Assembly: GCA_037893245.1 (NCBI GenBank)
Contig: JBAIAA010000321.1
Location: forward strand, 1,178,001 to 1,242,000
Origin: Crossaster papposus
Lineage: Eukaryota > Echinodermata > Asteroidea > Velatida > Solasteridae
Direction of reading: 5' to 3'
Length of the DNA stretch: 64,000 bases
The notes under the pieces are model-generated. The model did not search any database, was not told the DNA's origin, and saw only the letters and a list, made by a program, of their open reading frames with translations. Shown piece after piece: positions 1 to 64,000 of this stretch. The stretch's first letter is position 1. Every line of letters begins with the position of its first letter. Made by a program: the position numbers and the translations under genes.

Positions 1-430
1 TAAGTGCACTCTTAATTTACGCAAATTTTGCAAAACGTTTTTACAACTTTTTATGTAAACAAAGATAACGGTGTAAGGTAAATGCTAATAACAGTTTTCT
101 TCATAAACAATTTACGGACGAAAGCAATTTGACAAATAAGTGCAAATTTTGCAAAACGTTTCTACAACTTTTGATGTAAAAACAAAAAACAGCACATTGT
201 CTGGCAACGCTGCTGCCAACACTTGATGTAAAATAACGGACCTTTTTTTACAGATAATAGTAATTGTACAAATAAAATGTATAAATATTTTACGCAAATG
301 TTTCAAAACTTAACTACAACATTTGATGTAACAATAAAAAACAGCAAAATGTCTGGCGTCTCTGCTGCCATCACTTTTGATGTAAAATAACATATATATT
401 TGTTACAGTGTAGTCATCGTGCTTGCGGAA
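1..430. repeat. three diverged short tandem repeats
   Basis: Three related segments begin near 21, 142 and 294, each opening with a GCAAAT-TTGCAAAAC-like block, then ACAACTTTTGATGTAA. The second and third also share AAAAACAGCA, TGTCTGGC and CTGCTGCCA. Spacing is about 121 and 152 bp, so these are diverged copies, not a clean satellite. No coding potential is evident; the repeat may continue left of the window. Confidence 0.6.
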
Positions 431-1101
431 GTTTGTGTTTTTTAAAGAATTATTTGGAGGTAATGTACATGTATATTTTATGTGCTACACGTACATCATG
501 CACAGGGCCTTTGAAGTTGATTTAAAATATATGCTTTCCCGGCTATTTTAAATCATTTTTCATTCAAATACACAAACTCTCACATTAAATTTCGTCCGAG
601 AAAAAGATTCACGCGCTTTTACCAAACCAATTTTAGTCTACCAATTTTAGTTTACCGTTCAATTTGAAATGTTTGTCAGTCGGGAATATTGGCCATTACA
701 GATCAAATTCGTCTAAGCTGTTGCGGAAAGGCAGAGTTCAAAGATCGAATTCGCCTATCTGATCAATTTCAAACTTATGTTAAAGAGGTTTGATGTTTGC
801 TCGACTCAATCACCAACCAGACTGTGCATAAGCTTGAATTTGATTGATATAAGACGAATTATTTTTTCTGAATGCTACATTTCCGCAACAACTTAGATAG
901 TTTGGGTAACATCTGACCACTATTTCCCTTTTTTTATTAGCAGACATATGATGGAACTTGAATAGAAGGCTATCAGACTTTCTTTACAGCTAAATATGTA
1001 CAAATGTTTAACAGTATCCACTCATGTGCAAATAATATAGTCTGTTGTATCTAGGTGGGCTTTTGTAACCACATTTTAACTCTTGCACCTGCGTCTGCCG
1101 T
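431..1101. other. AT-rich non-coding stretch, nothing recognised
   Basis: No convincing reading frame, RNA gene or repeat was recognised. Short dinucleotide-rich and poly-T patches occur, as elsewhere in this flank. Confidence 0.5.
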
Positions 1102-1479
1102 TTAAAGGTAGGATACACCATTTGCAGATATCAACAAATATTTATACCGAATTATTATGAAACATCTTACTTTTTTAAAAGTAAATAATGATACTAGGCA
1201 TCCAGCAAAATGATTGCGCTAGATATCCTGTAATTGTTCCAAAAATTGAATTTGAAAAAAAAAACAATTATAAAAACAATTCACGATCGCCGGACGGCGA
1301 TTGCGAACAAAACAAGAACAAGAAGAACTGCCCAAAGCCGGTTGAAAACGAACGCCGTTTTTTCTCAGCATCCATGATTGTAAACCTTTGGACAGGTTAA
1401 ATTATATTTACTATACAATACAACCCTCCAAATCCACCCTATAATTTAAGCAATTACCAATGGTGTATCCTACCGTTAA
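1102..1479. mobile_element. TTAA-flanked inverted-repeat element (MITE-like)
   Basis: The left end at 1106 reads AGGTAGGATACACCATT and the right end at 1475, read on the minus strand, CGGTAGGATACACCATT, so about 16 of 17 terminal bases match. TTAA abuts both ends (1102-1105 and 1476-1479). The body is 370 bp with no transposase; a 70-codon frame inside looks like chance. TTAA duplication is used by piggyBac and Kolobok-type elements, but the ends do not start with the CCC typical of piggyBac, so the superfamily is open. Confidence 0.6.
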
Positions 1480-1571
1480 AAAGAGCAATGGAGATCAGTG
1501 GTCATGACAAGGTTGTCTTTGGGGTCTGAATTCATAATATGATGTAGATTAATAGGTAAAACTGCTTGTAT

Positions 1572-2125
1572 GTGTTACTATAGTCTTTGGGCAAGACGTA
1601 GTCTGGTTTCCCGACCTGATAATTTGTTTAGGCCTAGACGTCTACATTGTAAGTCAGGTAGCCGCCGGCGACACAAATAAATAATGACGCAATACAAGCT
1701 GCGTAGCTATTATTTTATTAACGTTACCTTACAACCACTTAACTCCCGGAAACACTCGAACATCGCAAACGTTAACGATAATACCCGACTGTCAATAGAA
1801 CGTGTTCGAGCAACTTTGGACATTTTCTGAAACTGGAGGAATTCCTCCAGTTTTGATCACGTGACATCGGCGGCTACCGGACTTAATATTCAATTAGAAA
1901 TAATCAGAAATATTTTGGTCTGGGAATCAGACTATGCAAGACGTTGCTTAACCTACCGCCGCGGGAGGGCGATATCGCGACAAATCATGATCACCCACGA
2001 ACCACAGACATGTGCTACAAACCTATATTGATCGGTTCGTGGGTGACAAAGGTTTGTCGCGATAGCGCAATCTCACGGCGGTGGGTTAAGTAACGTTAGT
2101 GCCCAAAGCTAGACCAGTGTTACTA
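1572..2125. mobile_element. outer foldback MITE with 9-bp target duplication
   Basis: GTGTTACTA occurs at 1572-1580 and 2117-2125 and looks like the target duplication. Between them the arms are inverted: left TAGTCTTTGGGC at 1581; right, on the minus strand from 2116, TGGTCTAGCTTTGGGC. The arms continue inward as TTAACC-ACCGCCG, a CGCGACAAA block, and CACCCACGAACC (1992-2003) against its complement (2034-2045), so without its insertion the element is almost one hairpin of about 190 bp. The left arm is split by another element at 1600-1935. No coding capacity. A 9-bp duplication fits Mutator-like or Merlin-like families; this is inference. Confidence 0.7.
1600..1935. mobile_element. inner MITE nested in the outer foldback element
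   Basis: GCAAGACGT at 1591-1599 is repeated at 1936-1944, as expected for a target duplication made when this 336-bp element entered the left arm of the outer element. Its ends are inverted: left AGTCTGGTTTCCCGACC, right on the minus strand TAGTCTGATTCCCAGACC. Duplication length (8-9 bp) and the opening T-A/G-GTCT resemble the outer element, so both may belong to one superfamily. It is non-coding. The insertion order is unambiguous: inner is younger. Confidence 0.7.
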
Positions 2126-2519
2126 GATAAATTAGCTAAGTAGAATTGTTTGTATCGTTGTAGACAACAAGATTATGGGTAATGTTTATGTTAGGGCTTT
2201 TGCTTATGCAGATAATTTCAGTTTATTGTCTTAAATAAAATAGTCGATATTTGTGAAGTATGCTATTGTAAAGAGTCTGTTTTGGTATCAAATTTAATAA
2301 AGCACAAGCCAAAGTTGTTGATAATATTATTCACCATGGGCACTTGTTGTCTAATAAAACATGTTTTATTATGTTGGCACAAATTGAAGTATGTTAACAA
2401 TTGTAATCGTCAGTGTAATTTTATTTTCCTGGTTTAAGTACACTAGTTATAATATTGTAATACTTTTTTTTCTTAAATATTGAGTACCAGTTTTTATGGA
2501 ACGCAGGGCCGTTCGTGTT
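2126..2519. other. AT-rich non-coding stretch
   Basis: No gene or repeat recognised. Many short poly-T and TTAT runs. Confidence 0.45.
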
Positions 2520-2681
2520 TTGGCGAGGACAACCAATACCTATTTAGGCCATCGGTCATTGCCCCGGTTGAGCGTTTTGGCGACCTCGCGATTGGTTGTG
2601 CTGTGATCACGTGATTGTTTCGACCAAAGTTGAACCGAGGGTCGAGGTTTGTTGGCACTCAAAAATAAAGATGGCAAAAAG
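2520..2681 (+). promoter_or_regulatory. possible promoter and first coding exon of a host gene
   Basis: A locally GC- and CpG-rich patch carries a CCAAT box (2533-2537), an inverted CCAAT (2591-2595), a CACGTG E-box (2608-2613) and two TTTTGGCGA motifs. It is followed by ATG at 2671 in a good start context (AAAGATGGC), three codons, and a consensus 5' splice donor (AG|GTAAAC, GT at 2682-2683). This could be the promoter, 5' UTR and short first coding exon of a plus-strand gene. No downstream exon was recognised before the tRNA array, so this is tentative. Confidence 0.25.
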
Positions 2682-2689
2682 GTAAACAT

Positions 2690-3480
2690 ATTGCGAATTT
2701 ATTCGAAAATCATTATTTTTCCTTAGTTTGTATAGTTTTATTTAGCTAGACGTGTTCCCATTGACTTGTTGTTTTATTTTGTGTACAACAACTGTATTTT
2801 GCCAACAATTGTTTATTGTTATGCAGTGATATCTTGGAGTGATACCAACTCATAATAAACTCACAATAAATAAAACTGGAGATAATTTACACTTCTCATT
2901 GTTTAATTTATTTATCTATTTGTACAATGTGTCGTCATTATAGGTTTTAGTTTATTTTAGGCTTCTAGGCCTATAACATGGTTTTGTGCACTTCTAATGT
3001 TATTTAAGAATTTGGGGAGTTATTTTTGTCCTAGAACGAAAGATTTTGGTCTCAATAGCATAAATCTCGAAGATCTTAGAGAAAATGGTTAGGGTAAACA
3101 AGTTAGGACTGTTTTAATGTTGTGTACATCTCTATGGGATTGTCTACCCAAGTGCCTATTTGGAGGTACATGTATATGTGAATCCCCTAACTCATCCATT
3201 TTCGAAAATTACAGAAAAAACTAAATGTGTATACACTTTATAGCGGTCGCAGTGCACCAAGACGCTTACGAAAGCAAGAGAGGGCGCTTTGGTAATTGTT
3301 TACTAAATTGAAAACTAAATCTAATTTGTGTAATTGGGATCAGTTACGAAATAAGAAAACATATACGAGGCAGGCCTAATTAGCGAGATACAGCGGTCCC
3401 GATCCCTTTAATAAACCACAACGCCTTTAGAACATTCATTTTTGACATTTAATATATCTCTAAGGATAAGAAACTTATCA
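2690..3480. other. non-coding stretch downstream of the possible exon
   Basis: No frame, RNA gene or repeat boundary recognised. If 2520-2681 is a real first exon, this is intron. Confidence 0.4.
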
Positions 3481-3499
3481 AAGCCGATCAAATAGAAAC

Positions 3500-4450
3500 T
3501 TGCATTGGCAAATTTTAACACGCGGCAAGACGAATAATAAGGTTATGCCTTTTTTGGAAAAGCCGTATTATAATTTGAATTTCTACCTTTGCCTCAAAAG
3601 GTTTTCTGTTGTCAGAGGGCAAACGGAGGGGTGCACCAAATTGGTACGTTATGACATGTTTGACCAAGGCCTTGGCCACAGTTTCAGCACGCTGATTTCT
3701 GGTAGGCACTGCCCAAGTGTACTTATTAAAACATCAGTTAATACATAGAGGTCCTCGTATCCATCCAAATGAGGGCTTCAATGCGGTGATGTTTACAGCG
3801 AGAACTTTTAAAATAGCTGTGGCACGTAGCATCCCCATCGGTGGCTTAATTAGTGTGTCTACTTGGTGGTTTGTAAATTTCAAACCTCTTACATCTTCCG
3901 CACCAGGCCTTCACTGCAGCCCCATTCGCAGCCGGAAGAAGAGTGGCCGAATTCAAGATTATGGAAACACCAGAGAGGACGGGACAACCAGTCGCTCACC
4001 AGGAACACGGTCATGTTACATCTAGCAGCTGAAAAGAACACCACCTGTCCGGTACAACTGCCCCTAATGCTCAATAAGGCGTGATACATCTCAATGTCTC
4101 CCGCTCTTATTTTGTTAGACTTTGATCCCTCGCATAATAGGCAATAACCCTCTGGAAAATCACATCTTGCCATTGTACTTGTCTAATATTTATACCTCGG
4201 CAAGCTCCGGTTTCCCTCACTGTCGTTGACGCGAATGTGATGACACTGGACAGGGGGCCAGCCCGTTCTGGCATTGGTGTTTCAAACAAGGGCAGAGAGG
4301 GCACTGGGGGACACCCATCGGAGCTCTGTGGCACTCAGGTTTGTTGTGTCCAGATACTTTAGAGGGTTATGGTCAGTGAGCACGACGTTTCTGTTCTCCG
4401 TAATGAAGTCATGAAAGGCTTGGCACTTGGCCTAGCGGATGGCCCATAGT
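3500..4450 (-). pseudogene. decayed Ty3/Gypsy-like pol fossil (RNase H to integrase)
   Basis: Read on the minus strand from about 4450 downward, short stretches match Ty3/Gypsy pol in the normal order: an RNase H-like segment (LTDHNPLKYL-type motif, near 4380-4340), then zinc-finger/integrase linker-like remains, then part of the integrase core (about 3709-3570, with AETVAKALV followed by a GAPL-LPSDN-type stretch). No long terminal repeats, gag or reverse transcriptase are recognisable nearby. The copy is heavily broken, with many interruptions, and looks old. It is a fossil with no function inferred. Confidence 0.65.
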
Positions 4451-4499
4451 TCCAGCTTTATTTTTCATGTGTTATTTTAAAGACAGCATTCTGTCCAGC

Positions 4500-5045
4500 T
4501 TTACATTGAGGTAAGAGTCTCCACCCCCCCCCCCCCCCCCTCCCTCCACCCCTCCCACCTTTCTCCCCATTCCCCACTCCTGGGGTGTCTTTATCGATCA
4601 AAGTTAATATTTCAACATGCATTACACCCAGGACCTTTGAAAAGCCACATGTCAAATGTAAGGCAATTTTCTGTATAAACAATAATATACAAACACTACG
4701 GGGGGGGGGGGGGGGGGGGGGGGGGGAGGAAGGGGGGGGGGGGGGGGGGGGGTCTCGCCCACCTTTTCCCCCCATTCCGAACTTCTGGAGTGTCTTTATC
4801 GATCAAAGTTAATGTTTCAACATGCATTACACCCAGGACTCTTGAAAAAGCCCCATGTCCAATTTAAGGCCATTTTCTGTATACAAAGAATGCAGACACG
4901 GTGTGGGAAGAGAGAAGGGAGAGGAGTGTTGTCTTCGCAAACCTCCCAATCCCCCACTCCTGGGGTGCCTTTATCAATTAAAGTTAATGCCTCATCCAGC
5001 TTCATTACATTCAGTACCTGTGGAATTACTAGGACCAACATTGAG
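4500..5045. repeat. three tandem repeats separated by G/C homopolymer tracts
   Basis: A segment containing TGTCTTTATCGATCAAAG occurs near 4587 and 4791, and as a diverged form near 4966 (spacing about 204 and 175 bp). Each copy starts with a CCCCACTCCTGGGG-like motif and the first two continue through CATGCATTACACCCAGGAC and AAGCC-CATGTC. A C-rich tract lies near 4525-4560 and a G-rich tract of about 55 nt at 4699-4752, so length instability at the tracts probably accompanied the duplications. Proline- or glycine-rich frames here are artefacts of the homopolymers. Confidence 0.6.
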
Positions 5046-5350
5046 GTGATCGTTAATTGAAACTCCTAAAACGTGTATTTAGATTGGTTTTACAGGTATT
5101 TTACGATTATTTTGTATATTATAGGTTTTCCCGGCGAGTTTACAAATTGTTCTGATCATTTGCATATCCGATCAAATTTGTGTTTCTTTTTAATTGCTGG
5201 GCATTCAATTTAGATTTTTTTGCACTCCTTTTTATTTTTCGGAGCGTTCAGTTTAGTTCTGTGCATTTTATTTTGTTTTGGGGCCCACAATACTTAATAC
5301 GCAGCATTTGTCAAAGTTGTCAAACTTGTCATACTTCTAGGAAAGATCAG
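5046..5350. other. non-coding stretch
   Basis: T-rich sequence between the G-tract repeats and the first copy of the unnamed repeat family. Nothing else recognised. Confidence 0.4.
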
Positions 5351-5351
5351 T

Positions 5352-5545
5352 TTGTTGGGTTGTTGTGTGTTTTTTTATCAATCCTAGAGTTAGCTGCAGT
5401 GAATCAGAACTCATTGTATATGGAAAGGAGAGGGTGTTTATGGGAGTTTTCACAAGCCAGAACTATTTCTCATCGTTTTCGTAACAAAATTGTGAGATGC
5501 TGAAACGGTTCTTCTGCGTGAGGTATTATAGGATTTTATGTTTGT
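5352..5545 (-). repeat. unnamed repeat family, copy A (inverted)
   Basis: This segment is the reverse complement of about 5960-6150. Shared blocks include the complements of GCAGCTAACTCTAGGATTGA, TTCTGGCTTGTGAAAACTCC and GAACCGTTTCAGCATCTCC. It faces copies B and C across a unique spacer (5546-5684), forming a large imperfect palindrome. No coding capacity; element class unknown. Confidence 0.7.
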
Positions 5546-5684
5546 GGCTGGTCTGCAGAGATACATCTGTATATCTATGATTTGCTGGTACGCCAGCAAT
5601 GTGGTTGCGTAACTTTACTGCCCAGAGCGTAATTCTTAATTTGTTTTGTTTTGTTCTTATTGAGATATGCTTCTGGGAGGTCTG

Positions 5685-5967
5685 AGTTCTGATTCACTGC
5701 AGCTAACTCTAGGATTGATCAAACAAACACACAACAAATTAAATGATTATTCCTTAAAGTATGCCTGCATAAACCGGTTTCTCCTTTCATCTTTAACTAA
5801 CAAACATAATAGTCCCACAGAAAAAAAGTGGAAAAAATCTACATAACCCAGCGTTACACGTCCTTCAATTAACTGTATTTTCCATGTGACCGAGAATCGT
5901 TCTAATAAATTAAAAAAACGTAAGCCGCATGTATGATTACGCCCCTTTCCAATAAACATAAACATAC
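5685..5967 (+). repeat. unnamed repeat family, copy B (uninterrupted)
   Basis: It is collinear with 6100-6229 followed by 9515-9665. It shares CTAACTCTAGGATTGATCAA, ATGCCTGCATAAACCGGTTT, CATAACCCAGCGTTACACGT and GTGACCGAGAATCGTTC. At 5793-5796 it carries a single TTAA exactly where copy C is split by the piggyBac element, so it is a paralogous empty site. No protein is encoded. Confidence 0.75.
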
Positions 5968-6229
5968 AATCCTATGATACCTCACGCAGCAGAACCGTTT
6001 CAGCATCTCCAAAAACCATAACGAAAACGATGAGAAATAGTTCTGGCTTGTGAAAACTCCCACCACATACACATCCTCCCCTTCCCATATAAAATTAGTT
6101 ATAATTCACTGCAGCTAACTCTAGGATTGATCAAACAAACACACACACACAAAATAATTATTCCTCGAAATATGCCTGCATAAACCGGTTTTTCCTTGCT
6201 ATTTTCTAGCAAAAGCACTTTATCTTTAA
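5968..6229 (+). repeat. unnamed repeat family, copy C, left part
   Basis: This continues head-to-tail from copy B and repeats its order through the AAACCGGTTT block, then stops at TTAA (6226-6229) where the piggyBac element begins. The remainder of copy C resumes at 9515. A short CA-dinucleotide run lies at about 6138-6150. Confidence 0.7.
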
Positions 6230-6775
6230 CCCTTTCACTCCCAGCCACTATGCAAGAGATTACCCTTGTTTACCACAGATATTAGGAGCTCAGTGTGACT
6301 CTAGCCCCATTGGTATTTGAGCAATTTCATTGAAGTGCGCCCTCAACACACTGTGTTTACATGCATACTATACATATACACTTGCTGAGATATTTGTATG
6401 TAAAACTGATTGCAAAAATAAGTGTACAAGGAAAACAAATTGTGTGCATCTATTTATTTTGTAAGTGTAAAAGCACAATAATGAAATAATTAGATACGTA
6501 TTTACACTCGGGGAAAAAGTAATACAAACCGGTAATAATTCAAAACATGTGATAAATACGGCACATGTTTCAGATTTTGTTTACATGTGGAAAAACAATA
6601 ACTTGTATGAGAATTTTTGTTTTTAATTCCTTTGTTATTTTCTTGAAAATGAACCATTTACTTGTATTCGGTGCATACACATGCATCAAAAGCCATTATA
6701 AAATTTTTTTCCTGGAAACAAACTATTTACTTGTACATGTATTTACTGTACAGACATACATCATAAGTAATTATA

Positions 6776-6905
6776 CCCCCCCCCCCCCCCCCCCTCCCCC
6801 CCTCCCCCCTCCCCCCAAATTAATGTTGGTTTGGAGTGTAATCTGCAGTGCGTCCGACGCCTCATTTTCTTAACATTGATTTTTTTTTTGGGGGGGGGGG
6901 GGGGT
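6776..6905. repeat. C tract facing G tract inside the piggyBac 3' region
   Basis: A C-rich run of about 40 nt (6776-6817, broken only by T) is followed about 75 nt later by a G run (6890-6904). The tracts are complementary and could pair in single-stranded DNA or RNA; the G strand could also form a quadruplex. They lie just beyond the transposase stop codon. Confidence 0.7.
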
Positions 6906-8528
6906 TGTTGGCAAATACATGTAGTACAATCAAGTGGTATGGTAATTCTCAAAGCAAGGAACTATGCACATAGGCTTCATGCATTGCTTACATATAATCA
7001 CCGTTTGTTTTCGCCGGCCTAATTTGCGGTAACTGCAAACAATGCAGTCGGGTTTCTTTCCATTGCGGTTTTTGCCAGGAAAGTGCTGTTGTCTTGCCAA
7101 ATCAATAGGAATATGGTATCTCAACTGACTTGTTGCATTACGTTCCCAACCCAATAGCAAGCCCTGTACAATCCCTATACGAAAATCAAGGTTACTGACA
7201 TTTTTGCTCCCTGCTGTGCTGTTAAATATGACTCTGCTATTGACAATACATATATTGAGAAGATGGTAAAAAACTCGTTTCCACCATTTCAAGCTTCTGT
7301 GGGTATGATTGTAGTACTGAAAACACTGGTCTGCTAAATCTGTGCCTCCCATATTTAAATTGTAAGATGAAATACATTCGGGCTTCATAACTTCACGAAA
7401 TCCAGAAGTGCTCTTTTTACATCGAGTTTGCTTTTTTGACACTGCAGTGCTGCCGACATTAGTTAAAAATGTTACAGATTTTTTGTCTTGCCAAACCATG
7501 CACAATTGCCCATCTTTTACCAAAAATATTGGGTTGCTACCTTTCTTCATTTTATGATTTTTTGGATTTGCGACCTCGGGTATTCCCTTAGCAGTATATC
7601 GAGCAGTTCCGCAACATCCAAAGCCTTGTTCAGACAGTTTTGCTATCAGCGACGGATTGTATAGTAATTATCACAGTATATGACGTGTCCCTTATTCTGA
7701 AGTGGTTTGACTAATTCTATAACCACTTTTCCAGGGACTGTCAGGTTTGGTGGATGGCAGTCTGATGACTCGGAATCTACATGTACCTTATCCTTTACAG
7801 TTGTTGTGTTGTCAGCACCTGTGTACAGTTCCCAATTGCACGTGTATCTGGATTTACTACAATTTAATGAAAATGCTTTCATCCCACGTTTTACTGGTTT
7901 GTTGGGTATGTACTGAATAAAACTTAAGCGTCCCTTAAATTTCAACATACTCTCGTCTGGAGACAGATTCTGCGCAGGTTTATACAGGTTAAGAAACTTC
8001 GGGATAATGACTTCTATCAAGGGCCGAACTTTGGAAAGTTTGTCTTGTTTAGCCGAGGATTCACGAGGAATTTGGTTATTGGAGATGTGGAGAAACCGAA
8101 GAATTGAACTGAAACGATTTCTCGACATTACCGACGGAAAAAGGGAATTTCAAAATTTCTGACGTTGACCAATACATTCTATATTGAGGTGATTTGTTTA
8201 TGCCCAAAGCAATGATAAGTGCTACAAATGCCATCATTTCGGGAACGTTGGTTGGGTACCAGGAGAACTGTTGTTCAGGATTTGAGTCTATTGTTTGCTG
8301 TGCATAGCGATTAGTCTCGTCGACGAGCAAATCCCACACGAGTTGGCAAAAATACAGCATGAAGATCTCCACTGCCGAGAGTGTTCCGCAGTCGCCAGTT
8401 GGGCCAGGATTTCCAGTGAACTGCACAGTCCCACAATCGTAGTGGTCTCGTCGTTCCCAACCAGATCGGAAATTGGCTTTTCCGGTTCTTGATTTGGAAG
8501 AACTTGGATGGCCGTCATCTTGGGTAGG

Positions 8529-9020
8529 CTGCAAAAGAAGCAAGATCAAATTTGATTATCGGTCCTATATTTGTTAATGCTAATTTGCAGCACATGCCTA
8601 AAATGAATATTGCGCTGAGAAAAGAACGATCATGGTGGTCTCAATAGTCGTTGCAGATATGTCATGAATGTGAATGCCTTGTGTATGGTATTGACTGTGA
8701 TTGGCATAGTGAATCATCTTCTAAATTCTTGCCAAATATAATACATAATAATACGGAGTCTAAATACCAGGCCAAACGGCCTACGAAGCTATTCTTATTT
8801 GAGGTTAAGACTACTACTACTGCATCTTTTTGGATGCAAAATTGCACGACAGGCTATACCATGTTTATGGGTGGAGGTAAATTTATATAGGACTGTAATC
8901 TGTATTCATTTGATGTACATGCACTGCCACTGGCACTGTACATACATCAAATAAATACAGTTATACTCTAATTTCCGTTATACTCGAGGGCACCTACTCA
9001 AGCCTGTATCATGCGCTTAC
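8529..9020 (-). other. intron of the piggyBac transposase gene
   Basis: The intron is 492 nt with donor GTAAGC (GT at 9020-9019) and acceptor CTTCTTTTGCAG ending at 8529. It joins two phase-0 exons. An imperfect hairpin lies inside it (8900-8960). Confidence 0.75.
8900..8960. other. 61-nt near-perfect hairpin in the transposase intron
   Basis: CTGTATTCATTTGATGTA on the left pairs with TACATCAAATAAATACAG on the right, about 22 bp with few mismatches, around a loop that itself contains a short CTGCCACTGGCA-type palindrome. It may be a tiny palindromic insertion or a structural element of the intron; no function is assigned. Confidence 0.6.
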
Positions 9021-9514
9021 CTCTTGAAATTCTGCTGTGTTTTCGCCGAGCATGCTCTCGTCGTCCGAAGACTCTTCAGTGTCATCATTTAAGTCAGATC
9101 CGGAATCACTATCTGCTAAAATCTCAGCCAAAATGTCATCATTGAGGATTTGTTCCATTCCGATTGCAAAAACACAGCGATACGTATAACCTACTTCGAC
9201 CGCAATGGATATGCATGGGACGCGACGCTATAATGTCGCGCGTCGCGTCAGTCACGTGACCGGTAGCTAACCTATTCACGTACACGTACACCACTGCCTG
9301 CATGCAATGCATATGGATATGGCGCGCTAACTTCAAAAACTTTATTCTGTCAGCAGAGGGCGCCAAACCAATAACTCTCAAGCAGTGTTTTCGCTGGTGA
9401 GATAAGTTGCCTTGGTCTCCAAGCTCATGGCAAATCGTGGGAACTTTTTGTCGCCCACGGGTTCCAAGCATATCACAACAAAGGCTCTTTTTGGAACCCG
9501 TGGGATTGAAAGGG

Positions 9515-9680
9515 TTAACTAAAAAACCTAATAGTCTCACAAAAAAAGAAAGAAAAAATCCACATAACCCAGCGTTACACGTCCTTCCTCATGTGACCGA
9601 GAATCGTTCAAATAATAACAACAAACGTGAGCCGCATGTATGAATACGCTTTTTTCCAATAAACACGATGATACTCTAAC
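9515..9680 (+). repeat. unnamed repeat family, copy C, right part
   Basis: From the right TTAA this resumes the order of copy B: CTAA-AACCTAATAGTC, CATAACCCAGCGTTACACGT, GTGACCGAGAATCGTTC, GTGAGCCGCATGTATGA and CCAATAAACA. It completes copy C, which began at 5968 and is split by the piggyBac element. Confidence 0.72.
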
Positions 9681-9835
9681 CCGGCCACCCGTACGGCTGT
9701 CGTAGGGGCGTGCATTTGTATCTTTGGATTTGAATATTGGCTCAAAACGATCCATGTAAGCTCACACACAATAACACGTCATCGGGTCACATGTTGATCT
9801 TGGACCAATCAGAATGATAAATTAAATTAAATTTA

Positions 9836-9925
9836 ATGTTCTTCCCATATGACCGAGAATCGTTCTAATAATAAAACAAAACGTGAGCCGCATGTATGAT
9901 TACGCTCTTTCCCAAAAAACACAAC
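9836..9925 (+). repeat. unnamed repeat family, copy D (fragment)
   Basis: A short fragment shares GACCGAGAATCGTTCTAATA and CGTGAGCCGCATGTATGATT with copies B and C. Only this part of the family unit is present. Confidence 0.65.
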
Positions 9926-11220
9926 AAAACAGGAAACAACCCAAAACAAGACATAAACAGCGCCGCCTAGCGACGCTCAGTGGGTCGGGTGGCAATGTAT
10001 TTTCCATAGGAATTTAAAGATAAAGACCTCTAGGACAATTTTCTCTTTAATTTTATTAGGGTTGACCTACTCAATTTTTGTTATTTCCCTCCCCCAAAAC
10101 ACCTATAAAATCGTCGTCATTCTTCGGGTCCAGGTCTAAATGTAGCCCTAAATGTAAACAAAATCCCCCCAGTTGAGTCACAACTACTTGATCTTAACAC
10201 AAATTTCTACAATCAGTCCCATTTAGAGGGCACAGGACCTCTTATTCAAAATTATCTGAGGGGATCAGACAAAATTAATGACCTCGCGCGTATATAGTTC
10301 ACGTGAATTGGTGAGGTGCACCCATATAAACAAAGCATGCACAGTACGCTTGCGGCCGGATTAAAGGAAGCAAAGTAAGTCCATGGAGGTAAGTCTGACC
10401 ATGGAGGCAGGCGAATCAGCTCGAGATTTGTGATACCCAACCTCGCACAGGTATTTGTAGACACTATTGCGGAAAAAAGCCTTTCTAATTTCCATTGACA
10501 TCGTGCGCACGGGACGAAAACATTTTTAACGTAATTGTTTACATACATGCTGGATAATAATTACCTATGACGATTTTAAAGGCATCTCTCATTCTCAAGA
10601 AAAAAAAGCGAGTAATCTTGGACAAATTGATAACAAATGACCCGAATGATTGGACCCTTGTACACTTTCAATGGGCCGCAATCCACTTTACCTCACGGAC
10701 CTCATGTACATAAATTATCAGAATTATTAGGATAAACAGGTCTATTCCCTGCAGCGAATGTTCGCAGCGAATACTTCGTGATAGACCACAGGGCATGGCT
10801 GCAAAATGTGCTCAGAAATTGATTTTTTCGGCACACCTCTTGAATCTAAGTGGAAGCACTGCAGTCTGTTAGCTGGGATCATGTGGATCACAAAAAACTA
10901 AAATCGCCAATCGCAAGTTTACCAATTAATTAAATATTTGCATTTTAATCACCTGTATATAAAGGGCGCCCTCTATTGACCAGGATTGGAAAGCTGTGTA
11001 CATTTTCAATAGGAAAATATTACTTATTGCTGTTGCTTGCTAAAAAGGGACTACATGTATATAGAGACAGAATTCGATTAAGGAGGAATTAGGGTGTGTT
11101 TTAAAGTCCCAATACAAATTTTCATTTTGTTTATTGCCATATTTTGAACTTTTTAAAAGAGTGTCATTTTCTTTGTTTTTTTAATGTTTTTTTATTATAA
11201 TTTTCTTTTTATATGCTTAC
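9926..11220. other. non-coding stretch
   Basis: No gene recognised. A 98-codon minus-strand frame at 10252-10548 has no family-like motif and was not accepted. A GGGCGCCCTCTATTGACCA block near 10964 looks like part of a dispersed repeat, but its boundaries are not visible. Confidence 0.4.
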
Positions 11221-11229
11221 CTTTTCGCG

Positions 11230-11490
11230 GATGGGATGACCGTTTGCAGTATGTTTACGACATTGGGATGACCACCGACGTTAGGATGACCGTTTGGTGG
11301 TCGTCCTACCACCCAAGTACTCGATAAAATTTCATTTTTTAAAATGTTATTGAGTATGTCGATAGATTTCGGTACATTACCCTATAGATTTTTAATTTTG
11401 TGGCAAAAGCTTCAGGTAAAAACGGGTTAGGTTACAAATAAAAAAGTAAATTTTACCGTACGTTTCTATGGACCGGTCATCCTATCCCCG
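11230..11490. repeat. cluster of GGATGACC motifs with a small hairpin
   Basis: GGGATGACC or AGGATGACC occurs near 11232, 11265 and 11283, and the complement GGTCATCC near 11475. At 11283-11308 AGGATGACC faces GGTCGTCCT across about 7 nt and can form a hairpin. Repeat or regulatory identity is unknown. Confidence 0.45.
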
Positions 11491-11501
11491 GATTGGTCGT
11501 T

Positions 11502-11502
<1 letters not shown>

Positions 11503-11538
<36 letters not shown>
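11503..11538. repeat. TA dinucleotide microsatellite
   Basis: An almost pure TA run of about 35 nt, followed by poly-T and a short G run. Confidence 0.9.
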
Positions 11539-11539
<1 letters not shown>

Positions 11540-11542
<3 letters not shown>

Positions 11543-12250
11543 TTTTAATTTTTTTTTTTGGGGGGGTTAAAAATCTAAATATAAATGGTTTGAATACATA
11601 TATACACGACCAGAGGGTTTTCTAGCTTTAGTCTTTGATACATGTTTATTCTTAACGGTAAAACTGAAATTTGTCCACGTCTTTAACAATGTACATTTGA
11701 GTGGGTGAACAACAACTCGTACTGATTAACATTTAATACACAATTCTGTTATAACAAACATTTTGCCCATTTCCAGCTGAGTTTGTATTAAGGAGAGTCG
11801 GATGGAAAGCAGACTGTGTGATACATTGTTTCTATGGTGACAACATCCTTCCCCTCGATCTATGAGAGCAGCCACTGATCTTCTTTTTTCCTCGCTGCTT
11901 CCAGAATTTTTCCTGCAGTGAGCGTCTGGCATTTGTGAAAGTTTGTCAAGGACAAGTTGTTCGGGTCTTCTTGTCTAAACTCCACCTCTGTGTCTTGTTG
12001 CAGATGATGCATATACGTGGCAGTATTGTGAAGTTTTTTTGGTTTCTTGGAAGGAAGCCAGATGCTGAACGAAGTTTTCTCCTTGGGGGCTCAGTGCTGC
12101 ATTCGCATGTGTCTCTTTCCGCCGTATCTGCATCTGAGAATATTTGTCGTGAGGGGGGAGGGGATGGAAATATGTATATATAGAGTGCCCGATGAATTGA
12201 AATCTGGAGATAAATTAATGAGTAAGATTATACATAAAACAAAATCGAAA
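11540..12250. other. non-coding stretch
   Basis: Overlapping short frames on both strands (11726-12286) have no recognisable motif, no matching codon bias and no splice context that would support a gene. Confidence 0.4.
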
Positions 12251-12255
12251 AATGT

Positions 12256-12310
12256 TGGACAGATATGCTTCACTCCACTCTATTAGAGTGGAGGGAAGCA
12301 TATCTGTCCA
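12256..12310. other. 55-nt long-stem hairpin
   Basis: TGGACAGATATGCTTC (12256-12271) pairs perfectly with 12295-12310. After one A/G mismatch, CTCCACTC (12273-12280) pairs with GAGTGGAG (12286-12293) around a TATTA loop. That is 24 pairs with one mismatch. It could be a small palindromic element or a short hairpin RNA. The 5-nt loop is smaller than most microRNA precursors, so an RNA gene is not claimed. Confidence 0.7.
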
Positions 12311-12814
12311 CAATTTATCAGAACACAGGTATAAACACAAACAATGAATGCACTTTTTGTTTATGAGAAAATCATTCTTAGAGGTTGTTATTTCCAAAGT
12401 ACAGGTTCCAGGAATGCCGTATTTTTCACTTTGAAACTATGGAACCCTGACTAAAACTTTAAACGTGTAGCGGAAGACTACATTGTATCTCCAGCCGACA
12501 CTTGCTCTATGTATTTTTATTATATTTTTCGTGCTCAGTCATGCAAAATATACTTCATAAATGTTGCATTCTTGCTTCGCCTCGTAGAATGTAACATTTC
12601 CTCTTTCAACTCGTACTATTATACTTTTCTGGGCATTGTGTGCTCACAGGAAGGTAAATAAATGCAATTGGAGGGAAAAGGGGTTAAGGAATACAATTAG
12701 ACAAGCAGGCAGGTGTTTTGTGGGGTTTTTCCAGGAAAAAAAGGCAAGGAAATAAAAAAATACTGACAAATAATACGAGCTTCCGGGTTAAGAATGGATA
12801 AATGTATAAATGTG

Positions 12815-12848
12815 CCCCCCCCCCCCCCCCCCTTCTCCCCCCCCCCCT
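12815..12848. repeat. C homopolymer tract
   Basis: A C-rich run of about 33 nt interrupted by TT-TC. It resembles the tracts at 4525, 4699 and 6776, so such tracts are frequent in this flank. Confidence 0.85.
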
Positions 12849-13380
12849 AATAACTGCCTACAGTACTAGTGACAAGTTACATGTATATTTCTGTACCTAC
12901 CCTAGTTTCAATGTCCATGTGACCAAGTTGCATGCCTATTTAGAACTGGAAGCAGAACTATTTTGTTTTGCCCTTATGGACTTGAAGGAGATTGCTTGAG
13001 GTTTAAAAACCCTCTAAGAATTATGGGTTCCGAATTATGACCCGACAGAAATTGTCAAAAATGGTCATAACTCTTTTTAAACTCCATTAAGAACGGGATA
13101 AGTGGTTCTAGGATTTTTAAAAAATCCGTAAAAAGTCCTATTCCTTTTTTTTTAACGGCATCTACTCAACTACATCATCCCGTACCTTTGACAATGATTC
13201 CGGCGGTACATCAACCAATGCGTGTACGATTGAAATGTCGATATGATCATCTCGGCAATTTATGCTTTGGTAAAAGTAGAAACATTCTTCCACCTACCGG
13301 CACAAGCGAGGATTTTTTTCCAACTTCTTTCAGAGAACGGCACAAATCTGGAATCTGAATCTGAAACGTGCATAGTATAT
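12849..13380. other. non-coding stretch
   Basis: No gene, RNA or repeat boundary recognised. Confidence 0.4.
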
Positions 13381-13381
13381 T

Positions 13382-13760
13382 TAGACTAGGCACAAAAATG
13401 ATAAATCATAATGTAAGCGGCAAATCATGCTCAAAGTTGGCAACACACATTTTTAGGGTAATTCCACCCTGCTGATTACGAAAATTGCTGTTGCCAAAAA
13501 ATATTTTGATCAGAAAGCTGAAATTCAAGATGGCTGACAAAATGGCTGCCAAAAACTGGTAAAATCACATTCGAAGAACTATTTATGCTAAATATAAAAT
13601 TAAAATGCATCAATTATGGTTTTTGGAGTTAGCAATTTAAAAATCTAACCTTTGGTATTATGTAGAACAATCATTTCTGCAGATGGTTGTCAACAATTCA
13701 AGATGGCAGACAATTACAAAATGGCCGCCAAAATAGGAAAATCCATATCTCATGCTCTTT
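13382..13760 (+). repeat. left inverted-repeat arm flanking a pol fossil
   Basis: From TTAGACTAGGCAC this sequence matches the reverse complement of about 16170-16365. Shared blocks include GCAAATCATGCTCAAAGT, CTGATTA-GAAAAT, CTGTTGCCAA-AAATATTTT and ATTCAAGATGGC. The inner part (ATTCAAGATGGC then AAAATGGC-GCCAAAA) occurs twice within the arm, near 13525 and 13695. The arms may be ends of one element or two opposed copies of a dispersed repeat. Confidence 0.6.
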
Positions 13761-13796
13761 TGAGCTATATGTAGAATTAAATAAGAAACTAACCAA

Positions 13797-15993
13797 AGTC
13801 GCACCCGACGGCCGAGCATGAGCATGAACTTGGTGCTGTCGTGCTGGGAGGAACGGTACGCCATCATGACGCATGGGAGGTGTTCGTCCCAGTCATCCTG
13901 GTTCTCCTGCACGAACAGGCTCAACATCGTCTTGACGGTGCGGTTGAACCGCTCCACCATTCCATCGGATTTAGGGTGGAACGGCGTAGTGCGGATATTG
14001 TGTACGCCCAGTAAACGGCAGGTGTCCTGGAAAAGTCGGTCCTCGAACTCCTTCCTCTGATCCGTGTGGATCTCGAGTGAGGTGCCGAACCGGGTGGCGA
14101 CTTGCTCCACGAGGGTTTGGCCACGGTGCGCGCTGTCTGATCCGGAATCGGAAAAACCTCCACCCACTTGGTGAAATAGTCGGCCACCACCATGATGCTC
14201 GTATTCCCAGCCTTGGTTTTGGGGAACCGGCCCGTGAGGTCGATCGCAAGGCGCTCCATTAGCGCACCCACCAAGTACTACTGCAGTGGGGCCCGGAGGG
14301 GTCGAGGGGCCCGGTCGGCTTCTTGGATCCACATTTGTGGCACATCCGGCACCACTCCTCCGCCTGACGTCGCATCCCCCGGAAGTACACAGGCGCCTGT
14401 CTCAGCCGAGCATCCATCCGGGCGACCCCCAAGTGCCCCGATGTTCTGCCATCATGGGTCAAATGCAAGACGTTCTCCATGCACCTGCGTCCGCGGGACT
14501 ACTATCTTCCACGTCGGGGGTCCGCCTTGGGGATGCTTCCACCTTATCTGCAACACGTACGCCATGGAACAGTCGCAGGGTCTCTCACTTCGCCAACCAG
14601 AACTTCGTGCTCTCGTTTAGGGCCAACACGTCCGACCAGCCGGGTCTAGAAACCCCATCCTCTAGCCACTTGGCGATCCGGCCCAACTCCGAGTCGTCGT
14701 GTTGGTCCCGCTTCAGCTCCTCGGGGTCCCAAGCCACTAGGAGTCCCTCCACAGTGGTGGTCTCCTCCCGCTCAGCTTCCTCAATGGCTCCCAGCAGGGG
14801 CCCCTTGGTGTAGCACTCGTGGCTGACCTCGCCCGAACGTCTACACTGACCGCACGGGATCCTGGAAACGCCGTCGGCGTTCGTGTGCTTCTTGCCCGCC
14901 CGGTGTTCCATGTCGAACTCGTAGCACCCCAACCTCTGGATCCACTTGGCCGTCTGCCCCTCCGGCTCCCGGAAGTTAAACCGTTTGCCGATGAGGTAGT
15001 GTTTGAAGTAGTGCACAAAGTGGACCACGGCCAGCAACTCTCTCCGAGTGGTGCAGTAGTTGCGTTCGGCCTTTGACAAGGTGCGGTTCCCGTACGCGAT
15101 CACCTGCTCACCCTATAATTCCCCTTCCTGTGCAAACACTGCTCCGGTGGTGCAGTTGCTGGCGTCCGTATCTAAGATGTAATGGTGCTATGTCTCCGGG
15201 TAACCCAGCACCGGCACCGTGGTCAACGCGTCCTTCCGATGTTCGAACGCTGACTGGCAAGCAACCGACCAAGAGAACGTACTCTGGCTCTTGGTGGTCA
15301 GGGCGTGGAGGGGCCGGGCGGGCGATCTCGGCGAAGTTCACGATGATCCGCATATAGTAGGAGGCAAAGCCCAGGAAACTCCGGACTTGGGTCAGGTTCG
15401 CGGGTTGCGGCCAGCTCCTGATGACCGCGACCTTCTCCGGGTCGGTCCTTGTTACTCCTTCGGCTGACACGAAATGGCCCAGGAAGGACACCTCCTTCTT
15501 AAAGAGGCTACACTTCTTTGGCTCGAGTCTCAACCCCGCGGCTCGTTCCAGGACGCCGCCAACCTCCTCTGGTGTTCCTCGAAGTCCGTTCCCACACAAT
15601 CACGTCATCCACATAAACTACCGCCACTTGCCATTGCAGTATGCCCTCAGCACCTGTTCCATCAGGCGCTCAAACGTCGCCGGAACGTTACACAGCCCGA
15701 ACAGCATCATTGTGAACTGGTACAGCCCGTTCTGCATGCCGAAGGCTGTCTCCTCCCGGTCCTCCTTCTCCATTCTGACCTGCCAGTAGCCGCTGGCCAG
15801 GTCGAGGGGGCTGAACCACTTCGCTCCGCTGAACGCGTCAAGGTTGTCCTCGATCCTGGGGATGGGGTATGCGTCCTTAATTGTCACCTCGTTGACCCTC
15901 CGGTAGTCCACGCAGAAACGAATCGTCCCGTCCTTCTTCCGGACCAGCACCACCAGCGACGACCAGGGGCTACCGGAGGGTTCCACAGATGGC
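13797..15993 (-). pseudogene. Ty3/Gypsy-like pol fossil (reverse transcriptase to integrase)
   Basis: On the minus strand, pol domains occur in Ty3/Gypsy order. Reverse transcriptase is at about 15986-15600 (FCVDYRRVN, FSPLDLASGYWQV). The connection and RNase H region is about 15600-14590 (SKAERNYCTTRRELLAVV). The integrase zinc-binding domain is about 14480-14260, and the integrase core about 14270-13800 (MVVADYFTKWVEVFP, TTPFHPKSDGMVERFNRT). Gag, protease and long terminal repeats were not found, so only a pol segment is present. It is broken at several places. It is clearly GC-richer than its surroundings and less decayed than the fossil at 3500-4450, so it is probably younger. Confidence 0.85.
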
Positions 15994-16004
15994 TACCACA
16001 GCAA

Positions 16005-16169
16005 CAGTGACAAATTCCTTTCACTCAGCTATTCACTACAAACTCTACAAAATAAAATTTGGTCTCAACACTGACTTACAAATACATTTAGCTGCTGGTT
16101 GTCCCAAGCACGTTTTCTTTTGGCTATCAGAATAACATTTGTTTGCGCCAATAGGACATGAGTCATGTT
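16005..16169. other. non-coding link between pol fossil and right arm
   Basis: Unique-looking AT-rich sequence. No long terminal repeat is recognised here. Confidence 0.4.
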
Positions 16170-16365
16170 TTTTCCTGTTTTGGCGGCCATTTTAGCCGCC
16201 ATCTTGAATTTGGGCTTTCGGTTGAAAATATTTGTTGGCAACAGACATTTTCATAATCAGCATGGTCAAATTACCATTAAAAAATGTGTTGCCCACTTTG
16301 AGCATGATTTGCTGCTTACATTGCTTTCCAGATGACTTGTAACCTTCGTGTGCCTAGTCTAATTC
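16170..16365 (-). repeat. right inverted-repeat arm flanking the pol fossil
   Basis: It is the complement of the left arm (13382-13760) through GGCGGCCATTTTAGCCGCCA, the AAATATTTG-TTGGCAACAG block, ATGATTTGC and GTGCCTAGTCTAA. Divergence between arms is noticeable, including small insertions and deletions, so they are not recent. Confidence 0.6.
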
Positions 16366-17551
16366 TTCGTGTTCGAATCGCTGTCATCTGAGCAGCTCTT
16401 GGCGTCTGCCATCTTGCTGTAAACAGTGCCTACGCTCGCTCTATTTTACAGCGCCCGCTATTGGTCCATTTGCCCACTATTCGCACAAACGTACCGCACC
16501 ACGACAGAAGGGCCTCGTTGATTGGTCGTTTGAAAAAAATGATGTGATTGTTCACTGGGCATTTTGTTTGCATCAAAACGGGGAAAACATAAATTTTAAA
16601 TGAAGATTTTATCGAATGCTGGTTCGCAGACCGTCTGAGGATTTTATTTGTGAGTTTCCCAACAACTTGCTAATTAGTTTAAAGTAAAATGTATACACTG
16701 TTAAAAAGCTGGGCGAAATAGTACTGGGTAAACTTCATCAGCCAATTGTTGGTGAAATTTTGTTCAACTATTGAGTACATTTGGTAGTTGGGTAAGCAAA
16801 AACATCGACAACGTAGTTAGTCATGTTAGCTGGGCAAACATTGCCCAACTATTTGTATTATTATTTTTCTTGATCTAACCACGAATTGTTGGGTAGAAAG
16901 TGGAGTAACAATCTCAACAGATGGGCATTACGGTATGACGTTATCAGATTGTCCGGAATGTTATCATTGGGCACACGCCGTTTTGTCGGCCAGACATAAT
17001 GCAGCCTATATCCTGCAAGGTGCACCACCCTAATTGAAAGGAGAATTTCTACGCGAGCTCATTTGCATGAAATATGCCCCCACAATTTCTTTTGAAAAAG
17101 GAGGCCGTTTGGTAAAAGAAATGGTGGGAGTGTGTAAACATAGCATAGGATCAACTCCCTGGTTTTTGAGCTTCAATCTGGGGGCAGACTTGGCAAAATT
17201 ACGGTTGAAAAATGGGTCCTAATTGCTCTAGAACGTGGAGGGATGCCATTTGTAAAATGGCTGCTTGCAGGCTCGGGAAGTATCACTTTTCGGGAGGTGA
17301 GTTTCTTTTGGTATGAATATTTAAAAAATGTAATTGGCTAACTCACTACAAATTGAAAAGAAATTGAAAGATTAAGGCCAAGACAATAACTGATTGTTGT
17401 TTGAGAAACCCCAGTGATGTCGGTGTGCATGAAATTTGGTCCTGAACATTGTTGATTTTACACTGGTTTCAATGGGACTTGAATTAGGTTGGTGCACTCT
17501 GCAGCAGTAGCTGGCCATGAACAAACAACTGAGAGGCGTATATGTCTCTCA
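16366..17551. other. array-proximal flank
   Basis: No gene recognised. Repeated GTTGGGTA and GCCCAACT motifs between 16690 and 16910 include a small hairpin near 16830-16850, perhaps a remnant of a short element. At the array edge GCGTATATGTCTCTCA (17536-17551) resembles GCGTATTATGTATCTCA (17553-17569), an imperfect short direct repeat at the junction. Confidence 0.45.
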
Positions 17552-17789
17552 TGCGTATTATGTATCTCAGTGCATTAACTGTGATAATTAACCAGAGTAT
17601 TACGACTTACCGTATTAAGTGATTCGGCTGCAGTCGAGCCGTCTTAGGGAAATCACTCGAGTCGAGTTGAGACATAAGGGTCAGTATAGGGTCGAATAAA
17701 GTCGCAGTGTGCATTTTAGTAGAGTCGAGTGAGCAGTTTTTGCCACCCGGCTTGGATATGGTGCTAGGCATTCCGTATCCCCTCCCGAA

Positions 17790-17861
17790 GCGTTGGTGGT
17801 ATAGCGGTTAGAATAGTTGCCTTCCAAGCAATTGACCCGGGTTCAACTCCCGGCCAACGCA
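17790..17861 (+). tRNA. tRNA-Gly(TCC), copy 1, canonical
   Basis: The 72-nt gene folds as a cloverleaf: acceptor GCGTTGG with CCAACGC, anticodon stem GTTGC with GCAAT (one G-T pair), loop CTTCCAA with anticodon TCC at gene positions 34-36 (17823-17825), T stem CCGGG with CCCGG, and discriminator A. No intron and no encoded CCA. The internal Pol III promoter is visible: A box TGGTATAGCGGT (17797-17808) and B box GGTTCAACTCC (17840-17850). The sequence closely resembles other animal glycine TCC tRNAs. It decodes GGA, possibly other glycine codons by wobble. Although it is the edge copy, it matches the commonest sequence of the array. Variants below use gene positions 1-72. Confidence 0.98.
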
Positions 17862-17865
17862 TTTT
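17862..17865 (+). terminator. Pol III terminator, copy 1
   Basis: TTTT follows the discriminator base directly. It is kept in all copies read, including those with a changed last stem base. A second TTTT lies 7 bases further on as a possible backup. Confidence 0.85.
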
Positions 17866-18146
17866 GTTTAATTTTGTATTTAATTTCGGTTTCTTTAAAT
17901 GGTGCTCGTGCGTATTATGTATCTCAGTGCATTAACTGTGATAATTAACCAGAGTATTAAGACTTACCGTATTAAGTGATTCGGCTGCAGTCGAGCCGTC
18001 TTAGGGAAATCACTCGAGTCGAGTTGAGACATAAGGGTCAGTATAGGGTCGAATAAAGTCGCAGTGTGCATTTTAGTAGAGTCGAGTGAGCAGTTTTTGC
18101 CACCCGGCTTGGATATGGTGCTAGGCATTCCGTATCCCCTCCCGAA

Positions 18147-18218
18147 GCGTCGGTGGTATAGCGGTTAGAATAGTTGCCTTCCAAGCAATTGACCCGGGTT
18201 CAACTCCCGGCCAACGCA
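18147..18218 (+). tRNA. tRNA-Gly(TCC), copy 2, T5C
   Basis: T5 to C replaces an acceptor-stem T-A pair by C-A. The same change is in copies 11 and 26. The unit also has an A instead of C in ATTACGACTT of the spacer. Confidence 0.9.
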
Positions 18219-18503
18219 TTTTGTTTAATTTTGTATTTAATTTCGGTTTCTTTAAATGGTGCTCGTGCGTATTATGTATCTCAGTGCATTAACTGTGATA
18301 ATTAACCAGAGTATTACGACTTACCGTATTAAGTGATTCGGCTGCAGTCGAGCCGTCTTAGGGAAATCACTCGAGTCGAGTTGAGACATAAGGGTCAGTA
18401 TAGGGTCGAATAAAGTCGCAGTGTGCATTTTAGTAGAGTCGAGTGAGCAGTTTTTGCCACCCGGCTTGGATATGGTGCTAGGCATTCCGTATCCCCTCCC
18501 GAA

Positions 18504-20003
18504 GCGTTGGTGGTATAGCGGTTAGAATAGTTGCCTTCCAAGCAATTGACCCGGGTTCAACTCCCGGCCAACGCATTTTGTTTAATTTTGTATTTAATTT
18601 CGGTTTCTTTAAATGGTGCTCGTGCGTATTATGTATCTCAGTGCATTAACTGTGATAATTAACCAGAGTATTACGACTTACCGTATTAAGTGATTCGGCT
18701 GCAGTCGAGCCGTCTTAGGGAAATCACTCGAGTCGAGTTGAGACATAAGGGTCAGTATAGGGTCGAATAAAGTCGCAGTGTGCATTTTAGTAGAGTCGAG
18801 TGAGCAGTTTTTGCCACCCGGCTTGGATATGGTGCTAGGCATTCCGTATCCCCTCCCGAAGCGTTGGTGGTATAGCGGTTAGAATAGTTGCCTTCCAAGC
18901 AATTGACCCGGGTTCAACTCCCGGCCAACGCATTTTGTTTAATTTTGTATTTAATTTCGGTTTCTTTAAATGGTGCTCGTGCGTATTATGTATCTCAGTG
19001 CATTAACTGTGATAATTAACCAGAGTATTACGACTTACCGTATTAAGTGATTCGGCTGCAGTCGAGCCGTCTTAGGAAAATCACTCGAGTCGAGTTGAGA
19101 CATAAGGGTCAATATAGGGTCGAATAAAGTCGCAGTGTGCATTTTAGTAGAGTCGAGTGAGCAGTTTTTGCCACCCGGCTTGGATATGGTGCTAGGCATT
19201 CCGTATCCCCTCCCGAAGCGTTGGTGGTATAGCGGTTAGAATAGTTGCCTTCCAAGCAATTGACCCGGGTTCAACTCCCGGCCAACGCATTTTGTTTAAT
19301 TTTGTATTTAATTTCGGTTTCTTTAAATGGTGCTCGTGCGTATTATGTATCTCAGTGCATTAACTGTGATAATTAACCAGAGTATTAAGACTTACGGTAT
19401 TAAGTGATTCGGCTGCAGTCGAGCCGTCTTAGGGAAATCACTCGAGTCGAGTTGAGACATAAGGGTCAGTATAGGGTCGAATAAAGTCGCAGTGTGCATT
19501 TTAGTAGAGTCGAGTGAGCAGTTTTTGCCACCCGGCTTGGATATGGTGCTAGGCATTCCGTATCCCCTCCCGAAGCGTTGGTGGTATAGCGGTTAGAATA
19601 GTTGCCTTCCAAGCAATTGACCCGGGTTCAACTCCCGGCCAACGCATTTTGTTTAATTTTGTATTTAATTTCGGTTTCTTTAAATGGTGCTCGTGCGTAT
19701 TATGTATCTCAGTGCATTAACTGTGATAATTAACCAGAGTATTACGACTTACCGTATTAAGTGATTCGGCTGCAGTCGAGCCGTCTTAGGGAAATCATTC
19801 GAGTCGAGTTGAGACATAAGGGTCAGTATAGGGTCGAATAAAGTCGCAGTGTGCATTTTAGTAGAGTCGAGTGAGCAGTTTTTGCCACCCGGCTTGGATA
19901 TGGTGCTAGGCATTCCGTATCCCCTCCCGAAGCGTTGGTGGTATAGCGGTTAGAATAGTTGCCTTCCAAGCAATTGACCCGGGTTCAACTCCCGGCCAAC
20001 GCA
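18504..20003 (+). tRNA. tRNA-Gly(TCC), copies 3-7, five canonical genes
   Basis: Starts 18504, 18861, 19218, 19575, 19932. Spacer markers: copy 5 has AGGAAAATC and GTCAATATAG, copy 6 has CTTACGG, copy 7 has AATCATTCG. Confidence 0.97.
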
Positions 20004-20288
20004 TTTTGTTTAATTTTGTATTTAATTTCGGTTTCTTTAAATGGTGCTCGTGCGTATTATGTATCTCAGTGCATTAACTGTGATAATTAACCAGAGTATT
20101 AAGACTTACCGTATTAAGTGATTCGGCTGCAGTCGAGCCGTCTTAGGGAAATCACTCGAGTCGAGTTGAGACATAAGGGTCAGTATAGGGTCGAATAAAG
20201 TCGCAGTGTGCATTTTAGTAGAGTCGAGTGAGCAGTTTTTGCCACCCGGCTTGGATATGGTGCTAGGCATTCCGTATCCCCTCCCGAA

Positions 20289-20360
20289 GCGTTGGTGGTA
20301 TAGCGGTTAGAATAGTTGCCTTCCAAGCAATTGACCTGGGTTCAACTCCCGGCCAACGCA
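20289..20360 (+). tRNA. tRNA-Gly(TCC), copy 8, C49T
   Basis: A T-stem C-G pair becomes T-G, which should be tolerated. Seen only here. Confidence 0.93.
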
Positions 20361-20645
20361 TTTTGTTTAATTTTGTATTTAATTTCGGTTTCTTTAAATG
20401 GTGCTCGTGCGTATTATGTATCTCAGTGCATTAACTGTGATAATTAACCAGAGTATTACGACTTACCGTATTAAGTGATTCGGCTGCAGTCGAGCCGTCT
20501 TAGGGAAATCACTCGAGTCGAGTTGAGACATAAGGGTCAGTATAGGGTCGAATAAAGTCGCAGTGTGCATTTTAGTAGAGTCGAGTGAGCAGTTTTTGCC
20601 ACCCGGCTTGGATATGGTGCTAGGCATTCCGTATCCCCTCCCGAA

Positions 20646-21074
20646 GCGTTGGTGGTATAGCGGTTAGAATAGTTGCCTTCCAAGCAATTGACCCGGGTTC
20701 AACTCCCGGCCAACGCATTTTGTTTAATTTTGTATTTAATTTCGGTTTCTTTAAATGGTGCTCGTGCGTATTATGTATCTCAGTGCATTAACTGTGATAA
20801 TTAACCAGAGTATTACGACTTACCGTATTAAGTGATTCGGCTGCAGTCGAGCCGTCTTAGGGAAATCACTCGAGTCGAGTTGAGACATAAGGGTCAGTAT
20901 AGGGTCGAATAAAGTCGCAGTGTGCATTTTAGTAGAGTCGAGTGAGCAGTTTTTGCCACCCGGCTTGGATATGGTGCTAGGCATTCCGTATCCCCTCCCG
21001 AAGCGTTGGTGGTATAGCGGTTAGAATAGTTGCCTTCCAAGCAATTGACCCGGGTTCAACTCCCGGCCAACGCA
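20646..21074 (+). tRNA. tRNA-Gly(TCC), copies 9-10, canonical
   Basis: Starts 20646 and 21003. No spacer marker noticed. Confidence 0.97.
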
Positions 21075-21359
21075 TTTTGTTTAATTTTGTATTTAATTTC
21101 GGTTTCTTTAAATGGTGCTCGTGCGTATTATGTATCTCAGTGCATTAACTGTGATAATTAACCAGAGTATTAAGACTTACCGTATTAAGTGATTCGGCTG
21201 CAGTCGAGCCGTCTTAGGGAAATCACTCGAGTCGAGTTGAGACATAAGGGTCAGTATAGGGTCGAATAAAGTCGCAGTGTGCATTTTAGTAGAGTCGAGT
21301 GAGCAGTTTTTGCCACCCGGCTTGGATATGGTGCTAGGCATTCCGTATCCCCTCCCGAA

Positions 21360-21431
21360 GCGTCGGTGGTATAGCGGTTAGAATAGTTGCCTTCCAAGCA
21401 ATTGACCCGGGTTCAACTCCCGGCCAACGCA
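21360..21431 (+). tRNA. tRNA-Gly(TCC), copy 11, T5C
   Basis: Same acceptor-stem change and same spacer A marker as copy 2, nine units away. Confidence 0.9.
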
Positions 21432-21716
21432 TTTTGTTTAATTTTGTATTTAATTTCGGTTTCTTTAAATGGTGCTCGTGCGTATTATGTATCTCAGTGC
21501 ATTAACTGTGATAATTAACCAGAGTATTACGACTTACCGTATTAAGTGATTCGGCTGCAGTCGAGCCGTCTTAGGGAAATCACTGGAGTCGAGTTGAGAC
21601 ATAAGGGTCAGTATAGGGTCGAATAAAGTCGCAGTGTGCATTTTAGTAGAGTCGAGTGAGCAGTTTTTGCCACCCGGCTTGGATATGGTGCTAGGCATTC
21701 CGTATCCCCTCCCGAA

Positions 21717-24644
21717 GCGTTGGTGGTATAGCGGTTAGAATAGTTGCCTTCCAAGCAATTGACCCGGGTTCAACTCCCGGCCAACGCATTTTGTTTAATT
21801 TTGTATTTAATTTCGGTTTCTTTAAATGGTGCTCGTGCGTATTATGTATCTCAGTGCATTAACTGTGATAATTAACCAGAGTATTACGACTTACCGTATT
21901 AAGTGATTCGGCTGCAGTCGAGCCGTCTTAGGGAAATCACTCGAGTCGAGTTGAGACATAAGGGTCAGTATAGGGTCGAATAAAGTCGCAGTGTGCATTT
22001 TAGTAGAGTCGAGTGAGCAGTTTTTGCCACCCGGCTTGGATATGGTGCTAGGCATTCCGTATCCCCTCCCGAAGCGTTGGTGGTATAGCGGTTAGAATAG
22101 TTGCCTTCCAAGCAATTGACCCGGGTTCAACTCCCGGCCAACGCATTTTGTTTAATTTTGTATTTAATTTCGGTTTCTTTAAATGGTGCTCGTGCGTATT
22201 ATGTATCTCAGTGCATTAACTGTGATAATTAACCAGAGTATTACGACTTACCGTATTAAGTGATTCGGCTGCAGTCGAGCCGTCTTAGGGAAATCACTCG
22301 AGTCGAGTTGAGACATAAGGGTCAGTATAGGGTCGAATAAAGTTGCAGTGTGCATTTTAGTAGAGTCGAGTGAGCAGTTTTTGCCACCCGGCTTGGATAT
22401 GGTGCTAGGCATTCCGTATCCCCTCCCGAAGCGTTGGTGGTATAGCGGTTAGAATAGTTGCCTTCCAAGCAATTGACCCGGGTTCAACTCCCGGCCAACG
22501 CATTTTGTTTAATTTTGTATTTAATTTCGGTTTCTTTAAATGGTGCTCGTGCGTATTATGTATCTCAGTGCATTAACTGTGATAATTAACCAGAGTATTA
22601 CGACTTACCGTATTAAGTGATTCGGCTGCAGTCGAGCCGTCTTAGGAAAATCACTCGAGTCGAGTTGAGACATAAGGGTCAATATAGGGTCGAATAAAGT
22701 CGCAGTGTGCATTTTAGTAGAGTCGAGTGAGCAGTTTTTGCCACCCGGCTTGGATATGGTGCTAGGCATTCCGTATCCCCTCCCGAAGCGTTGGTGGTAT
22801 AGCGGTTAGAATAGTTGCCTTCCAAGCAATTGACCCGGGTTCAACTCCCGGCCAACGCATTTTGTTTAATTTTGTATTTAATTTCGGTTTCTTTAAATGG
22901 TGCTCGTGCGTATTATGTATCTCAGTGCATTAACTGTGATAATTAACCAGAGTATTACGACTTACCGTATTAAGTGATTCGGCTGCAGTCGAGCCGTCTT
23001 AGGGAAATCACTCGAGTCGAGTTGAGACACAAGGGTCAGTATAGGGTCGAATAAAGTCGCAGTGTGCATTTTAGTAGAGTCGAGTGAGCAGTTTTTGCCA
23101 CCCGGCTTGGATATGGTGCTAGGCATTCCGTATCCCCTCCCGAAGCGTTGGTGGTATAGCGGTTAGAATAGTTGCCTTCCAAGCAATTGACCCGGGTTCA
23201 ACTCCCGGCCAACGCATTTTGTTTAATTTTGTATTTAATTTCGGTTTCTTTAAATGGTGCTCGTGCGTATTATGTATCTCAGTGCATTAACTGTGATAAT
23301 TAACCAGAGTATTAAGACTTACCGTATTAAGTGATTCGGCTGCAGTCGAGCCGTCTTAGGGAAATCACTCGAGTCGAGTTGAGACACAAGGGTCAGTATA
23401 GGGTCGAATAAAGTCGCAGTGTGCATTTTAGTAGAGTCGAGTGAGCAGTTTTTGCCACCCGGCTTGGATATGGTGCTAGGCATTCCGTATCCCCTCCCGA
23501 AGCGTTGGTGGTATAGCGGTTAGAATAGTTGCCTTCCAAGCAATTGACCCGGGTTCAACTCCCGGCCAACGCATTTTGTTTAATTTTGTATTTAATTTCG
23601 GTTTCTTTAAATGGTGCTCGTGCGTATTATGTATCTCAGTGCATTAACTGTGATAATTAACCAGAGTATTACGACTTACCGTATTAAGTGATTCGGCTGC
23701 AGTCGAGCCGTCTTAGGGAAATCACTCGAGTCGAGTTGAGACATAAGGGTCAGTATAGGGTCGAATAAAGTCGCAGTGTGCATTTTAGTAGAGTCGAGTG
23801 AGCAGTTTTTGCCACCCGGCTTGGATATGGTGCTAGGCATTCCGTATCCCCTCCCGAAGCGTTGGTGGTATAGCGGTTAGAATAGTTGCCTTCCAAGCAA
23901 TTGACCCGGGTTCAACTCCCGGCCAACGCATTTTGTTTAATTTTGTATTTAATTTCGGTTTCTTTAAATGGTGCTCGTGCGTATTATGTATCTCAGTGCA
24001 TTAACTGTGATAATTAACCAGAGTATTACGACTTACCGTATTAAGTGATTCGGCTGCAGTCGAGCCGTCTTAGGGAAATCACTCGAGTCGAGTTGAGACA
24101 TAAGGGTCAGTATAGGGTCGAATAAAGTCGCAGTGTGCATTTTAGTAGAGTCGAGTGAGCAGTTTTTGCCACCCGGCTTGGATATGGTGCTAGGCATTCC
24201 GTATCCCCTCCCGAAGCGTTGGTGGTATAGCGGTTAGAATAGTTGCCTTCCAAGCAATTGACCCGGGTTCAACTCCCGGCCAACGCATTTTGTTTAATTT
24301 TGTATTTAATTTCGGTTTCTTTAAATGGTGCTCGTGCGTATTATGTATCTCAGTGCATTAACTGTGATAATTAACCAGAGTATTACGACTTACCGTATTA
24401 AGTGATTCGGCTGCAGTCGAGCCGTCTTAGGGAAATCACTGGAGTCGAGTTGAGACATAAGGGTCAGTATAGGGTCGAATAAAGTCGCAGTGTGCATTTT
24501 AGTAGAGTCGAGTGAGCAGTTTTTGCCACCCGGCTTGGATATGGTGCTAGGCATTCCGTATCCCCTCCCGAAGCGTTGGTGGTATAGCGGTTAGAATAGT
24601 TGCCTTCCAAGCAATTGACCCGGGTTCAACTCCCGGCCAACGCA
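21717..24644 (+). tRNA. tRNA-Gly(TCC), copies 12-20, nine canonical genes
   Basis: Starts 21717, 22074, 22431, 22788, 23145, 23502, 23859, 24216, 24573. Copy 15 repeats the two spacer markers of copy 5, ten units away. Copies 16-17 have GACACAAG. Copies 12 and 20 have CACTGGAG, which destroys the CTCGAG palindrome. Confidence 0.97.
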
Positions 24645-24929
24645 TTTTGTTTAATTTTGTATTTAATTTCGGTTTCTTTAAATGGTGCTCGTGCGTATTA
24701 TGTATCTCAGTGCATTAACTGTGATAATTAACCAGAGTATTACGACTTACCGTATTAAGTGATTCGGCTGCAGTCGAGCCGTCTTAGGGAAATCACTGGA
24801 GTCGAGTTGAGACATAAGGGTCAGTATAGGGTCGAATAAAGTCGCAGTGTGCATTTTAGTAGAGTCGAGTGAGCAGTTTTTGCCACCCGGCTTGGATATG
24901 GTGCTAGGCATTCCGTATCCCCTCCCGAA

Positions 24930-25001
24930 GCGTTGTTGGTATAGCGGTTAGAATAGTTGCCTTCCAAGCAATTGACCCGGGTTCAACTCCCGGCCAACGC
25001 A
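24930..25001 (+). tRNA. tRNA-Gly(TCC), copy 21, G7T
   Basis: The last acceptor-stem pair G7-C65 becomes T-C, a mismatch. Linked with CACTGGAG in the spacer. The change recurs in copies 30, 35, 37, 44, 49 and 51. Confidence 0.85.
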
Positions 25002-25286
25002 TTTTGTTTAATTTTGTATTTAATTTCGGTTTCTTTAAATGGTGCTCGTGCGTATTATGTATCTCAGTGCATTAACTGTGATAATTAACCAGAGTATTAC
25101 GACTTACTGTATTAAGTGATTCGGCTGCAGTCGAGCCGTCTTAGGGAAATCACTCGAGTCGAGTTGAGACATAAGGGTCAGTATAGGGTCGAATAAAGTC
25201 GCAGTGTGCATTTTAGTAGAGTCGAGTGAGCAGTTTTTGCCACCCGGCTTGGATATGGTGCTAGGCATTCCGTATCCCCTCCCGAA

Positions 25287-25358
25287 GCGTTGGTTGTATA
25301 GTGGTTTGAATAGTTGCCTTCCAAGCAATTGACCCGGGTTCAACTCCCGGCCAACGCA
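25287..25358 (+). tRNA. tRNA-Gly(TCC), copy 22, G9T C16T A21T
   Basis: Three changes in the D-arm region. G9T and C16T are shared with copies 31 and 45; A21T is private. The spacer has CTTACTG. D-arm function may be weakened, but the anticodon and B box are kept. Confidence 0.8.
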
Positions 25359-25643
25359 TTTTGTTTAATTTTGTATTTAATTTCGGTTTCTTTAAATGGT
25401 GCTCGTGCGTATTATGTATCTCAGTGCATTAACTGTGATAATTAACCAGAGTATTACGACTTACCGTATTAAGTGATTCGGCTGCAGTCGAGCCGTCTTA
25501 GGGAAATCACTCGAGTCGAGTTGAGACATAAGGGTCAGTATAGGGTCGAATAAAGTCGCAGTGTGCATTTTAGTAGAGTCGAGTGAGCAGTTTTTGCCAC
25601 CCGGCTTGGATATGGTGCTAGGCATTCCGTATCCCCTCCCGAA

Positions 25644-26429
25644 GCGTTGGTGGTATAGCGGTTAGAATAGTTGCCTTCCAAGCAATTGACCCGGGTTCAA
25701 CTCCCGGCCAACGCATTTTGTTTAATTTTGTATTTAATTTCGGTTTCTTTAAATGGTGCTCGTGCGTATTATGTATCTCAGTGCATTAACTGTGATAATT
25801 AACCAGAGTATTACGACTTACCGTATTAAGTGATTCGGCTGCAGTCGAGCCGTCTTAGGGAAATCACTCGAGTCGAGTTGAGACATAAGGGTCAGTATAG
25901 GGTCGAATAAAGTCGCAGTGTGCATTTTAGTAGAGTCGAGTGAGCAGTTTTTGCCACCCGGCTTGGATATGGTGCTAGGCATTCCGTATCCCCTCCCGAA
26001 GCGTTGGTGGTATAGCGGTTAGAATAGTTGCCTTCCAAGCAATTGACCCGGGTTCAACTCCCGGCCAACGCATTTTGTTTAATTTTGTATTTAATTTCGG
26101 TTTCTTTAAATGGTGCTCGTGCGTATTATGTATCTCAGTGCATTAACTGTGATAATTAACCAGAGTATTACGACTTACCGTATTAAGTGATTCGGCTGCA
26201 GTCGAGCCGTCTTAGGGAAATCACTCGAGTCGAGTTGAGACATAAGGGTCAGTATAGGGTCGAATAAAGTCGCAGTGTGCATTTTAGTAGAGTCGAGTGA
26301 GCAGTTTTTGCCACCCGGCTTGGATATGGTGCTAGGCATTCCGTATCCCCTCCCGAAGCGTTGGTGGTATAGCGGTTAGAATAGTTGCCTTCCAAGCAAT
26401 TGACCCGGGTTCAACTCCCGGCCAACGCA
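25644..26429 (+). tRNA. tRNA-Gly(TCC), copies 23-25, canonical
   Basis: Starts 25644, 26001, 26358. Confidence 0.97.
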
Positions 26430-26714
26430 TTTTGTTTAATTTTGTATTTAATTTCGGTTTCTTTAAATGGTGCTCGTGCGTATTATGTATCTCAGTGCAT
26501 TAACTGTGATAATTAACCAGAGTATTACGACTTACCGTATTAAGTGATTCGGCTGCAGTCGAGCCGTCTTAGGGAAATCACTCGAGTCGAGTTGAGACAT
26601 AAGGGTCAGTATAGGGTCGAATAAAGTCGCAGTGTGCATTTTAGTAGAGTCGAGTGAGCAGTTTTTGCCACCCGGCTTGGATATGGTGCTAGGCATTCCG
26701 TATCCCCTCCCGAA

Positions 26715-26786
26715 GCGTCGGTGGTATAGCGGTTAGAATAGTTGCCTTCCAAGCAATTGACCCGGGTTCAACTCCCGGCCAACGCA
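26715..26786 (+). tRNA. tRNA-Gly(TCC), copy 26, T5C
   Basis: T5C as in copies 2 and 11, but without their spacer A marker, so linkage was broken by exchange or the change arose twice. Confidence 0.9.
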
Positions 26787-27071
26787 TTTTGTTTAATTTT
26801 GTATTTAATTTCGGTTTCTTTAAATGGTGCTCGTGCGTATTATGTATCTCAGTGCATTAACTGTGATAATTAACCAGAGTATTACGACTTACCGTATTAA
26901 GTGATTCGGCTGCAGTCGAGCCGTCTTAGGGAAATCACTCGAGTCGAGTTGAGACATAAGGGTCAGTATAGGGTCGAATAAAGTCGCAGTGTGCATTTTA
27001 GTAGAGTCGAGTGAGCAGTTTTTGCCACCCGGCTTGGATATGGTGCTAGGCATTCCGTATCCCCTCCCGAA

Positions 27072-27857
27072 GCGTTGGTGGTATAGCGGTTAGAATAGTT
27101 GCCTTCCAAGCAATTGACCCGGGTTCAACTCCCGGCCAACGCATTTTGTTTAATTTTGTATTTAATTTCGGTTTCTTTAAATGGTGCTCGTGCGTATTAT
27201 GTATCTCAGTGCATTAACTGTGATAATTAACCAGAGTATTACGACTTACCGTATTAAGTGATTCGGCTGCAGTCGAGCCGTCTTAGGGAAATCACTCGAG
27301 TCGAGTTGAGACATAAGGGTCAGTATAGGGTCGAATAAAGTCGCAGTGTGCATTTTAGTAGAGTCGAGTGAGCAGTTTTTGCCACCCGGCTTGGATATGG
27401 TGCTAGGCATTCCGTATCCCCTCCCGAAGCGTTGGTGGTATAGCGGTTAGAATAGTTGCCTTCCAAGCAATTGACCCGGGTTCAACTCCCGGCCAACGCA
27501 TTTTGTTTAATTTTGTATTTAATTTCGGTTTCTTTAAATGGTGCTCGTGCGTATTATGTATCTCAGTGCATTAACTGTGATAATTAACCAGAGTATTACG
27601 ACTTACCGTATTAAGTGATTCGGCTGCAGTCGAGCCGTCTTAGGGAAATCACTCGAGTCGAGTTGAGACATAAGGGTCAGTATAGGGTCGAATAAAGTCG
27701 CAGTGTGCATTTTAGTAGAGTCGAGTGAGCAGTTTTTGCCACCCGGCTTGGATATGGTGCTAGGCATTCCGTATCCCCTCCCGAAGCGTTGGTGGTATAG
27801 CGGTTAGAATAGTTGCCTTCCAAGCAATTGACCCGGGTTCAACTCCCGGCCAACGCA
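27072..27857 (+). tRNA. tRNA-Gly(TCC), copies 27-29, canonical
   Basis: Starts 27072, 27429, 27786. Confidence 0.97.
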
Positions 27858-28142
27858 TTTTGTTTAATTTTGTATTTAATTTCGGTTTCTTTAAATGGTG
27901 CTCGTGCGTATTATGTATCTCAGTGCATTAACTGTGATAATTAACCAGAGTATTACGACTTACCGTATTAAGTGATTCGGCTGCAGTCGAGCCGTCTTAG
28001 GGAAATCACTGGAGTCGAGTTGAGACATAAGGGTCAGTATAGGGTCGAATAAAGTCGCAGTGTGCATTTTAGTAGAGTCGAGTGAGCAGTTTTTGCCACC
28101 CGGCTTGGATATGGTGCTAGGCATTCCGTATCCCCTCCCGAA

Positions 28143-28214
28143 GCGTTGTTGGTATAGCGGTTAGAATAGTTGCCTTCCAAGCAATTGACCCGGGTTCAAC
28201 TCCCGGCCAACGCA
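28143..28214 (+). tRNA. tRNA-Gly(TCC), copy 30, G7T
   Basis: Acceptor mismatch with CACTGGAG spacer. First unit of the 14-unit duplication; partner is copy 44. Confidence 0.85.
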
Positions 28215-28499
28215 TTTTGTTTAATTTTGTATTTAATTTCGGTTTCTTTAAATGGTGCTCGTGCGTATTATGTATCTCAGTGCATTAACTGTGATAATTA
28301 ACCAGAGTATTACGACTTACTGTATTAAGTGATTCGGCTGCAGTCGAGCCGTCTTAGGGAAATCACTCGAGTCGAGTTGAGACATAAGGGTCAGTATAGG
28401 GTCGAATAAAGTCGCAGTGTGCATTTTAGTAGAGTCGAGTGAGCAGTTTTTGCCACCCGGCTTGGATATGGTGCTAGGCATTCCGTATCCCCTCCCGAA

Positions 28500-28571
28500 G
28501 CGTTGGTTGTATAGTGGTTAGAATAGTTGCCTTCCAAGCAATTGACCCGGGTTCAACTCCCGGCCAACGCA
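28500..28571 (+). tRNA. tRNA-Gly(TCC), copy 31, G9T C16T
   Basis: As copy 22 without A21T; spacer CTTACTG. Partner is copy 45. Confidence 0.82.
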
Positions 28572-28856
28572 TTTTGTTTAATTTTGTATTTAATTTCGGT
28601 TTCTTTAAATGGTGCTCGTGCGTATTATGTATCTCAGTGCATTAACTGTGATAATTAACCAGAGTATTACGACTTACCGTATTAAGTGATTCGGCTGCAG
28701 TCGAGCCGTCTTAGGGAAATCACTCGAGTCGAGTTGAGACATAAGGGTCAGTATAGGGTCGAATAAAGTCGCAGTGTGCATTTTAGTAGAGTCGAGTGAG
28801 CAGTTTTTGCCACCCGGCTTGGATATGGTGCTAGGCATTCCGTATCCCCTCCCGAA

Positions 28857-29642
28857 GCGTTGGTGGTATAGCGGTTAGAATAGTTGCCTTCCAAGCAATT
28901 GACCCGGGTTCAACTCCCGGCCAACGCATTTTGTTTAATTTTGTATTTAATTTCGGTTTCTTTAAATGGTGCTCGTGCGTATTATGTATCTCAGTGCATT
29001 AACTGTGATAATTAACCAGAGTATTACGACTTACCGTATTAAGTGATTCGGCTGCAGTCGAGCCGTCTTAGGGAAATCACTCGAGTCGAGTTGAGACATA
29101 AGGGTCAGTATAGGGTCGAATAAAGTCGCAGTGTGCATTTTAGTAGAGTCGAGTGAGCAGTTTTTGCCACCCGGCTTGGATATGGTGCTAGGCATTCCGT
29201 ATCCCCTCCCGAAGCGTTGGTGGTATAGCGGTTAGAATAGTTGCCTTCCAAGCAATTGACCCGGGTTCAACTCCCGGCCAACGCATTTTGTTTAATTTTG
29301 TATTTAATTTCGGTTTCTTTAAATGGTGCTCGTGCGTATTATGTATCTCAGTGCATTAACTGTGATAATTAACCAGAGTATTACGACTTACCGTATTAAG
29401 TGATTCGGCTGCAGTCGAGCCGTCTTAGGGAAATCACTCGAGTCGAGTTGAGACATAAGGGTCAGTATAGGGTCGAATAAAGTCGCAGTGTGCATTTTAG
29501 TAGAGTCGAGTGAGCAGTTTTTGCCACCCGGCTTGGATATGGTGCTAGGCATTCCGTATCCCCTCCCGAAGCGTTGGTGGTATAGCGGTTAGAATAGTTG
29601 CCTTCCAAGCAATTGACCCGGGTTCAACTCCCGGCCAACGCA
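28857..29642 (+). tRNA. tRNA-Gly(TCC), copies 32-34, canonical
   Basis: Starts 28857, 29214, 29571. Partners in the 14-unit duplication are copies 46-48. Confidence 0.97.
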
Positions 29643-29927
29643 TTTTGTTTAATTTTGTATTTAATTTCGGTTTCTTTAAATGGTGCTCGTGCGTATTATG
29701 TATCTCAGTGCATTAACTGTGATAATTAACCAGAGTATTACGACTTACCGTATTAAGTGATTCGGCTGCAGTCGAGCCGTCTTAGGGAAATCACTGGAGT
29801 CGAGTTGAGACATAAGGGTCAGTATAGGGTCGAATAAAGTCGCAGTGTGCATTTTAGTAGAGTCGAGTGAGCAGTTTTTGCCACCCGGCTTGGATATGGT
29901 GCTAGGCATTCCGTATCCCCTCCCAAA

Positions 29928-29999
29928 GCGTTGTTGGTATAGCGGTTAGAATAGTTGCCTTCCAAGCAATTGACCCGGGTTCAACTCCCGGCCAACGCA
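29928..29999 (+). tRNA. tRNA-Gly(TCC), copy 35, G7T
   Basis: Acceptor mismatch. The 5' flank reads CCCAAAGCG, found elsewhere only at copy 49, 14 units on. Confidence 0.85.
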
Positions 30000-30284
30000 T
30001 TTTGTTTAATTTTGTATTTAATTTCGGTTTCTTTAAATGGTGCTCGTGCGTATTATGTATCTCAGTGCATTAACTGTGATAATTAACCAGAGTATTACGA
30101 CTTACTGTATTAAGTGATTCGGCTGCAGTCGAGCCGTCTTAGGGAAATCACTCGAGTCGAGTTGAGACATAAGGGTCAGTATAGGGTCGAATAAAGTCGC
30201 AGTGTGCATTTTAGTAGAGTCGAGTGAGCAGTTTTTGCCACCCGGCTTGGATATGGTGCTAGGCATTCCGTATCCCCTCCCGAA

Positions 30285-30356
30285 GCGTTGGTGGTATAGC
30301 GGTTAGAATAGTTGCCTTCCAAGCAATTGACCCGGGTTCAACTCCCGGCCAACGCA
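30285..30356 (+). tRNA. tRNA-Gly(TCC), copy 36, canonical
   Basis: Canonical gene with CTTACTG spacer, as in copy 50. Confidence 0.97.
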
Positions 30357-30641
30357 TTTTGTTTAATTTTGTATTTAATTTCGGTTTCTTTAAATGGTGC
30401 TCGTGCGTATTATGTATCTCAGTGCATTAACTGTGATAATTAACCAGAGTATTACGACTTACCGTATTAAGTGATTCGGCTGCAGTCGAGCCGTCTTAGG
30501 GAAATCACTGGAGTCGAGTTGAGACATAAGGGTCAGTATAGGGTCGAATAAAGTCGCAGTGTGCATTTTAGTAGAGTCGAGTGAGCAGTTTTTGCCACCC
30601 GGCTTGGATATGGTGCTAGGCATTCCGTATCCCCTCCCGAA

Positions 30642-30713
30642 GCGTTGTTGGTATAGCGGTTAGAATAGTTGCCTTCCAAGCAATTGACCCGGGTTCAACT
30701 CCCGGCCAACGCA
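30642..30713 (+). tRNA. tRNA-Gly(TCC), copy 37, G7T
   Basis: Acceptor mismatch with CACTGGAG spacer; partner is copy 51. Confidence 0.85.
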
Positions 30714-30998
30714 TTTTGTTTAATTTTGTATTTAATTTCGGTTTCTTTAAATGGTGCTCGTGCGTATTATGTATCTCAGTGCATTAACTGTGATAATTAA
30801 CCAGAGTATTACGACTTACCGTATTAAGTGATTCGGCTGCAGTCGAGCCGTCTTAGGGAAATCACTCGAGTCGAGTTGAGACATAAGGATCAGTATAGGG
30901 TCGAATAAAGTCGCAGTGTGCATTTTAGTAGAGTCGAGTGAGCAGTTTTTGCCACCCGGCTTGGATATGGTGCTAGGCATTCCGTATCCCCTCCCGAA

Positions 30999-32855
30999 GC
31001 GTTGGTGGTATAGCGGTTAGAATAGTTGCCTTCCAAGCAATTGACCCGGGTTCAACTCCCGGCCAACGCATTTTGTTTAATTTTGTATTTAATTTCGGTT
31101 TCTTTAAATGGTGCTCGTGCGTATTATGTATCTCAGTGCATTAACTGTGATAATTAACCAGAGTATTACGACTTACCGTATTAAGTGATTCGGCTGCAGT
31201 CGAGCCGTCTTAGGGAAATCACTCGAGTCGAGTTGAGACATAAGGGTCAGTATAGGGTCGAATAAAGTCGCAGTGTGCATTTTAGTAGAGTCGAGTGAGC
31301 AGTTTTTGCCACCCGGCTTGGATATGGTGCTAGGCATTCCGTATCCCCTCCCGAAGCGTTGGTGGTATAGCGGTTAGAATAGTTGCCTTCCAAGCAATTG
31401 ACCCGGGTTCAACTCCCGGCCAACGCATTTTGTTTAATTTTGTATTTAATTTCGGTTTCTTTAAATGGTGCTCGTGCGTATTATGTATCTCAGTGCATTA
31501 ACTGTGATAATTAACCAGAGTATTAAGACTTACCGTATTAAGTGATTCGGCTGCAGTCGAGCCGTCTTAGGGAAATCACTCGAGTCGAGTTGAGACACAA
31601 GGGTCAGTATAGGGTCGAATAAAGTCGCAGTGTGCATTTTAGTAGAGTCGAGTGAGCAGTTTTTGCCACCCGGCTTGGATATGGTGCTAGGCATTCCGTA
31701 TCCCCTCCCGAAGCGTTGGTGGTATAGCGGTTAGAATAGTTGCCTTCCAAGCAATTGACCCGGGTTCAACTCCCGGCCAACGCATTTTGTTTAATTTTGT
31801 ATTTAATTTCGGTTTCTTTAAATGGTGCTCGTGCGTATTATGTATCGCAGTGCATTAACTGTGATAATTAACCAGAGTATTACGACTTACCGTATTAAGT
31901 GATTCGGCTGCAGTCGAGCCGTCTTAGGGAAATCACTCGAGTCGAGTTGAGACATAAGGGTCAGTATAGGGTCGAATAAAGTCGCAGTGTGCATTTTAGT
32001 ATAGTCGAGTGAGCAGTTTTTGCCACCCGGCTTGGATATGGTGCTAGGCATTCCGTATCCCCTCCCGAAGCGTTGGTGGTATAGCGGTTAGAATAGTTGC
32101 CTTCCAAGCAATTGACCCGGGTTCAACTCCCGGCCAACGCATTTTGTTTAATTTTGTATTTAATTTCGGTTTCTTTAAATGGTGCTCGTGCGTATTATGT
32201 ATCTCAGTGCATTAACTGTGATAATTAACCAGAGTATTACGACTTACCGTATTAAGTGATTCGGCTGCAGTCGAGCCGTCTTAGGGAAATCACTCGAGTC
32301 GAGTTGAGACATAAGGGTCAGTATAGGGTCGAATAAATTCGCAGTGTGCATTTTAGTAGAGTCGAGTGAGCAGTTTTTGCCACCCGGCTTGGATATGGTG
32401 CTAGGCATTCCGTATCCCCTCCCGAAGCGTTGGTGGTATAGCGGTTAGAATAGTTGCCTTCCAAGCAATTGACCCGGGTTCAACTCCCGGCCAACGCATT
32501 TTGTTTAATTTTGTATTTAATTTCGGTTTCTTTAAATGGTGCTCGTGCGTATTATGTATCTCAGTGCATTAACTGTGATAATTAACCAGAGTATTACGAC
32601 TTACCGTATTAAGTGATTCGGCTGCAGTCGAGCCGTCTTAGGGAAATCACTCGAGTCGAGTTGAGACATAAGGGTCAGTATAGGGTCGAATAAAGTCGCA
32701 GTGTGCATTTTAGTAGAGTCGAGTGAGCAGTTTTTGCCACCCGGCTTGGATATGGTGCTAGGCATTCCGTATCCCCTCCCGAAGCGTTGGTGGTATAGCG
32801 GTTAGAATAGTTGCCTTCCAAGCAATTGACCCGGGTTCAACTCCCGGCCAACGCA
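30999..32855 (+). tRNA. tRNA-Gly(TCC), copies 38-43, six canonical genes
   Basis: Starts 30999, 31356, 31713, 32070, 32427, 32784. Spacer markers: AAGGATCAG in copy 38, spacer A with GACACAAG in copy 40, GTATCGCAG with AGTATAGTC in copy 41, AAATTCGC in copy 42. Confidence 0.97.
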
Positions 32856-33140
32856 TTTTGTTTAATTTTGTATTTAATTTCGGTTTCTTTAAATGGTGCT
32901 CGTGCGTATTATGTATCTCAGTGCATTAACTGTGATAATTAACCAGAGTATTACGACTTACCGTATTAAGTGATTCGGCTGCAGTCGAGCCGTCTTAGGG
33001 AAATCACTGGAGTCGAGTTGAGACATAAGGGTCAGTATAGGGTCGAATAAAGTCGCAGTGTGCATTTTAGTAGAGTCGAGTGAGCAGTTTTTGCCACCCG
33101 GCTTGGATATGGTGCTAGGCATTCCGTATCCCCTCCCGAA

Positions 33141-33212
33141 GCGTTGTTGGTATAGCGGTTAGAATAGTTGCCTTCCAAGCAATTGACCCGGGTTCAACTC
33201 CCGGCCAACGCA
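33141..33212 (+). tRNA. tRNA-Gly(TCC), copy 44, G7T
   Basis: Acceptor mismatch; first unit of the second 14-unit block. Confidence 0.85.
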
Positions 33213-33497
33213 TTTTGTTTAATTTTGTATTTAATTTCGGTTTCTTTAAATGGTGCTCGTGCGTATTATGTATCTCAGTGCATTAACTGTGATAATTAAC
33301 CAGAGTATTACGACTTACTGTATTAAGTGATTCGGCTGCAGTCGAGCCGTCTTAGGGAAATCACTCGAGTCGAGTTGAGACATAAGGGTCAGTATAGGGT
33401 CGAATAAAGTCGCAGTGTGCATTTTAGTAGAGTCGAGTGAGCAGTTTTTGCCACCCGGCTTGGATATGGTGCTAGGCATTCCGTATCCCCTCCCGAA

Positions 33498-33569
33498 GCG
33501 TTGGTTGTATAGTGGTTAGAATAGTTGCCTTCCAAGCAATTGACCCGGGTTCAACTCCCGGCCAACGCA
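33498..33569 (+). tRNA. tRNA-Gly(TCC), copy 45, G9T C16T
   Basis: As copy 31. The downstream tail has one extra G (about 33574), the only length change seen in the array; it shifts the register of all later copies by one base. Confidence 0.82.
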
Positions 33570-33855
33570 TTTTGGTTTAATTTTGTATTTAATTTCGGTT
33601 TCTTTAAATGGTGCTCGTGCGTATTATGTATCTCAGTGCATTAACTGTGATAATTAACCAGAGTATTACGACTTACCGTATTAAGTGATTCGGCTGCAGT
33701 CGAGCCGTCTTAGGGAAATCACTCGAGTCGAGTTGAGACATAAGGGTCAGTATAGGGTCGAATAAAGTCGCAGTGTGCATTTTAGTAGAGTCGAGTGAGC
33801 AGTTTTTGCCACCCGGCTTGGATATGGTGCTAGGCATTCCGTATCCCCTCCCGAA

Positions 33856-34641
33856 GCGTTGGTGGTATAGCGGTTAGAATAGTTGCCTTCCAAGCAATTG
33901 ACCCGGGTTCAACTCCCGGCCAACGCATTTTGTTTAATTTTGTATTTAATTTCGGTTTCTTTAAATGGTGCTCGTGCGTATTATGTATCTCAGTGCATTA
34001 ACTGTGATAATTAACCAGAGTATTACGACTTACCGTATTAAGTGATTCGGCTGCAGTCGAGCCGTCTTAGGGAAATCACTCGAGTCGAGTTGAGACATAA
34101 GGGTCAGTATAGGGTCGAATAAAGTCGCAGTGTGCATTTTAGTAGAGTCGAGTGAGCAGTTTTTGCCACCCGGCTTGGATATGGTGCTAGGCATTCCGTA
34201 TCCCCTCCCGAAGCGTTGGTGGTATAGCGGTTAGAATAGTTGCCTTCCAAGCAATTGACCCGGGTTCAACTCCCGGCCAACGCATTTTGTTTAATTTTGT
34301 ATTTAATTTCGGTTTCTTTAAATGGTGCTCGTGCGTATTATGTATCTCAGTGCATTAACTGTGATAATTAACCAGAGTATTACGACTTACCGTATTAAGT
34401 GATTCGGCTGCAGTCGAGCCGTCTTAGGGAAATCACTCGAGTCGAGTTGAGACATAAGGGTCAGTATAGGGTCGAATAAAGTCGCAGTGTGCATTTTAGT
34501 AGAGTCGAGTGAGCAGTTTTTGCCACCCGGCTTGGATATGGTGCTAGGCATTCCGTATCCCCTCCCGAAGCGTTGGTGGTATAGCGGTTAGAATAGTTGC
34601 CTTCCAAGCAATTGACCCGGGTTCAACTCCCGGCCAACGCA
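33856..34641 (+). tRNA. tRNA-Gly(TCC), copies 46-48, canonical
   Basis: Starts 33856, 34213, 34570. Confidence 0.97.
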
Positions 34642-34926
34642 TTTTGTTTAATTTTGTATTTAATTTCGGTTTCTTTAAATGGTGCTCGTGCGTATTATGT
34701 ATCTCAGTGCATTAACTGTGATAATTAACCAGAGTATTACGACTTACCGTATTAAGTGATTCGGCTGCAGTCGAGCCGTCTTAGGGAAATCACTGGAGTC
34801 GAGTTGAGACATAAGGGTCAGTATAGGGTCGAATAAAGTCGCAGTGTGCATTTTAGTAGAGTCGAGTGAGCAGTTTTTGCCACCCGGCTTGGATATGGTG
34901 CTAGGCATTCCGTATCCCCTCCCAAA

Positions 34927-34998
34927 GCGTTGTTGGTATAGCGGTTAGAATAGTTGCCTTCCAAGCAATTGACCCGGGTTCAACTCCCGGCCAACGCA
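34927..34998 (+). tRNA. tRNA-Gly(TCC), copy 49, G7T
   Basis: Acceptor mismatch with the rare CCCAAAGCG flank; duplicate of copy 35. Confidence 0.85.
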
Positions 34999-35283
34999 TT
35001 TTGTTTAATTTTGTATTTAATTTCGGTTTCTTTAAATGGTGCTCGTGCGTATTATGTATCTCAGTGCATTAACTGTGATAATTAACCAGAGTATTACGAC
35101 TTACTGTATTAAGTGATTCGGCTGCAGTCGAGCCGTCTTAGGGAAATCACTCGAGTCGAGTTGAGACATAAGGGTCAGTATAGGGTCGAATAAAGTCGCA
35201 GTGTGCATTTTAGTAGAGTCGAGTGAGCAGTTTTTGCCACCCGGCTTGGATATGGTGCTAGGCATTCCGTATCCCCTCCCGAA

Positions 35284-35355
35284 GCGTTGGTGGTATAGCG
35301 GTTAGAATAGTTGCCTTCCAAGCAATTGACCCGGGTTCAACTCCCGGCCAACGCA
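35284..35355 (+). tRNA. tRNA-Gly(TCC), copy 50, canonical
   Basis: Canonical gene with CTTACTG spacer. Confidence 0.97.
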
Positions 35356-35640
35356 TTTTGTTTAATTTTGTATTTAATTTCGGTTTCTTTAAATGGTGCT
35401 CGTGCGTATTATGTATCTCAGTGCATTAACTGTGATAATTAACCAGAGTATTACGACTTACCGTATTAAGTGATTCGGCTGCAGTCGAGCCGTCTTAGGG
35501 AAATCACTGGAGTCGAGTTGAGACATAAGGGTCAGTATAGGGTCGAATAAAGTCGCAGTGTGCATTTTAGTAGAGTCGAGTGAGCAGTTTTTGCCACCCG
35601 GCTTGGATATGGTGCTAGGCATTCCGTATCCCCTCCCGAA

Positions 35641-35712
35641 GCGTTGTTGGTATAGCGGTTAGAATAGTTGCCTTCCAAGCAATTGACCCGGGTTCAACTC
35701 CCGGCCAACGCA
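35641..35712 (+). tRNA. tRNA-Gly(TCC), copy 51, G7T
   Basis: Acceptor mismatch; duplicate of copy 37. Confidence 0.85.
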
Positions 35713-35997
35713 TTTTGTTTAATTTTGTATTTAATTTCGGTTTCTTTAAATGGTGCTCGTGCGTATTATGTATCTCAGTGCATTAACTGTGATAATTAAC
35801 CAGAGTATTACGACTTACCGTATTAAGTGATTCGGCTGCAGTCGAGCCGTCTTAGGGAAATCACTCGAGTCGAGTTGAGACATAAGGATCAGTATAGGGT
35901 CGAATAAAGTCGCAGTGTGCATTTTAGTATAGTCGAGTGAGCAGTTTTTGCCACCCGGCTTGGATATGGTGCTAGGCATTCCGTATCCCCTCCCGAA

Positions 35998-38568
35998 GCG
36001 TTGGTGGTATAGCGGTTAGAATAGTTGCCTTCCAAGCAATTGACCCGGGTTCAACTCCCGGCCAACGCATTTTGTTTAATTTTGTATTTAATTTCGGTTT
36101 CTTTAAATGGTGCTCGTGCGTATTATGTATCTCAGTGCATTAACTGTGATAATTAACCAGAGTATTACGACTTACCGTATTAAGTGATTCGGCTGCAGTC
36201 GAGCCGTCTTAGGGAAATCACTCGAGTCGAGTTGAGACATAAGGGTCAGTATAGGGTCGAATAAAGTCGCAGTGTGCATTTTAGTAGAGTCGAGTGAGCA
36301 GTTTTTGCCACCCGGCTTGGATATGGTGCTAGGCATTCCGTATCCCCTCCCGAAGCGTTGGTGGTATAGCGGTTAGAATAGTTGCCTTCCAAGCAATTGA
36401 CCCGGGTTCAACTCCCGGCCAACGCATTTTGTTTAATTTTGTATTTAATTTCGGTTTCTTTAAATGGTGCTCGTGCGTATTATGTATCTCAGTGCATTAA
36501 CTGTGATAATTAACCAGAGTATTAAGACTTACCGTATTAAGTGATTCGGCTGCAGTCGAGCCGTCTTAGGGAAATCACTCGAGTCGAGTTGAGACACAAG
36601 GGTCAGTATAGGGTCGAATAAAGTCGCAGTGTGCATTTTAGTAGAGTCGAGTGAGCAGTTTTTGCCACCCGGCTTGGATATGGTGCTAGGCATTCCGTAT
36701 CCCCTCCCGAAGCGTTGGTGGTATAGCGGTTAGAATAGTTGCCTTCCAAGCAATTGACCCGGGTTCAACTCCCGGCCAACGCATTTTGTTTAATTTTGTA
36801 TTTAATTTCGGTTTCTTTAAATGGTGCTCGTGCGTATTATGTATCGCAGTGCATTAACTGTGATAATTAACCAGAGTATTACGACTTACCGTATTAAGTG
36901 ATTCGGCTGCAGTCGAGCCGTCTTAGGGAAATCACTCGAGTCGAGTTGAGACATAAGGGTCAGTATAGGGTCGAATAAAGTCGCAGTGTGCATTTTAGTA
37001 TAGTCGAGTGAGCAGTTTTTGCCACCCGGCTTGGATATGGTGCTAGGCATTCCGTATCCCCTCCCGAAGCGTTGGTGGTATAGCGGTTAGAATAGTTGCC
37101 TTCCAAGCAATTGACCCGGGTTCAACTCCCGGCCAACGCATTTTGTTTAATTTTGTATTTAATTTCGGTTTCTTTAAATGGTGCTCGTGCGTATTATGTA
37201 TCTCAGTGCATTAACTGTGATAATTAACCAGAGTATTAAGACTTACCGTATTAAGTGATTCGGCTGCAGTCGAGCCGTCTTAGGGAAATCACTCGAGTCG
37301 AGTTGAGACATAAGGGTCAGTATAGGGTCGAATAAAGTCGCAGTGTGCATTTTAGTAGAGTCAAGTGAGCAGTTTTTGCCACCCGGCTTGGATATGGTGC
37401 TAGGCATTCCGTATCCCCTCCCGAAGCGTTGGTGGTATAGCGGTTAGAATAGTTGCCTTCCAAGCAATTGACCCGGGTTCAACTCCCGGCCAACGCATTT
37501 TGTTTAATTTTGTATTTAATTTCGGTTTCTTTAAATGGTGCTCGTGCGTATTATGTATCTCAGTGCATTAACTGTGATAATTAACCAGAGTATTACGACT
37601 TACCGTATTAAGTGATTCGGCTGCAGTCGAGCCGTCTTAGGGAAATCACTCGAGTCGAGTTGAGACATAAGGGTCAGTATAGGGTCGAATAAAGTCGCAG
37701 TGTGCATTTTAGTAGAGTCGAGTGAGCAGTTTTTGCCACCCGGCTTGGATATGGTGCTAGGCATTCCGTATCCCCTCCCGAAGCGTTGGTGGTATAGCGG
37801 TTAGAATAGTTGCCTTCCAAGCAATTGACCCGGGTTCAACTCCCGGCCAACGCATTTTGTTTAATTTTGTATTTAATTTCGGTTTCTTTAAATGGTGCTC
37901 GTGCGTATTATGTATCTCAGTGCATTAACTGTGATAATTAACCAGAGTATTACGACTTACCGTATTAAGTGATTCGGCTGCAGTCGAGCCGTCTTAGGGA
38001 AATCACTCGAGTCGAGTTGAGACATAAGGGTCAGTATAGGGTCGAATAAAGTCGCAGTGTGCATTTTAGTAGAGTCGAGTGAGCAGTTTTTGCCACCCGG
38101 CTTGGATATGGTGCTAGGCATTCCGTATCCCCTCCCGAAGCGTTGGTGGTATAGCGGTTAGAATAGTTGCCTTCCAAGCAATTGACCCGGGTTCAACTCC
38201 CGGCCAACGCATTTTGTTTAATTTTGTATTTAATTTCGGTTTCTTTAAATGGTGCTCGTGCGTATTATGTATCTCAGTGCATTAACTGTGATAATTAACC
38301 AGAGTATTACGACTTACCGTATTAAGTGATTCGGCTGCAGTCGAGCCGTCTTAGGGAAATCACTCGAGTCGAGTTGAGACATAAGGGTCAGTATAGGGTC
38401 GAATAAAGTCGCAGTGTGCATTTTAGTAGAGTCGAGTGAGCAGTTTTTGCCTCCCGGCTTGGATATGGTGCTAGGCATTCCGTATCCCCTCCCGAAGCGT
38501 TGGTGGTATAGCGGTTAGAATAGTTGCCTTCCAAGCAATTGACCCGGGTTCAACTCCCGGCCAACGCA
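35998..38568 (+). tRNA. tRNA-Gly(TCC), copies 52-59, eight canonical genes
   Basis: Starts 35998, 36355, 36712, 37069, 37426, 37783, 38140, 38497. Copy 52 combines AAGGATCAG with AGTATAGTC, markers found in separate units 38 and 41, which suggests exchange or conversion. Copy 59 has TGCCTCCCGG. Confidence 0.97.
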
Positions 38569-38853
38569 TTTTGTTTAATTTTGTATTTAATTTCGGTTTC
38601 TTTAAATGGTGCTCGTGCGTGTTATGTATCTCAGTGCATTAACTGTGATAATTAACCAGAGTATTACGACTTACCGTATTAAGTGATTCGGCTGCAGTCG
38701 AGCCGTCTTAGGGAAATCACTCGAGTCGAGTTGAGACATAAGGGTCAGTATAGGGTCGAATAAAGTCGCAGTGTGCATTTTAGTAGAGTCGAGTGAGCAG
38801 TTTTTTCCACCCGGCTTGGATATGGTGCTAGGCATTCCGTATCCCCTCCCGAA

Positions 38854-38925
38854 GCGTTGGTGGTATAGCGGTTAGAATAGTTGCCTTCCAAGCAATTGAC
38901 CCGGGTTCAACTCCCGGCCAACGAA
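38854..38925 (+). tRNA. tRNA-Gly(TCC), copy 60, C71A
   Basis: The first acceptor pair G1-C71 becomes G-A. Also in copies 63 and 78. The unit has GCGTGTTATG, TTTTTTCCACC and TCGGGTTC outside the gene. Confidence 0.82.
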
Positions 38926-39210
38926 TTTTGTTTAATTTTGTATTTAATTTCGGGTTCTTTAAATGGTGCTCGTGCGTATTATGTATCTCAGTGCATTAAC
39001 TGTGATAATTAACCAGAGTATTACGACTTACCGTATTAAGTGATTCGGCTGCAGTCGAGCCGTCTTAGGGAAATCACTCGAGTCGAGTTGAGACATAAGG
39101 GTCAGTATAGGGTCGAATAAAGTCGCAGTGTGCATTTTAGTAGAGTCGAGTGAGCAGTTTTTGCCACCCGGCTTGGATATGGTGCTAGGCATTCCGTATC
39201 CCCTCCCGAA

Positions 39211-39639
39211 GCGTTGGTGGTATAGCGGTTAGAATAGTTGCCTTCCAAGCAATTGACCCGGGTTCAACTCCCGGCCAACGCATTTTGTTTAATTTTGTAT
39301 TTAATTTCGGTTTCTTTAAATGGTGCTCGTGCGTATTATGTATCTCAGTGCATTAACTGTGATAATTAACCAGAGTATTAAGACTTACCGTATTAAGTGA
39401 TTCGGCTGCAGTCGAGCCGTCTTAGGGAAATCACTCGAGTCGAGTTGAGACACAAGGGTCAGTATAGGGTCGAATAAAGTCGCAGTGTGCATTTTAGTAG
39501 AGTCGAGTGAGCAGTTTTTGCCTCCCGGCTTGGATATGGTGCTTGGCATTCCGTATCCCCTCCCGAAGCGTTGGTGGTATAGCGGTTAGAATAGTTGCCT
39601 TCCAAGCAATTGACCCGGGTTCAACTCCCGGCCAACGCA
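39211..39639 (+). tRNA. tRNA-Gly(TCC), copies 61-62, canonical
   Basis: Starts 39211 and 39568. Copy 62 has GACACAAG, TGCCTCCCGG and a private GTGCTTGGC. Confidence 0.97.
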
Positions 39640-39924
39640 TTTTGTTTAATTTTGTATTTAATTTCGGTTTCTTTAAATGGTGCTCGTGCGTGTTATGTAT
39701 CTCAGTGCATTAACTGTGATAATTAACCAGAGTATTACGACTTACCGTATTAAGTGATTCGGCTGCAGTCGAGCCGTCTTAGGGAAATCACTCGAGTCGA
39801 GTTGAGACATAAGGGTCAGTATAGGGTCGAATAAAGTCGCAGTGTGCATTTTAGTAGAGTCGAGTGAGCAGTTTTTTCCACCCGGCTTGGATATGGTGCT
39901 AGGCATTCCGTATCCCCTCCCGAA

Positions 39925-39996
39925 GCGTTGGTGGTATAGCGGTTAGAATAGTTGCCTTCCAAGCAATTGACCCGGGTTCAACTCCCGGCCAACGAA
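39925..39996 (+). tRNA. tRNA-Gly(TCC), copy 63, C71A
   Basis: Identical in gene and flanking markers to copy 60, three units away. Confidence 0.82.
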
Positions 39997-40281
39997 TTTT
40001 GTTTAATTTTGTATTTAATTTCGGGTTCTTTAAATGGTGCTCGTGCGTATTATGTATCTCAGTGCATTAACTGTGATAATTAACCAGAGTATTACGACTT
40101 ACCGTATTAAGTGATTCGGCTGCAGTCGAGCCGTCTTAGGGAAATCACTCGAGTCGAGTTGAGACATAAGGGTCAGTATAGGGTCGAATAAAGTCGCAGT
40201 GTGCATTTTAGTAGAGTCGAGTGAGCAGTTTTTGCCACCCGGCTTGGATATGGTGCTAGGCATTCCGTATCCCCTCCCGAA

Positions 40282-42495
40282 GCGTTGGTGGTATAGCGGT
40301 TAGAATAGTTGCCTTCCAAGCAATTGACCCGGGTTCAACTCCCGGCCAACGCATTTTGTTTAATTTTGTATTTAATTTCGGTTTCTTTAAATGGTGCTCG
40401 TGCGTATTATGTATCTCAGTGCATTAACTGTGATAATTAACCAGAGTATTAAGACTTACCGTATTAAGTGATTCGGCTGCAGTCGAGCCGTCTTAGGGAA
40501 ATCACTCGAGTCGAGTTGAGACACAAGGGTCAGTATAGGGTCGAATAAAGTCGCAGTGTGCATTTTAGTAGAGTCGAGTGAGCAGTTTTTGCCACCCGGC
40601 TTGGATATGGTGCTAGGCATTCCGTATCCCCTCCCGAAGCGTTGGTGGTATAGCGGTTAGAATAGTTGCCTTCCAAGCAATTGACCCGGGTTCAACTCCC
40701 GGCCAACGCATTTTGTTTAATTTTGTATTTAATTTCGGTTTCTTTAAATGGTGCTCGTGCGTATTATGTATCTCAGTGCATTAACTGTGATAATTAACCA
40801 GAGTATTACGACTTACCGTATTAAGTGATTCGGCTGCAGTCGAGCCGTCTTAGGGAAATCACTCGAGTCGAGTTGAGACATAAGGGTCAGTATAGGGTCG
40901 AATAAAGTCGCAGTGTGCATTTTAGTAGAGTCGAGTGAGCAGTTTTTGCCACCCGGCTTGGATATGGTGCTAGGCATTCCGTATCCCCTCCCGAAGCGTT
41001 GGTGGTATAGCGGTTAGAATAGTTGCCTTCCAAGCAATTGACCCGGGTTCAACTCCCGGCCAACGCATTTTGTTTAATTTTGTATTTAATTTCGGTTTCT
41101 TTAAATGGTGCTCGTGCGTATTATGTATCTCAGTGCATTAACTGTGATAATTAACCAGAGTATTACGACTTACCGTATTAAGTGATTCGGCTGCAGTCGA
41201 GCCGTCTTAGGGAAATCACTCGAGTCGAGTTGAGACACAAGGGTCAGTATAGGGTCGAATAAAGTCGCAGTGTGCATTTTAGTAGAGTCGAGTGAGCAGT
41301 TTTTTCCACCCGGCTTGGATATGGTGCTAGGCATTCCGTATCCCCTCCCGAAGCGTTGGTGGTATAGCGGTTAGAATAGTTGCCTTCCAAGCAATTGACC
41401 CGGGTTCAACTCCCGGCCAACGCATTTTGTTTAATTTTGTATTTAATTTCGGGTTCTTTAAATGGTGCTCGTGCGTATTATGTATCTCAGTGCATTAACT
41501 GTGATAATTAACCAGAGTATTACGACTTACCGTATTAAGTGATTCGGCTGCAGTCGAGCCGTCTTAGGGAAATCACTCGAGTCGAGTTGAGACATAAGGG
41601 TCAGTATAGGGTCGAATAAAGTCGCAGTGTGCATTTTAGTAGAGTCGAGTGAGCAGTTTTTGCCACCCGGCTTGGATATGGTGCTAGGCATTCCGTATCC
41701 CCTCCCGAAGCGTTGGTGGTATAGCGGTTAGAATAGTTGCCTTCCAAGCAATTGACCCGGGTTCAACTCCCGGCCAACGCATTTTGTTTAATTTTGTATT
41801 TAATTTCGGTTTCTTTAAATGGTGCTCGTGCGTATTATGTATCTCAGTGCATTAACTGTGATAATTAACCAGAGTATTACGACTTACCGTATTAAGTGAT
41901 TCGGCTGCAGTCGAGCCGTCTTAGGGAAATCACTCGAGTCGAGTTGAGACATAAGGGTCAGTATAGGGTCGAATAAAGTCGCAGTGTGCTTTTTAGTAGA
42001 GTCGAGTGAGCAGTTTTTGCCACCCGGCTTGGATATGGTGCTAGGCATTCCGTATCCCCTCCCGAAGCGTTGGTGGTATAGCGGTTAGAATAGTTGCCTT
42101 CCAAGCAATTGACCCGGGTTCAACTCCCGGCCAACGCATTTTGTTTAATTTTGTATTTAATTTCGGTTTCTTTAAATGGTGCTCGTGCGTATTATGTATC
42201 TCAGTGCATTAACTGTGATAATTAACCAGAGTATTACGACTTACCGTATTAAGTGATTCGGCTGCAGTCGAGCCGTCTTAGGGAAATCACTCGAGTCGAG
42301 TTGAGACATAAGGGTCAGTATAGGGTCGAATAAAGTCGCAGTGTGCATTTTAGTAGAGTCGAGTGAGCAGTTTTTGCCACCCGGCTTGGATATGGTGCTA
42401 GGCATTCCGTATCCCCTCCCGAAGCGTTGGTGGTATAGCGGTTAGAATAGTTGCCTTCCAAGCAATTGACCCGGGTTCAACTCCCGGCCAACGCA
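40282..42495 (+). tRNA. tRNA-Gly(TCC), copies 64-70, seven canonical genes
   Basis: Starts 40282, 40639, 40996, 41353, 41710, 42067, 42424. Copy 67 combines GACACAAG, TTTTTTCC and TCGGGTTC. Confidence 0.97.
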
Positions 42496-42780
42496 TTTTG
42501 TTTAATTTTGTATTTAATTTCGGTTTCTTTAAATGGTGCTCGTGCGTATTATGTATCTCAGTGCATTAACTGTGATAATTAACCAGAGTATTACGACTTA
42601 CCGTATTAAGTGATTCGGCTGCAGTCGAGCCGTCTTAGGGAAATCACTCGAGTCGAGTTGAGACATAAGGGTCAGTATAGGGTCGAATAAAGTCGCGGTG
42701 TGCATTTTAGTAGAGTCGAGTGAGCAGTTTTTGCCACCCGGCTTGGATATGGTGCTAGGCATTCCGTATCCCCTCCCGAA

Positions 42781-42852
42781 GCGTTGGTGGTATAGCGGTT
42801 AGAATAGTTGCCTTCCAAGCAATTGACCCGGGTTCAAATCCCGGCCAACGCA
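42781..42852 (+). tRNA. tRNA-Gly(TCC), copy 71, C58A
   Basis: A T-loop change at a tolerant position; the B box becomes GGTTCAAATCC, still a good match. Spacer has GTCGCGGTG. Duplicate of copy 75. Confidence 0.93.
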
Positions 42853-43137
42853 TTTTGTTTAATTTTGTATTTAATTTCGGTTTCTTTAAATGGTGCTCGT
42901 GCGTATTATGTATCTCAGTGCATTAACTGTGATAATTAACCAGAGTATTACGACTTACCGTATTAAGTGATTCGGCTGCAGTCGAGCCGTCTTAGGGAAA
43001 TCACTCGAGTCGAGTTGAGACATAAGGGTCAGTATAGGGTCGAATAAAGTCGCAGTGTGCATTTTAGTAGAGTCGAGTGAGCAGTTTTTGCCTCCCGGCT
43101 TGGATATGGTGCTAGGCATTCCGTATCCCCTCCCGAA

Positions 43138-43923
43138 GCGTTGGTGGTATAGCGGTTAGAATAGTTGCCTTCCAAGCAATTGACCCGGGTTCAACTCCCG
43201 GCCAACGCATTTTGTTTAATTTTGTATTTAATTTCGGTTTCTTTAAATGGTGCTCGTGCGTGTTATGTATCTCAGTGCATTAACTGTGATAATTAACCAG
43301 AGTATTACGACTTACCGTATTAAGTGATTCGGCTGCAGTCGAGCCGTCTTAGGGAAATCACTCGAGTCGAGTTGAGACATAAGGGTCAGTATAGGGTCGA
43401 ATAAAGTCGCAGTGTGCATTTTAGTAGAGTCGAGTGAGCAGTTTTTTCCACCCGGCTTGGATATGGTGCTAGGCATTCCGTATCCCCTCCCGAAGCGTTG
43501 GTGGTATAGCGGTTAGAATAGTTGCCTTCCAAGCAATTGACCCGGGTTCAACTCCCGGCCAACGCATTTTGTTTAATTTTGTATTTAATTTCGGTTTCTT
43601 TAAATGGTGCTCGTGCGTATTATGTATCTCAGTGCATTAACTGTGATAATTAACCAGAGTATTACGACTTACCGTATTAAGTGATTCGGCTGCAGTCGAG
43701 CCGTCTTAGGGAAATCACTCGAGTCGAGTTGAGACATAAGGGTCAGTATAGGGTCGAATAAAGTCGCAGTGTGCATTTTAGTAGAGTCGAGTGAGCAGTT
43801 TTTGCCACCCGGCTTGGATATGGTGCTAGGCATTCCGTATCCCCTCCCGAAGCGTTGGTGGTATAGCGGTTAGAATAGTTGCCTTCCAAGCAATTGACCC
43901 GGGTTCAACTCCCGGCCAACGCA
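43138..43923 (+). tRNA. tRNA-Gly(TCC), copies 72-74, canonical
   Basis: Starts 43138, 43495, 43852. Copy 72 has TGCCTCCCGG. Copy 73 has GCGTGTTATG and TTTTTTCC but a canonical 3' end, unlike copies 60 and 63. Confidence 0.97.
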
Positions 43924-44208
43924 TTTTGTTTAATTTTGTATTTAATTTCGGTTTCTTTAAATGGTGCTCGTGCGTATTATGTATCTCAGTGCATTAACTG
44001 TGATAATTAACCAGAGTATTACGACTTACCGTATTAAGTGATTCGGCTGCAGTCGAGCCGTCTTAGGGAAATCACTCGAGTCGAGTTGAGACATAAGGGT
44101 CAGTATAGGGTCGAATAAAGTCGCGGTGTGCATTTTAGTAGAGTCGAGTGAGCAGTTTTTGCCACCCGGCTTGGATATGGTGCTAGGCATTCCGTATCCC
44201 CTCCCGAA

Positions 44209-44280
44209 GCGTTGGTGGTATAGCGGTTAGAATAGTTGCCTTCCAAGCAATTGACCCGGGTTCAAATCCCGGCCAACGCA
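44209..44280 (+). tRNA. tRNA-Gly(TCC), copy 75, C58A
   Basis: Same gene change and GTCGCGGTG spacer as copy 71, four units away. Confidence 0.93.
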
Positions 44281-44565
44281 TTTTGTTTAATTTTGTATTT
44301 AATTTCGGTTTCTTTAAATGGTGCTCGTGCGTATTATGTATCTCAGTGCATTAACTGTGATAATTAACCAGAGTATTACGACTTACCGTATTAAGTGATT
44401 CGGCTGCAGTCGAGCCGTCTTAGGGAAATCACTCGAGTCGAGTTGAGACATAAGGGTCAGTATAGGGTCGAATAAAGTCGCAGTGTGCATTTTAGTAGAG
44501 TCGAGTGAGCAGTTTTTGCCTCCCGGCTTGGATATGGTGCTAGGCATTCCGTATCCCCTCCCGAA

Positions 44566-44637
44566 GCGTTGGTGGTATAGCGGTTAGAATAGTTGCCTTC
44601 CAAGCAATTGACCCGGGTTCAACTCCCGGCCAAAGCA
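44566..44637 (+). tRNA. tRNA-Gly(TCC), copy 76, C69A
   Basis: Acceptor pair G3-C69 becomes G-A; seen only here. Its duplicate, copy 72, is canonical, so the change is younger than the 4-unit duplication. Confidence 0.82.
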
Positions 44638-44922
44638 TTTTGTTTAATTTTGTATTTAATTTCGGTTTCTTTAAATGGTGCTCGTGCGTATTATGTATCT
44701 CAGTGCATTAACTGTGATAATTAACCAGAGTATTACGACTTACCGTATTAAGTGATTCGGCTGCAGTCGAGCCGTCTTAGGGAAATCACTCGAGTCGAGT
44801 TGAGACACAAGGGTCAGTATAGGGTCGAATAAAGTCGCAGTGTGCATTTTAGTAGAGTCGAGTGAGCAGTTTTTTCCACCCGGCTTGGATATGGTGCTAG
44901 GCATTCCGTATCCCCTCCCGAA

Positions 44923-44994
44923 GCGTTGGTGGTATAGCGGTTAGAATAGTTGCCTTCCAAGCAATTGACCCGGGTTCAACTCCCGGCCAACGCA
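44923..44994 (+). tRNA. tRNA-Gly(TCC), copy 77, canonical
   Basis: Canonical gene; unit has GACACAAG, TTTTTTCC and TCGGGTTC like copy 67. Confidence 0.97.
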
Positions 44995-45279
44995 TTTTGT
45001 TTAATTTTGTATTTAATTTCGGGTTCTTTAAATGGTGCTCGTGCGTATTATGTATCTCAGTGCATTAACTGTGATAATTAACCAGAGTATTACGACTTAC
45101 CGTATTAAGTGATTCGGCTGCAGTCGAGCCGTCTTAGGGAAATCACTCGAGTCGAGTTGAGACATAAGGGTCAGTATAGGGTCGAATAAAGTCGCAGTGT
45201 GCATTTTAGTAGAGTCGAGTGAGCAGTTTTTTCCACCCGGCTTGGATATGGTGCTAGGCATTCCGTATCCCCTCCCGAA

Positions 45280-45351
45280 GCGTTGGTGGTATAGCGGTTA
45301 GAATAGTTGCCTTCCAAGCAATTGACCCGGGTTCAACTCCCGGCCAACGAA
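45280..45351 (+). tRNA. tRNA-Gly(TCC), copy 78, C71A
   Basis: First acceptor pair broken as in copies 60 and 63, here without GCGTGTTATG. Confidence 0.82.
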
Positions 45352-45636
45352 TTTTGTTTAATTTTGTATTTAATTTCGGGTTCTTTAAATGGTGCTCGTG
45401 CGTATTATGTATCTCAGTGCATTAACTGTGATAATTAACCAGAGTATTACGACTTACCGTATTAAGTGATTCGGCTGCAGTCGAGCCGTCTTAGGGAAAT
45501 CACTCGAGTCGAGTTGAGACATAAGGGTCAGTATAGGGTCGAATAAAGTCGCAGTGTGCATTTTAGTAGAGTCGAGTGAGCAGTTTTTGCCACCCGGCTT
45601 GGATATGGTGCTAGGCATTCCGTATCCCCTCCCGAA

Positions 45637-46779
45637 GCGTTGGTGGTATAGCGGTTAGAATAGTTGCCTTCCAAGCAATTGACCCGGGTTCAACTCCCGG
45701 CCAACGCATTTTGTTTAATTTTGTATTTAATTTCGGTTTCTTTAAATGGTGCTCGTGCGTATTATGTATCTCAGTGCATTAACTGTGATAATTAACCAGA
45801 GTATTACGACTTACCGTATTAAGTGATTCGGCTGCAGTCGAGCCGTCTTAGGGAAATCACTCGAGTCGAGTTGAGACATAAGGGTCAGTATAGGGTCGAA
45901 TAAAGTCGCAGTGTGCATTTTAGTAGAGTCGAGTGAGCAGTTTTTGCCACCCGGCTTGGATATGGTGCTAGGCATTCCGTATCCCCTCCCGAAGCGTTGG
46001 TGGTATAGCGGTTAGAATAGTTGCCTTCCAAGCAATTGACCCGGGTTCAACTCCCGGCCAACGCATTTTGTTTAATTTTGTATTTAATTTCGGTTTATTT
46101 AAATGGTGCTCGTGCGTATTATGTATCTCAGTGCATTAACTGTGATAATTAACCAGAGTATTACGACTTACCGTATTAAGTGATTCGGCTGCAGTCGAGC
46201 CGTCTTAGGGAAATCACTCGAGTCGAGTTGAGACATAAGGGTCAGTATAGGGTCGAATAAAGTCGCAGTGTGCATTTTAGTAGAGTCGAGTGAGCAGTTT
46301 TTGCCACCCGGCTTGGATATGGTGCTAGGCATTCCGTATCCCCTCCCGAAGCGTTGGTGGTATAGCGGTTAGAATAGTTGCCTTCCAAGCAATTGACCCG
46401 GGTTCAACTCCCGGCCAACGCATTTTGTTTAATTTTGTATTTAATTTCGGTTTCTTTAAATGCTGCTCGTGCGTATTATGTATCTCAGTGCATTAACTGT
46501 GATAATTAACCAGAGTATTACGACTTACCGTATTAAGTGATTCGGCTGCAGTCGAGCCGTCTTAGGGAAATCACTCGAGTCGAGTTGAGACATAAGGGTC
46601 AGTATAGGGTCGAATAAAGTCGCAGTGTGCATTTTAGTAGAGTCGAGTGAGCAGTTTTTGCCACCCGGCTTGGATATGGTGCTAGGCATTCCGTATCCCC
46701 TCCCGAAGCGTTGGTGGTATAGCGGTTAGAATAGTTGCCTTCCAAGCAATTGACCCGGGTTCAACTCCCGGCCAACGCA
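45637..46779 (+). tRNA. tRNA-Gly(TCC), copies 79-82, canonical
   Basis: Starts 45637, 45994, 46351, 46708. The tails of copies 80 and 81 carry private or group markers (GGTTTATTTAAATG; AAATGCTGC). Confidence 0.97.
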
Positions 46780-47064
46780 TTTTGTTTAATTTTGTATTTA
46801 ATTTCGGTTTCTTTAAATGGTGCTCGTGCGTATTATGTATCTCAGTGCATTAACTGTGATAATTAACCAGAGTATTACGACTTACCGTATTAAGTGATTC
46901 GGCTGCAGTCGAGCCGTCTTAGGGAAATCACTCGAGTCGAGTTGAGACATAAGGGTCAGTATAGGGTCGAATAAAGTCGCAGTGTGCATTTTAGTAGAGT
47001 CGAGTGAGCAGTTTTTGCCACCCGGCTTGGATATGGTGCTAGGCATTCCGTATCCCCTCCCGAA

Positions 47065-47136
47065 GCGTTGGTGGTATAGCCGTTAGAATAGTTGCCTTCC
47101 AAGCAATTGACCCGGGTTAAACTCCCGGCCAACGCA
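47065..47136 (+). pseudogene. tRNA-Gly(TCC), copy 83, G17C C55A, probably dead
   Basis: Position 17 is the first G of the conserved D-loop GG and position 55 the nearly universal T-loop C (standard C56), so the D-loop/T-loop contact is damaged. C55A also hits the B box (GGTTAAACTCC), so transcription should be weak. Duplicate of copy 88. Confidence 0.8.
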
Positions 47137-47421
47137 TTTTGTTTAATTTTGTATTTAATTTCGGTTTCTTTAAATGGTGCTCGTGCGTATTATGTATCTC
47201 AGTGCATTAACTGTGATAATTAACCAGAGTATTACGACTTACCGTATTAAGTGATTCGGCTGCAGTCGAGCCGTCTTAGGGAAATCACTCGAGTCGAGTT
47301 GAGACATAAGGGTCAGTATAGGGTCGAATAAAGTCGCAGTGTGCATTTTAGTAGAGTCGAGTGAGCAGTTTTTGCCACCCGGCTTGGATATGGTGCTAGG
47401 CATTCCGTATCCCCTCCCGAA

Positions 47422-47493
47422 GCGTTGGTGGTTTAGCGGTTAGAATAGTTGCCTTCCAAGCAATTGACCCGGGTTCAACTCCCGGCCAACGCA
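47422..47493 (+). tRNA. tRNA-Gly(TCC), copy 84, A12T
   Basis: Breaks a D-stem pair and alters the A box. The tail has AAATGCTGC. Also in copies 86 and 89. Confidence 0.8.
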
Positions 47494-47778
47494 TTTTGTT
47501 TAATTTTGTATTTAATTTCGGTTTCTTTAAATGCTGCTCGTGCGTATTATGTATCTCAGTGCATTAACTGTGATAATTAACCAGAGTATTACGACTTACC
47601 GTATTAAGTGATTCGGCTGCAGTCGAGCCGTCTTAGGGAAATCACTCGAGTCGAGTTGAGACATAAGGGTCAGTATAGGGTCGAATAAAGTCGCAGTGTG
47701 CATTTTAGTAGAGTCGAGTGAGCAGTTTTTGCCACCCGGCTTGGATATGGTGCTAGGCATTCCGTATCCCCTCCCGAA

Positions 47779-47850
47779 GCGTTGGTGGTATAGCGGTTAG
47801 AATAGTTGCCTTCCAAGCAATTGACCCGGGTTCAACTCCCGGCCAACGCA
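47779..47850 (+). tRNA. tRNA-Gly(TCC), copy 85, canonical
   Basis: Canonical gene between two A12T copies. Confidence 0.97.
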
Positions 47851-48135
47851 TTTTGTTTAATTTTGTATTTAATTTCGGTTTCTTTAAATGGTGCTCGTGC
47901 GTATTATGTATCTCAGTGCATTAACTGTGATAATTAACCAGAGTATTACGACTTACCGTATTAAGTGATTCGGCTGCAGTCGAGCCGTCTTAGGGAAATC
48001 ACTCGAGTCGAGTTGAGACATAAGGGTCAGTATAGGGTCGAATAAAGTCGCAGTGTGCATTTTAGTAGAGTCGAGTGAGCAGTTTTTGCCACCCGGCTTG
48101 GATATGGTGCTAGGCATTCCGTATCCCCTCCCGAA

Positions 48136-48207
48136 GCGTTGGTGGTTTAGCGGTTAGAATAGTTGCCTTCCAAGCAATTGACCCGGGTTCAACTCCCGGC
48201 CAACGCA
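48136..48207 (+). tRNA. tRNA-Gly(TCC), copy 86, A12T
   Basis: Same gene and tail as copy 84, two units away. Confidence 0.8.
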
Positions 48208-48492
48208 TTTTGTTTAATTTTGTATTTAATTTCGGTTTCTTTAAATGCTGCTCGTGCGTATGATGTATCTCAGTGCATTAACTGTGATAATTAACCAGAG
48301 TATTACGACTTACCGTATTAAGTGATTCGGCTGCAGTCGAGCCGTCTTAGGGAAATCACTCGAGTCGAGTTGAGACATAAGGGTCAGTATAGGGTCGAAT
48401 AAAGTCGCAGTGTGCATTTTAGTAGAGTCGAGTGAGCAGTTTTTGCCACCCGGCTTGGATATGGTGCTAGGCATTCCGTATCCCCTCCCGAA

Positions 48493-48564
48493 GCGTTGGT
48501 GGTATAGCGGTTAGAATAGTTGCCTTCCAAGCAATTGACCCGGGTTCAACTCCCGGCCAACGCA
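48493..48564 (+). tRNA. tRNA-Gly(TCC), copy 87, canonical
   Basis: Canonical gene; unit has CGTATGATG. Confidence 0.97.
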
Positions 48565-48849
48565 TTTTGTTTAATTTTGTATTTAATTTCGGTTTCTTTA
48601 AATGGTGCTCGTGCGTATTATGTATCTCAGTGCATTAACTGTGATAATTAACCAGAGTATTACGACTTACCGTATTAAGTGATTCGGCTGCAGTCGAGCC
48701 GTCTTAGGGAAATCACTCGAGTCGAGTTGAGACATAAGGGTCAGTATAGGGTCGAATAAAGTCGCAGTGTGCATTTTAGTAGAGTCGAGTGAGCAGTTTT
48801 TGCCACCCGGCTTGGATATGGTGCTAGGCATTCCGTATCCCCTCCCGAA

Positions 48850-48921
48850 GCGTTGGTGGTATAGCCGTTAGAATAGTTGCCTTCCAAGCAATTGACCCGG
48901 GTTAAACTCCCGGCCAACGCA
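48850..48921 (+). pseudogene. tRNA-Gly(TCC), copy 88, G17C C55A, probably dead
   Basis: Same double change as copy 83, five units away: a defective gene copied by duplication. Confidence 0.8.
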
Positions 48922-49206
48922 TTTTGTTTAATTTTGTATTTAATTTCGGTTTCTTTAAATGGTGCTCGTGCGTATTATGTATCTCAGTGCATTAACTGTG
49001 ATAATTAACCAGAGTATTACGACTTACCGTATTAAGTGATTCGGCTGCAGTCGAGCCGTCTTAGGGAAATCACTCGAGTCGAGTTGAGACATAAGGGTCA
49101 GTATAGGGTCGAATAAAGTCGCAGTGTGCATTTTAGTAGAGTCGAGTGAGCAGTTTTTGCCACCCGGCTTGGATATGGTGCTAGGCATTCCGTATCCCCT
49201 CCCGAA

Positions 49207-49278
49207 GCGTTGGTGGTTTAGCGGTTAGAATAGTTGCCTTCCAAGCAATTGACCCGGGTTCAACTCCCGGCCAACGCA
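49207..49278 (+). tRNA. tRNA-Gly(TCC), copy 89, A12T
   Basis: Same as copy 84; the pair 88-89 repeats the pair 83-84. Confidence 0.8.
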
Positions 49279-49563
49279 TTTTGTTTAATTTTGTATTTAA
49301 TTTCGGTTTCTTTAAATGCTGCTCGTGCGTATTATGTATCTCAGTGCATTAACTGTGATAATTAACCAGAGTATTACGACTTACCGTATTAAGTGATTCG
49401 GCTGCAGTCGAGCCGTCTTAGGGAAATCACTCGAGTCGAGTTGAGACATAAGGGTCAGTATAGGGTCGAATAAAGTCGCAGTGTGCATTTTAGTAGAGTC
49501 GAGTGAGCAGTTTTTGCCACCCGGCTTGGATATGGTGCTAGGCATTCCGTATCCCCTCCCGAA

Positions 49564-49635
49564 GCGTTGGTGGTATAGCGGTTAGAATAGTTGCCTTCCA
49601 AGCAATTGACCCGGGTTCAACTCCCGGCCAACGCA
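49564..49635 (+). tRNA. tRNA-Gly(TCC), copy 90, canonical
   Basis: Canonical gene, no spacer marker noticed. Confidence 0.97.
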
Positions 49636-49920
49636 TTTTGTTTAATTTTGTATTTAATTTCGGTTTCTTTAAATGGTGCTCGTGCGTATTATGTATCTCA
49701 GTGCATTAACTGTGATAATTAACCAGAGTATTACGACTTACCGTATTAAGTGATTCGGCTGCAGTCGAGCCGTCTTAGGGAAATCACTCGAGTCGAGTAG
49801 AGACATAAGGGTCAGTATAGGGTCGAATAAAGTCGCATTGTGCATTTTAGTAGAGTCGAGTGAGCAGTTTTTGCCACCCGGCTTGGATATGGTGCTAGGC
49901 ATTCCGTATCCCCTCCCGAA

Positions 49921-49992
49921 GCGTTGGTGGTATAGCGGTTAGAATAGTTGCCTTCCAAGCAATTGACCCGGGTTCAACTCCCGACCAACGCA
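49921..49992 (+). tRNA. tRNA-Gly(TCC), copy 91, G64A
   Basis: The outer T-stem pair C48-G64 becomes C-A. The unit has GAGTAGAGAC and GCATTGTG, markers of copies 113, 120 and 128. Confidence 0.82.
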
Positions 49993-50277
49993 TTTTGTTT
50001 AATGTTGTATTTAATTTCGGTTTCTTTAAATGGTGCTCGTGCGTATTATGTATCTCAGTGCATTAACTGCGATAATTAACCAGAGTATTACGACTTACCG
50101 TATTAAGTGATTCGGCTGCAGTCGAGCCGTCTTAGGGAAATCACTCGAGTCGAGTTGAGACATAAGGGTCAGTATAGGGTCGAATAAAGTCGCAGTGTGC
50201 ATTTTAGTAGAGTCGAGTGAGCAGTTTTTGCCACCCGGCTTGGATATGGTGCTAGGCATTCCGTATCCCCTCCCGAA

Positions 50278-50349
50278 GCGTTGGTGGTATAGCGGTTAGA
50301 ATAGTTGCCTTCCATGCAATTGACCCGGGTTCAACTCCCGGCCAACGCA
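50278..50349 (+). tRNA. tRNA-Gly(TCC), copy 92, A38T
   Basis: A38 to T in the anticodon loop, next to the stem; the anticodon itself is unchanged. Unit markers ACTGCGATAA and TATTTATTTTCG. Also in copies 97 and 104. Confidence 0.85.
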
Positions 50350-50634
50350 TTTTGTTTAATTTTGTATTTATTTTCGGTTTCTTTAAATGGTGCTCGTGCG
50401 TATTATGTATCTCAGTGCATTAACTGTGATAATTAACCAGAGTATTACGACTTACCGTATTAAGTGATTCGGCTGCAGTCGAGCCGTCTTAGGGAAATCA
50501 CTCGAGTCGAGTTGAGACATAAGGGTCAGTATAGGGTCGAATAAAGTCGCAGTGTGCATTTTAGTAGAGTCGAGTGAGCAGTTTTTGCCACCCGGCTTGG
50601 ATATGGTGCTAGGCATTCCGTATCCCCTCCCGAA

Positions 50635-50706
50635 GCGTTGGTGGTATAGCGGTTAGAATAGTTGCCTTCCAAGCAATTGACCCGGGTTCAACTCCCGGAC
50701 AACGCA
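50635..50706 (+). tRNA. tRNA-Gly(TCC), copy 93, C65A
   Basis: Acceptor pair G7-C65 becomes G-A; seen only here. Confidence 0.82.
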
Positions 50707-50991
50707 TTTTGTTTAATTTTGTATTTAATTTCGGTTTCTTTAAATGGTGCTCGTGCGTATTATGTATCTCAGTGCATTAACTGTGATAATTAACCAGAGT
50801 ATTACGACTTACCGTATTAAGTGATTCGGCTGCAGTCGAGCCGTCTTAGGGAAATCACTCGAGTCGAGTTGAGACATAAGGGTCAGTATAGGGTCGAATA
50901 AAGTCGCAGTGTGCATTTGAGTAGAGTCGAGTGAGCAGTTTTTGCCACCCGGCTTGGATATGGTGCTAGGCATTCCGTATCCCCTCCCGAA

Positions 50992-51777
50992 GCGTTGGTG
51001 GTATAGCGGTTAGAATAGTTGCCTTCCAAGCAATTGACCCGGGTTCAACTCCCGGCCAACGCATTTTGTTTAATTTTGTATTTAATTTCGGTTTCTTTAA
51101 ATGGTGCTCGTGCGTATTATGTATCTCAGTGCATTAACTGTGATAATTAACCAGAGTATTACGACTTACCGTATTAAGTGATTCGGCTGCAGTCGAGCCG
51201 TCTTAGGGAAATCACTCGAGTCGAGTTGAGACATAAGGGTCAGTATAGGGTCGAATAAAGTCGCAGTGTGCATTTTAGTAGAGTCGAGTGAGCAGTTTTT
51301 TTCACCCGGCTTGGATATGGTGCTAGGCATTCCGTATACCCTCCCGAAGCGTTGGTGGTATAGCGGTTAGAATAGTTGCCTTCCAAGCAATTGACCCGGG
51401 TTCAACTCCCGGCCAACGCATTTTGTTTAATTTGGTATTTAATTTCGGTTTCTTTAAATGGTGCTCGTGCGTATTATGTATCTCAGTGCATTAACTGTGA
51501 TAATTAACCAGAGTATTACGACTTACCGTATTAAGTGATTCGGCTGCAGTCGAGCCGTCTTAGGGAAATCACTGGAGACGAGTTGAGACATAAGGGTCAG
51601 TATAGGGTCGAATAAAGTCGCAGTGTGCATTTTAGTAGAGTCGAGTGAGCAGTTTTTGCCACCCGGCTTGGATATGGTGCTAGGCATTCCGTATCCCCTC
51701 CCGAAGCGTTGGTGGTATAGCGGTTAGAATAGTTGCCTTCCAAGCAATTGACCCGGGTTCAACTCCCGGCCAACGCA
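50992..51777 (+). tRNA. tRNA-Gly(TCC), copies 94-96, canonical
   Basis: Starts 50992, 51349, 51706. Copy 95 is the unit with most private spacer changes (TTTTTTTTCACC, GTATACCC, TTTGGTATT). Confidence 0.97.
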
Positions 51778-52062
51778 TTTTGTTTAATTTTGTATTTAAT
51801 TTCGGTTTCTTTAAATGGTGCTCGTGCGTATTATGTATCTCAGTGCATTAACTGCGATAATTAACCAGAGTATTACGACTTACCGTATTAAGTGATTCGG
51901 CTGCAGTCGAGCCGTCTTAGGGAAATCACTCGAGTCGAGTTGAGACATAAGGGTCAGTATAGGGTCGAATAAAGTCGCAGTGTGCATTTTAGTAGAGTCG
52001 AGTGAGCAGTTTTTGCCACCCGGCTTGGATATGGTGCTAGGCATTCCGTATCCCCTCCCGAA

Positions 52063-52134
52063 GCGTTGGTGGTATAGCGGTTAGAATAGTTGCCTTCCAT
52101 GCAATTGACCCGGGTTCAACTCCCGGCCAACGCA
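52063..52134 (+). tRNA. tRNA-Gly(TCC), copy 97, A38T
   Basis: Identical markers to copy 92, five units away, and to copy 104, seven units on. Confidence 0.85.
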
Positions 52135-52419
52135 TTTTGTTTAATTTTGTATTTATTTTCGGTTTCTTTAAATGGTGCTCGTGCGTATTATGTATCTCAG
52201 TGCATTAACTGTGATAATTAACCAGAGTATTACGACTTACCGTATTAAGTGATTCGGCTGCAGTCGAGCCGTCTTAGGGAAATCACTCGAGTCGAGTTGA
52301 GACATAAGGGTCAGTATAGGGTCGAATAAAGTCGCAGTGTGCATTTTAGTAGAGTCGAGTGAGCAGTTTTTGCCACCCGGCTTGGATATGGTGCTAGGCA
52401 TTCCGTATCCCCTCCCGAA

Positions 52420-54276
52420 GCGTTGGTGGTATAGCGGTTAGAATAGTTGCCTTCCAAGCAATTGACCCGGGTTCAACTCCCGGCCAACGCATTTTGTTTA
52501 ATTTTGTATTTAATTTCGGTTTCTTTAAATGGTGCTCGTGCGTATTATGTATCTCAGTGCATTAACTGTGATAATTAACCAGAGTATTACGACTTACCGT
52601 ATTAAGTGATTCGGCTGCAGTCGAGCCGTCTTAGGGAAATCACTCGAGTCGAGTTGAGACATAAGGGTCAGTATAGGGTCGAATAAAGTCGCAGTGTGCA
52701 TTTTAGTAGAGTCGAGTGAGCAGTTTTTGCCACCCGGCTTGGATATGGTGCTAGGCATTCCGTATCCCCTCCCGAAGCGTTGGTGGTATAGCGGTTAGAA
52801 TAGTTGCCTTCCAAGCAATTGACCCGGGTTCAACTCCCGGCCAACGCATTTTGTTTAATTTTGTATTTAATTTCGGTTTCTTTAAATGGTGCTCGTGCGT
52901 ATTATGTATCTCAGTGCATTAACTGTGATAATTAACCAGAGTATTACGACTTACCGTATTAAGTGATTCGGCTGCAGTCGAGCCGTCTTAGGGAAATCAC
53001 TCGAGTCGAGTTGAGACATAAGGGTCAGTATAGGGTCGAATAAAGTCGCAGTGTGCATTTTAGTAGAGTCGAGTGAGCAGTTTTTGCCACCCGGCTTGGA
53101 TATGGTGCTAGGCATTCCGTATCCCCTCCCGAAGCGTTGGTGGTATAGCGGTTAGAATAGTTGCCTTCCAAGCAATTGACCCGGGTTCAACTCCCGGCCA
53201 ACGCATTTTGTTTAATTTTGTATTTAATTTCGGTTTCTTTAAATGGTGCTCGTGCGTATTATGTATCTCAGTGCATTAACTGTGATAATTAACCAGAGTA
53301 TTACGACTTACCGTATTAAGTGATTCGGCTGCAGTCGAGCCGTCTTAGGGAAATCACTCGAGTCGAGTTGAGACATAAGGGTCAGTATAGGGTCGAATAA
53401 AGTCGCAGTGTGCATTTTAGTAGAGTCGAGTGAGCAGTTTTTTCCACCCGGCTTGGATATGGTGCTAGGCATTCCGTATCCCCTCCCGAAGCGTTGGTGG
53501 TATAGCGGTTAGAATAGTTGCCTTCCAAGCAATTGACCCGGGTTCAACTCCCGGCCAACGCATTTTGTTTAATTTTGTATTTAATTTCGGTTTCTTTAAA
53601 TGGTGCTCGTGCGTATTATGTATCTCAGTGCATTAACTGTGATAATTAACCAGAGTATTACGACTTATCGTATTAAGTGATTCGGCTGCAGTCGAGCCGT
53701 CTTAGGGAAATCACTCGAGTCGAGTTGAGACATAAGGGTCAGTATAGGGTCGAATAAAGTCGCAGTGTGCATTTTAGTAGAGTCGAGTGAGCAGTTTTTG
53801 CCACCCGGCTTGGATATGGTGCTAGGCATTCCGTATCCCCTCCCGAAGCGTTGGTGGTATAGCGGTTAGAATAGTTGCCTTCCAAGCAATTGACCCGGGT
53901 TCAACTCCCGGCCAACGCATTTTGTTTAATTTTGTATTTAATTTCGGTTTCTTTAAATGGTGCTCGTGCGTATTATGTATCTCAGTGCATTAACTGTGAT
54001 AATTAACCAGAGTATTACGACTTACCGTATTAAGTGATTCAGCTGCAGTCGAGCCGTCTTAGGGAAATCACTCGAGTCGAGTTGAGACATAAGGGTCAGT
54101 ATAGGGTCGAATAAAGTCGCAGTGTGCATTTTAGTAGAGTCGAGTGAGCAGTTTTTGCCACCCGGCTTGGATATGGTGCTAGGCATTCCGTATCCCCTCC
54201 CGAAGCGTTGGTGGTATAGCGGTTAGAATAGTTGCCTTCCAAGCAATTGACCCGGGTTCAACTCCCGGCCAACGCA
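52420..54276 (+). tRNA. tRNA-Gly(TCC), copies 98-103, six canonical genes
   Basis: Starts 52420, 52777, 53134, 53491, 53848, 54205. Copy 101 has TTTTTTCC, copy 102 CTTATCG, copy 103 a private GATTCAGC. Confidence 0.97.
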
Positions 54277-54561
54277 TTTTGTTTAATTTTGTATTTAATT
54301 TCGGTTTCTTTAAATGGTGCTCGTGCGTATTATGTATCTCAGTGCATTAACTGCGATAATTAACCAGAGTATTACGACTTACCGTATTAAGTGATTCGGC
54401 TGCAGTCGAGCCGTCTTAGGGAAATCACTCGAGTCGAGTTGAGACATAAGGGTCAGTATAGGGTCGAATAAAGTCGCAGTGTGCATTTTAGTAGAGTCGA
54501 GTGAGCAGTTTTTGCCACCCGGCTTGGATATGGTGCTAGGCATTCCGTATCCCCTCCCGAA

Positions 54562-54633
54562 GCGTTGGTGGTATAGCGGTTAGAATAGTTGCCTTCCATG
54601 CAATTGACCCGGGTTCAACTCCCGGCCAACGCA
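54562..54633 (+). tRNA. tRNA-Gly(TCC), copy 104, A38T
   Basis: Starts the second 7-unit block of this region; matches copy 97. Confidence 0.85.
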
Positions 54634-54918
54634 TTTTGTTTAATTTTGTATTTATTTTCGGTTTCTTTAAATGGTGCTCGTGCGTATTATGTATCTCAGT
54701 GCATTAACTGTGATAATTAACCAGAGTATTACGACTTACCGTATTAAGTGATTCGGCTGCAGTCGAGCCGTCTTAGGGAAATCACTCGAGTCGAGTTGAG
54801 ACATAAGGGTCAGTATAGGGTCGAATAAAGTCGCAGTGTGCATTTTAGTAGAGTCGAGTGAGCAGTTTTTGCCACCCGGCTTGGATATGGTGCTAGGCAT
54901 TCCGTATCCCCTCCCGAA

Positions 54919-56775
54919 GCGTTGGTGGTATAGCGGTTAGAATAGTTGCCTTCCAAGCAATTGACCCGGGTTCAACTCCCGGCCAACGCATTTTGTTTAA
55001 TTTTGTATTTAATTTCGGTTTCTTTAAATGGTGCTCGTGCGTATTATGTATCTCAGTGCATTAACTGTGATAATTAACCAGAGTATTACGACTTACCGTA
55101 TTAAGTGATTCGGCTGCAGTCGAGCCGTCTTAGGGAAATCACTCGAGTCGAGTTGAGACATAAGGGTCAGTATAGGGTCGAATAAAGTCGCAGTGTGCAT
55201 TTTAGTAGAGTCGAGTGAGCAGTTTTTGCCACCCGGCTTGGATATGGTGCTAGGCATTCCGTATCCCCTCCCGAAGCGTTGGTGGTATAGCGGTTAGAAT
55301 AGTTGCCTTCCAAGCAATTGACCCGGGTTCAACTCCCGGCCAACGCATTTTGTTTAATTTTGTATTTAATTTCGGTTTCTTTAAATGGTGCTCGTGCGTA
55401 TTATGTATCTCAGTGCATTAACTGTGATAATTAACCAGAGTATTACGACTTACCGTATTAAGTGATTCGGCTGCAGTCGAGCCGTCTTAGGGAAATCACT
55501 CGAGTCGAGTTGAGACATAAGGGTCAGTATAGGGTCGAATAAAGTCGCAGTGTGCATTTTAGTAGAGTCGAGTGAGCAGTTTTTGCCACCCGGCTTGGAT
55601 ATGGTGCTAGGCATTCCGTATCCCCTCCCGAAGCGTTGGTGGTATAGCGGTTAGAATAGTTGCCTTCCAAGCAATTGACCCGGGTTCAACTCCCGGCCAA
55701 CGCATTTTGTTTAATTTTGTATTTAATTTCGGTTTCTTTAAATGGTGCTCGTGCGTATTATGTATCTCAGTGCATTAACTGTGATAATTAACCAGAGTAT
55801 TACGACTTACCGTATTAAGTGATTCGGCTGCAGTCGAGCCGTCTTAGGGAAATCACTCGAGTCGAGTTGAGACATAAGGGTCAGTATAGGGTCGAATAAA
55901 GTCGCAGTGTGCATTTTAGTAGAGTCGAGTGAGCAGTTTTTTCCACCCGGCTTGGATATGGTGCTAGGCATTCCGTATCCCCTCCCGAAGCGTTGGTGGT
56001 ATAGCGGTTAGAATAGTTGCCTTCCAAGCAATTGACCCGGGTTCAACTCCCGGCCAACGCATTTTGTTTAATTTTGTATTTAATTTCGGTTTCTTTAAAT
56101 GGTGCTCGTGCGTATTATGTATCTCAGTGCATTAACTGTGATAATTAACCAGAGTATTACGACTTATCGTATTAAGTGATTCGGCTGCAGTCGAGCCGTC
56201 TTAGGGAAATCACTCGAGTCGAGTTGAGACATAAGGGTCAGTATAGGGTCGAATAAAGTCGCAGTGTGCATTTTAGTAGAGTCGAGTGAGCAGTTTTTGC
56301 CACCCGGCTTGGATATGGTGCTAGGCATTCCGTATCCCCTCCCGAAGCGTTGGTGGTATAGCGGTTAGAATAGTTGCCTTCCAAGCAATTGACCCGGGTT
56401 CAACTCCCGGCCAACGCATTTTGTTTAATTTTGTATTTAATTTCGGTTTCTTTAAATGGTGCTCGTGCGTATTATGTATCTCAGTGCATTAACTGTGATA
56501 ATTAACCAGAGTATTACGACTTACCGTATTAAGTGATTCGGCTGCAGTCGAGCCGTCTTAGGGAAATCACTCGAGTCGAGTTGAGACATAAGGGTCAGTA
56601 TAGGGTCGAATAAAGTCGCAGTGTGCATTTTAGTAGAGTCGAGTGAGCAGTTTTTGCCACCCGGCTTGGATATGGTGCTAGGCATTCCGTATCCCCTCCC
56701 GAAGCGTTGGTGGTATAGCGGTTAGAATAGTTGCCTTCCAAGCAATTGACCCGGGTTCAACTCCCGGCCAACGCA
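54919..56775 (+). tRNA. tRNA-Gly(TCC), copies 105-110, six canonical genes
   Basis: Starts 54919, 55276, 55633, 55990, 56347, 56704. Copies 108 and 109 repeat the TTTTTTCC and CTTATCG markers of 101 and 102. Confidence 0.97.
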
Positions 56776-57060
56776 TTTTGTTTAATTTTGTATTTAATTT
56801 CGGTTTCTTTAAATGGTGCTCGTGCGTATTATGTATCTCAGTGCATTAACTGTGATAATTAACCAGAGTATTACGACTTACCGTATTAAGTGATTCGGCT
56901 GCAGTCGAGCCGTCTTAGGGAAATCACTCGAGTCGAGTTGAGACATAAGGGTCAGTATAGGGTCGAATAAAGTCGCAGTGTGCATTTTAGTAGAGTCGAG
57001 TGAGCAGTTTTTGCCACCCGGCTTGGATATGGTGCTAGGCATTCCGTATCCCCTCCCGAA

Positions 57061-57132
57061 GCGTTGGTGGTATAGCGGTTAGAATAGTTGCCTTCCAAGC
57101 AAATGACCCGGGTTCAACTCCCGGCCAACGCA
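57061..57132 (+). tRNA. tRNA-Gly(TCC), copy 111, T43A
   Basis: The outer anticodon-stem G27-T43 pair becomes G-A; seen only here. Confidence 0.88.
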
Positions 57133-57417
57133 TTTTGTTTAATTTTGTATTTAATTTCGGTTTCTTTAAATGGTGCTCGTGCGTATTATGTATCTCAGTG
57201 CATTAACTGTGATAATTAACCAGAGTATTACGACTTACCGTATTAAGTGATTCGGCTGCAGTCGAGCCGTCTTAGGGAAATCACTCGAGTCGAGTTGAGA
57301 CATAAGGGTCAGTATAGGGTCGAATAAAGTCGCAGTGTGCATTTTAGTAGAGTCGAGTGAGCAGTTTTTGCCACCCGGCTTGGATATGGTGCTAGGCATT
57401 CCGTATCCCCTCCCGAA

Positions 57418-58203
57418 GCGTTGGTGGTATAGCGGTTAGAATAGTTGCCTTCCAAGCAATTGACCCGGGTTCAACTCCCGGCCAACGCATTTTGTTTAAT
57501 TTTGTATTTAATTTCGGTTTCTTTAAATGGTGCTCGTGCGTATTATGTATCTCAGTGCATTAACTGTGATAATTAACCAGAGTATTACGACTTACCGTAT
57601 TAAGTGATTCGGCTGCAGTCGAGCCGTCTTAGGGAAATCACTCGAGTCGAGTAGAGACATAAGGGTCAGTATAGGGTCGAATAAAGTCGCATTGTGCATT
57701 TTAGTAGAGTCGAGTGAGCAGTTTTTGCCACCCGGCTTGGATATGGTGCTAGGCATTCCGTATCCCCTCCCGAAGCGTTGGTGGTATAGCGGTTAGAATA
57801 GTTGCCTTCCAAGCAATTGACCCGGGTTCAACTCCCGGCCAACGCATTTTGTTTAATTTTGTATTTAATTTCGGTTTCTTTAAATGGTGCTCGTGCGTAT
57901 GATGTATCTCAGTGCATTAACTGTGATAATTAACCAGAGTATTACGACTTACCGTATTAAGTGATTCGGCTGCAGTCGAGCCGTCTTAGGGAAATCACTG
58001 GAGTCGAGTTGAGACATAAGGGTCAGTATAGGGTCGAATAAAGTCGCAGTGTGCATTTTAGTAGAGTCGAGTGAGCAGTTTTTGCCACCCGGCTTGGATA
58101 TGGTGCTAGGCATTCCGTATCCCCTCCCGAAGCGTTGGTGGTATAGCGGTTAGAATAGTTGCCTTCCAAGCAATTGACCCGGGTTCAACTCCCGGCCAAC
58201 GCA
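57418..58203 (+). tRNA. tRNA-Gly(TCC), copies 112-114, canonical
   Basis: Starts 57418, 57775, 58132. Copy 113 has GAGTAGAGAC and GCATTGTG; copy 114 has CGTATGATG and CACTGGAG. Confidence 0.97.
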
Positions 58204-58488
58204 TTTTGTTTAATTTTGTATTTAATTTCGGTTTCTTTAAATGGTGCTCGTGCGTATTATGTATCTCAGTGCATTAACTGTGATAATTAACCAGAGTATT
58301 ACGACTTACCGTATTAAGTGATTCGGCTGCAGTCGAGCCGTCTTAGGGAAATCACTCGAGTCGAGTTGAGACATAAGGGTCAGTATAGGGTCGAATAAAG
58401 TCGCAGTGTGCATTTTAGTAGAGTCGAGTGAGCAGTTTTTGCCACCCGGCTTGGATATGGTGCTAGGCATTCCGTATCCCCTCCCGAA

Positions 58489-58560
58489 ACGTTGGTGGTA
58501 TAGCGGTTAGAATAGTTGCCTTCCAAGCAATTGACCCGGGTTCAACTCCCGGCCAACGCA
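58489..58560 (+). tRNA. tRNA-Gly(TCC), copy 115, G1A
   Basis: The first base is A, giving A-C in place of the terminal acceptor pair G1-C71. The tail has AAATTGTGC. Also in copies 122 and 130. Confidence 0.82.
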
Positions 58561-58845
58561 TTTTGTTTAATTTTGTATTTAATTTCGGTTTCTTTAAATT
58601 GTGCTCGTGCGTATTATGTATCTCAGTGCATTAACTGTGATAATTAACCAGAGTATTACGACTTACCGTATTAAGTGATTCGGCTGCAGTCGAGCCGTCT
58701 TAGGGAAATCACTCGAGTCGAGTTGAGACATAAGGGTCAGTATAGGGTCGAATAAAGTCGCAGTGTGCATTTTAGTAGAGTTGAGTGAGCAGTTTTTGCC
58801 ACCCGGCTTGGATATGGTGCTAGGCATTCCGTATCCCCTCCCGAA

Positions 58846-59274
58846 GCGTTGGTGGTATAGCGGTTAGAATAGTTGCCTTCCAAGCAATTGACCCGGGTTC
58901 AACTCCCGGCCAACGCATTTTGTTTAATTTTGTATTTAATTTCGGTTTCTTTAAATGGTGCTCGTGCGTATTATGTATCTCAGTGCATTAACTGTGATAA
59001 TTAACCAGAGTATTACGACTTACCGTATTAAGTGATTCGGCTGCAGTCGAGCCGTCTTAGGGAAATCACTCGAGTCGAGTTGAGACATAAGGGTCAGTAT
59101 AGGGTCGAATAAAGTCGCAGTGTGCATTTTAGTAGAGTCGAGTGAGCAGTTTTTGCCACCCGGCTTGGATATGGTGCTAGGCATTCCGTATCCCCTCCCG
59201 AAGCGTTGGTGGTATAGCGGTTAGAATAGTTGCCTTCCAAGCAATTGACCCGGGTTCAACTCCCGGCCAACGCA
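58846..59274 (+). tRNA. tRNA-Gly(TCC), copies 116-117, canonical
   Basis: Starts 58846 and 59203. Copy 116 has GAGTTGAGTG; copy 117 has a private TTTGGTCTTT tail. Confidence 0.97.
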
Positions 59275-59559
59275 TTTTGTTTAATTTGGTCTTTAATTTC
59301 GGTTTCTTTAAATGGTGCTCGTGCGTATTATGTATCTCAGTGTATTAACTGTGATAATTAACCAGAGTATTACGACTTACCGTATTAAGTGATTCGGCTG
59401 CAGTCGAGCCGTCTTAGGGAAATCACTCGAGTCGAGTTGAGACATAAGGGTCAGTATAGGGTCGAATAAAGTCGCAGTGTGCATTTGAGTAGAGTCGAGT
59501 GAGCAGTTTTTGCCACCCGGCTTGGATATGGTGCTAGGCATTCCGTATCCCCTCCCGAA

Positions 59560-59631
59560 GCGTTGGTGGTATAGCGGTTAGAATAGTTGCCTTCCAAGCA
59601 ATTGACCCCGGTTCAACTCCCGGCCAACGCA
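59560..59631 (+). tRNA. tRNA-Gly(TCC), copy 118, G50C
   Basis: The central T-stem pair G-C becomes C-C. Unit markers CAGTGTATT and CATTTGAG. Duplicate of copy 125. Confidence 0.8.
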
Positions 59632-59916
59632 TTTTGTTTAATTTTGTATTTAATTTCGGTTTCTTTAAATGGTGCTCGTGCGTATTATGTATCTCAGTGC
59701 ATTAACTGTGATAATTAACCAGAGTATTACGACTTACCGTATTAAGTGATTCGGCTGCAGTCGAGCCGTCTTAGGGAAATCACTCGAGTCGAGTTGAGAC
59801 ATAAGGGTCAGTATAGGTTCGAATAAAGTCGCAGTGTGCATTTTAGTAGAGTCGAGTGAGCAGTTTTTGCCACCCGGCTTGGATATGGTGCTAGGCATTC
59901 CGTATCCCCTCCCGAA

Positions 59917-60702
59917 GCGTTGGTGGTATAGCGGTTAGAATAGTTGCCTTCCAAGCAATTGACCCGGGTTCAACTCCCGGCCAACGCATTTTGTTTAATT
60001 TTGTATTTAATTTCGGTTTCTTTAAATGGTGCTCGTGCGTATTATGTATCTCAGTGCATTAACTGTGATAATTAACCAGAGTATTACGACTTACCGTATT
60101 AAGTGATTCGGCTGCAGTCGAGCCGTCTTAGGGAAATCACTCGAGTCGAGTAGAGACATAAGGGTCAGTATAGGGTCGAATAAAGTCGCATTGTGCATTT
60201 TAGTAGAGTCGAGTGAGCAGTTTTTGCCACCCGGCTTGGATATGGTGCTAGGCATTCCGTATCCCCTCCCGAAGCGTTGGTGGTATAGCGGTTAGAATAG
60301 TTGCCTTCCAAGCAATTGACCCGGGTTCAACTCCCGGCCAACGCATTTTGTTTAATTTTGTATTTAATTTCGGTTTCTTTAAATGGTGCTCGTGCGTATG
60401 ATGTATCTCAGTGCATTAACTGTGATAATTAACCAGAGTATTACGACTTACCGTATTAAGTGATTCGGCTGCAGTCGAGCCGTCTTAGGGAAATCACTGG
60501 AGTCGAGTTGAGACATAAGGGTCAGTATAGGGTCGAATAAAGTCGCAGTGTGCATTTTAGTAGAGTCGAGTGAGCAGTTTTTGCCACCCGGCTTGGATAT
60601 GGTGCTAGGCATTCCGTATCCCCTCCCGAAGCGTTGGTGGTATAGCGGTTAGAATAGTTGCCTTCCAAGCAATTGACCCGGGTTCAACTCCCGGCCAACG
60701 CA
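59917..60702 (+). tRNA. tRNA-Gly(TCC), copies 119-121, canonical
   Basis: Starts 59917, 60274, 60631. Copy 119 has AGGTTCGAATAA, a closer B-box look-alike in the spacer; 120 and 121 repeat the markers of 113 and 114. Confidence 0.97.
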
Positions 60703-60987
60703 TTTTGTTTAATTTTGTATTTAATTTCGGTTTCTTTAAATGGTGCTCGTGCGTATTATGTATCTCAGTGCATTAACTGTGATAATTAACCAGAGTATTA
60801 CGACTTACCGTATTAAGTGATTCGGCTGCAGTCGAGCCGTCTTAGGGAAATCACTCGAGTCGAGTTGAGACATAAGGGTCAGTATAGGGTCGAATAAAGT
60901 CGCAGTGTGCATTTTAGTAGAGTCGAGTGAGCAGTTTTTGCCACCCGGCTTGGATATGGTGCTAGGCATTCCGTATCCCCTCCCGAA

Positions 60988-61059
60988 ACGTTGGTGGTAT
61001 AGCGGTTAGAATAGTTGCCTTCCAAGCAATTGACCCGGGTTCAACTCCCGGCCAACGCA
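60988..61059 (+). tRNA. tRNA-Gly(TCC), copy 122, G1A
   Basis: Matches copy 115 in gene and tail. Confidence 0.82.
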
Positions 61060-61344
61060 TTTTGTTTAATTTTGTATTTAATTTCGGTTTCTTTAAATTG
61101 TGCTCGTGCGTATTATGTATCTCAGTGCATTAACTGTGATAATTAACCAGAGTATTACGACTTACCGTATTAAGTGATTCGGCTGCAGTCGAGCCGTCTT
61201 AGGGAAATCACTCGAGTCGAGTTGAGACATAAGGGTCAGTATAGGGTCGAATAAAGTCGCAGTGTGCATTTTAGTAGAGTTGAGTGAGCAGTTTTTGCCA
61301 CCCGGCTTGGATATGGTGCTAGGCATTCCGTATCCCCTCCCGAA

Positions 61345-61773
61345 GCGTTGGTGGTATAGCGGTTAGAATAGTTGCCTTCCAAGCAATTGACCCGGGTTCA
61401 ACTCCCGGCCAACGCATTTTGTTTAATTTTGTATTTAATTTCGGTTTCTTTAAATGGTGCTCGTGCGTATTATGTATCTCAGTGCATTAACTGTGATAAT
61501 TAACCAGAGTATTACGACTTACCGTATTAAGTGATTCGGCTGCAGTCGAGCCGTCTTAGGGAAATCACTCGAGTCGAGTTGAGACATAAGGGTCAGTATA
61601 GGGTCGAATAAAGTCGCAGTGTGCATTTTAGTAGAGTCGAGTGAGCAGTTGTTGCCACCCGGCTTGGATATGGTGCTAGGCATTCCGTATCCCCTCCCGA
61701 AGCGTTGGTGGTATAGCGGTTAGAATAGTTGCCTTCCAAGCAATTGACCCGGGTTCAACTCCCGGCCAACGCA
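61345..61773 (+). tRNA. tRNA-Gly(TCC), copies 123-124, canonical
   Basis: Starts 61345 and 61702. Copy 123 has GAGTTGAGTG; copy 124 has a private CAGTTGTTGCC. Confidence 0.97.
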
Positions 61774-62058
61774 TTTTGTTTAATTTTGTATTTAATTTCG
61801 GTTTCTTTAAATGGTGCTCGTGCGTATTATGTATCTCAGTGTATTAACTGTGATAATTAACCAGAGTATTACGACTTACCGTATTAAGTGATTCGGCTGC
61901 AGTCGAGCCGTCTTAGGGAAATCACTCGAGTCGAGTTGAGACATAAGGGTCAGTATAGGGTCGAATAAAGTCGCAGTGTGCATTTGAGTAGAGTCGAGTG
62001 AGCAGTTTTTGCCACCCGGCTTGGATATGGTGCTAGGCATTCCGTATCCCCTCCCGAA

Positions 62059-62130
62059 GCGTTGGTGGTATAGCGGTTAGAATAGTTGCCTTCCAAGCAA
62101 TTGACCCCGGTTCAACTCCCGGCCAACGCA
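62059..62130 (+). tRNA. tRNA-Gly(TCC), copy 125, G50C
   Basis: Matches copy 118 in gene and spacer, seven units away. Confidence 0.8.
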
Positions 62131-62415
62131 TTTTGTTTAATTTTGTATTTAATTTCGGTTTCTTTAAATGGTGCTCGTGCGTATTATGTATCTCAGTGCA
62201 TTAACTGTGATAATTAACCAGAGTATTACGACTTACCGTATTAAGTGATTCGGCTGCAGTCGAGCCGTCTTAGGGAAATCACTCGAGTCGAGTTGAGACG
62301 TAAGGGTCAGTATAGGTTCGAATAAAGTCGCAGTGTGCATTTTAGTAGAGTCGAGTGAGCAGTTTTTGCCACCCGGCTTGGATATGGTGCTAGGCATTCC
62401 GTATCCCCTCCCGAA

Positions 62416-63558
62416 GCGTTGGTGGTATAGCGGTTAGAATAGTTGCCTTCCAAGCAATTGACCCGGGTTCAACTCCCGGCCAACGCATTTTGTTTAATTT
62501 TGTATTTAATTTCGGTTTCTTTAAATGGTGCTCGTGCGTATTATGTATCTCAGTGCATTAACTGTGATAATTAACCAGAGTATTACGACTTACTGTATTA
62601 AGTGATTCGGCTGCAGTCGAGCCGTCTTAGGGAAATCACTCGAGTCGACTTGAGACATAAGGGTCAGTATAGGGTCGAATAAAGTCGCAGTGTGCATTTT
62701 AGTAGAGTCGAGTGAGCAGTTTTTGCCACCCGGCTTGGATATTGTGCTAGGCATTCCGTATCCCCTCCCGAAGCGTTGGTGGTATAGCGGTTAGAATAGT
62801 TGCCTTCCAAGCAATTGACCCGGGTTCAACTCCCGGCCAACGCATTTTGTTTAATTTTGTATTTAATTTCGGTTTCTTTAAATGGTGCTCGTGCGTATTA
62901 TGTATCTCAGTGCATTAACTGTGATAATTAACCAGAGTATTACGACTTACCGTATTAAGTGATTCGGCTGCAGTCGAGCCGTCTTAGGGAAATCACTCGA
63001 GTCGAGTAGAGACATAAGGGTCAGTATAGGGTCGAATAAAGTCGCATTGTGCATTTTAGTAGAGTCGAGTGAGCAGTTTTTGCCACCCGGCTTGGATATG
63101 GTGCTAGGCATTCCGTATCCCCTCCCGAAGCGTTGGTGGTATAGCGGTTAGAATAGTTGCCTTCCAAGCAATTGACCCGGGTTCAACTCCCGGCCAACGC
63201 ATTTTGTTTAATTTTGTATTTAATTTCGGTTTCTTTAAATGGTGCTCGTGCGTATGATGTATCTCAGTGCATTAACTGTGATAATTAACCAGAGTATTAC
63301 GACTTACCGTATTAAGTGATTCGGCTGCAGTCGAGCCGTCTTAGGGAAATCACTGGAGTCGAGTTGAGACATAAGGGTCAGTATAGGGTCGAATAAAGTC
63401 GCAGTGTGCATTTTAGTAGAGTCGAGTGAGCAGTTTTTGCCACCCGGCTTGGATATGGTGCTAGGCATTCCGTATCCCCTCCCGAAGCGTTGGTGGTATA
63501 GCGGTTAGAATAGTTGCCTTCCAAGCAATTGACCCGGGTTCAACTCCCGGCCAACGCA
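62416..63558 (+). tRNA. tRNA-Gly(TCC), copies 126-129, canonical
   Basis: Starts 62416, 62773, 63130, 63487. Copy 126 repeats the AGGTTCGAATAA spacer. Copy 127 is an extra unit not in the 7-unit pattern (GTCGACTTGAG, GATATTGTGC). Copies 128-129 restart the pattern. Confidence 0.97.
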
Positions 63559-63843
63559 TTTTGTTTAATTTTGTATTTAATTTCGGTTTCTTTAAATGGT
63601 GCTCGTGCGTATTATGTATCTCAGTGCATTAACTGTGATAATTAACCAGAGTATTACGACTTACCGTATTAAGTGATTCGGCTGCAGTCGAGCCGTCTTA
63701 GGGAAATCACTCGAGTCGAGTTGAGACATAAGGGTCAGTATAGGGTCGAATAAAGTCGCAGTGTGCATTTTAGTAGAGTCGAGTGAGCAGTTTTTGCCAC
63801 CCGGCTTGGATATGGTGCTAGGCATTCCGTATCCCCTCCCGAA

Positions 63844-63915
63844 ACGTTGGTGGTATAGCGGTTAGAATAGTTGCCTTCCAAGCAATTGACCCGGGTTCAA
63901 CTCCCGGCCAACGCA
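63844..63915 (+). tRNA. tRNA-Gly(TCC), copy 130, G1A
   Basis: Last complete tRNA in the window; matches copies 115 and 122. Confidence 0.82.
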
Positions 63916-64000
63916 TTTTGTTTAATTTTGTATTTAATTTCGGTTTCTTTAAATTGTGCTCGTGCGTATTATGTATCTCAGTGCATTAACTGTGATAATT

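Follow-up and report, generated by a model that had tools for sequence, protein, structure and literature searches.

A long tandem array of tRNA-Gly(TCC) genes in a sea-star genome

The array and its repeat unit

The window, the whole 64-kb stretch analysed, lies on contig C321 of the Crossaster papposus assembly, whose sea-star origin is borne out by its mitochondrial code and gene order. ARAGORN found 130 tRNA-Gly(TCC) genes in it, all on the + strand, the first at 17790-17861 and the last at 63844-63915. A tandem-repeat search, which had been proposed in an earlier sequence-only reading, was carried out with TRF and gave one array with a period of 357, 130.1 copies and 99% matches (Table 1), and inside it that period alone, save for an 18-bp row of 1.9 copies at the left edge. 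The step from one tRNA copy to the next was 357 bp in 128 of 129 cases and 358 bp in the other. Each repeat unit consists of a 285-bp spacer and a single 72-bp tRNA-Gly(TCC), and the head-to-tail repetition of this tRNA-bearing unit identifies the locus as a tandem tDNA array; its origin by chance is excluded. The sequence-only reading had described one isoacceptor in one orientation every 357 bp, with a spacer of 285 bp, and ARAGORN, TRF and the spacing of the copies agree with it on all these points. The 46-kb array that it reported is also present, starting at 17548 (TRF) rather than at 17552.

Table 1. Coordinates of features in the window
Feature	Position	Strand	Basis or remark
Tandem array, 130 tRNA genes	17548..64000	+	ARAGORN, TRF, probes; extends to the end of contig C321
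Representative consensus tRNA-Gly(TCC), copy 3	18504..18575	+	Rfam tRNA, 61.8 bits, 1-71/71
Putative A box, copy 3, TGGTATAGCGG	18511..18521	+	pattern in 127/130 copies
Putative B box, copy 3, GGTTCAACTCC	18554..18564	+	pattern in 128/130 copies
TTTT Pol III terminator, directly 3' of copy 3 tRNA	18576..18579	+	130/130 copies
Block duplications	57533..63958	+	units 113-115 reappear as 120-122 and 128-130, rare variants included
5' flank	416..16554	.	colinear in pieces with C800 at ~579-594 kb, which likewise adjoins array
Dispersed repeat	16690..17537	.	lies directly against the truncated first unit of the array; similar sequence at other genomic sites

The units are highly uniform and the genes are intact by sequence. 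Mean identity to the consensus was 99.6% (lowest 93.8%) over the 126 of 130 units that were located by exact motif, and the tRNA bodies are identical in 94 of the 130 copies. Four copies were scored with the Rfam tRNA model, three reaching 61.8 bits and one 57.6, against a gathering threshold of 29 bits. The stretches that we take, from the general consensus, to be the A box and B box are kept together with TTTT in 125/130 copies. When two units were searched against Rfam (E up to 10), only tRNA scored above its gathering threshold, giving no sign of an additional known RNA gene in the spacer. A tRNA-derived SINE, with dispersed retroposed copies, is ruled out by tandem copies at fixed spacing.

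Extent in the assembly, margin and flanks

The array had been described as open at the right, and it is indeed larger than the window: all 10 probes from position 1242001 to the end of C321 (1395822) lay inside it, and on this contig it occupies 200 kb, reaching the contig end. Over the whole 1.02-Gb assembly there are 3,473 sites within 3 mismatches of the array tRNA-Gly, and tandem near-identical copies total hundreds of kilobases. Among the matches listed, Gly copies lie on five contigs: C165, C321, C667, C800 and, with few copies, C118, where the array spacer was not recognised around three exact matches to the 72-nt array tRNA. The array itself is also found on C667, on C165 and, interrupted, over 577 kb of C800.

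On C800, a core is followed by an interrupted margin and then by a flank colinear with the 5' flank of the window. The core (1-125 kb) showed 99.4-100% identity in 4 of 4 probes, and in the margin (150-577 kb) array sequence was met in 14 of 20 probes, mostly at 91-95% identity. The margin contains 77 exact copies of a CCC-anticodon variant of the Gly body, as well as Gly bodies with TTC, the Glu anticodon. The homogeneity and the single isoacceptor noted by the sequence-only reading hold for the window but not throughout: the margin on C800 is heterogeneous, the Gly array elsewhere carries CCC and TTC, and the genome also has an array type for Lys(TTT).

When the window flank was compared with C800, 11 of 21 BLAST rows were colinear, covering 6.7 kb at 83-98% identity (mean 90.7%); of the remaining 10, five were array and five non-colinear. 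This common 5' flank of C321 and C800 may represent alleles or a duplication. The dispersed repeat of the window was not found at the colinear position on C800. A genome search with it, in which 40 of 2,398 candidates were scored, gave 95 matches including the window itself, and part of it also makes 486-bp satellites, a sign that this genome generates satellites readily. The 3' flank of the array on C165 gave just weak 72-80% pieces within the repeat unit against the C800 probes, and no match at E 1e-20 against the other sampled loci (three left out), so that the two sides of the array were not joined to each other.

The tRNA-Lys(TTT) genes are likewise arrayed, with 785 sites genome-wide, and the Gly and Lys arrays have unrelated spacers. 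No Lys match was seen at the end of contig C1268. Since 63 of 213,984 candidates were scored in the RF00005 genome search, further tRNA arrays may exist. In the Lys unit of C424 a Tyr-like stretch was visible by eye, where ARAGORN calls Lys only.

Variation, turnover and competing explanations

Units in the window bear many rare variants in irregular order, and the sharing of rare variants at a lag of 7 units exceeded that in all 500 shuffles. Two of the variants in the window occur almost or entirely on C321 alone (7/8 and 5/5 sites), and one is common to C321, C667 and C800 (3, 3 and 1 sites), so the variants are not all local. The 99.6% identity, the recurring blocks (Table 1) and the contrast of core and margin fit homogenisation by concerted evolution, which we infer as the process.

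Comparison of the core with 22 margin units gave 15 majority differences, all of them in the spacer (0/15 in the tRNA, one-sided p = 0.034); with an 80% cut-off and 13 units the count was 0/12. Within the cores, the tRNA was as variable as the spacer. In the window, 18 of 65 variant types fell in the 72 of 357 positions that are tRNA (p = 0.16), and the sampled units of C321 past the window (5/1,008 tRNA vs 10/3,988 spacer positions), of the C165 interior (1/720 vs 8/2,844) and of C667 (2/792 vs 10/3,119) gave no significant difference. The Lys array likewise showed no contrast of tRNA and spacer (17/111 variant types in the tRNA over 85 units, p = 0.39), and margin-private variant types were not significantly rarer in the tRNA (15/101, p = 0.21). 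Constraint on individual copies is thus unsupported in the cores, the Lys array and the margin-private types, and acceptor-stem changes persist among copies. Because core tRNA varies as much as its spacer while core/margin differences are confined to the spacer, single copies look expendable and the tRNA type seems to be kept; and as selection on single copies was not seen, the case for function rests on the 15 differences. CpG content and CpG mutation point in different directions: with an O/E of 1.18, against a median of 0.81 in 48 flank windows, the unit shows no CpG depletion, but the higher frequency of C/G transitions at CpG (9/42 sites vs 9/118, p = 0.022) is a hint of germline methylation.

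The sequence-only reading had left three roles open, namely bulk tRNA supply, a chromatin or insulator block, and a satellite that captured a tRNA, and the present evidence narrows the choice. We favour, with modest confidence, a gene family of Pol III tRNA-Gly(UCC) copies arranged in tandem and behaving like rDNA, probably for bulk output. Intact promoter boxes and terminators, together with the absence of core/margin differences from the tRNA, make bulk tRNA supply possible. The main alternative is a passive satellite, in which a 357-bp repeat with an incidental tRNA gene spreads by unequal exchange, its tRNA copies being silent or irrelevant. We consider this plausible, if rather less than likely. 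The array is long and homogeneous with decayed edges, as a satellite would be, yet its unit holds a tRNA gene that is intact by sequence. Unreduced tRNA variation within the core and in the Lys array, the persistence of copies with altered anticodons and acceptor-stem changes, and the ease with which such arrays form here, as judged from the 486-bp satellites of the neighbouring repeat, all speak for it. A captured tRNA would in this way account for the architecture and the within-core variability, but less easily for differences found only in the spacer; moreover, large arrays are formed by two tRNA genes, Gly and Lys, whose spacers are unrelated, and this points rather to a cause connected with tRNA genes.

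Centromeric satellites have a core flanked by a decayed, interrupted margin, and this likeness, with a B box intact in 128/130 copies, would suit a chromatin element, that is, repeats that bind TFIIIC and form a boundary, a site of replication pausing or a centromere-like block. Most chromosomes should carry a centromere satellite, however, and with Gly copies on five contigs among the matches listed we regard such a role as improbable. Expansion of a much smaller true array by the assembler seems very improbable. It is true that C321, C165 and C800 begin or end within the array and that C667 is array at every probe (both ends and six between), but rare variants are numerous and irregularly ordered among the units, and core, margin and flank are joined on a single contig, C800, which argues against a pure artefact. 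High tRNA counts are also not peculiar to this assembly, since two assemblies of Asterias amurensis report 6,779 and 14,926 tRNAs in the available portions of their descriptions (PMC11090083, PMC10625585). The arrays described here suggest that published sea-star tRNA counts, such as these two for one species, may vary with the way in which the assembler treats such loci.

If the locus is an rDNA-like gene array, unequal exchange would duplicate and delete blocks of a few units, giving a near-identical core, and units nearer the edge would escape homogenisation, decaying, taking up insertions and changing their anticodon. Enough copies would be transcribed for selection to keep the core tRNA type, any one copy being expendable. 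By analogy with Xenopus, the array would most likely give bulk tRNA-Gly in the oocyte or early embryo, many copies being silent at other stages. A bolder proposal, which we hold to be doubtful, is that sea stars keep developmental tRNA reservoirs, one large array per isoacceptor (GGA-reading Gly, AAA-reading Lys), which would come into use during oocyte growth or genome activation, a likeness to Xenopus that would have evolved independently. The decaying margin would breed new isoacceptors, of which the CCC-bearing Gly body with its 77 exact copies on C800 would be one; TTC-bearing Gly bodies, if transcribed and charged, could misread GAA.

Comparison with known tRNA gene clusters

A single animal assembly thus holds ~3,500 close matches to tRNA-Gly and ~800 to tRNA-Lys, and one contig takes in the core, the margin and the flank of the Gly array. 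Because core and margin variants tag transcripts, extreme tRNA gene number as dosage, selfish spread or chromatin becomes testable. Among the titles and abstract openings listed, no comparable array in an echinoderm was seen, a weak negative as subscription literature is mostly uncovered.

We read the locus as a tDNA array of rDNA-like organisation, a known type in giant form. The oocyte-type arrays of Xenopus have mixed-tRNA units of a few kb with several genes, whereas a sea-star unit has a single gene in 357 bp. Both are tandem tRNA gene arrays of animals; those of Xenopus are transcribed by Pol III, as is predicted here, and the tandem oocyte-specific genes are said to activate at zygotic genome activation (PMC11500080, a commentary on Parasyraki et al. 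2024, in its accessible part). In Entamoeba, according to the accessible text of PMC2652664, 25 unit types with up to 5 tRNA genes each carry almost all tRNA genes. As here, the units are head to tail, the copies mostly uniform (there per isolate), some copies dispersed, and concerted evolution is proposed; the function is termed obscure. The sea star is an animal with one tRNA per unit and, so far, two isoacceptors in large arrays, and the short tandem repeats found between genes in E. histolytica are absent, TRF showing the 357-bp period alone apart from the left-edge row.

Single- or few-isoacceptor clusters are known in plants (Arabidopsis Pro, Ser-Tyr-Tyr and Cys, maize Ile), including a 0.4-kb tRNA-Cys unit and unit-wise change of copy number; from the sections at hand (PMC11700998, PMC12308677, PMC10701932), they comprise 4 to 28 units, against hundreds per contig here, and those of Arabidopsis are described as mostly silenced. 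Many clustered tRNA genes also occur in other animals: Nematostella has >17,000 tRNA genes and pseudogenes, and the largest clusters in Nematostella, zebrafish and stickleback have 'fifty and more members', neighbours in Nematostella and zebrafish being mostly mixed, unlike the one-isoacceptor sea-star array (PMC2888827, PMC11075544, as excerpted). Tandem tRNA arrays are therefore known, and the published ones found, as far as their partial texts tell, are of mixed type or run to tens of units.

The tRNA-Gly(TCC) array and its extent

The sequence-only reading had described at least 130 tRNA-Gly(TCC) genes of one isoacceptor and one orientation, repeated every 357 bp with a 285-bp spacer, and each of these points was borne out. 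ARAGORN called 130 genes in the window, all on the plus strand and with anticodon TCC in 130/130, while TRF gave a single array of period 357 that covers 17548-64000; the step between units was 357 bp in 128/129 cases. The tRNA bodies were identical in 94/130 copies. Scored against the consensus patterns, the A box was intact in 127/130 copies and the B box in 128/130, TTTT lay immediately 3′ of the gene in 130/130, and all three occurred together in 125/130. The four copies scored with Rfam reached 61.8 bits (three) and 57.6 bits (one), where the gathering threshold is 29.

The array had also been thought open at the right. The window is C321:1178001-1242000, and all 10 probes between 1242001 and the end of this contig (C321) fell inside the array, so that the Gly array spans ~200 kb on C321 and is open-ended. 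On other contigs, the array was present at 8/8 probes across 294 kb of C667, between base 1 and ~577.5 kb of C800 with interruptions, and on C165 from ~1031 kb up to 1269.8 kb, where that contig stops (7/7 interior and end probes). The C165 tRNAs are on the minus strand, with a lone exact plus-strand copy at 1226590. Identity in the outer C165 units fell to 95.5%, 88.8% and, partially, 79.0%. In the assembly searched (1,023,315,904 bases, 1,841 contigs), the 46-base tRNA core had 2,849 exact matches, and the 72-base tRNA had 3,473 matches (819 plus, 2,654 minus) when as many as 3 mismatches were allowed. Should C321 and C800 be alleles, the haploid Gly copy count would fall below these totals. 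Three exact tRNA-Gly matches are on C118; array spacer was not recognised around them, and a 78% unit remnant lies near one.

Features of the window and of the Lys arrays
Feature	Location	Strand	Details
Array unit		+	285-bp spacer + 72-bp tRNA
piggyBac-like transposase, broken	window 6930-8555	minus	Pfam DDE_Tnp_1_7
Gypsy-like pol pieces	window 13658-15992	minus	RVT_1, RT_RNaseH; integrase match under cut-off
Dispersed repeat adjoining array	window 16690-17537
Lys array	C479, 19 to 486 kb		unit ~572-576 bp
Lys array	C424, 1269-1326 kb (minus copies), 1359-1376 kb (plus copies)	minus, plus	unit ~770 bp, longer than on C479

Other tRNA families and contigs

Gly bodies with anticodon CCC, counted as 77 exact matches to a 45-base stretch, were found on C800 only, and bodies with TTC, called Glu by ARAGORN, at two C800 probes and one C165 probe. 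A second array type is built on tRNA-Lys(TTT), which has 785 sites genome-wide at up to 3 mismatches; the matches listed include places on C479, C424, C1268 and C1448. The spacer of the Lys unit does not convincingly resemble that of the Gly unit. By eye, the C424 Lys unit seemingly contains a Tyr-like tRNA stretch. Thr(GGT)-like copies are scattered over several contigs (8/9 loci called Thr, the remaining one without a clear call); because two loci share flanking sequence by eye, these copies are probably a tRNA-derived SINE family.

C8 (5.3 Mb) is of bacterial type, and is probably a contaminant or associated bacterium because its COX1-family gene is uninterrupted and it also carries a Lys/Asn tRNA cluster. 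In-frame TGA occurs 13 times in the cox1 frame of C1841, the mitochondrial contig, and translating that frame with AAA = Asn, ATA = Ile and AGA = Ser, the echinoderm code, recovers the conserved cox1 motifs. From nad1, which by eye is reversed, to cox1, the tRNA cluster of C1841 carries Leu, Gly, Tyr, Met, Cys, Trp, Leu, Asn and Pro on the minus strand and Asp, Val, Ala and Gln on the plus strand, matching the sea-star minority-strand gene list in PMC8933410. Code and gene order together identify the animal as a sea star.

Core, margin and flank

On C800, near-identical core units (99.4-100% identity to the window consensus in 4/4 probes, at 1, 50, 100 and 125 kb) give way to a diverged, interrupted margin. 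Between 150 and 577 kb, whole units were mostly 91-95% identical, with one at 88.5%. The array was present there in 14/20 probes, which is no estimate of its share as some were aimed at known copies, and absent at 280, 420, 450, 460, 480 and 500 kb. The units closest to the flank (~576.2-577.5 kb) are oriented opposite to the others. Past the array, the C800 flank is colinear with window 416-16554, with 6.7 kb aligned at 83 to 98% identity (mean 90.7%; 11/21 BLAST rows, the other 10 being excluded as array (5) or not colinear (5)). By this alignment, the colinear 5′ flanks indicate that C321 and C800 carry one locus, as either alleles or a duplication.

Among the window stretches without a colinear C800 match are most of 6.2-9.8 kb, 13.4-16.3 kb and 16690-17537. 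Both transposon stretches, piggyBac-like (DDE_Tnp_1_7) and Gypsy-like (RVT_1, RT_RNaseH), are mostly unmatched. On C321 the core is joined to the flank via the dispersed repeat with no margin between, and we read the missing margin as a loss on C321. Part of this repeat recurs every 486 bp on C20 (370-549 kb) and C186 (2822-2826 kb). The flank also holds G or C runs of up to ~50 bases, at 4521-4560 and 12817-12847 (by eye) and at 4700-4752 and 6776-6816 (TRF).

Turnover, selection and role

The best supported mechanism treats the array as rDNA-like: unequal exchange would hold the core uniform while the edges decay. Blocks of window units share rare variants, as seen for 113-115, 120-122 and 128-130 and likewise for 35-41 and 49-55; variant sharing at lag 7 was 0.195 per pair, against a maximum of 0.171 in 500 shuffles. 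One window variant has seven sites on C321 and one on C800, another is spread over C321 (3), C667 (3) and C800 (1), and a variant pair has five sites, all on C321. This recurrence and distribution are the pattern expected from unequal exchange of short blocks.

No constraint on the tRNA was detected among variant types in the window (18/65 in tRNA versus 20% expected, p = 0.16) or in 85 Lys units (17/111 versus 12.8%, p = 0.39), and none was seen in sampled units of C321 past the window (5/1,008 tRNA versus 10/3,988 spacer positions), the C165 interior (1/720 versus 8/2,844) or C667 (2/792 versus 10/3,119). We conclude that individual array copies are expendable. Between the core and 22 C800 margin units, the majority state differs at 15 positions, all of which lie in the spacer (one-sided p = 0.034). 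Additional single-unit differences amounted to 1.3% in tRNA and 2.6% in spacer, which was not significant when counted as variant types (15/101 in tRNA, p = 0.21). A cell-wise comparison of 13 margin units gave 1.7% versus 6.5% (p = 3e-10, not to be taken at face value since related units are treated as independent). Selection probably maintains the tRNA type of the core, with modest numbers behind this conclusion. Hints of methylation run in opposite directions: CpG observed/expected is 1.18 in the array unit (flank median 0.81, with 8/48 flank windows at or above 1.18), and C/G transitions among variant types are more frequent at CpG (9/42 versus 9/118, p = 0.022).

As to role, our first choice would be bulk tRNA-Gly supply in the oocyte or embryo, because tandem tRNA genes are used at those stages in Xenopus (PMC11500080, a commentary), and the tRNA genes of zebrafish chromosome 4 have been proposed to act likewise (PMC11075544). 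A passive satellite comes close behind: Arabidopsis clusters show that intact tandem tRNA genes can be largely silent (PMC12308677, PMC10701932), and the authors of the Entamoeba study considered many array copies inactive (PMC2652664).

Tandem tRNA arrays are a known kind; new to us are the size, purity and core-margin structure in an animal. Among the papers listed by literature searches, some of them directed at echinoderms or sea stars, none reported a comparable echinoderm array. Two Asterias amurensis assemblies have reported counts of 6,779 and 14,926 tRNAs (PMC11090083, PMC10625585), counts which suggest that such arrays may be more widespread among sea stars.
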